Notes: generated by a model not told the origin, from the sequence alone. A stretch of DNA of 27,868 bases from a virus (IMGVR_UViG_3300030294_000757:1-27868); one strand, 5' to 3'; shown: positions 1-27,868, numbered from the stretch's first letter. A program made the numbers and translations.

Positions 1-300
1 TCTAAGAAAATCAAAGTTCATCTTATCAAGAACTACTCTTTCTTCTATATTAATAGGAAATGCATATATTTTAAATGTGAAATGAGATGGTTCTATATGA
101 TCAAAATACTTATAGTATATAATGTTATCTATTTTGCAATTGTTTACTAGATATTCTGAGTCTTGCAATAAAAATTCTATATCATCATCATCATAAATGG
201 AATATCTTTTGTAATAAACTTTAATCTGTACGTTAATATCTTCATTAATATCTTCATTAATATCTTCATTATTATGTTCATTAAATTTGTTGATCCTCAT
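1..300 (-). CDS. Family A protein, C-terminus beyond window
   Basis: The ATG lies at 300 and the frame stays open to base 1, so the visible 100 residues are the N-terminal part. It starts with the leader form MRINKFNEH, then three perfect NEDI tetrapeptides (residues 11-22), VYYKRY (28-33) and KIDNIIYYK (56-64), which are the two tyrosine motifs of family A. The gene follows 302-637 with one base between that stop and this start. The function is unknown. The NEDI insertion between leader and body is not seen in the other members. Confidence 0.8.
   Translation of the reverse strand, partial: MRINKFNEHNNEDINEDINEDINVQIKVYYKRYSIYDDDDIEFLLQDSEYLVNNCKIDNIIYYKYFDHIEPSHFTFKIYAFPINIEERVVLDKMNFDFLR
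233..268 (-). repeat. Three perfect 12-bp tandem repeats
   Basis: The unit TTAATATCTTCA (plus strand) occurs three times in a row, with a degenerate fourth copy after it. It is in frame and encodes NEDI three times, just after the leader of the partial gene at 1-300. It is a likely site of slippage and length variation. Confidence 0.85.
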
Positions 301-301
301 A

Positions 302-637
302 TTATATGTTATATTTTTGTGCTTGAATTTCAATTTTTAATTCTTCTTTTGTTAAAAATCTGCCATCTTTAATGTCTTTTACTTTTCTTTCTGTATCATA
401 AACTTGAGATAAATTATAACCATTAGGAATATATAACCCCATTAAATTACCAGGTATTCTAGCAAATATTCCTACAATAAATGAATTATTAGTTATTAAT
501 ATATCATATTTTATTTTCAGATTATCAAATTTATTTAAATCTTTAATTATATCATCTATCGAATTATATTTTTCTCCATATAATTTATTATATATGAAAA
601 TATTTTCAACAGTATCATTAAATTTTAGTATTTTCAT
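302..637 (-). CDS. Family A small protein of unknown function
   Basis: 111 aa. Leader MKILKFNDT, IYNKLY at 15-20, IKYDILI at 42-48, and a variant tail KYNI with Tyr for Phe. The start is fixed by the leader and by a one-base gap after the preceding stop. It is the second-to-last visible member of a run of family A genes. No known domain is recognised; the alternating hydrophobic and polar segments suggest a small alpha/beta fold. The bracketing motifs suggest the same fate as its neighbours, but the function is unknown. Confidence 0.8.
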   Translation of the reverse strand: MKILKFNDTVENIFIYNKLYGEKYNSIDDIIKDLNKFDNLKIKYDILITNNSFIVGIFARIPGNLMGLYIPNGYNLSQVYDTERKVKDIKDGRFLTKEELKIEIQAQKYNI

Positions 638-638
638 T

Positions 639-992
639 TTATAAGTTAAATTTTCGTGCTTGTATTGTTGGTATAATATCTTCTTTCTTTATTAAATTTG
701 AACTTCTACCTTTTCTTTTTTCTTCATATTCAGATTCATTATCATAAATATCAGATGACTCAAAATCAATTGGTAGATTTTCTAATAAGAATTTTCCATC
801 TAATTGAGCATATACTCCTAAGTAAATGTCTTTTTTATTTAATATGTATATATCATATTTTATGTTCTGTTTGTCTAATTTTTTCAAATCATTAAATACA
901 TCATCTATCTTATGATATTTTCCTTCTCCACTATATAACTTATAATATATGTGAATTCTTTCGTTATTTTCATTGAATTTTAGTACTTTCAT
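639..992 (-). CDS. Family A small protein of unknown function
   Basis: The frame is open up to an ATG at 1016, but the leader MKVLKFNEN begins at 992, one base after the preceding stop, so the shorter 117-aa product is preferred. Motifs are IHIYYKLY (13-20), NIKYDIYI (43-50), a charged KRKGR stretch near 93 and IKKEDI (101-106), ending in tail KFNL. It resembles 302-637 across its length (IY.KLY, D(V/I)..DL, IKYDI), so the two are probably tandem duplicates. Function unknown. Confidence 0.82.
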   Translation of the reverse strand: MKVLKFNENNERIHIYYKLYSGEGKYHKIDDVFNDLKKLDKQNIKYDIYILNKKDIYLGVYAQLDGKFLLENLPIDFESSDIYDNESEYEEKRKGRSSNLIKKEDIIPTIQARKFNL

Positions 993-993
993 G

Positions 994-1359
994 TTATATG
1001 TTAAATTTATTTGCATTTAAAATTATTGGTATATCTTCTATTCTAATGATCTTATAACCAGCTCCTAAATACTCTTCTTCTATGTCTTCTTTACTTTTTG
1101 CTGATGATGAAATATATTCATATTTTAATATATTTCTTAAATGACAATCAGGATATATAAATATAAAAAAAACTCCAACTATGTGATTATAAAGAAAGCT
1201 ATAATCTACTTCATTCTTAGTTAATTCAACTAAGCAATTTAATAACACATTATATACATCATCAGTCTCAATATTAAATAACATATAATATATCTTATTT
1301 GGCTCATAAGTATTGTCTTCTGTATAAACAGAATTTTCATTAAATCTTTTTATATTCAT
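994..1359 (-). CDS. Family A small protein of unknown function
   Basis: 121 aa. Leader MNIKRFNEN, an extended acidic/Asn linker, NKIYYMLF (21-28), NEVDYSFLYN (about 49-58), a strongly hydrophobic VGVFFIFIY strand just after it, and a C-terminal GYKIIRIEDIPIIL segment leading to tail KFNI. That last segment parallels GYTQIKRDDL in the gene at 5892, so the C-terminal third is a family trait. No signal peptide or clear membrane helix. Function unknown. Confidence 0.8.
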   Translation of the reverse strand: MNIKRFNENSVYTEDNTYEPNKIYYMLFNIETDDVYNVLLNCLVELTKNEVDYSFLYNHIVGVFFIFIYPDCHLRNILKYEYISSSAKSKEDIEEEYLGAGYKIIRIEDIPIILNANKFNI

Positions 1360-1360
1360 A

Positions 1361-1717
1361 TTAAATATTAAATTTGCTTGATTGAATTAATAATTCAATG
1401 TCATCTTTTTTTATAATTCTATTTCCTATGCGTAATCTTGTTTCTATTATACCTTCTTTAGTTTCATTTTTGCTTATCATGAAATTTGGAATTGTAGAGT
1501 CCAGTTCATAATTTGTAAACGCGTATATTCTGAAGTAATTGAAATTTTTATTAAAATAAAAAATCACGTAATCTATTTTATATCTTTCTAATGATAATAT
1601 ATCAGAAGTTAAGTCCTCTAATTCATTTTCAATAATATCATCAGGATTATCATTATACATATTATAATATGTATTTACTTTATTTTTATTTTCATTAAAT
1701 TGTATATATGTTTTCAT
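1361..1717 (-). CDS. Family A small protein; leader closest to T4 capsid-targeting form
   Basis: 118 aa. Its N-terminus MKTYIQFNEN is the closest in the window to the T4 internal-protein targeting sequence MKTYQEFIAE as I recall it: both have M-K-T-Y, a Phe at position 7 and a Glu at 9 or 10. Family motifs follow: NTYYNMY (15-21), YKIDYVIFYF (46-55), IIKKDDIELLI near the end, and tail KFNI. The ATG abuts the preceding TAA. Packaging into the head is an inference; the molecular function is unknown. Confidence 0.8.
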   Translation of the reverse strand: MKTYIQFNENKNKVNTYYNMYNDNPDDIIENELEDLTSDILSLERYKIDYVIFYFNKNFNYFRIYAFTNYELDSTIPNFMISKNETKEGIIETRLRIGNRIIKKDDIELLIQSSKFNI

Positions 1718-2035
1718 TTATAAGTTGAATTTTATTGCGTTTAATATAGTTTCTAAATAAATTTTATTCTCACTATAGTATAAAATTTCTTCTCTATTGA
1801 TCATGAATGAATTTTTATACTTTATAAGTGTCTCATCTGTTATTTCTTTAATGTCTGGTATATTATCGTATTTTACTATGTATTCATACATCCCTCCGTT
1901 ATCTATTTTTGTTAATACTCCAATATTATTTCTTGTGAATTCATTTATTTTAATATTTGAATGATATTCACATATTATATAATCACCTACTTTTATATCG
2001 TCAATTATATTTTCATATTTTTTTATATGCTTCAT
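1718..2035 (-). CDS. Family B SH3-like small protein
   Basis: 105 aa. Leader MKHIKKYEN, then VGDYIIC (16-22), NNIGVL (36-41), YIVKYDNIP (52-60), REEILYYSENK and an amphipathic end with tail KFNL. The spacing of these beta-strand-like motifs recurs in about 18 genes here and looks like a small SH3/KOW-type barrel; this is an inference from pattern, not a database match. It is inserted among family A genes. Function unknown. Confidence 0.8.
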   Translation of the reverse strand: MKHIKKYENIIDDIKVGDYIICEYHSNIKINEFTRNNIGVLTKIDNGGMYEYIVKYDNIPDIKEITDETLIKYKNSFMINREEILYYSENKIYLETILNAIKFNL

Positions 2036-2434
2036 TTATAAGTTGAATTTTTTCGCTCTCATTAAAAATATTATTTCATCCTTAGTTATTTTTAACCAAT
2101 CCACATTTTTACGTAATTCTATGACTTTTTCCTTTGATAAATATCCAGAAAAATATGAATTGTCTATGAATTTTGATATTCTTATTTTTTCTCTATCATC
2201 AGGAAAGAAATTAATTCTTATAAATGAACCATTTGTCATGTCTTGATAATATATTACATAATCTATATTTGAATCTTCCAGTATTTTTATTTTCTCTATG
2301 ACTTTGATTAATAATTTTTCATCATCAAATATAGAATTTGATACTATCATAGTGTCAGAATGATAAGAACGTGGTTTAAATTTAGATTCATTAGATGATT
2401 CATTAAATGATAGATAAGAATTTATGTTATTCAT
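2036..2434 (-). CDS. Family A protein, first gene of a transcription unit
   Basis: 132 aa. The leader is stretched (MNNINSYLSFNES, with a second NES just after), followed by SNIDYVIYYQD near 56-65, a region matching the DNSSF segment of the gene at 5892, WLKITKDEIIFLM and tail KFNL. It is the first gene after the terminator at 2466-2501, so a promoter is expected at 2435-2465; only the AT-rich TATATAG (minus strand, 2440-2446) stands out there. Function unknown. Confidence 0.78.
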   Translation of the reverse strand: MNNINSYLSFNESSNESKFKPRSYHSDTMIVSNSIFDDEKLLIKVIEKIKILEDSNIDYVIYYQDMTNGSFIRINFFPDDREKIRISKFIDNSYFSGYLSKEKVIELRKNVDWLKITKDEIIFLMRAKKFNL

Positions 2435-2465
2435 ATGATCTATATATTTAATTTACAATTCATAA

Positions 2466-2501
2466 AAAAAGAACCTATGAAATTAATCATAAGTTCCTTT
2501 T
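2466..2501 (-). terminator. Hairpin terminator after the 2531-3271 gene pair
   Basis: A 15-bp stem (2466-2480 with 2487-2501, allowing two G-U pairs) closes on a 6-base loop. On the minus strand it is followed by a run of T, fitting Rho-independent termination of the two genes upstream. The A-run on the other side makes it potentially bidirectional. Confidence 0.75.
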
Positions 2502-2530
2502 ATTTAAATTATTATTATTATTAATTTATT

Positions 2531-2893
2531 TTATACTATTATTTTAATATTAAACTTCTCCTCATATAATTTTATTTTTTCTTTTTGATATTTAATATTC
2601 GAATTTGTTGTATAATCTAAAAGAAATTGTAAAATTTCAATGTGATCTTTAAATATTTTCTGAGATAAGAACTTTTGTATTCCAATATTTCTATCTGAGA
2701 TATTTTCAATTGAATCGTAAAAATTTCTAACAATATCAAAAATTACATACAATTGTTCACTAAAATCAAGTGATAATATTTTATCAGAAACAATAACAAT
2801 ATCTTTATCAATTTTTAATCCATTTAAAATTGACTTAGTTAATTCTAATATATCATCAGGATTACCATTAAATATAAATTCTCCTTTTTTCAT
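2531..2893 (-). CDS. Unknown helical protein, tandem paralog of 2900-3271
   Basis: 120 aa. It shares with its upstream neighbour the order: a short MKKG start, an ELTKSILN helix, SDKILSLDFSEQLYVIFDI, a KFLSQKIFKDHIEIL helix and a C-terminal LYEEKFNI segment. It looks mostly alpha-helical. It has neither the leader nor the KFN tail as last residues, which separates it from surrounding genes, and six bases separate it from the preceding stop. A terminator follows. No domain recognised; function unknown. Confidence 0.78.
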   Translation of the reverse strand: MKKGEFIFNGNPDDILELTKSILNGLKIDKDIVIVSDKILSLDFSEQLYVIFDIVRNFYDSIENISDRNIGIQKFLSQKIFKDHIEILQFLLDYTTNSNIKYQKEKIKLYEEKFNIKIIV

Positions 2894-2899
2894 AAATTA

Positions 2900-3271
2900 T
2901 TATATTTTACTTAAATCAATTACTATGTTATGAGTTTTCTCGTGTAATTCAAGTAGTTGAGTTCTGCTTAATCCATCATGTCCTTCATCAAAGAAAATGT
3001 CTACTAAAATTTCTCGGTGAGGTTTAAATTCTTTCTGAATTAAAAATTTTTCAATTGTTTTTATTTCAATTTTAGATCTATCAGTTAATGAATACAAATT
3101 ATTTATGATATCATTAATTACTAGTAATTGTTTACTAAATTCCAGAGATAATATGTTATCAGATATTTCCTTTGAATTTTCTTCCATGCTTAAATCATTC
3201 AAAACTGATTTTGTTAATTCAGATAATTCTTCAAATGATTCACTTGTAGCCACAAATATTCCTTTTTCCAT
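2900..3271 (-). CDS. Unknown helical protein, tandem paralog of 2531-2893
   Basis: 123 aa. It contains ELTKSVLNDL, SDNILSLEFSKQLLVINDI, EKFLIQKEFKPHREIL and LLELHEKTHNI, each with a counterpart in the next gene, so the pair arose by duplication and has diverged widely. It is the first gene of a two-gene unit that diverges from the plus-strand genes starting at 3403. A weak TATTTTTG element lies 24 bases before the ATG. Function unknown. Confidence 0.78.
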   Translation of the reverse strand: MEKGIFVATSESFEELSELTKSVLNDLSMEENSKEISDNILSLEFSKQLLVINDIINNLYSLTDRSKIEIKTIEKFLIQKEFKPHREILVDIFFDEGHDGLSRTQLLELHEKTHNIVIDLSKI

Positions 3272-3294
3272 AACTTTTCATTTTAAATTGAGTA

Positions 3295-3302
3295 CAAAAA
3301 TA
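3295..3302 (-). promoter_or_regulatory. Possible -7 element (TATTTTTG) for the 2900/2531 pair
   Basis: It matches the Bacteroidetes -7 consensus TAnnTTTG on the minus strand, 24 bases before the ATG at 3271. No TTTG was found at the expected upstream spacing, so this is weak. Confidence 0.3.
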
Positions 3303-3402
3303 TCTATTAATTCATATAATCCCTAATATTAATGTATAATATTATAATTTATTAACCTTAATTCATATTTATTTTTACCTTTCTTAAAATTATATATAGC
3401 AT

Positions 3403-3645
3403 ATGAAACATTTAAAACAATTTGAAAATAAAAAAGAATTTGAAGTTGGAAATTATGTTCAAATAAATTATACAATAGGTAAAATTGTTGGAAGAATAAT
3501 AGAAATTGACGGTAATGATGCAATTCTTGATACAATTAATGGAATGAGAATTGTATTCTCATTCATTAACTATTTAGAAATAGCAAATAATAAACAAATA
3601 GAAATTTTTATAATGGAGAAAAATGCAAAAAAATTTAACTTATGA
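3403..3645 (+). CDS. Short family B SH3-like protein
   Basis: 80 aa, the smallest family B member. Leader MKHLKQFEN, VGNYVQI (15-21), then an IVGRIIEIDGNDAILD strand pair, and tail KFNL. The YxVxYDNIP block typical of the family is replaced by MRIVFSFINYLEI, so this may be a minimal barrel. It opens a four-gene plus-strand unit. Its TGA stop overlaps the next ATG (ATGA), implying coupled translation. TATATAG ends three bases before its ATG. Confidence 0.8.
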   Translation: MKHLKQFENKKEFEVGNYVQINYTIGKIVGRIIEIDGNDAILDTINGMRIVFSFINYLEIANNKQIEIFIMEKNAKKFNL

Positions 3646-3974
3646 AACATTTAAAAATATATGAAGGTTATAATATGCCAGAAATAGGAGATTATGTCAT
3701 ATGTGATATAACTCCTGGACAATATGATGAATTTAGAGAACTTAAAGATTTTCTTATTGTTAATATAGGATTAATAATTTATGCTCCTAAATATTCAGAT
3801 GAGTATGACTATGTTATAAGTTTTGATAATTTACCTAAAAATCTTGATTCTATGTTTGGCTCTAATACAAAAAATGGAAGAGGATTGAAATTCTCAATCG
3901 ATGAGATTAAACATTTTAGTAAAGATAAGGAAAAAATGAAGATTATACTATCATCAAATAAATTTAATATTTAA
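3642..3974 (+). CDS. Family B SH3-like small protein
   Basis: 110 aa. Leader MKHLKIYEG, EIGDYVICD (14-22), VNIGLII, YVISFDNLP, a C-terminal EIKHFSKDKEKMKIIL segment and tail KFNI. The start overlaps the previous stop by four bases, and one base separates its own stop from the next ATG. The C-terminal block (E-I-x-x-[FYW]-S-K-D-K-E) is the family's second hallmark and recurs with WS or YS in most members. Function unknown. Confidence 0.82.
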   Translation: MKHLKIYEGYNMPEIGDYVICDITPGQYDEFRELKDFLIVNIGLIIYAPKYSDEYDYVISFDNLPKNLDSMFGSNTKNGRGLKFSIDEIKHFSKDKEKMKIILSSNKFNI

Positions 3975-3975
3975 T

Positions 3976-4602
3976 ATGAAATACATTAAAAAATTTGAAA
4001 GTTCAATTAAAAAAATGATTTTGATTGGCGAAAATTTGACTGAGTTGCCTGAATTACCAGATACTCTTATGAAATTGCAATGTTCTGATAATAAATTGAC
4101 ATCATTATCTAATTTACCTAATACATTAAATGAAATATATTGTAACAATAATATGATAATTGAAATTTCTAAATTACCAGAATTTTTAACTGATTTTGCT
4201 TGCTCATATAATAAATTAAAAAAATTGCCAAATTTGCCTAATACATTAAAAGAACTTTTTTGCTGTGATAATAAACTAACAGAATTACCTATTCTGCCAG
4301 ATAACTTAAGAATTCTTAGCTGTGATAATAATAATTTAAATGAATTACCGATTTTACCAAAAAAATTAACATTATTATCTTGCTCTGGAAACAATTTAGA
4401 GAAATTGCCTGAATTACCAGATGGCTTATTGGATTTATATTGTTATAATAATAATTTAAAAGAATTACCTATATTACCAATTACATTGAAATCGTTGGCT
4501 TGTTCTGGTAATAATTTACCATATACTAATTTAAAAGAATATGATGAGTGGTTAGAAATAAATCATCCTGATATTTTTATGACTAGAAAATTTAACATAT
4601 AA
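3976..4602 (+). CDS. Leucine-rich repeat protein, 8 repeats
   Basis: 208 aa. Leader MKYIKKFES and a short N-cap are followed from residue 24 by eight uninterrupted 20-residue LRRs of the form LPxLPxxLxxLxCxxNxLxx. A C-cap (NLKEYDEWLEINHPD) leads into tail ARKFNI-like TRKFNI. The repeat is of the short LPxLP bacterial class seen in IpaH/YopM-type proteins. Cys or Ala replaces the usual core Leu at repeat position 13. No catalytic domain is attached, so a binding role is most likely; the partner is unknown. Confidence 0.92.
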   Translation: MKYIKKFESSIKKMILIGENLTELPELPDTLMKLQCSDNKLTSLSNLPNTLNEIYCNNNMIIEISKLPEFLTDFACSYNKLKKLPNLPNTLKELFCCDNKLTELPILPDNLRILSCDNNNLNELPILPKKLTLLSCSGNNLEKLPELPDGLLDLYCYNNNLKELPILPITLKSLACSGNNLPYTNLKEYDEWLEINHPDIFMTRKFNI

Positions 4603-4603
4603 T

Positions 4604-5170
4604 ATGAAATACATTAAAAAATTTGAAAATTCAAATATAGAATTGAATGATAATCATAAAAATTTAACTATATTGCATAAATTACCAAGAAATTTAGTAA
4701 AATTGGAATGCTCAGATAATAAATTGATTAATTTACCTACGTTACCAAAAACATTAGAATATTTAGATTGTTCTGGTAATAAATTAATTAAATTGCCTGA
4801 TATACCAGATTCCTGTAAAAAATTGTATTGTTATAATAATAAATTAACTAAGTTGCCTAAATTGTCACAGAATTTAAAAATTATATCTTGCGCAGACAAT
4901 AAATTAACAGAATTATCAGAGTTACCTGAATCATTAGATAAATTATATTGTGGTGAAAATAAATTGACAACTTTACCTAATTTACCAAGCAAATTAACTG
5001 TATTGTCTTGTAGATTTAATAAATTAACTGAGTTGCCTATTTTACCAGAAACAATAACAACATTGTATTGTGAAGGAAATGATTTAGGATATTCTGATTT
5101 GGATGGTTATTATGATTGGCTGGAAATTAATCATCCTGAAGTAGTTGATGCAAGTAAATTCAATATATAA
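4604..5170 (+). CDS. Leucine-rich repeat protein, 7 repeats
   Basis: 188 aa. Leader MKYIKKFEN, seven 20-residue repeats, a C-cap (DLDGYYDWLEINHPEV) and tail SKFNI. The third repeat (PDIPDSCKKLYC) departs most from consensus. One base separates it from the previous LRR gene, and it ends the plus-strand unit, meeting the minus-strand gene 5174 head to head; the two coding tails together form an inverted repeat. It keeps the tail although no gene follows in the same direction, so the tail is not only a start-site for the next gene. Confidence 0.92.
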   Translation: MKYIKKFENSNIELNDNHKNLTILHKLPRNLVKLECSDNKLINLPTLPKTLEYLDCSGNKLIKLPDIPDSCKKLYCYNNKLTKLPKLSQNLKIISCADNKLTELSELPESLDKLYCGENKLTTLPNLPSKLTVLSCRFNKLTELPILPETITTLYCEGNDLGYSDLDGYYDWLEINHPEVVDASKFNI

Positions 5171-5188
5171 AAATTATAAATTGAATTT
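5156..5188. terminator. Inverted repeat formed by two convergent KFN tails
   Basis: The arms 5156-5170 and 5174-5188 pair over 15 bp with one mismatch and a 3-base loop. The arms are the last codons of the convergent genes on either strand. There is no T-run on either side, so it is a weak terminator at best and may instead protect 3' ends. Confidence 0.45.
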
Positions 5189-5569
5189 GTCTGCTGTTAA
5201 TATCATTTCTAATTCTTCAATTGTTTTACCAAATGCTTTTATATTTGTTTCATTTAGATGAATAACCTTATTTTTTTTAGAACCTAAATTAAAATAATCC
5301 CTAATTATATCTGGAATATTTTCATATTCAAAATAATTTGATATTTCAGGATGTTTGTTTGATATGTCATATGATACATAATATGTTCTTAAAGTCTTTC
5401 CGTTTACTACTACTTTTCCTCCATAATTTCTTATTCTACCAATATTATTAGTTAAAAAGTCATAAATATCTCCTCCTAAATTGTAATTACTATTATCATA
5501 TTCAAAAATAATATAATCATTTATTTTTGGCTCATTATTTGTGTTTTCATTGAATCTTTCTATTTTCAT
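5174..5569 (-). CDS. Family B SH3-like protein, long form
   Basis: The frame is open to 5635, but the leader MKIERFNEN starts at 5569, giving 131 aa, and the upstream part overlaps the previous gene. Motifs: KINDYIIFEYD (15-25), NNIGRI, a two-part YYVSYD ... FEYENIPDIIRDYF block with an insertion of about 15 residues, EELEMIL and tail KFNL. It is the last gene of a minus-strand run reaching back past 10 kb. Function unknown. Confidence 0.8.
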   Translation of the reverse strand: MKIERFNENTNNEPKINDYIIFEYDNSNYNLGGDIYDFLTNNIGRIRNYGGKVVVNGKTLRTYYVSYDISNKHPEISNYFEYENIPDIIRDYFNLGSKKNKVIHLNETNIKAFGKTIEELEMILTADKFNL

Positions 5570-5571
5570 TA

Positions 5572-5889
5572 TTATATGTTGAATTTTCTGGATTGTAAAA
5601 TAGTTTCTAAATCTTCTATGTTGTCTGACCAACATAATATTTCTTTCCTTGAAAAAGTAGTTGTACCTTTATTGAAATATTTTTCTGTATCTTCTGGTAT
5701 GTTTTCATATTGAACTACAAATGGATATTTATCTCCTCTATTAAATTCTATGCAAATACCAATATGACTATTAACAAAAGTTCTAGATTTAAATGCTCCA
5801 ACGTAATCATTAGATAAAATGTATTCTCCTACCATTGGAAAGTCTTTTTTATCAGACATTAATTTTTCAAACTCCTTTATATACTTCAT
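5572..5889 (-). CDS. Family B SH3-like small protein
   Basis: 105 aa. It has the MKYIKEFEK leader, which is more typical of LRR genes, joined to a family B body: MVGEYILSND (19-28), SHIGICI, FVVQYENIP, SRKEILCWSDN and LETIL, then tail SRKFNI. The mixed leader type suggests leaders have been exchanged between families. The stop is two bases from the next start. Function unknown. Confidence 0.82.
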   Translation of the reverse strand: MKYIKEFEKLMSDKKDFPMVGEYILSNDYVGAFKSRTFVNSHIGICIEFNRGDKYPFVVQYENIPEDTEKYFNKGTTTFSRKEILCWSDNIEDLETILQSRKFNI

Positions 5890-5891
5890 TG

Positions 5892-6236
5892 TTATAAGTT
5901 GAATTTATTTGTTTTTACTATATATTTTATCTTCTCCAAATCATCTCTTTTTATTTGAGTATATCCATTATTAGGTAGATTATTTTTTATGTCTTCTATG
6001 CTTGCAAATGATGAATTATCAAAATATCCTACTAATAAATCTATTTTTGGCGTTCTTTTAAAATATATGAAAATTTCATATGTATTATCATGAGAATATA
6101 TATAATGTTTTATTCTATTTTTTTCTAAATCATTTAAATCACGTATTAAAACTAACTCATCCTCTTTGCTATCTAAATTATAATTTTGGTAGTAGATATC
6201 AAATTCCCTACCTTCATTGAATCTTTCAATTTTCAT
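5892..6236 (-). CDS. Family A small protein of unknown function
   Basis: 114 aa. Leader MKIERFNEG, FDIYYQNY (12-19), NRIKHYIYSHD (40-50), a FIYFKR strand, DNSSF (73-77), GYTQIKRDDLEKI (91-103) and tail NKFNL. The GYTQIKR block recurs as GYIQIKR in the gene at 25567, which otherwise looks different. Its ATG shares one base with the preceding TAA (TAATG). Function unknown. Confidence 0.82.
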   Translation of the reverse strand: MKIERFNEGREFDIYYQNYNLDSKEDELVLIRDLNDLEKNRIKHYIYSHDNTYEIFIYFKRTPKIDLLVGYFDNSSFASIEDIKNNLPNNGYTQIKRDDLEKIKYIVKTNKFNL

Positions 6237-6592
6237 TATAATGTATTATTATTTTCACTATTTCTTATTGATTCTAATTCATTTTTATTGTCCCCCCAAT
6301 ATCTAATCTCACCGTTGAATGCATAAATTTCCTTGATATCATTATCAGATTCATAGTCACCATAAACATCATCAATATAGCTGTAATTTATAGTATAAAG
6401 AACTTCATATTTTTTAATAGAATTATTGTTACCTCTATTTATTTTTTTATTTTGGTCGTCAATATTTGTTATTAATCCAATAGAATCATTTATATTCTTT
6501 TTGTCATGACGGTTATTTACATTTAGTAATACATAATTGCCTATCTCAGGCTCTCCATTGTTCAAACTCTCATTAAATCTTTTAACTCTCAT
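6236..6592 (-). CDS. Family B SH3-like protein with lost tail
   Basis: 118 aa. Leader MRVKRFNES, EIGNYVLLNVN (20-30), DSIGLI, a long Asn/Lys-rich insertion, YEVLYTINYSYIDDVY in place of YDNIP, EIRYWGDNKNELESI, and then NSENNNTL at the end. The expected KFN tail is missing and replaced by an Asn-rich octapeptide, the only case among the family B genes. This suggests decay of the tail after a recent mutation. Function unknown. Confidence 0.78.
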   Translation of the reverse strand: MRVKRFNESLNNGEPEIGNYVLLNVNNRHDKKNINDSIGLITNIDDQNKKINRGNNNSIKKYEVLYTINYSYIDDVYGDYESDNDIKEIYAFNGEIRYWGDNKNELESIRNSENNNTL

Positions 6593-6594
6593 TA

Positions 6595-6936
6595 TTATAT
6601 GTTATATTTTTTAGAAACTAAGATAATTTCCAATTTAGATTTATCCTTAGAAGAATATTTTATTTCTTCTCTTAAAAATCTGATAGCTGATTCATATTTA
6701 TTGTCCAAGTAGCCAACATGTAATGATTCAGGTATGTTATCATATTGTACAACATATTTATCATCCCTACTTTTTTCTCCATTTATGTCTATTACTTTTC
6801 CAATATTATTATTTACAAGAATATTAAAGTCATCAAATTTATAATTTTCTGGATCATATTCATTGCATATTACATAATCACCAATTTCAATTTTTTTCTT
6901 ATTTATATTACTTTCATTGAATCTAATTATCTTCAT
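6595..6936 (-). CDS. Family B SH3-like small protein
   Basis: 113 aa. Leader MKIIRFNES, a KKK-containing linker, EIGDYVICNEYD (20-31), NNIGKVIDING, YVVQYDNIPESLHVGYLD, REEIKYSSKDKSKLEIIL and the variant tail KYNI. It shares leader, core and the LH(V/I) segment after YDNIP with the next gene downstream (6939-7271 is its upstream neighbour in transcription), pointing to a tandem duplication. Function unknown. Confidence 0.82.
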   Translation of the reverse strand: MKIIRFNESNINKKKIEIGDYVICNEYDPENYKFDDFNILVNNNIGKVIDINGEKSRDDKYVVQYDNIPESLHVGYLDNKYESAIRFLREEIKYSSKDKSKLEIILVSKKYNI

Positions 6937-6938
6937 TG

Positions 6939-7271
6939 TTATATATTAAATTTATTTGATTTTAGAATTAATTCTAATTCTTTTTTATCTTGAGTCCAAT
7001 ATTTTATTTCAGTGCGCTTCATTCTTACTGTATTATCACTATTGAAAAAAATATGTAAATTATGTGGAATATCATAAAATCTAATAGCATACGGATGAGT
7101 TGGATATTTATCATAATCATTCTTTACATACATACCAATAGATGACATCATAAAATTATCAATGTCACTAAAATCATTTATAGTACTATCATGATTGTCA
7201 TTGCATATTACATAATCACCAATTTCTGGGTTTCCTTCATTTAAACTCTCATTAAATCTTATTATCTTCAT
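6939..7271 (-). CDS. Family B SH3-like small protein
   Basis: 110 aa. Leader MKIIRFNES, LNEGNPEIGDYVICND (10-25), SSIGMYV, YAIRFYDIPHNLHIFF, RTEIKYWTQDKKELELIL, tail NKFNI. This is close to the family consensus and a useful reference member. It overlaps the neighbouring start by one base and leaves a two-base gap to the next gene. Function unknown. Confidence 0.83.
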   Translation of the reverse strand: MKIIRFNESLNEGNPEIGDYVICNDNHDSTINDFSDIDNFMMSSIGMYVKNDYDKYPTHPYAIRFYDIPHNLHIFFNSDNTVRMKRTEIKYWTQDKKELELILKSNKFNI

Positions 7272-7645
7272 TATATGTTAAATTTATTTGATATTGTTGA
7301 TAGATAAATTGATTCTATATCTTCTTTATTTACTTTTTCAAAATCTGTGTTATTGAACCAATGTCTAACTTCTCCTAAATCTTTACGATCAGTCACATGT
7401 TTAAAATTGTGAGTATTGGCAAAATCATAGAATGTGTTAATTGAGTCGTTTATATATGAATATAATATAAAATTCCAACTTGAATCTACTCCTTCTTTAT
7501 AATATATATCATATAATAAAAATCCAGATTTTATTAAGTCTCTAATATCATCATTTAATATTTCAACTCCAATGTCATCACATTTATAAGTTTTTAGATA
7601 TAATTTGAAATTGTTGATGCTTTCATTAAATCTATTAATCTTCAT
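7271..7645 (-). CDS. Family A small protein of unknown function
   Basis: 124 aa. Leader MKINRFNES, FKLYLKTY (13-20), an acidic DDIRDLIKSG helix, FLLYDIYYKEG (42-52), ILYSYIND, a central His/Phe-rich stretch (NTHNFKHV), WFNNTDFEKVNKEDIESIY and tail SNKFNI. The distance between the two tyrosine motifs matches the family. Trp and His content is higher than in other members, but I see no recognisable metal or catalytic site. Confidence 0.8.
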   Translation of the reverse strand: MKINRFNESINNFKLYLKTYKCDDIGVEILNDDIRDLIKSGFLLYDIYYKEGVDSSWNFILYSYINDSINTFYDFANTHNFKHVTDRKDLGEVRHWFNNTDFEKVNKEDIESIYLSTISNKFNI

Positions 7646-7647
7646 AA

Positions 7648-8010
7648 TTATAAGTTAAATTTTTTAGTTATTAAATTAAGTTCTAATTCTTCTTTGTTTT
7701 TAGAATAATCTAATATTAAACTATCTCCAAATAAACACAAATTGTTAACAATTGGTTTAATTTCAATATCAGGATCATTATGAAATCTATTTAATATATC
7801 ATCAGGTATGTTATCATATTTAACTTTAATATCATGACTATAACGATAAATATAATATATTTGACCTACATTATTATTTATAAAATTTATAAATTTTTTA
7901 TCATCATCATCAGATGATGATCTTAACATTTTATTCGCATTTATTAAAACATAATCATCTTCACTAGGTTCATCATATTGTAGGCTATCATTAAATCTAT
8001 TAATCTTCAT
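7648..8010 (-). CDS. Family B SH3-like small protein
   Basis: 120 aa. Leader MKINRFNDS, DDYVLINAN (18-26) with Asp replacing the usual Gly, a run of Ser and Asp (SSSDDDDKK, 31-39), NNVGQIYYI, IKVKYDNIPDDIL, LILDYSKNKEELELNL and tail KKFNL. The acidic run is an insertion relative to relatives. Function unknown. Confidence 0.82.
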   Translation of the reverse strand: MKINRFNDSLQYDEPSEDDYVLINANKMLRSSSDDDDKKFINFINNNVGQIYYIYRYSHDIKVKYDNIPDDILNRFHNDPDIEIKPIVNNLCLFGDSLILDYSKNKEELELNLITKKFNL

Positions 8011-8012
8011 AT

Positions 8013-8390
8013 TTACAAGTTAAATTTATTTGATCTTAAAATAATTTCAATATCTTCTCTATTAGTATTTTTATCAAAGTCATTATTTATTAATGTTTTT
8101 CTGAATCTTTCTACTGTACTTATTAATGAATACCATGTCAAATAATGATATTCATTTATCAGTCTTTCATCTTCTACATTTTTAGGATAACAATATAAGT
8201 AATATATATTAAAATCCATATCAACCTTAATATCATATTTTATATCATTAGATTCCAAAATATCTATTATTTTTATTATCTTATGCGATATATTGATAAT
8301 ATTTTTATTTTCGTATCTATATTCTGCAAAATATATATTGTGATAAGGTTTATTATTTTCTACATTATCAGTATTTTTTTTAATTATCAT
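8013..8390 (-). CDS. Family A protein with degenerate leader
   Basis: 125 aa. The N-terminus MIIKKNTDN has lost the Phe and the FNE block, yet the rest follows family A: HNIYFAEYRYE (17-27), SNDIKYDIKVD (47-57), IYYLYCYP, NTNREDIEIIL and tail SNKFNL. Keeping the tail while losing the leader argues that the two motifs have separable roles. The start is set by the two-base gap to the preceding stop. Function unknown. Confidence 0.78.
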   Translation of the reverse strand: MIIKKNTDNVENNKPYHNIYFAEYRYENKNIINISHKIIKIIDILESNDIKYDIKVDMDFNIYYLYCYPKNVEDERLINEYHYLTWYSLISTVERFRKTLINNDFDKNTNREDIEIILRSNKFNL

Positions 8391-8392
8391 AA

Positions 8393-8686
8393 TTATAAAT
8401 TGAATTTATTAGTATTTGATAATAAATCTTTATTCATTTTTAATTCTTCTAAATCATGAGAATGTAGCAATATTTCATCCCTACTGTACATTTGGTTGTC
8501 ATTAGCATCTCCTATCTGTATTTCATATGTATAATAACCAGTTGGACCTTCTACTATATAAACTACCTCTCCTATGCAATAATCAAAGGTGTCTTTATGC
8601 CCTTTTCTCTTGCAAATTACATAATCATTCATCCAAATATCTGGATATTTAGAGTAAGTATCTTCAAATGTTTTTATATGATTCAT
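8393..8686 (-). CDS. Family B SH3-like small protein
   Basis: 97 aa. Leader MNHIKTFED, WMNDYVICKRKG (18-29), CIGEVVYI, YTYEIQIGD in place of YDNIP, SRDEILLHSHDLEEL and tail NKFNL. The GDY Gly is Asn here. The start overlaps the previous TGA in an ATGA junction, implying translational coupling. One of the most diverged family B members. Function unknown. Confidence 0.8.
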   Translation of the reverse strand: MNHIKTFEDTYSKYPDIWMNDYVICKRKGHKDTFDYCIGEVVYIVEGPTGYYTYEIQIGDANDNQMYSRDEILLHSHDLEELKMNKDLLSNTNKFNL

Positions 8687-9021
8687 ATATTAAATTTCTT
8701 AGCATTTATCATAGTTTCTAAATCATTTATATTTTTATTCCATAATTCAATCTCCCATTTTCCAAATTGAAAATTATCAGTCTTGCCACTTTTTTTCGTG
8801 ATTAAGTCATATTGCATTCTAAATTCACTGAAATTATCAGGAATATTATCATAATGAACAATATATGGATAATTTTTATCTTCAGATATACTAACAATTT
8901 GACCTATTTTATCCTTTATAAATTTATTCCTTTTAATATTATTTGAAGATAATTTCGATACACAATAAACATAATCACCAACTTCTGGATTATTTTCAAA
9001 TGAGTTAAAATCGGTTATCAT
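8683..9021 (-). CDS. Family B SH3-like protein with shortened leader
   Basis: 112 aa. The N-terminus MITDFNSFENN keeps only a Phe-Glu-Asn remnant of the leader; then EVGDYVYCVS (13-22), DKIGQIVSI, YIVHYDNIPDNFSEF, KWEIELWNKNINDLETMI and tail KKFNI. Four-base ATGA overlaps occur at both ends, so it sits inside a translationally coupled chain (9018, 8683, 8393). Function unknown. Confidence 0.8.
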   Translation of the reverse strand: MITDFNSFENNPEVGDYVYCVSKLSSNNIKRNKFIKDKIGQIVSISEDKNYPYIVHYDNIPDNFSEFRMQYDLITKKSGKTDNFQFGKWEIELWNKNINDLETMINAKKFNI

Positions 9022-9350
9022 ACGTTGAATTTGTTAGTTTTTAATATTAGTTCTAATTTTTCCTTATCTTTATCCCAGTATTTTATTGCTCTTCTAGCAA
9101 TCTCACATTCATAGAAGCTTTTATCATTTTTAGTCTTTCTACTGAATTCATTTTTTAATTCTCTTGGTACGTCTTCATATTGAATAACATATATTTTCTG
9201 AAGATTATTCCATAAATAAGAAAAACTCAATTTTGAAATATTATTATTTATAAAATCATATAATTTTGTTTTTACATTTACTTCACATAAAATATAATCG
9301 CCATTCTCTGGCTCATCTTCTATGCTTTCATTAAATCTTTTTATGTTCAT
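9018..9350 (-). CDS. Family B SH3-like protein, tail variant KFNV
   Basis: 110 aa. Leader MNIKRFNES, ENGDYILCEV (15-24), NNISKL (Gly of NNIG replaced by Ser), IYVIQYEDVPRELKNEF, ARRAIKYWDKDKEKLELIL and tail NKFNV. The Val at the last position, encoded at an ATGA overlap, is one of several aliphatic substitutions tolerated there. Function unknown. Confidence 0.82.
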   Translation of the reverse strand: MNIKRFNESIEDEPENGDYILCEVNVKTKLYDFINNNISKLSFSYLWNNLQKIYVIQYEDVPRELKNEFSRKTKNDKSFYECEIARRAIKYWDKDKEKLELILKTNKFNV

Positions 9351-9352
9351 TA

Positions 9353-9763
9353 TTATATGTTAAATTTTCTTGATCTTATTCTCATCTTAAATGCTTCTAA
9401 ATTTTGAATATTCTTTGAAGATACATTATCAAATTTGTCATATTTATTTAATAATTCTTTTTCTATCTCATCTATCTCATCTATCTTCAATCCTAAATAC
9501 ATCTTATTTGTAAAATCACTATATAAATATTCCATTCCCCATAAAATATCACGTTGATTTATGTCATATCTATTTTTGCTATTATTATAAATAAATGCAT
9601 ACACAATTGCAATATTTCTTAAATTGTAATAAATGTTATAATCAATATTTGAATTATCTAAATTACTCAAATCTTCTATTAATTCATCATATGATTCATA
9701 TTTTTTGGAATATAAATCGCATGTCTGTTGAGATTTTTCTTCATATGTCTTTATATTTTTCAT
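9353..9763 (-). CDS. Family A protein, long form
   Basis: 136 aa. Leader MKNIKTYEE, CDLYSKKYE (15-23), NSNIDYNIYYN (38-48), VYAFIY, then an extended charged region (KIDEIDEIEKELLNKYDKF) likely helical, and tail SRKFNI. The insertion makes it one of the two longest family A proteins here. Its ATG overlaps the TGA of the ankyrin gene upstream, so the two are probably translated together. Function unknown. Confidence 0.8.
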   Translation of the reverse strand: MKNIKTYEEKSQQTCDLYSKKYESYDELIEDLSNLDNSNIDYNIYYNLRNIAIVYAFIYNNSKNRYDINQRDILWGMEYLYSDFTNKMYLGLKIDEIDEIEKELLNKYDKFDNVSSKNIQNLEAFKMRIRSRKFNI

Positions 9764-10224
9764 ATATTAAACTTATATATTTTTTTAGCCAGTATATACT
9801 CATTATATTTATCTGGATATAATTTCTTTAAAATACTAGCATTCTCAAAATTTAAATGATCAAACATATACATACCTTTATGATCTCTTTCTCCCCAATA
9901 TGCTCCTGCATCAGTCAGCATTTTTATTATTTCAATACAATATTCTCTATTACCTTTTGACGCTAATATGATAGGAAACATTGGTGATTTATTTGGTAAA
10001 TTAGGATCTGCTCCATTTTCAAGTAATTCCTTTATTATTATTATATTTTGATAAGAAACTGCCATTATTAGAGGAGTGTTTCCAAACTGACTAAATATAT
10101 TAACATTATCAAAAGAATCAATAACCCTTTTAATTGAATCTTTTTTATTAGAATAACTAATAATGGACATTAATTCACCAATAGTATAATCATTAGAATT
10201 CTCAAAAGTCTTTAAATATTTCAC
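9760..10224 (-). CDS. Ankyrin-repeat protein with leader and KFN tail
   Basis: 154 aa. Leader MKYLKTFEN, a helical N-cap, then an ankyrin repeat with FGNTPLIMAVSYQN and IIKELLENGADPN (about 47-75) and a second, more diverged one (FPIILASKGN ... IIKMLTDAGA, about 83-108), ending in tail YKFNI. Ankyrin repeats mediate protein binding. This is the only ankyrin gene seen here, and it carries the same bracketing motifs as the unrelated families. It has four-base overlaps with both neighbours. The binding partner is unknown. Confidence 0.87.
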   Translation of the reverse strand: MKYLKTFENSNDYTIGELMSIISYSNKKDSIKRVIDSFDNVNIFSQFGNTPLIMAVSYQNIIIIKELLENGADPNLPNKSPMFPIILASKGNREYCIEIIKMLTDAGAYWGERDHKGMYMFDHLNFENASILKKLYPDKYNEYILAKKIYKFNI

Positions 10225-10553
10225 ATGTTAAATTTATTTGTTGAGATATTTAATTCTAATTCTTCTAATGTAGAACCAATTTCTAAAATATCTGTAACAT
10301 AAAATAATTTTGATTTTATATTTTTATCACTAATATAATTAAAGTATGCACTAATAATATCAGGTACATTTTCATATTTTACTACAATTGTAAATACCTC
10401 ACCGTTTGAAAAAGTACCTATTTTTATAATTTCTCCTGGATTATTTTTAACAAAATTTGAAATAGATTTTATTCCTACTGGTTCAATTAGTACATAATCT
10501 CCTACTTCTGGTACTTTTTTATTTATGCTCTCATTAAACTTTAATATTTTCAT
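10221..10553 (-). CDS. Family B SH3-like protein, tail variant KFNM
   Basis: 110 aa. Leader MKILKFNES, EVGDYVLIEPVG (15-26), NNPGEII (NNIG with Pro), FTIVVKYENVPDIISAYF, a C-terminal TLEELELNI block and tail NKFNM. The Met codon of the tail is also the start codon of the ankyrin gene (ATGA overlap). Function unknown. Confidence 0.82.
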   Translation of the reverse strand: MKILKFNESINKKVPEVGDYVLIEPVGIKSISNFVKNNPGEIIKIGTFSNGEVFTIVVKYENVPDIISAYFNYISDKNIKSKLFYVTDILEIGSTLEELELNISTNKFNM

Positions 10554-10554
10554 A

Positions 10555-10884
10555 TTATATGTTAAATTTTTTAGTCTTTATGATAGTTTCTAATTCTTCT
10601 TTATTCTTAGAAAAATATAATATTTCTTCTTTTTTAAATGGTATCGTATTATAATCATTATTATTATTTGTATAGCTACTTAACTGACTTGGTAAATCAT
10701 CATATTTTATTGAATATGGATAATTTATCATATCTTTACTCGTTGTATCTATAATAATGCCAATATTTACACTTGTAAATTCATTTAATGATTTCTCACC
10801 TGATTCATCACTATGACAAATTACATAATCTCCAATTTCTGGCTCATTTTCATTTATATTCTCATTAAATTTTCTAACTTTCAT
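10555..10884 (-). CDS. Family B SH3-like protein heading a long gene run
   Basis: 109 aa. Leader MKVRKFNEN, EIGDYVICHSD (16-26), VNIGIII, YSIKYDDLPSQLSSY, KEEILYFSKNKEELETII and tail KKFNI. A 47-base AT-rich gap separates it from the unrelated gene at 10932; I see neither a clear promoter nor a terminator there, so it may be read from the promoter at 12365 or from one I cannot recognise. Function unknown. Confidence 0.82.
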   Translation of the reverse strand: MKVRKFNENINENEPEIGDYVICHSDESGEKSLNEFTSVNIGIIIDTTSKDMINYPYSIKYDDLPSQLSSYTNNNNDYNTIPFKKEEILYFSKNKEELETIIKTKKFNI

Positions 10885-10931
10885 ATTATTATATATTTAT
10901 TTTAAAATACCATAATATTTAACACTATTAT

Positions 10932-11378
10932 TTATACAACTTTATAATCAAAATAATCTTTTATATTTTTATACTTAATTTCTAATTTTTTATTAAAGGT
11001 ATATTGATAACTTCTATCTGATTTGACATCATTAAAAGTTACATTATATGTCCTAAAATGTTTAATGTCATTTAATTTATCAAATATGAACATTAAAGCA
11101 CTTCTTTCATCAGGTAATCCATTATTAATTAAATAATCTCTGATATTATAGTCACACATAAAAATATTTCTTAGATTATCTATCTCAAATAAACATATTC
11201 CTTTATCTACATCAGGCAATATCTTATCATCTTTATTATCTATCTGGCATAATTTATTGTGACGTATGTATGATATGTCATAATACAATCCTATGACATC
11301 ACGTGGTTGTTTAGTTCTAACTATATAGCAGGAATTAAATATACTCAAAAACCAGTTACTTAAATCTTTGTTGTCCAT
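10932..11378 (-). CDS. WF/SCY family protein, copy 3 of 3
   Basis: 148 aa, third in transcription order of three tandem paralogs. Shared features: LSNWFLSIFNSCYIV (6-20), LYYDISYIRHNKLCQID (27-43), a central CLFEIDNL strand and a C-terminal LEIKYKNIKDYF segment. The first 23 coding bases overlap the end of the previous gene. There is no leader or KFN tail. The strict W-F-x3-F/L-x-SCY pattern suggests a structural core. I do not recognise the family. Confidence 0.78.
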   Translation of the reverse strand: MDNKDLSNWFLSIFNSCYIVRTKQPRDVIGLYYDISYIRHNKLCQIDNKDDKILPDVDKGICLFEIDNLRNIFMCDYNIRDYLINNGLPDERSALMFIFDKLNDIKHFRTYNVTFNDVKSDRSYQYTFNKKLEIKYKNIKDYFDYKVV

Positions 11379-11826
11379 ATGGTTTTAATATTGTATTAAT
11401 ATCTAATGAAGTTAATTTTAATTTAAGACTATCAATTTTAACAGTATTTATAACAGCAAAATATGTAGGAGTATAATCATGAAATCTAGTGTATTTCAAT
11501 ATCTCTTGTATAAATTTTTGAATATCATTATCAAGAGTTTTAGATTTTATATCAGATTCATTAAATTTCTTTCTTAAATGTGACCAAATAATATAATAAT
11601 CACATGACATCATATTATATTTAATGTCAATGTCAAATAATTTTATTCCTTTGTTGAAATTTGGAATAAATGATAATTCTTTTTTACTTATAACACACAA
11701 TTTCTTACTACGAATAAATGACTTATCGTAATATAAATATACATGATTAGGAAAAATATCACTTGATACTACATAGCATGACTTAAATTTACTCCAAAAC
11801 CATTTACTTAATTCTTCTTTATCCAT
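11356..11826 (-). CDS. WF/SCY family protein, copy 2 of 3
   Basis: 156 aa. LSKWFWSKFKSCYVV (6-20), VYLYYDKSFIRSKKLCVI (29-46), then a Phe/Ile-rich body. Its paralogs end soon after the IKxxDI segment, whereas this one runs on through KPYGQQRFK, a stretch encoded inside the start of the next gene. The old stop was therefore probably lost, creating the 23-base overlap. Function unknown. Confidence 0.78.
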   Translation of the reverse strand: MDKEELSKWFWSKFKSCYVVSSDIFPNHVYLYYDKSFIRSKKLCVISKKELSFIPNFNKGIKLFDIDIKYNMMSCDYYIIWSHLRKKFNESDIKSKTLDNDIQKFIQEILKYTRFHDYTPTYFAVINTVKIDSLKLKLTSLDINTILKPYGQQRFK

Positions 11827-11827
11827 G

Positions 11828-12325
11828 CTATTTTAATATTTTTTTAATGTCTAAATATTTAATTTCTAACTGATTAATATCTATAGAGTATAATTCTGGA
11901 CTTGATTTTAAATCTAAACTGAAAGAACTTGTGCATAAATATGAATGAGAAATAAAAAAATCTCTATCGTTATGAGAAAATATATTAAATTTGAATATTT
12001 CTCCTTTAATAAATTTGTCCAACTCATTGACATTTGATGAGTAATTTGATTCTAAATAACTATATATCTTATCATAAGAGCAATTGATACCATAAAGAGA
12101 ACAATGTATGATTAATAATAATTCACTCTTACCAATGTCAGGTAAAATAGCTTCACTGTCATTAATATTATAATATATTGAATTTAATCTTGATAATTTA
12201 TTACGACGAACATAAGATTTATCATATAATAGATATAATAATTCTGGTTGTGTTGTATCATTTGCTACATAACAAGATTTTAATATGTCCAAAAACCATT
12301 TAATAGATTCATTCTTTGTCATCAT
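11828..12325 (-). CDS. WF/SCY family protein, copy 1 of 3
   Basis: 165 aa. It begins with two Met codons; alignment to its paralogs (M-x2-8-KWF) favours the second, at 12322. IKWFLDILKSCYVA, LYLLYDKSYVRRNKLSRL and a C-terminal LEIKYLDIKKIL define the family. It ends in TAG, the only TAG stop I found. It is the first gene behind the promoter at 12365-12396. Function unknown. Confidence 0.78.
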   Translation of the reverse strand: MMTKNESIKWFLDILKSCYVANDTTQPELLYLLYDKSYVRRNKLSRLNSIYYNINDSEAILPDIGKSELLLIIHCSLYGINCSYDKIYSYLESNYSSNVNELDKFIKGEIFKFNIFSHNDRDFFISHSYLCTSSFSLDLKSSPELYSIDINQLEIKYLDIKKILK

Positions 12326-12364
12326 CTGTAATAAAAACTTTATTTGTAATCTCTATATTTTTTA

Positions 12365-12396
12365 CAAATATACTAAATTATATCCTATCTAACAAA
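12365..12396 (-). promoter_or_regulatory. Bacteroidetes-type promoter for the WF/SCY genes
   Basis: On the minus strand, TTTG (12396-12393) and TATATTTG (12372-12365) are separated by 20 bases, matching the -33/-7 pattern TTTG...TAnnTTTG of the Bacteroidetes primary sigma factor. The predicted start is near 12358, leaving a leader of about 33 bases before the ATG. It is the best promoter in the window. Confidence 0.65.
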
Positions 12397-12433
12397 TATA
12401 AATGTTCAACATGAAAAATTAATATATAACTAC

Positions 12434-12748
12434 ATGAAATATATTAAACAATATGAAGAAAAAGACTATATTCCACATGTTGGCGATTATGTTCTATGTC
12501 ATACAGAATCTGACACAAAGGATAAAGATACTTTTAATCACACGATAGGTTATTTTGATAGAATGTTTTCAAGCTATTATGTCATAAGATTTGATAAAAA
12601 ACAGGAGATGAAACAAGGTAATAGAATATATGCAAAAAATGATTTAGATAAAATATATTTATATGCTTATAAATATGAAGTTATATATTGGTCTAAAAAT
12701 AAAGAAGAGTTAGAATTAATATTAACCGCAAATAAATTTAACCTTTAA
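12434..12748 (+). CDS. Family B SH3-like small protein, isolated plus-strand copy
   Basis: 104 aa. Leader MKYIKQYEE, HVGDYVLCHTE (15-25), HTIGYFD, SYYVIRFDKKQE, YEVIYWSKNKEELELIL and tail NKFNL. It stands alone on the plus strand between divergent and small membrane-protein genes, yet keeps both brackets; the last residue is encoded by CTT rather than the usual ATA or TTA. ATATATAAC lies just before its ATG. Function unknown. Confidence 0.82.
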   Translation: MKYIKQYEEKDYIPHVGDYVLCHTESDTKDKDTFNHTIGYFDRMFSSYYVIRFDKKQEMKQGNRIYAKNDLDKIYLYAYKYEVIYWSKNKEELELILTANKFNL

Positions 12749-12774
12749 TAACTATGAATTATAAAAATAAGTAT

Positions 12775-12782
12775 TACCTTTG
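12775..12782 (+). promoter_or_regulatory. Candidate -7 element (TACCTTTG) for two small membrane proteins
   Basis: It matches TAnnTTTG, with a predicted start near 12789 and the ATG at 12811. No good TTTG lies at the usual upstream spacing. Its position supports 12811 over the in-frame ATG at 12754 as the start of the next gene. Confidence 0.4.
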
Positions 12783-12810
12783 TAGACTAATAATTAATAC
12801 TAAGTCTATT

Positions 12811-12918
12811 ATGAAAATGCACAACAAAGAAATTATTAAATATGCTATTCGATGGGCAGTAATTGCATATGTTTTTCTTTCTATTTTATATATTTCATAT
12901 ATTCATTTTATTCATTAA
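12811..12918 (+). CDS. Small single-pass membrane protein
   Basis: 35 aa. A basic N-terminus (MKMHNKEIIKYAIRW) is followed by one hydrophobic helix rich in Val, Ile, Leu, Tyr and Phe (about residues 16-33) ending in FIH. An in-frame ATG at 12754 would give 54 aa, but the candidate promoter lies inside that extension. Nine bases separate it from the next membrane protein, so the two may act together. A holin-like or exclusion role is possible but not shown. Confidence 0.55.
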   Translation: MKMHNKEIIKYAIRWAVIAYVFLSILYISYIHFIH

Positions 12919-12927
12919 CATCACATT

Positions 12928-13143
12928 ATGAAACTAACACTTGGAAATTTATTAATTATAACTACAATAGTTTTTACATTATTTGTAGATTTTATATATA
13001 TTGTAAAGTTTGGTAATCCATTTATATCTCAATTTGGTGGATATTATCAAACATTTGTATATATTACGCTAGAATTTATTATAGTATTTTCTTTAGCATG
13101 GGTAGTTAGTTTTATTATAAAACATTGGAACACTGAATTATAA
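12928..13143 (+). CDS. Small membrane protein with two helices
   Basis: 71 aa. Two hydrophobic segments (about residues 6-28 and 41-64) flank a polar loop (KFGNPFISQFGGYY), and the C-terminus KHWNTEL is charged. Size and topology would fit a holin or a superinfection-exclusion protein, but many small membrane proteins look like this. It has neither leader nor tail. A perfect hairpin terminator starts at its stop codon. Confidence 0.7.
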   Translation: MKLTLGNLLIITTIVFTLFVDFIYIVKFGNPFISQFGGYYQTFVYITLEFIIVFSLAWVVSFIIKHWNTEL

Positions 13144-13178
13144 AAAAAGTTCAACTTAATTATAAGTTGAACTTTTTT
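13143..13178. terminator. Perfect bidirectional terminator including a KFNL tail
   Basis: A perfect 16-bp stem (13143-13158 with 13163-13178) closes on a 4-base loop, with six A at one end and six T at the other, so it can terminate both strands. The right arm is the coding sequence for the KKFNL end of the minus-strand gene, whose stop lies in the loop. The left arm is its non-coding mirror after the membrane-protein gene. Confidence 0.88.
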
Positions 13179-13495
13179 GTGTTTATATATCTCTCTGCAT
13201 TATCTATATCAAATGAAAAGTATTCAATCTCACTATCATCAAATACAATAACTTTTACATCATTAATCTTGGATATCCAAACTCCATCAGGTATGTCATC
13301 ATATGTTACAGCATATTTATATTTAATATTCCAATTATCTTTTACTATCCTACCTATTTTATTCTGTATAAATTCCTGTTGTTCAGATTTATTATTATTA
13401 TAAAAATTATTCATATCATTATCAGAATATGAACACACCACATAATCTCCTAATGATGGTTCATCAACAATCTCTATTAATTTTAATTTTTTCAT
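13160..13495 (-). CDS. Family B SH3-like protein with weakened leader
   Basis: 111 aa. The N-terminus MKKLKLIEIVDE has lost the Phe-Asn/Glu of the leader, but SLGDYVVCSYSD (14-25), NKIGRIV, YAVTYDDIPDGVW, SEIEYFSFD and tail KKFNL are kept. Its end is the last codon run of the three-gene unit 14156-13160 and doubles as a terminator arm. The start overlaps the preceding TGA. Function unknown. Confidence 0.82.
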   Translation of the reverse strand: MKKLKLIEIVDEPSLGDYVVCSYSDNDMNNFYNNNKSEQQEFIQNKIGRIVKDNWNIKYKYAVTYDDIPDGVWISKINDVKVIVFDDSEIEYFSFDIDNAERYINTKKFNL

Positions 13496-13797
13496 ATATT
13501 GAACTTTTTAGAATTAATTATTGACTCAATAGTATCTTTATCACTGTTCCAATTTATTATCTCTTCCCTTTTAAAAACTATAATTCTTTCATTATCAATA
13601 ATATTGTTCCATAAATCTCCTGGTATATTATCAAAAGTTATAAAATAAGAATATTTACCACCATCATAATATTTAACAATTTTACCAATTTTATCTTTTA
13701 TGAAATCGTTATATTTATCAAATTCACCAATATCACCACATGAACAAATGACATAGTCTCCTACCTTTGGCTCAGATTTAATCTCTTTGTCTTTCAT
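13492..13797 (-). CDS. Family B SH3-like protein without leader
   Basis: 101 aa. It begins MKDKEIKSEPKVGDYVIC with no leader at all, then DKIGKIV, YFITFDNIPGDLW, REEIINWNSDKDTIESII and tail SKKFNI. It resembles 13160 closely after YDxIP (GDLW/GVWISKIND versus GDLWNNIIDN), so these are tandem duplicates. ATGA overlaps at both ends. Absence of the leader with retention of the tail makes it a good contrast case. Function unknown. Confidence 0.82.
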   Translation of the reverse strand: MKDKEIKSEPKVGDYVICSCGDIGEFDKYNDFIKDKIGKIVKYYDGGKYSYFITFDNIPGDLWNNIIDNERIIVFKREEIINWNSDKDTIESIINSKKFNI

Positions 13798-14156
13798 ATA
13801 TTAAATTTTTTAGATATTAATATCAATTCTAATTCTTTTATATCTTTACTACAATATTCAATGTCATAAATATCTCTAGATAATTCAAGATAAACATCAG
13901 AATAATTATCATCTTTATCAAGACTCAATAACTCTTTTATTCTAACAGGAGCATCTTTATATTCAATGTCATATATAACTTCATTATTTCTTTTTCGACG
14001 TCTTATTCTATAAATTTTACCTACATGAGAGTTTAAATAATCTCTTTGATAATTACTGTCGATATCTGAATAATCAACATCATCATTAATTATTACATAA
14101 TCACCAACTTCTGGATTATCTTTATTTAAACTATCGTTAAAATTATTTATTTTCAT
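13794..14156 (-). CDS. Family B SH3-like protein, first gene of a three-gene unit
   Basis: 120 aa. Leader MKINNFNDS, EVGDYVIINDD (16-26), SHVGKIYRI with a basic RRRKRN run (about 52-57), YDIEYKDAPVRIKELL and a C-terminal CSKDIKELELIL block with tail KKFNI. The basic run might contact nucleic acid, as in some KOW-like folds, but that is a guess. It is preceded by a TATCTTTG element and a hairpin-forming leader RNA. Confidence 0.82.
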   Translation of the reverse strand: MKINNFNDSLNKDNPEVGDYVIINDDVDYSDIDSNYQRDYLNSHVGKIYRIRRRKRNNEVIYDIEYKDAPVRIKELLSLDKDDNYSDVYLELSRDIYDIEYCSKDIKELELILISKKFNI

Positions 14157-14172
14157 ATGTTAATTTTATTCA

Positions 14173-14218
14173 GTGGTCACAAATTATTCTATAATTTACC
14201 GCATTATGATGTGACCAC
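14173..14218 (-). promoter_or_regulatory. Hairpin-forming 5' leader or operator before 13794-14156
   Basis: GTGGTCACA (14173-14181) and TGTGACCAC (14210-14218) form a perfect 9-bp inverted repeat around 28 bases, inside which AATTAT and ATAATT make a smaller stem. The element lies between the candidate -7 box and the ATG at 14156, so the mRNA could begin with this hairpin. There is no T-run, so it is not a simple terminator. It is unusually GC-rich for the region. Confidence 0.5.
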
Positions 14219-14225
14219 AAAGATA
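14218..14225 (-). promoter_or_regulatory. Candidate -7 element (TATCTTTG) for 14156-13160
   Basis: It matches TAnnTTTG on the minus strand, 62 bases before the ATG at 14156. The predicted start falls in or next to the outer arm of the inverted repeat. A -33 element at proper spacing is not clear. Confidence 0.42.
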
Positions 14226-14249
14226 ATAAATATTTTTCAATTATGAAAA

Positions 14250-14876
14250 TTATAAATTAAATTTTCTTGCCATTACTTTTTCTGGATATTTAATCGCAAA
14301 CCATTCTCTATATTCTCTTAAATCTGAATACGGTAATTCATTACCTGTACATTCTAAATCTACTAAGCTTTGAGGTAACTCAGGTAACTCTGTTAATTTA
14401 TTATTTGAACAATCTAAAAATTCTAAACCATCAGGCAAATTAGGCATTGATGTTAATTGATTTCCTGTACATTGCAAATCTCTTAATGTGCTTGGTAACT
14501 TAGGTAATGAAGTTAATTTGTTATTCATACAATATAGTTCAATTAATATGTCAGTAAGATCAGGTAACTTAATTATTCTATTATCTGAACAATATAGATA
14601 TTTTAATGAACTTGGTATTTTATCTAACTTATTCAAGTCATTTTCAGAACAATTTAATGTTATCAATGTATTCGGTAACTTAGGCATTAAAGATATTGGA
14701 TTACTCTCGCAATCTAAAATTTCTAATTTAATAGGTAATTTTGGTAAAGATTTTATATTATTATTAGCACAACTTAAATATGTTAATGTATCAGGCAACT
14801 CTGGTATTTCTGATAATCCACTAAATGAACAATTTAATTCTGTGGTCACACTCTCAAATTTCTTTATGTATTTCAT
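14250..14876 (-). CDS. Leucine-rich repeat protein, 8 repeats
   Basis: The frame is open to 14939, but the leader MKYIKKFES begins at 14876, one base after the previous stop; the extension would overlap that gene. 208 aa: an N-cap (ELNCSFSGLSE), eight 20-residue repeats, a C-cap (DLREYREWFAIKYPE) and tail ARKFNL. One repeat has PDLTDIL and another DKIPSSL in place of LPxLP. It is the last gene of a five-LRR run. A GTGGTCACA identical to one arm of the 14173 inverted repeat lies in its leader-proximal codons (ESVTTE). Confidence 0.92.
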   Translation of the reverse strand: MKYIKKFESVTTELNCSFSGLSEIPELPDTLTYLSCANNNIKSLPKLPIKLEILDCESNPISLMPKLPNTLITLNCSENDLNKLDKIPSSLKYLYCSDNRIIKLPDLTDILIELYCMNNKLTSLPKLPSTLRDLQCTGNQLTSMPNLPDGLEFLDCSNNKLTELPELPQSLVDLECTGNELPYSDLREYREWFAIKYPEKVMARKFNL

Positions 14877-14877
14877 A

Positions 14878-15627
14878 TTATATGTTAAATTTTTTAGACA
14901 TTCCCTGAGGAGTTTTAGAAAACCATTTCTTATATTCATCTAAATTATCATAAGGTAAATTATTATCAGAGCAATTCAATGTTATTAATGTATCAGGTAA
15001 CTCTGGTAGTTCTTTCAAATTATTATTTGAACAAGATAAATATCTTAATGACTTAGGTATAAATAAAATTTCATTTAAAAGATTATATGAACAATATAAT
15101 TCTTCTAATTTATCAGGTAAATGTGGTAAATTTGTTAAATTATTATATGAACAATCCAATGATTCTATTGTATTGGGTAATTTAGGTATCTCTATTAAAT
15201 GATTTTTGTTGCAATATAAATATTCTAATTTTCCGGGTAATTCTGGTAATTCATTCAATTTATTATTAGAACAATATAATTCTAATAAAGTATCAGGTAA
15301 TTTTGGTAACTCAGATATATTATTTTTAAAGCAATCTAAATATTCTAATCTTATTGGTAATTCTGGTAAATCCATTAACTTATTATTACCAGAATAAAGT
15401 ATTCTTAAATTTTTAGGTAACTCAGGAAAGATTTCAAATTTATTGTTACTAAAATTCAAATTTAATAATGTACTAGGCAATTTTGGTAAATATGTCAAAT
15501 TATTGTCTTTACATACCAAATGTTCTAAGCCTTCATATAACTCTGGTAATTCAGATAACCCGCTAAAAGAATAATCCAACTCTGTTTCAACACTCTCAAC
15601 ACTCTCAAATTTCTTTATATACTTCAT
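14878..15627 (-). CDS. Leucine-rich repeat protein, 10 repeats
   Basis: 249 aa, the largest LRR protein here. The leader MKYIKKFES is followed by a duplicated VES (ESVESVE), an N-cap (ELDYSFSGLSE) and ten 20-residue repeats; two repeats lose the core Cys (LNFSNN, LYSGNN). The C-cap is of the SKTPQGM type rather than the EINHPE type, and is nearly identical in DNA to that of the gene at 27444. Tail KKFNI. A binding protein of unknown target. Confidence 0.92.
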   Translation of the reverse strand: MKYIKKFESVESVETELDYSFSGLSELPELYEGLEHLVCKDNNLTYLPKLPSTLLNLNFSNNKFEIFPELPKNLRILYSGNNKLMDLPELPIRLEYLDCFKNNISELPKLPDTLLELYCSNNKLNELPELPGKLEYLYCNKNHLIEIPKLPNTIESLDCSYNNLTNLPHLPDKLEELYCSYNLLNEILFIPKSLRYLSCSNNNLKELPELPDTLITLNCSDNNLPYDNLDEYKKWFSKTPQGMSKKFNI

Positions 15628-15628
15628 A

Positions 15629-16315
15629 TTATATGTTAAATTTTCTAGCCATGGCTATATCTGGAAATTTATTATCAAACCATATTTGGTATTGTTCTAA
15701 ATTTTCATAAGGTAAATCATTACCCAAACAATTTAAATATATTAATGACATAGGTAACTCAGGCAACTCAGTTAATTTGTTATTTGAACAATCTAATTCT
15801 CTTAATGTACTAGGTAAATCAGGTAATAATTCTAACTTATTAAAATTACAGTGTAAATGTTTTAACGTATTAGGTAAATCAGGTAATGATTCTAATTTAT
15901 TACCAGAACAATAAAAATATACTAATGAATCAGGTAACTCAGGTAATGAAGATAATTCATTATTTGAACAATATATTTCTCTTATATAATGAGGTAATTC
16001 TGGTAATGAAATTAAACTATTTGACATACACCTCATCATTTTCAAACTATTAGGTAACTCAGGTAATGATTCTAATTTATTAAAATTACAAAGTAAATTT
16101 ATTAAAGTATCAGGCAATTCTGGTAATGATTCTAATTTATTGCTGTTACAATTTAACACTTCTAATGTGCTTGGCAACTTAGGTAAATATTTTAAATCAT
16201 TATAAAAACATGATAATTTTATTAATCCATCAGGTAATTCAGGAATTTCTTTTAATCCTGCTATGGAATAATCTAAATCTTTTATTATTGTATAATATTT
16301 GTTTATGTATTTCAT
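15629..16315 (-). CDS. Leucine-rich repeat protein, 9 repeats, diverged leader
   Basis: 228 aa. Leader MKYINKYYTI lacks the Glu at position 8 that would be the processing site in the packaging model. Nine 20-residue repeats follow; several LESLPELP segments are nearly identical in DNA, as expected of recent in-frame 60-bp duplication. C-cap NLEQYQIWFDNKFPD and tail ARKFNI. Seven bases separate it from the preceding gene's stop. Confidence 0.9.
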   Translation of the reverse strand: MKYINKYYTIIKDLDYSIAGLKEIPELPDGLIKLSCFYNDLKYLPKLPSTLEVLNCNSNKLESLPELPDTLINLLCNFNKLESLPELPNSLKMMRCMSNSLISLPELPHYIREIYCSNNELSSLPELPDSLVYFYCSGNKLESLPDLPNTLKHLHCNFNKLELLPDLPSTLRELDCSNNKLTELPELPMSLIYLNCLGNDLPYENLEQYQIWFDNKFPDIAMARKFNI

Positions 16316-16322
16316 TTATATT

Positions 16323-16697
16323 TTATATGTTAAATTTTTTAATCATTGAATTAAAGTACCATTCTTTGTATCCTTCTAAACTATCATAAGGTAAATGATT
16401 TCCTTTACAATATAATAATGTTAATGTATCAGGTAACTTTGGTAGTATTTTTAATTCATTGTAACCACAATCTAAATATTCTAATTTATCAGGAAGTTTT
16501 GGTAAAGTTTCTAATTTGTTACAACTACAATCTAAATATATTAATGAATCAGGTAACTCAGGTAGCTCAGCCAATCTATTATTATAACAATATAAATGTT
16601 TCAACGTATCAGGTAACTCTTCTCTTAGTTCAGTTAATCCTCTATTAGACTTATATAAAAATTTAATTTCTTTCTCAAAAATTTTAATGTGTTTCAT
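16323..16697 (-). CDS. Short leucine-rich repeat protein, 4 repeats
   Basis: 124 aa, the fewest repeats in the window. Leader MKHIKIFEK, N-cap (FLYKSNRGLTE), a first repeat with one extra residue (LREELPDTL), three regular repeats, a shortened C-cap (SLEGYKEWYFNSM) and tail KKFNI. The ATG overlaps the previous TGA. With so few repeats and both caps in place it shows the minimal LRR module that can carry the brackets. Confidence 0.9.
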   Translation of the reverse strand: MKHIKIFEKEIKFLYKSNRGLTELREELPDTLKHLYCYNNRLAELPELPDSLIYLDCSCNKLETLPKLPDKLEYLDCGYNELKILPKLPDTLTLLYCKGNHLPYDSLEGYKEWYFNSMIKKFNI

Positions 16698-17143
16698 ATG
16701 TTAAATTTATTTGCATTAACTACCTCAGGATGATTAATATTCAGCCATTCATTATATTCCGCCAGATTTTTAAAAGGAGCATCATTTCCTTTGCAAAATA
16801 ATTCTTTTAATGTGACTGGTAATATTATAGGACATTTAATTAATATATTATAATCAAATGATAAATATTCTAATCTACTTGGTAACTCTGTTAATTTTTC
16901 TAAATTATTATCATAACATGACAAAATTCTTAATGATTTTGGTAACTCAGGTAACTTAGTTAATTTATTATCTGAACAATACAATTCTTCTAGCCCATTT
17001 GGCAACTCAGGTAGTTCAGTTAATCTATTGCCATAACAGTATAATTTAATTAATGTTTTAGGTAATTTTGGTAATGTGCCTAATCCGTTAGCATTATAAT
17101 ATAATTCTTTCACTACTTTTTCAAACATTTTAATGTATTTCAT
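16694..17143 (-). CDS. Leucine-rich repeat protein, 5 repeats
   Basis: 149 aa. Leader MKYIKMFEK, N-cap (ELYYNANGLGT), five repeats; the fourth loses the core Cys (LSFDYN) and the fifth is irregular (CPIILPVTL). C-cap NLAEYNEWLNINHPEV and tail NKFNI. It is the first of five LRR genes and follows the terminator of the first fibre gene. The upstream 80 bases hold that terminator and a TATATA stretch but no recognisable host-type promoter. Confidence 0.9.
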   Translation of the reverse strand: MKYIKMFEKVVKELYYNANGLGTLPKLPKTLIKLYCYGNRLTELPELPNGLEELYCSDNKLTKLPELPKSLRILSCYDNNLEKLTELPSRLEYLSFDYNILIKCPIILPVTLKELFCKGNDAPFKNLAEYNEWLNINHPEVVNANKFNI

Positions 17144-17187
17144 GTGAGTATATATTATATTTCAATTGTCAAATCCTTATATTGAAA

Positions 17188-17215
17188 AACTCAGTTAAAA
17201 TTAATTAACTGAGTT
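17188..17215 (-). terminator. Terminator after the fibre gene 17224-19107
   Basis: AACTCAGTTAA and TTAACTGAGTT form a perfect 11-bp stem with a 6-base loop, followed by T-rich sequence on the minus strand. The same hairpin recurs at 19135 and 21037, after the other two fibre genes. Confidence 0.82.
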
Positions 17216-17223
17216 GTTTATTT

Positions 17224-19107
17224 TTATTCATTAGCATTTACAATTGTGTTCCTGTCGTATGCTAATTTTTGTTGTCCTGATGAATCTACATATAATTCTT
17301 TTGTGTAAGATTGATAAACATGAGTAGATGATGAGAAATCCAATCCACCACTAGTACTAAATGAATCAAAAATATTATTCATTCTAAAATAACTTCCAAT
17401 CCTATTATTTTGAAATAGATTTCCAATACTATTATATCCAAAATTACTACCAATAGTATTATAATTAACAAAATTTCCAATAGTATTACCATAAAAATAA
17501 CTATCAATACTATCATTTCTAAAATTACTACCAATACTATTATTTATAAAATTACTACCAATACTATTATAATAAAAATAACTTCCAATACTATTATAAT
17601 AAAAATCAATACCAATACTATTATATGCAAAATTACTACCAATACTATTAGAATTAAAATTACTACCAATACTATTATATCCAAAATTACTACCAATACT
17701 ATTCATTCTAAAATTACTACCAATACTATTATAATAAAAAACACTACAAATATTATTCATTCTAAAATCACTACCAATATTATTAGAATAAAAATCACTA
17801 CCAATACTATTAGCATTAAAATAACTACCGATACTATTAGAATTAAAATAACTACCAATACTATTATAAAAAAAATCACTACCAATACTATTAGCATTAA
17901 AATAACTACCAATACTATTAGAATAAAAATAACTACCAATACTATTAGAATAAAAATTACTACCGATACTATTAGAATTAAAATTACTACCAAAAATGAC
18001 ATTATTTGAATTATATAATATTTCTATATTTGAATTAGGAAATTGAATAATATTAGAATATGCTGTTTCATAATTACTCCAATCACTCCACATATTATAA
18101 TCAGTATATTCGGTTGAACATGATATTCTTAAATTACCAACAGATAAATTATCAGGAAAGATACTAATATAACTTAAATTATTCCATTCAAATAACTTCC
18201 AAACTTTTTCATTGTCTTGACTTGGATCTACATTGTATGTATTATTAGTTATACAAATATAAATATTTAATGAATCTTTATATGAAACAACACTATTTCT
18301 AGTATAGGTTATTCCTGAAATCCAACTATTAGTAACATTTATTTGCCATCTTCTAAACTTAGCTTGTCTAAAATCAAAAGGAATATCATTATTTTGTAAT
18401 GTATCTATTCTTCTATAAATATATCCCTTTGTACAACCTGGAATCATAACTTGATCATTTTTATGATTGTAATAAATTACATCCTGAGGATATAAAGTAG
18501 AATAAGCTTCTGGTTTCAATGTATTTAATCCACTAGCTGTAACTAATAACGGTTCAATGATACCAGTAGATAAATAATCATTTGGATATTCAAAAACCTT
18601 TGTATCACTCCAATAATTAGGTGATTCATTAGTTGCTATAAATGGAACTCCATCACTTACATAACCTACATTACTAAAATCATCATCAGAGTTTTCATCA
18701 GGATTATTAGTTTTAAATAAGTAATATATGATATATTCCTTTCCTATTTCTAAATTATTCCAATATTCAGTGTACGGTATTACATGTACTGTCTGATAAT
18801 CAGTTATTAAATATGAAGAATTTATTGTTAATCCACTATTATTTATTAATTCACTCAATTCATTATATGTAACATTAGTTACTACACTTCCAGTACTTCC
18901 TGTATTTGATGTACCATCAACTCCTGATGTACCATTTAATCCATTTACACCTGAAGTTCCAGATGCTCCAGAATTTCCGTTTCCAGTTGTTCCTGTCATT
19001 GCATAAACTTCATTAAAATTGTTATTAATTTTAATGAATGAATCTCTTAGATTATCACCAGTGCCGTCATTAGGATATGTGCCGATATTAATTGTTTGTT
19101 TGCTCAT
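17224..19107 (-). CDS. Tail-fibre-like protein with collagen-like and beta-helix repeats
   Basis: 627 aa. The N-terminus (TINIGTYPNDGTGDNLRDSF, then KINNNFNEVY) is typical of phage fibre and baseplate-attached proteins. Next come a Gly-x-Ser/Thr collagen-like stretch (about 42-75), a conserved module with VTYNELSELI, LITDYQTVH, TKGYIYRRIDT, FRRWQI and TDYNMWSDW, then about 20 copies of a 9-residue repeat (xNSIGSxFx, about 375-560) likely to form a beta-helix, and a C-terminal domain (GGLDFSSSTHVY ... KELYVDSSG) shared with the two other fibres. Probably a host-recognition fibre. It has its own upstream element and terminator. Confidence 0.85.
   Translation of the reverse strand: MSKQTINIGTYPNDGTGDNLRDSFIKINNNFNEVYAMTGTTGNGNSGASGTSGVNGLNGTSGVDGTSNTGSTGSVVTNVTYNELSELINNSGLTINSSYLITDYQTVHVIPYTEYWNNLEIGKEYIIYYLFKTNNPDENSDDDFSNVGYVSDGVPFIATNESPNYWSDTKVFEYPNDYLSTGIIEPLLVTASGLNTLKPEAYSTLYPQDVIYYNHKNDQVMIPGCTKGYIYRRIDTLQNNDIPFDFRQAKFRRWQINVTNSWISGITYTRNSVVSYKDSLNIYICITNNTYNVDPSQDNEKVWKLFEWNNLSYISIFPDNLSVGNLRISCSTEYTDYNMWSDWSNYETAYSNIIQFPNSNIEILYNSNNVIFGSNFNSNSIGSNFYSNSIGSYFYSNSIGSYFNANSIGSDFFYNSIGSYFNSNSIGSYFNANSIGSDFYSNNIGSDFRMNNICSVFYYNSIGSNFRMNSIGSNFGYNSIGSNFNSNSIGSNFAYNSIGIDFYYNSIGSYFYYNSIGSNFINNSIGSNFRNDSIDSYFYGNTIGNFVNYNTIGSNFGYNSIGNLFQNNRIGSYFRMNNIFDSFSTSGGLDFSSSTHVYQSYTKELYVDSSGQQKLAYDRNTIVNANE
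17376..17996 (-). repeat. 27-bp tandem repeats encoding the NSIGSxF beta-helix
   Basis: Roughly 22 near-identical 27-bp units, each carrying ACCAATACTATTA on the plus strand, encode the nine-residue repeat of the first fibre. They are more uniform here than in the other two fibre genes, which suggests recent homogenisation or expansion. Limits are approximate. Confidence 0.8.
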
Positions 19108-19110
19108 TAA

Positions 19111-19128
19111 TATTTTTATTTCTATATA
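19111..19128 (-). promoter_or_regulatory. Conserved 18-nt element before fibre gene 17224-19107
   Basis: TATATAGAAATAAAAATA (minus strand) ends three bases before the ATG. The same 18-mer precedes the other two fibre genes. It may be a phage-specific late promoter with a very short leader or an A-rich translation enhancer; the sequence alone cannot separate these. Confidence 0.5.
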
Positions 19129-19134
19129 TTAAAA

Positions 19135-19162
19135 AACTCAGTTAAAATTAATTAACTGAGTT
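19135..19162 (-). terminator. Terminator after the fibre gene 19171-21009
   Basis: The same 11-bp stem and 6-base loop as at 17188, followed by six T on the minus strand (stronger tract than the first copy). It isolates this fibre gene from the next. Confidence 0.85.
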
Positions 19163-19170
19163 GTTTATTT

Positions 19171-21009
19171 TTATTCATTAGCATCTACAATTATCATCTT
19201 GTCATATATTAACTTCTTATTACCTGATGAATCTATGTATAATTCTTTATTGTATTGATTGTAAACATGAGTAGATGATGAAAAATCCAATCCACCACTA
19301 GTACTAAATGAATCAAAAATATTATTCATTCTAAAATAACTTCCAATCGTATTATAATAAAACAAACTTCCAATACTATTATTTTGAAAATTAATTCCAA
19401 TACTATTAGAATTAAAATTACTACCGATACTATTATTTATAAAATTACTACCAATACTATTATAATAAAAATAACTTCCAATAGAATTGTAATTGAAATA
19501 ACTTCCAATATTATTATCATAAAAACCACTTTCAATAGAATTATTCTCACATGAAATTCCTATTGTGTTATTTCTAAAATAACTTACAACATTATTATTA
19601 TCAAAATTCCTTCCAATGTTATTAGAAGAAAAACTACTTACTATTATATTATTACTAAAACTACTTCCAATTGTATTATTACCAAATTCACTTCCAATAA
19701 TATTATATTGACACCCTTTTCCTATGCTATTTTGATAATATCCACTTCCAATTGTATTATTCATAAAATCCATTCCAATTGTATTATTATTAAATTCACT
19801 TCCAATAATATTATTTCGAAAATTGCTTCCAATATTATTACCATCAAATCCACTTCCAATTGTATTACAATTGAAATCACCACCAAAAATCACACTATTT
19901 GAGTATCTAATTAAGTCCCCATATTGTGAATTAGATGAGCCTATTTTATTTGAATATGATGATAAATAATTAGTCCAATCACTCCACATATTATAATCAG
20001 TATATCCTGTTGAACACATAATTTCTACATTATTACCAATATAACAAGAATCTGGATAAATACTTATATATGATAAATTACTCCATTCAAATATCTTCCA
20101 AAAATTATCACTATCTTGAATTGGATCAATATTAGTTACATTATCAGATAAACATATATAAATATCTGAATTTCCACATAATACTACATCATTCCTATTA
20201 TAAGTAGTACTTGAAATCCAAATGTTAGTGACATCAATCTGCCATCTTCTAAATTTTACATTCCTGAAATCAAAAGATATATCATTATCATGTAAAGTAT
20301 CAACTCTTCTGTAAATATATCCTTTTGTGCATCCAGGTGTAATAATTTGATCACTCTTATGATTATAATAAATTACGTCCTGAGAATATAAAGTAGAATA
20401 TGCTTCTGGTTTTAATGTATCAACACTACTTGATGTTACTAATAAAGGTTCAATTTGTGAAGTAAACAAATAATCAGTTGAGTAATCATATACATAAGTA
20501 TTATCCCAATAATTAGGATATTCATTCGTTGATACAAATGGAACACCATCACTTAAATATCCAACATTACTAAAATCGTCAGATTCATCATCAGGATTAT
20601 TGCTTTTGAATAAATGATATATAATATATTCTTTACCTATTTGTAAATTGTTCCAATATTCTGTATTAGGTATAATATGTACTGTCTGATAGTCAGTAAT
20701 TAAATAAGATGAATTTGTTGTTAATCCACTATTATTTATTAATTCACTCAATTCATTATATGTAACATTAGTTACTACACTTCCAGTACTTCCTGTATTT
20801 GATGTACCATCAACTCCTGATGTACCATTTAATCCATTTGTTCCATTAAATCCTGATGTTCCAGATGTTCCAGAATTTCCGTTTTCTGTTGTTCCTGTCA
20901 TTGCATAAACTTCATTAAAATTGTTATTAATTTTAATGAATGAATCTCTTAGATTATCTCCAGTTCCATCATTTGGATAAGTACCGATATTAATTGTTTG
21001 TTTGCTCAT
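19171..21009 (-). CDS. Tail-fibre-like protein, tandem duplicate
   Basis: 612 aa. The first 75 residues and their DNA are nearly the same as in 17224-19107, with the collagen-like stretch longer by one triplet repeat (FNGTNG). The central module is conserved but diverged in its surface segments. The 9-residue repeats are more varied (NTIGSxF, NNIGSxF, also IVSSF and IESGF), and the C-terminal domain ends KLIYDKMIIVDANE. It carries the same 18-nt upstream element and terminator, so the whole unit including flanks was duplicated. Likely an alternative receptor-binding fibre. Confidence 0.85.
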   Translation of the reverse strand: MSKQTINIGTYPNDGTGDNLRDSFIKINNNFNEVYAMTGTTENGNSGTSGTSGFNGTNGLNGTSGVDGTSNTGSTGSVVTNVTYNELSELINNSGLTTNSSYLITDYQTVHIIPNTEYWNNLQIGKEYIIYHLFKSNNPDDESDDFSNVGYLSDGVPFVSTNEYPNYWDNTYVYDYSTDYLFTSQIEPLLVTSSSVDTLKPEAYSTLYSQDVIYYNHKSDQIITPGCTKGYIYRRVDTLHDNDISFDFRNVKFRRWQIDVTNIWISSTTYNRNDVVLCGNSDIYICLSDNVTNIDPIQDSDNFWKIFEWSNLSYISIYPDSCYIGNNVEIMCSTGYTDYNMWSDWTNYLSSYSNKIGSSNSQYGDLIRYSNSVIFGGDFNCNTIGSGFDGNNIGSNFRNNIIGSEFNNNTIGMDFMNNTIGSGYYQNSIGKGCQYNIIGSEFGNNTIGSSFSNNIIVSSFSSNNIGRNFDNNNVVSYFRNNTIGISCENNSIESGFYDNNIGSYFNYNSIGSYFYYNSIGSNFINNSIGSNFNSNSIGINFQNNSIGSLFYYNTIGSYFRMNNIFDSFSTSGGLDFSSSTHVYNQYNKELYIDSSGNKKLIYDKMIIVDANE

Positions 21010-21012
21010 TAA

Positions 21013-21030
21013 TATTTTTATTTCTATATA
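21013..21030 (-). promoter_or_regulatory. Conserved 18-nt element before fibre gene 19171-21009
   Basis: Identical to the element at 19111, again three bases before the ATG. It lies between the terminator of the preceding fibre gene and the start codon, so it should hold what this gene needs for expression. Confidence 0.5.
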
Positions 21031-21036
21031 TTAAAA

Positions 21037-21064
21037 AACTCAGTTAAAATTAATTAACTGAGTT
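21037..21064 (-). terminator. Terminator after the fibre gene 21071-23470
   Basis: Third copy of the AACTCAGTTAA / TTAACTGAGTT hairpin, with six T following on the minus strand. Confidence 0.85.
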
Positions 21065-21070
21065 AGTTTA

Positions 21071-23470
21071 TTATGCATTTGCATCTACAATTATCATCTT
21101 GTCATATATTAACTTCTTATTACCTGATGAATCTATGTATAATTCTTTATTATATGAATTATAAACATGAGTGGATAATGAGAAATCTACTCCAGTATAA
21201 TCAAAATTAAAATTATCAAAAACATTATTCATAATAAACCCACTTCCAACTGTATTATATTTAAAATCACTTTCAATAGTATTCTGATTGAAATTATCAC
21301 CAATATTATTCTGATAAAAATTATATCCAGTTGTATTTTTAGAGAAATTATTACCTATTGTACAATTAGAAAAATAAATTTTTAATATATTATTATTAAA
21401 GTTATCTCCTATTGAATTATTATTAAACACTCCATTAATAATATTACTATTAAAGTTATCACCAATAGAATTATTATATTGAAAATAATTTTTTATATCA
21501 TTACTAGCAAAAGAATTTCCTATTTTATTACTTTGGAATCCATTTACTATTAAATTATCCCGAAAATCACCCAAAATAATATTATAATTAAATGAACTTC
21601 CTATTATGTTATTTTGAAAACTATCTCCTGTTTTATTATTATAAAAATTAATTCCTGTATTATTATATTGAAAATATTTTCCTATATTATTATCATGACA
21701 ATTATCACCCATTACATTATTGTTAAAACTATTTCTAATTATATTATTAGTAAAATAATTTCCGTTAATCTCATTTGAATTAAATCCATCTAAAATAATA
21801 TTACCATAAAAATCATCACCAGATGAATTATTATGAAATCCATTAGAAATTGAATTTCTGCCAAAATCACCATACGTATTATTATTTGTAAAATCAGACC
21901 CTATTGAATTATTATAAAAAACATCTATTATTATATTATTTCTAAAATTATTCTTTATTGAATTATTACTAAACTCTGCATAAATATCATTATTACTAGA
22001 TGAACCATAAAAAATAGAATTACTATAAGATATATTATTACGATTAGCCATTGAATTAATCTTATTCGAATAAGAAGATATATAACCATTATAACCCCAA
22101 TTGATCCACATGTTATAATCAGTATATCCAGTTGAACAATTTATTGAAAAATTAGAAAGACTCCAGCTATTATTAACTGGACTTACATAACTTAAATTGG
22201 TCCATTCAAATAACTTCCATGAATTTTCATTATCACTTGATGGATCAATTCCAGTTACATTATCATTTAAACAAATATAAATATTATTAGAGTTAGGATA
22301 TAAAACTACACTATTCTTATTGTATGATGTTGAATTTTCCCATGTATTTGATGTGACGTCAATTTGCCACCTACGAAACTTAACATTTCGGAAATCAAAT
22401 GGAATATCATTATTCTGAAATGTATCTATCCTTCTATAAATATATCCCATTGTGCTACCATCTATCACTTTTGTCATTGCCATACTATCTACGATTTTTG
22501 GATCATTACTCACTTCATAGTAAATTATATCTTGAGGAAATAAACTTGAATATGACTCAGGCTTTAATGTATTTAATCCACTTGCAGTTACTAATAAAGG
22601 TTCTATGATACCAGTATTAATATCACTTGTATTAGGTATGGCATGAACTGTCTGATAATCAGTAATCAAATACTGACTACCAATTGTTAATCCGCTATCA
22701 TTAATCAATTCACTTAATTCATTGTATGTAACATCAGTTACGGAAGAACCTCCTCCTGTTGGTAAATTGTCAATATCACTAGCATATATCTTTCTATCTA
22801 ATGTTGGTCTAATATGAGTTAAGTCATCAGTTGTCGTTATGTCATATACATTATTTTCATCATCATTATATGAACATACTGCACCAAATGTTCCAGAAAA
22901 ATCTGAACCAATAGGATCACCATTTTGATAATGTCTAACTGCTAAATTCTGTTGCAACCACACTTGGCTACCAATTGTTACAGAGTGATAAGTGTCTCCA
23001 TCAATAATTACATCGCCTTCATTATTAGAATCATTTTTAATAAGCTTAATATATGATCCAAATTTTAAAGAATCAACCCCTCCAGAATTTCCAACATAAA
23101 ATGTATTATTAACATAATAATAAACGTATTTAATGTAAGAGCCATCCCACTCCGTAGTCATAATTCTTTCTAAACTATTAATACCGGCAAATTCAAATGG
23201 GTAATTATATTGACCACCATATATACCTCCAGATAATAATATCGGGAATCCATTGGCTTCATTTAATGTTTGGCATTCTGCTACTGTAGCTATATGCCAT
23301 CCTATAGGAGCAATACCTCTTGAATCAGTTGCTGCATACCAATTGTAAAGCCTGCCGTATTTAATAGTTTTTCCTGTAATTGAAGGTATTAATTCCCAAA
23401 ATGATTCACCAGTACCTCCGCTCAATTTTCCATCTACCCACTCTTCACTTGCTAATTGTATATTTAACAT
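21071..23470 (-). CDS. FISUMP-domain tail-fibre-like protein
   Basis: 799 aa, with a different N-terminus from its two paralogs. A FISUMP-type (Fibrobacter succinogenes major paralogous) region has YGRLYNWYAATDSRG with GWHIATVAECQTL (about 38-70) and later VTIGSQVWLQQNLAVRHYQNG (about 163-183). Then comes the shared VTYNELSELI / LITDYQTVH / YIYRRIDT / FRRWQI module, lacking about 70 residues present in the other fibres between the YQTVH and IEPLLVTASG segments. A long irregular 9-residue repeat region (NNSIGDNF-like) and the shared C-terminal domain follow. FISUMP domains are common in Bacteroidetes and their phages. Probably a receptor-binding fibre. Confidence 0.85.
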   Translation of the reverse strand: MLNIQLASEEWVDGKLSGGTGESFWELIPSITGKTIKYGRLYNWYAATDSRGIAPIGWHIATVAECQTLNEANGFPILLSGGIYGGQYNYPFEFAGINSLERIMTTEWDGSYIKYVYYYVNNTFYVGNSGGVDSLKFGSYIKLIKNDSNNEGDVIIDGDTYHSVTIGSQVWLQQNLAVRHYQNGDPIGSDFSGTFGAVCSYNDDENNVYDITTTDDLTHIRPTLDRKIYASDIDNLPTGGGSSVTDVTYNELSELINDSGLTIGSQYLITDYQTVHAIPNTSDINTGIIEPLLVTASGLNTLKPESYSSLFPQDIIYYEVSNDPKIVDSMAMTKVIDGSTMGYIYRRIDTFQNNDIPFDFRNVKFRRWQIDVTSNTWENSTSYNKNSVVLYPNSNNIYICLNDNVTGIDPSSDNENSWKLFEWTNLSYVSPVNNSWSLSNFSINCSTGYTDYNMWINWGYNGYISSYSNKINSMANRNNISYSNSIFYGSSSNNDIYAEFSNNSIKNNFRNNIIIDVFYNNSIGSDFTNNNTYGDFGRNSISNGFHNNSSGDDFYGNIILDGFNSNEINGNYFTNNIIRNSFNNNVMGDNCHDNNIGKYFQYNNTGINFYNNKTGDSFQNNIIGSSFNYNIILGDFRDNLIVNGFQSNKIGNSFASNDIKNYFQYNNSIGDNFNSNIINGVFNNNSIGDNFNNNILKIYFSNCTIGNNFSKNTTGYNFYQNNIGDNFNQNTIESDFKYNTVGSGFIMNNVFDNFNFDYTGVDFSLSTHVYNSYNKELYIDSSGNKKLIYDKMIIVDANA

Positions 23471-23474
23471 AAGT

Positions 23475-23492
23475 TATTTTTATTTCTATATA
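23475..23492 (-). promoter_or_regulatory. Conserved 18-nt element before fibre gene 21071-23470
   Basis: Third identical copy of TATATAGAAATAAAAATA, four bases before the ATG. The coding sequences that follow differ at their start, so the identity is not explained by gene duplication of the N-terminus alone. Confidence 0.55.
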
Positions 23493-23508
23493 TAAAAATA
23501 TATAAAAA

Positions 23509-23536
23509 AATAACATTTGTGAACACAAATGTTATT
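23509..23536 (-). terminator. Terminator after LRR gene 23561-24247
   Basis: AATAACATTTGTG and CACAAATGTTATT are a perfect 13-bp inverted repeat with only two bases between them, followed by seven T on the minus strand. It closes the LRR/GNAT unit upstream of the fibre genes. Confidence 0.87.
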
Positions 23537-23560
23537 ATATACCTTACTAATTTTTATATT

Positions 23561-24247
23561 TTAAATATTAAATTTGCTCATATCACCAACCTCAGGCTGA
23601 TTCTCACTCATCCATTTTTTATAACCATCTAAATCATCATAAGGCAAATTATTACCATCACAATCTAAATATAATAATGATGAAGGTAATATAGGTAATG
23701 TTTTTAAATTGTTGTTAGAACATTTTAAATCCTTTAAGCCCTCAGATAAATAAGGTAAGGATGATAACTCATTGTTCTTGCAATCTAATATTTTTAATCC
23801 ATCAGGTAAAGTAGGCAATGAAGTTAAAAAATTATCAAAACAATGTAACTCTATTAATCCATCAGGTAAAGTAGGTAATGAAATCAATTTATTGTCCCTA
23901 CAATATATCTCCCTTATATTCTTAGGTAAATTAGGTAATGAATATATTTCATTATTAGAACAATCTAAATATATTAATCTATCAGGTAAAGTAGGTAATG
24001 ATGTTAAATGATTTTTTGAACAACATAACTCTAATAATCTGTCAGGTAACTCTGGTAATGAATCTAATAAATTACCCCTACAATCTAAATCTTCTAATGT
24101 ACTTGGTAACTTAGGTAACTCTGTTAATATGTTATATTTACATGATAAATTTGTTAATCCTTCTTGTAAATCTGGTAACTTACCTAATTTTTTTATATCA
24201 CAAATTAACGTTTGTTCAATACCCTCAAACTTCTTTATATATTTCAT
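23561..24247 (-). CDS. Leucine-rich repeat protein, 9 repeats
   Basis: The frame is open to 24277, but the leader MKYIKKFEG starts at 24247, forming an ATGA overlap with the GNAT gene, so 228 aa is preferred. Nine 20-residue repeats; several carry LPTLPDGL and are nearly identical. C-cap DLDGYKKWMSENQPEV and tail SKFNI. The N-cap (LICDIKKLGKLPDL) keeps a Cys at the core position. A strong terminator follows. Confidence 0.92.
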   Translation of the reverse strand: MKYIKKFEGIEQTLICDIKKLGKLPDLQEGLTNLSCKYNILTELPKLPSTLEDLDCRGNLLDSLPELPDRLLELCCSKNHLTSLPTLPDRLIYLDCSNNEIYSLPNLPKNIREIYCRDNKLISLPTLPDGLIELHCFDNFLTSLPTLPDGLKILDCKNNELSSLPYLSEGLKDLKCSNNNLKTLPILPSSLLYLDCDGNNLPYDDLDGYKKWMSENQPEVGDMSKFNI

Positions 24248-24657
24248 GATTTTAGTTTTTTTATTAAGATGAAACATGAATCCTTATCAGTATCATCTTT
24301 ATTCATTTTATCAGAATCTTGAAACACTTTGAACCCACAACCTAAATATAATTTTACAGCACCTTCATTATTTTTAAATACAAGTAATGTGATAATATCA
24401 ATACCAAGATCATCTTTAATATAATCAAACATCTGATTTAGTAAGTATTTAGCATACCCTTTTCTCTTAAATCTATTAACAGTCCTTAAATTAAATATTG
24501 TAATATACTCGTCCTTAAACCATTTATCTGGTTTTTCTATCCTATATTCAGTCTCAGATACTAATATATCATCTAAAAATAACTGAAATTTATTATTAGT
24601 CTTGTCAATTATAAAGGTTTTTTCTTCTTTCTTCTCATAACTTTTTATATACTTCAT
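24244..24657 (-). CDS. GNAT-family N-acetyltransferase with leader
   Basis: 137 aa. After the leader MKYIKSYEK, it shows the GNAT fold: motif A with the acetyl-CoA pyrophosphate loop R-K-G-Y-A (65-69) and the following helix (KYLLNQMFDYIKD), a beta strand (DIITLLVF) and motif B (NNEGAVKLYLGCGFKVF, about 96-112). The substrate is unknown. Phage GNATs can modify host proteins or small molecules, and a packaged enzyme would act at once on entry. It lacks the KFN tail (ends KKLKS) and its TGA overlaps the ATG of the LRR gene. Confidence 0.87.
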   Translation of the reverse strand: MKYIKSYEKKEEKTFIIDKTNNKFQLFLDDILVSETEYRIEKPDKWFKDEYITIFNLRTVNRFKRKGYAKYLLNQMFDYIKDDLGIDIITLLVFKNNEGAVKLYLGCGFKVFQDSDKMNKDDTDKDSCFILIKKLKS

Positions 24658-24659
24658 GA

Positions 24660-25061
24660 TTATATGTTAAATTTATTTACATCAATAAACATCTGATATC
24701 CTTTTGTGTCAAATGATAAATCATCTGGTAGATTATCTAAATTTATTATATGTAATATACTATTATTAATAAGACTACTAGAAAGATTTTTTGATTCATG
24801 ATATATATTAGACTCAATATAATCAAATAATCCTGGATATCTATAAATAAATTCAGGAGTAGCAAATATTCTACCATCTTTATCAACTTGATTTATCTTA
24901 AATATTGTCTGATTACGGTCATTACACATATTTATATCATTATAAGGCAAACTTTGAATATTAATATAATCTCCATCCTTTTTAATCAATTCTAAAAAAT
25001 CATGTAATCTATTAAAAAAAATATTCTGAGACATTGTTTCAAATTTCTTTATATACTTCAT
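24660..25061 (-). CDS. Unknown protein with leader and KFN tail
   Basis: 133 aa. Leader MKYIKKFET, then a sequence unlike families A, B or C: NRLHDFLELIKKDGDY (about 17-32), FATPEFIYRYPGLFDYIES (about 66-84), ILHIINLDNLPDDL and tail NKFNI. Aromatic-rich and probably globular. It lies between an LRR gene and the GNAT gene in the same unit, with gaps of two bases. I recognise no domain. Confidence 0.75.
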   Translation of the reverse strand: MKYIKKFETMSQNIFFNRLHDFLELIKKDGDYINIQSLPYNDINMCNDRNQTIFKINQVDKDGRIFATPEFIYRYPGLFDYIESNIYHESKNLSSSLINNSILHIINLDNLPDDLSFDTKGYQMFIDVNKFNI

Positions 25062-25063
25062 AG

Positions 25064-25564
25064 TTATATGTTAAATTTATTTGCAGAATACTTCTCTGGA
25101 AATTCTTTAAAATCCTTATAACCATCTAAGTTATTATAAGGTAAATTATTACCATAACAATATAACCTCTCTAATGAATCAGGTAACTCTGGTAATTCAG
25201 ATATATTATTGCTCTCACAATCTAAATATTTTAATGTATTAGGTAATTTAGGCAATGATGTTAATTCATTACTTGTACAAAACAATTCCTCTAATGTATC
25301 AGGTAACTCAGGCAACTCACTTATTTTATTATAACAACAATCTAAGCCAATTAATTTAGTAGGTATCTCTGGTAATTTCGTTAATTTATTACTAGAACAA
25401 TTTAAATTTTTTAATGTAACAGGTAACTTTGGTAACGTAGTTAAATCATTACCAAGACAATTTAAATTTAATAATGTACTAGGCAACTTCGGTAACTTAC
25501 TCAATCCTTTTTGAAAACAATTTAATGTTGTTACTATGCCCTCAAACTCCTTTATATACTTCAT
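25064..25564 (-). CDS. Leucine-rich repeat protein, 6 repeats
   Basis: 166 aa. Leader MKYIKEFEG, N-cap (TLNCFQKGLSK), six regular 20-residue repeats each with the core Cys, a short C-cap of the FKEFPEKY type and tail ANKFNI. The first nine residues plus IV are the same as in the next upstream gene (25567), although that gene is not an LRR protein, which indicates exchange of the leader region. Confidence 0.92.
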   Translation of the reverse strand: MKYIKEFEGIVTTLNCFQKGLSKLPKLPSTLLNLNCLGNDLTTLPKLPVTLKNLNCSSNKLTKLPEIPTKLIGLDCCYNKISELPELPDTLEELFCTSNELTSLPKLPNTLKYLDCESNNISELPELPDSLERLYCYGNNLPYNNLDGYKDFKEFPEKYSANKFNI

Positions 25565-25566
25565 AA

Positions 25567-25884
25567 TTAAATATTAAATTTTGTTGCACAAACTGATAAC
25601 ATATATTTATTTTTCTCCTCATCTGTAGCATCTTTTGTTATTTTATTTATATTAGACCTTTTGATTTGTATGTAACCATCACTTAACGTATTGAAATTAA
25701 CATCTTTTGATTTTATCTCATATGTATCACCAATATAATTACAAAAATAATCATAAAATTCATAATTTAAAGAATTAGTCTTAGATAACCTTAATTTACC
25801 TATCGCTCTGAAATCTTTATAATTATAACTAAATATATCATCAAATGATTTTACTATACCCTCAAACTCCTTTATATACTTCAT
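25567..25884 (-). CDS. Unknown protein, C-terminus like family A
   Basis: 105 aa. Leader MKYIKEFEGIV is the same as in the LRR gene downstream. The middle (FDDIFSYNYKDFRAIGKLRL, then YEFYDYFCNYIGDTYEI) is Tyr/Phe-rich and unrecognised. The segment DGYIQIKRSNINKI parallels GYTQIKRDDLEKI of the family A gene at 5892, and the tail is TKFNI. It looks like a chimera: LRR-type leader, unique centre, family A end. Function unknown. Confidence 0.76.
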   Translation of the reverse strand: MKYIKEFEGIVKSFDDIFSYNYKDFRAIGKLRLSKTNSLNYEFYDYFCNYIGDTYEIKSKDVNFNTLSDGYIQIKRSNINKITKDATDEEKNKYMLSVCATKFNI

Positions 25885-25886
25885 GA

Positions 25887-26474
25887 TTAAATATTAAATT
25901 TTCTTGATTGAAAAATATCAGGCTGATTTATCTCTAACCATTCATTATATTCTTTCAAATTTTTATATGGTAAATTATTACCGCCACAATCTAAATATTC
26001 TAATGTATAATGCAATAATGGTAACTCACTTAAATTGTTATCATGACAATCCAATTCTTTTAATGATAATGGTAATATAGGTAGAGAAGTTAAATTATTT
26101 TTATAACAACTTAATTTTATTAATGTACTTGGTAATTTAGGTAACTCAGTCAATTCGTTTTTATAACAATTAAATTTTATTAATGTATCAGGTAATTCAG
26201 GTAACTCAGTTAATTTATTATTACTACAAAATAATACTTCTAATCCATCAGGTAAAGTTGGTAAAGAGTATAATAAATTTTTACCACAATATAACTCTTT
26301 TAATGTATCAGGCAACTCTGTAAACTCACTTATCTTATTTCCACTACAATACAATTTCTCTAATGTATCTGACAACTCAGGTAACTCTGTTATGCCTTCT
26401 CCAAAACTTGTATTAGTTAATTTTAAGATATTGTCTTCGTTCTCTATATGTTCAAACTTTTTTATATACTTCAT
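25887..26474 (-). CDS. Leucine-rich repeat protein, 7 repeats
   Basis: 195 aa. Leader MKYIKKFEH followed by a longer acidic N-cap (IENEDNILKLTNTSFGEG), seven 20-residue repeats (two irregular: FTELP and LPLLHYTL), C-cap NLKEYNEWLEINQPD and tail SRKFNI. The N-cap lacks the usual Cys segment of its relatives. The C-cap is closest to that of the plus-strand gene 3976, more than 20 kb away. Confidence 0.92.
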   Translation of the reverse strand: MKYIKKFEHIENEDNILKLTNTSFGEGITELPELSDTLEKLYCSGNKISEFTELPDTLKELYCGKNLLYSLPTLPDGLEVLFCSNNKLTELPELPDTLIKFNCYKNELTELPKLPSTLIKLSCYKNNLTSLPILPLSLKELDCHDNNLSELPLLHYTLEYLDCGGNNLPYKNLKEYNEWLEINQPDIFQSRKFNI

Positions 26475-26476
26475 TG

Positions 26477-26995
26477 CTATATGTTAAATTTATTTGCTCC
26501 ACCAATCTCAGGATGATTTTCTTCTAACCACTTCTTATATCCAATTAAATCATTATAAGGTAAATTGTTCCTTGAACATGTTAATGTTCGTAATGTATTA
26601 GGTAATAAAGGCAACTCACTCAAATTGTTATCCTGACAATATAACTCCTTTAATCCATCAGGTAAAATAGGTAACTCACTTAATTTATTATCAGCACACG
26701 ATAATATAAATAATGTATCAGGTAACTTTGGTAACTCAATTAATTCATTTTCATAACAATATAATATCTCTAATCCATCAGGTAGATTTGGTAATCTCTC
26801 TAATCTGTTCCTTGTACAATCTAAATATCTTAATGTATCAGGTAACTTAGGTAATGTATGTAAATTGTTAAGAGAACAACGTAACTTCTCTAATGTATCA
26901 GGTAAATTAGTTAAATCATTAATATTTTCATCATTACAATCTAAATCTGTAACAATACTCTCAAATTTCTTATTAAATCTCTTTATATACTTCAT
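26477..26995 (-). CDS. Leucine-rich repeat protein, 6 repeats, doubled leader
   Basis: 172 aa. The N-terminus MKYIKRFNKKFES reads as two leader endings in series: KRFN of the family A/B type, then KKFES of the LRR type. N-cap (DLDCNDENIND), six 20-residue repeats, C-cap IGYKKWLEENHPEI and tail NKFNI. The doubled leader is direct evidence for recombination or slippage within this motif. Confidence 0.92.
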   Translation of the reverse strand: MKYIKRFNKKFESIVTDLDCNDENINDLTNLPDTLEKLRCSLNNLHTLPKLPDTLRYLDCTRNRLERLPNLPDGLEILYCYENELIELPKLPDTLFILSCADNKLSELPILPDGLKELYCQDNNLSELPLLPNTLRTLTCSRNNLPYNDLIGYKKWLEENHPEIGGANKFNI

Positions 26996-26997
26996 AG

Positions 26998-27447
26998 TTA
27001 TATGTTAAATTTATTAGCTGCATACTTCTCTGGAAATTCTTTCCAATCATTATAACTATCCAAATCATAATATGGAAAATCATTTCCTCCACAATCTAAA
27101 TTCTCTAATGATGCAGGCAAATCAGGTAATGAATTTAACTTATTATTAGAACAATCTAATATCCTTAATCCTTCAGGTAACTTTGGTAAATATTTTAATT
27201 TGTTGTTGTAACAATATAATATCTCTAATGTATTAGGTAACTTCGGCAATGACATTAAATAATTACTGTTGCAATATAATGTCTTCAAATTGATAGGCAA
27301 CTCAGGTAATTCATTTAAATAATTATCATTACAATATAATGTAACCAATCCATTAGGTAACTCAGTTAACTCTGTTAAATAAGATTTAGAATAATCTAAT
27401 GACATTATTAATATCTTCTCAAACCTCTTTATATACTTCATAATCAT
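26998..27447 (-). CDS. Leucine-rich repeat protein, 5 repeats
   Basis: The leader MKYIKRFEK begins at 27441; an ATG two codons earlier (27447) overlaps the previous TGA as ATGA, so either start is possible. About 147-149 aa: N-cap (SLDYSKSYLTE), five 20-residue repeats, C-cap of the DWKEFPEKY type and tail ANKFNI. The C-cap matches that of the gene at 25064. Confidence 0.9.
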   Translation of the reverse strand: MIMKYIKRFEKILIMSLDYSKSYLTELTELPNGLVTLYCNDNYLNELPELPINLKTLYCNSNYLMSLPKLPNTLEILYCYNNKLKYLPKLPEGLRILDCSNNKLNSLPDLPASLENLDCGGNDFPYYDLDSYNDWKEFPEKYAANKFNI

Positions 27448-27868
27448 ATGTTAAATTTTTTAGCCATTCCCTGAGGAGTTTTAGAATACCAAAATTTATA
27501 TCCATCTAAATCCTCATAAGGCAAATTGTTACCAGCACAATGTAATATACTTAAATTTTCAGGCAACTCAGGCAACTCACTTAATTTATTGTTAGAACAA
27601 TATAACATTTTCAATGTATTAGGCAACTTAGGTAATGAAGTTAATTCATTATTAGTACAATATAATTCTTTTAATTCACTAGGCAACTCAGGCAACTCAC
27701 TTAAATAATTAAAATTGCAAACTATATTTTCTAATGTATCAGGCAACTCAGGTAACTCACTTAATTTGTTACGATGACAACGCAATGTTATCAAATTATC
27801 AGGCAACTTAGGTAATTTTGTTAACTGTTGATCAGAACATTCAAAATCTGTAACTCTACTCTCAAACC
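27444..27868 (-). CDS. Leucine-rich repeat protein, N-terminus beyond window
   Basis: The frame is open to the window edge; the first visible residues FESRVTDFECSDQQLTK fit the end of an MKYIKKFES leader and an N-cap, so only about six residues are missing. Five 20-residue repeats, then a C-cap of the SKTPQGM type and tail KKFNI. A start at an internal TTG (27806) would cut off the N-cap and is rejected. Its C-cap DNA is nearly identical to that of 14878-15627. Confidence 0.9.
   Translation of the reverse strand, partial: FESRVTDFECSDQQLTKLPKLPDNLITLRCHRNKLSELPELPDTLENIVCNFNYLSELPELPSELKELYCTNNELTSLPKLPNTLKMLYCSNNKLSELPELPENLSILHCAGNNLPYEDLDGYKFWYSKTPQGMAKKFNI

What the first reader, a model, noticed from the sequence alone, without database searches (positions are those of the whole stretch)
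1..27868. One leader and one tail bracket four or more unrelated protein folds
About 45 genes begin with MKx[IL][KR][KR][FY][NE] or a recognisable variant, and almost all of these end in K[FY]N[ILMV], yet the interiors are unrelated: SH3-like (family B), IYY proteins (family A), LRR, ankyrin, and unknowns; the GNAT has the leader only. This looks like a cassette system in which a common address and a common end are fitted to exchangeable modules. I know of no described system with both ends fixed like this.
Basis: partly seen in the sequence, partly recalled or inferred. Interest (0 to 1): 0.9.

Follow-up and report, generated by a model that had tools for sequence, protein, structure and literature searches.

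The report
Phage proteins tagged at both ends
A giant bacteria-infecting virus carries well over a hundred small, mostly unrelated proteins that start with the same short tag and end with the same four-letter tag, perhaps because they are loaded into the virus particle; the start tag has a known counterpart in phage T4, while no counterpart of the end tag was found.

Summary
In detail: 42 of 54 window ORFs end in [KR][FY]N[ILMV] (0.03 expected), and by eye about 37 of the 41 with a readable start carry the MKxx(K/R)x[FY](N)E leader. The window belongs to a huge phage (contigs G001 and G003) with 139 tailed ORFs; a relative, G002, has 102. The 241 tailed proteins fall into about 65 interior families, with LRR, ankyrin, SH3-like and ferredoxin-like folds. 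A huge phage of the same GC has 0 of 640.

The leader resembles T4's capsid targeting sequence (IPII/IPIII: MKTYQEFIAEA), and relatives carry it beside a gp21-type protease and gp23-type capsid protein. The tail is held as a peptide, is not a long DNA cassette, and is lineage-specific. The same phage has a second, mutually exclusive C-terminal motif, [IY]RKxKLxK[LI], on 129 mostly leaderless ORFs in 61 families (G002 included). Tail operons more often have a TATATA element upstream (37 of 50; untagged operons 126 of 326), but it is not confined to virion genes.

Packaging, leader cleavage and the tail's partner are inferred. One leader on unrelated interiors is known from T4; the C-terminal tags are the new part.

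The parts
1..300 (-). leader MRINKFNE; C-terminus outside the window
302..637 (-). leader MKILKFND + tail QKYNI, family A
639..992 (-). leader MKVLKFNE + tail RKFNL, family A; AlphaFold model m96dbfed6638b (ferredoxin/PII-like arrangement, residues 1-8 pLDDT <50)
994..1359 (-). leader MNIKRFNE + tail NKFNI, family A
1361..1717 (-). leader MKTYIQFNE + tail SKFNI, family A (compare T4 MKTYQEFIAEA)
1718..2035 (-). leader MKHIKKYE + tail IKFNL, family B
2036..2434 (-). leader MNNINSYLSFNE + tail KKFNL, family A
2441..2446 (-). TATATA element 6 nt before the first gene of the operon
3391..3398 (+). TATATATA element 4 nt before the ATG
3403..3645 (+). leader MKHLKQFE + tail KKFNL
3642..3974 (+). leader MKHLKIYE + tail NKFNI, family B
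3976..4602 (+). leader MKYIKKFE + tail RKFNI, LRR
4604..5170 (+). leader MKYIKKFE + tail SKFNI, LRR (Pfam LRR_4 E 1.4e-18)
5174..5569 (-). leader MKIERFNE + tail DKFNL, family B
5572..5889 (-). leader MKYIKEFE + tail RKFNI, family B
5892..6236 (-). leader MKIERFNE + tail NKFNL, family A
6236..6592 (-). leader MRVKRFNE, no tail (ends NNNTL)
6595..6936 (-). leader MKIIRFNE + tail KKYNI, family B
6939..7271 (-). leader MKIIRFNE + tail NKFNI, family B; AlphaFold model m0e90b349b697 (SH3/PsaE-like barrel, matches span 13-95; first ten residues mean pLDDT 58; tail at the end of a C-terminal helix)
7271..7645 (-). leader MKINRFNE + tail NKFNI, family A
7648..8010 (-). leader MKINRFND + tail KKFNL, family B
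8013..8390 (-). degenerate leader MIIKKNTDN + tail NKFNL, family A
8393..8686 (-). leader MNHIKTFE + tail NKFNL, family B-like
8683..9021 (-). leader MITDFNSFE + tail KKFNI, family B
9018..9350 (-). leader MNIKRFNE + tail NKFNV, family B
9353..9763 (-). leader MKNIKTYE + tail RKFNI, family A
9760..10224 (-). leader MKYLKTFE + tail YKFNI, ankyrin (Pfam Ank E 4.5e-10)
10221..10553 (-). leader MKILKFNE + tail NKFNM, family B
10555..10884 (-). leader MKVRKFNE + tail KKFNI, family B
10890..10895 (-). TATATA element 5 nt before the operon's first gene
12423..12428 (+). TATATA element 5 nt before the ATG
12434..12748 (+). leader MKYIKQYE + tail NKFNL, family B
13160..13495 (-). degenerate leader MKKLKLIE + tail KKFNL, family B-like
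13492..13797 (-). degenerate leader MKDKEIKSE + tail KKFNI, family B
13794..14156 (-). leader MKINNFND + tail KKFNI, family B
14250..14876 (-). leader MKYIKKFE + tail RKFNL, LRR
14878..15627 (-). leader MKYIKKFE + tail KKFNI, LRR
15629..16315 (-). degenerate leader MKYINKYYT + tail RKFNI, LRR
16323..16697 (-). leader MKHIKIFE + tail KKFNI, LRR
16694..17143 (-). leader MKYIKMFE + tail NKFNI, LRR
17149..17154 (-). TATATA element 5 nt before the LRR operon
23561..24247 (-). leader MKYIKKFE + tail SKFNI, LRR
24244..24657 (-). leader MKYIKSYE only, GNAT (Pfam Acetyltransf_1 E 2.6e-8)
24660..25061 (-). leader MKYIKKFE + tail NKFNI
25064..25564 (-). leader MKYIKEFE + tail NKFNI, LRR
25567..25884 (-). 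leader MKYIKEFE + tail TKFNI
25887..26474 (-). leader MKYIKKFE + tail RKFNI, LRR
26477..26995 (-). leader MKYIKRFNKKFE + tail NKFNI, LRR
26998..27441 (-). leader MKYIKRFE + tail NKFNI, LRR
27444..27806 (-). tail KKFNI, LRR; N-terminus outside the window

Best explanation
The tagged genes encode a large, fast-changing set of accessory proteins of a huge phage with a T4-like head, made late and loaded into the head. The N-terminal leader works like the T4 capsid targeting sequence: a flexible 8-12 residue peptide that binds the prohead core and is probably clipped after its glutamate by a gp21-type protease. The C-terminal [AST]xK[FY]N[IL] tail is a second short recognition motif, read with its free carboxyl end by a shared partner of this phage lineage. 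It marks the leader class of proteins off from a second, mostly leaderless class that ends in RKxKLxK[LI]. Shown here: the shared ends, the different folds, peptide-level conservation, the separability of leader and tail, and the two exclusive tail classes. Inferred: lateness (from a shared upstream element), packaging, cleavage and the tail's partner.
For: Leader: T4 IPII and IPIII start MKTYQEFIAEA; tailed family A members start MKTYQQFNEM, MKTFNQFYES and MKTYIQFNEN. The named relatives carry the leader: W03 part 83 of 514 ORFs against 20.4 in shuffles, W02 137 of 956 against 42.0, W01 67 of 640 against 35.6, W04 part 97 of 547 against 23.8. W01 encodes a gp21-type prohead protease (Peptidase_S77 E 6.3e-11, over cut-off), a T4-type portal and a gp23-type capsid protein side by side; W02's protease is at E 6.7e-5, under cut-off. 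In W03 two leader proteins stand directly before the portal gene (221232, 222007). Both models give the leader low confidence, unlike the core. Upstream TATATA: 38 of 51 tail operons against 129 of 369 others (p 1.6e-7); with the contig overlap removed 37 of 50 against 126 of 326 untagged and 8 of 29 RKxKL operons. It lies upstream of W01 capsid, portal and protease genes, W02 portal and protease, and 10 of 11 fibre-like genes of G001. Tail: 65 clusters. Among 65 ortholog pairs tail identity is 0.896 against 0.689 inside, while synonymous change is not reduced (0.253 against 0.207). 212 of 241 KFN ORFs have the leader, against 11 of 129 RKxKL ORFs and 85 of 786 others.
Against: No virion proteomics exist for these phages, so packaging is not shown. 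No convincing capsid protein or prohead protease was found in G001, G002 or G003 (0 of 10 records for PF03420; weak G002 matches for the capsid protein, E 0.002 and 0.0012). They are fragments, but the key partners are unseen in the window's own phage. The form MKYIKKFE has lysine at P3, unlike the LxE/IxE sites of T4 (recalled). T4 internal proteins have no such tail. 139 packaged species would far exceed the roughly 50 head proteins of SPN3US (PMC7411985 abstract). The TATATA element is not confined to virion genes: the DNA polymerase, PhoH, gp46-like and one topoisomerase gene of G002 and the topoisomerase of W02 have it, while the W02 capsid gene does not. A leader-conservation test between G and W orthologs is carried by LRR proteins. 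That a second C-terminal tag sits on mostly leaderless proteins shows such tags need not mean packaging. Tail codons are biased at Asn and Ile in a way that peptide selection alone does not explain.
Confidence: 0.42

Rival explanations
1. The ends address the proteins inside the infected cell (replication factory, membrane or another hub) rather than into the virion; KFN and RKxKL are docking motifs for two such hubs.
For: Two exclusive C-terminal motif classes exist in one phage, the second mostly without leader. In LR756501 DPYGEExW sits on proteins with and without leader, some apparently membrane proteins by eye, and between domains. The set is far larger than known internal-protein sets.
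Against: The leader resembles the T4 capsid targeting peptides and occurs beside portal and capsid genes of relatives; 212 of 241 KFN ORFs carry it.
Confidence: 0.27
2. The C-terminal tag loads proteins into a phage-encoded vault: the window's phage encodes a full-length major vault protein homologue, and the tag is its cargo address.
For: An 819-aa ORF (G001 7965-10424, G003 4569-7028) matches Pfam MVP_shoulder at E 9.2e-28, Vault_3 and Band_7. MVP_shoulder is over cut-off in 8 of 11 records: G001, G003, two further KFN contigs, W01, a W01-like contig, W02 and a DPYGEE contig; it is absent from W03 and W04, whose examined parts lack KFN, NADDFG and DPYGEE tags as recurrent ends.
Against: Few independent lineages; W03 and W04 are probably close relatives (inference). 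G002 has the KFN tail and no match, though its contig ends before the syntenic place. W03 and W04 have an RxxKL-type end instead. The vault gene lies among RKxKL genes, not KFN genes. No interaction was tested.
Confidence: 0.1
3. The ends are gene-border signals at the RNA or DNA level (promoter, translation start/stop context, recombination microhomology) and the shared peptides are by-products.
For: Tail codons depart from genome usage: Asn AAC 75 of 139 against 12%, Ile ATA 73 of 80 against 48%. TTTAACATATAA resembles the upstream TTAATATATA element. Junctions repeat nearly the same 30-33 nt.
Against: 47 tail genes called without a close downstream gene, a few of them mis-assigned, keep tail and codon bias alike. 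Phe codons are near genome usage, Phe/Tyr and Ile/Leu/Val/Met interchange, and A/S/T at -6 uses different first bases. Asn wobble differs in 29 of 65 ortholog pairs.
Confidence: 0.1
4. The tail protects against or tunes proteolysis by the host (a C-terminal stability tag), unrelated to the leader.
For: It is strictly C-terminal with a hydrophobic last residue and a small residue at -6.
Against: 212 of 241 tailed ORFs also carry the leader, against 85 of 786 untagged ones, so the two are not independent; of 181 G genes with a match in W01-W03, 161 have no tail.
Confidence: 0.07
5. All tagged genes descend from one ancestor and the interiors simply diverged; only the ends are kept.
For: LRR and SH3-like paralogs are clearly expanded families; the largest single-linkage cluster holds 92 of 241.
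Against: LRR, ankyrin, SH3-like and ferredoxin-like folds do not derive from one another by drift, and the GNAT carries the leader alone.
Confidence: 0.04

Closest known systems
T4 internal proteins IPI, IPII, IPIII and Alt with the capsid targeting sequence (CTS)
   Same: One short N-terminal leader on otherwise diverse accessory head proteins; IPII and IPIII begin MKTYQEFIAEA; PMC3012670 describes diverse internal proteins with only the CTS in common (passage read).
   Different: No shared C-terminal tail of this kind in T4 (0 of 234 ORFs of the 150 kb examined); a handful of proteins, not more than a hundred; packaging is proven in T4 and only inferred here.
Ejection/inner head proteins of giant phages phiKZ, SPN3US and 201phi2-1
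   Same: Sets of head-packaged proteins, several cut after glutamate by a prohead protease (PMC5694885, passages read).
   Different: Their propeptides are mostly long, not one shared 8-12 residue peptide, and not all are cut; no common C-terminal tag is mentioned in the passages read.
Huge phages LR756500 (W01), LR756501 (W02), LR756502 (W03), LR745206 (W04)
   Same: Leader; 181 ORFs of G001-G003 have a match in W01-W03. Taken to be phages of Al-Shayeb et al. 2020 from the lengths 735, 642 and 634 kb; that paper puts its genomes over 634 kb in the Mahaphage clade with predicted Bacteroidetes hosts (PMC7162821, passages read; accessions not seen there).
   Different: W01 has NADDFG-type ends on 11 of 691 ORFs, W02 DPYGEExW, W03 and W04 an RxxKL-type end; the KFN tail is on 0 to 3 ORFs of each.

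Membership tests
T4-type capsid targeting sequence proteins | short N-terminal MK leader with aromatic residue then glutamate | tested here: met
   window 36 of 54 ORFs by strict pattern against 4.8 in shuffles; T4 IPII and IPIII fetched and compared. The pattern alone is weak: 13 of 234 T4 ORFs against 9.0 in shuffles
T4-type capsid targeting sequence proteins | unrelated interiors behind one leader | tested here: met
   65 clusters; folds
T4-type capsid targeting sequence proteins | gp21-type prohead protease and gp23-type capsid protein in the same phage | tested here: inconclusive
   not found convincingly in the fragments G001-G003; protease over cut-off in W01, under cut-off in W02, homologous in W03; gp23 over cut-off in W01-W04
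T4-type capsid targeting sequence proteins | LxE/IxE cleavage site (recalled for T4) | tested here: inconclusive
   forms such as YEDFINEA fit; MKYIKKFE has K at P3; no cleavage data
T4-type capsid targeting sequence proteins | protein found inside the virion, leader removed | not testable with these tools
   no virion proteomics for an uncultured phage
T4-type capsid targeting sequence proteins | late expression | tested here: inconclusive
   TATATA upstream of 37 of 50 KFN operons against 126 of 326 untagged, but also of some replication genes; no expression data
Integron-like or DNA-cassette system | conserved DNA attachment or flanking sequence beyond the coding ends | tested here: not met
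   outside the end codons the remaining signal within genes lies in first and second codon positions (acidic and hydrophobic residues), none at wobble positions
Vault (major vault protein) cargo | a major vault protein in the same phage | tested here: met
   819-aa homologue, MVP_shoulder E 9.2e-28
Vault (major vault protein) cargo | binding of the tagged proteins to the vault | not testable with these tools
   no interaction data

The most novel reading that the evidence does not exclude
Huge T4-like phages sort their small proteins by C-terminal class tags read by dedicated partners: KFN[IL] on a leader-bearing payload of more than a hundred proteins, RKxKLxK[LI] on a second, mostly leaderless set, and NADDFG or DPYGEExW in other lineages. 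Any protein grafted between leader and tail joins a payload carried by a phage-built container, the head or the phage-encoded vault.
Probability: 0.3. Interest if true: 0.88.

Novelty: new variant of a known kind. Interest (0 to 1): 0.76.

Why it matters
If right, the roles of hundreds of unknown huge-phage genes could be sorted by their ends alone, the number of proteins a phage can deliver would be far above present figures, and the tags could be used to load chosen proteins. Even if the virion reading fails, one motif on 139 proteins and another on dozens more in one phage point to undescribed hubs that can be fished with tagged peptides.

Tried and rejected
Common descent of whole proteins: rejected because the folds differ. 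Tail as translation-initiation context of the next gene: rejected because genes called without a close downstream gene keep it with the same codon bias. Tail as a general C-terminal effect: rejected, since non-tail genes with Asn at -2 use AAT 139 to 17. Avoidance of the promoter sequence as the cause of AAC: not supported, since AAC to AAT is 70 to 49 before ATA and 46 to 44 before TTA. Tail as a sliding-clamp peptide: considered because NADDFG resembles the DnaE clamp motif (recalled); not supported for KFN, as the polymerase ORFs of G002 and W02 end otherwise. KFN ends in W03: 3 of 514, no relatives with the tail. PF03420 in 10 records and PF07068 in G001-G003 gave nothing useful. The KFN junction pattern was absent from genome contigs, so no host was found this way. 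Structure searches: family B Z up to 6.8, no Foldseek match at E 0.001; family A Z up to 6.1, the top rows at rmsd 6.8 and above. Leader test between G and W orthologs: 18 of 26 G leader proteins with a W match also have a leader there, but outside LRR only one pair passes; three more pairs were judged by eye. Families are single linkage, the largest merging LRR and SH3-like proteins, so 65 is approximate. In one search the 15-kb overlap of G001 and G003 counts twice; removes it. The RKxKL pattern was chosen after seeing the ends, so its expectation (0.5 against 70 in G003) is post hoc.

Mended on checking: an 819-aa protein that I had first taken for a tail sheath from its look is a major vault protein homologue; the promoter evidence is narrower than first written; the second tail class was found. 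I lowered the packaging reading from 0.50 to 0.42 for these reasons.

Literature: the only paper with the string DPYGEE is an unrelated yeast peptide paper (listing). Searches (listings and starts of abstracts) showed no C-terminal tag of this kind; most subscription papers are not in that library. For a phage-encoded major vault protein: 42 papers, 15 listed, none on it by title or start of abstract; the passages shown of PMC13174449 and PMC9605863 do not mention one. RaK2 (PMC3622015, passages) has a long shared N-terminal region in tail spikes, not this.

Full report
What the window is. The window is a 27,868-base IMG/VR virus record. It matches bases 19,866-47,737 of a 105-kb IMG/VR contig, G001, at 99.86%. 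G001 overlaps a 168-kb contig, G003, by 14,992 nt at 99.97%, so the two are most likely one phage of at least 258 kb; a 330-kb contig, G002, is a syntenic relative, its longest matching blocks 79-89% identical. Named relatives are LR756500 (W01), LR756501 (W02), LR756502 (W03) and LR745206 (W04), found with two proteins of G003 and G002. By length three of them fit the 735-, 642- and 634-kb genomes of Al-Shayeb et al., who place their genomes over 634 kb in the Mahaphage clade with predicted Bacteroidetes hosts (PMC7162821, passages read; the accessions were not seen there). A TATCTTTG element, the form of Bacteroidota -7 boxes (recalled), is enriched upstream of genes of G002 and G003, which fits such a host.

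In the window 42 of 54 ORFs of at least 60 aa end in [KR][FY]N[ILMV], 0.03 expected; the counts are 58 of 199 in G001, 81 of 385 in G003 and 102 of 555 in G002, each with less than 0.3 expected. Position -6 is A, S or T in 54 of 58, 67 of 81 and 84 of 102 of these tails, so the tail is better written [AST]-x-K-[FY]-N-[IL]. Controls: W01, same GC, 0 of 640; W02 0 of 956; T4 0 of 234; W03 part 3 of 514; W04 part 1 of 547.

Interiors. With 10 N-terminal and 7 C-terminal residues removed, the 241 tailed proteins give 65 clusters at E 1e-3, the largest (92) merging LRR and SH3-like proteins. Sixty-seven representatives align only at MKYIKxFE and KFNI. Pfam recognises ankyrin, LRR, an ExoX-like C-terminal domain and two weaker families in this set; PADLOC matched 3 of 67 at most. 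AlphaFold: family B, mean pLDDT 86, SH3/PsaE-like barrel, best Z 6.8 over 63 residues; family A, mean pLDDT 77, ferredoxin/PII-like, Z 5.9 over 72 residues for the best row with a sensible rmsd. These Z values are middling and show arrangement, not kinship. In both models the first eight to ten residues have low confidence and the tail lies at the end of a C-terminal helix.

Level of selection. Among 65 reciprocal best pairs of tailed proteins between G003 and G002, amino-acid identity is 0.786 in the leader, 0.689 inside and 0.896 in the tail, while the share of identical residues with a different codon is 0.175, 0.207 and 0.253: the tail is held as a peptide. With one representative per cluster, the signal beyond the end codons lies in first and second codon positions (acidic and hydrophobic residues around -44 to -31), not at wobble positions. 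One oddity remains. Tail Asn codons are AAC in 75 of 139 (G001 and G003) against 12% genome-wide, and Ile codons ATA in 73 of 80 against 48%. The bias is the same where no gene follows closely, and Asn wobble differs in 29 of 65 pairs, so it is not frozen ancestry. In W02 the DPYGEE Tyr codon is also shifted to the C-ending form (72 of 98 TAC, genome 36%). Accuracy selection could account for Asn and Tyr, not for ATA. It stays unexplained.

The leader. T4 IPII and IPIII begin MKTYQEFIAEA and IPI MKTFKEF. In T-even phages the internal proteins are diverse with only the capsid targeting sequence in common (PMC3012670, passage read), and the propeptide is cut by gp21 (PMC5694885, passages read). 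W01, W02 and W03 carry leaders of the form MKYIKEYEDFINEA, MI[TK]KFKLFE or MKTFNQFINEG, and MKHLKKFNES. In W01 and W02 portal, a protease related to T4 gp21 and a gp23-type capsid protein lie together; W03 has the same order, its protease similar to W01's at E 7.4e-91, with leader proteins just before the portal. The strict leader pattern hits 13 of 234 T4 ORFs against 9.0 in shuffles, among them IPII, IPIII and Alt, so it is weak evidence for any single protein; the case rests on numbers and context.

The TATATA element. It lies within 70 nt upstream of 38 of 51 tail operons and 129 of 369 others. With the contig overlap removed the counts are 37 of 50 KFN operons, 8 of 29 RKxKL operons and 126 of 326 untagged ones. 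It precedes the capsid, portal and protease genes of W01, the portal and protease of W02 and 10 of 11 fibre-like genes of G001, and is missing before HSP70, DNA polymerase and DHFR of W02. But it also precedes DNA polymerase, PhoH, a gp46-like gene and a topoisomerase gene of G002 and a topoisomerase of W02, and is missing before the W02 capsid gene. So it is suggestive of late expression, no more. In the window it ends 4-6 nt before the ATG at five tail operons and 15 nt before it at two fibre genes, which hints at nearly leaderless messages.

More than one C-terminal tag. In the same phage a second motif, about [IY]-R-K-x-K-L-x-K-[LI] within the last 22 residues, marks 70 of 408 ORFs of at least 50 aa in G003 (0.5 expected from internal stretches), and 50 of 585 in G002; none of these ORFs has the KFN tail. 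Over G001, G003 and G002 with the overlap removed there are 129 such ORFs in 61 clusters, one of 41 and 40 singletons. Leaders: 212 of 241 KFN ORFs, 11 of 129 RKxKL ORFs, 85 of 786 others; in G003 58 RKxKL ORFs lie below 67.9 kb and 12 above, while the first KFN ORF is at 67.9 kb. W03 and W04 have a related RxxKL end on 16 of 538 and 33 of 567 ORFs of the parts examined, W01 on 3, W02 on none. W01 has NADDFG-type ends on 11 of 691 ORFs, seven of which match LRR proteins of G001 that end in KFNI. W02 has DPYGEE in 89 of 1,014 ORFs; in ORFs of at least 60 aa there are 103 copies where 0.009 are expected: 37 at the C-terminus, 19 near the start, 47 inside. Leader and DPYGEE are associated (22 of 61 leader ORFs against 66 of 895 others, p 1.6e-9).

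A vault gene. Checking this report showed that an 819-aa protein of G001 and G003, which I had taken for a tail sheath, is a major vault protein homologue (MVP_shoulder E 9.2e-28); W01 and W02 have homologues of full length. MVP_shoulder is over cut-off in 8 of 11 records; W03, W04 and G002 lack it, G002's contig ending before the syntenic place. In this small, phylogenetically uneven sample the vault gene goes with the KFN, NADDFG and DPYGEE tags, which makes a vault a second candidate container for tagged proteins. Of the eight, the W01-like contig was not examined for tags.

Reading. The best account is a T4-style head-targeting leader on a greatly expanded payload, plus a C-terminal class tag whose partner is unknown. 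The leader half is a known kind; the C-terminal tags I have not seen described in the searches made. Packaging, cleavage and the tail's partner are inference; I put the packaging reading at 0.42, down from 0.50 before the checks above.

Noticed in passing
G001 7965-10424 (-), G003 4569-7028 (+); W01 20904-23387; W02 17179-19608: A full-length major vault protein homologue encoded by huge phages; outside the window.
   Followed up: partly
G003 1-67 kb mostly; G001, G002; also W03, W04: A second C-terminal motif, RKxKLxK[LI], on 129 ORFs in 61 clusters, exclusive with the KFN tail and mostly leaderless.
   Followed up: partly
LR756501 (W02, loci L096-L131); IMG/VR loci L252-L331: DPYGEExW occurs in 89 of 1,014 ORFs, at C-termini, behind leaders and repeated between domains; 94 stretches in IMG/VR carry it.
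   Followed up: partly
window tail codons; G001-G003: Asn and Ile codons of the tail are strongly biased (AAC, ATA), independent of a following gene; cause unknown.
   Followed up: partly
window 17224-23470: Three large fibre-like proteins with long IGSNF-type repeats; one tested has a T4 gp9/10-like N-terminus (a second shares its start), one has Fib_succ_major domains.
   Followed up: no
window 9760-10224 versus G001 29638: The ankyrin gene ends IYKFNI in the window but its counterpart in G001 was called with the end AKKNI, a difference at the tail between near-identical contigs.
   Followed up: no
window 2531-3271 and 10932-12325: Two small groups of similar-looking genes without leader or KFN tail lie inside the tagged gene field.
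   Followed up: no
G002 and G003 upstream regions: Two promoter-like elements are enriched: TATCTTTG and TATATATA.
   Followed up: partly
W01 tail NADDFG: Resembles the beta-clamp binding motif of bacterial DnaE (recalled); not tested.
   Followed up: no
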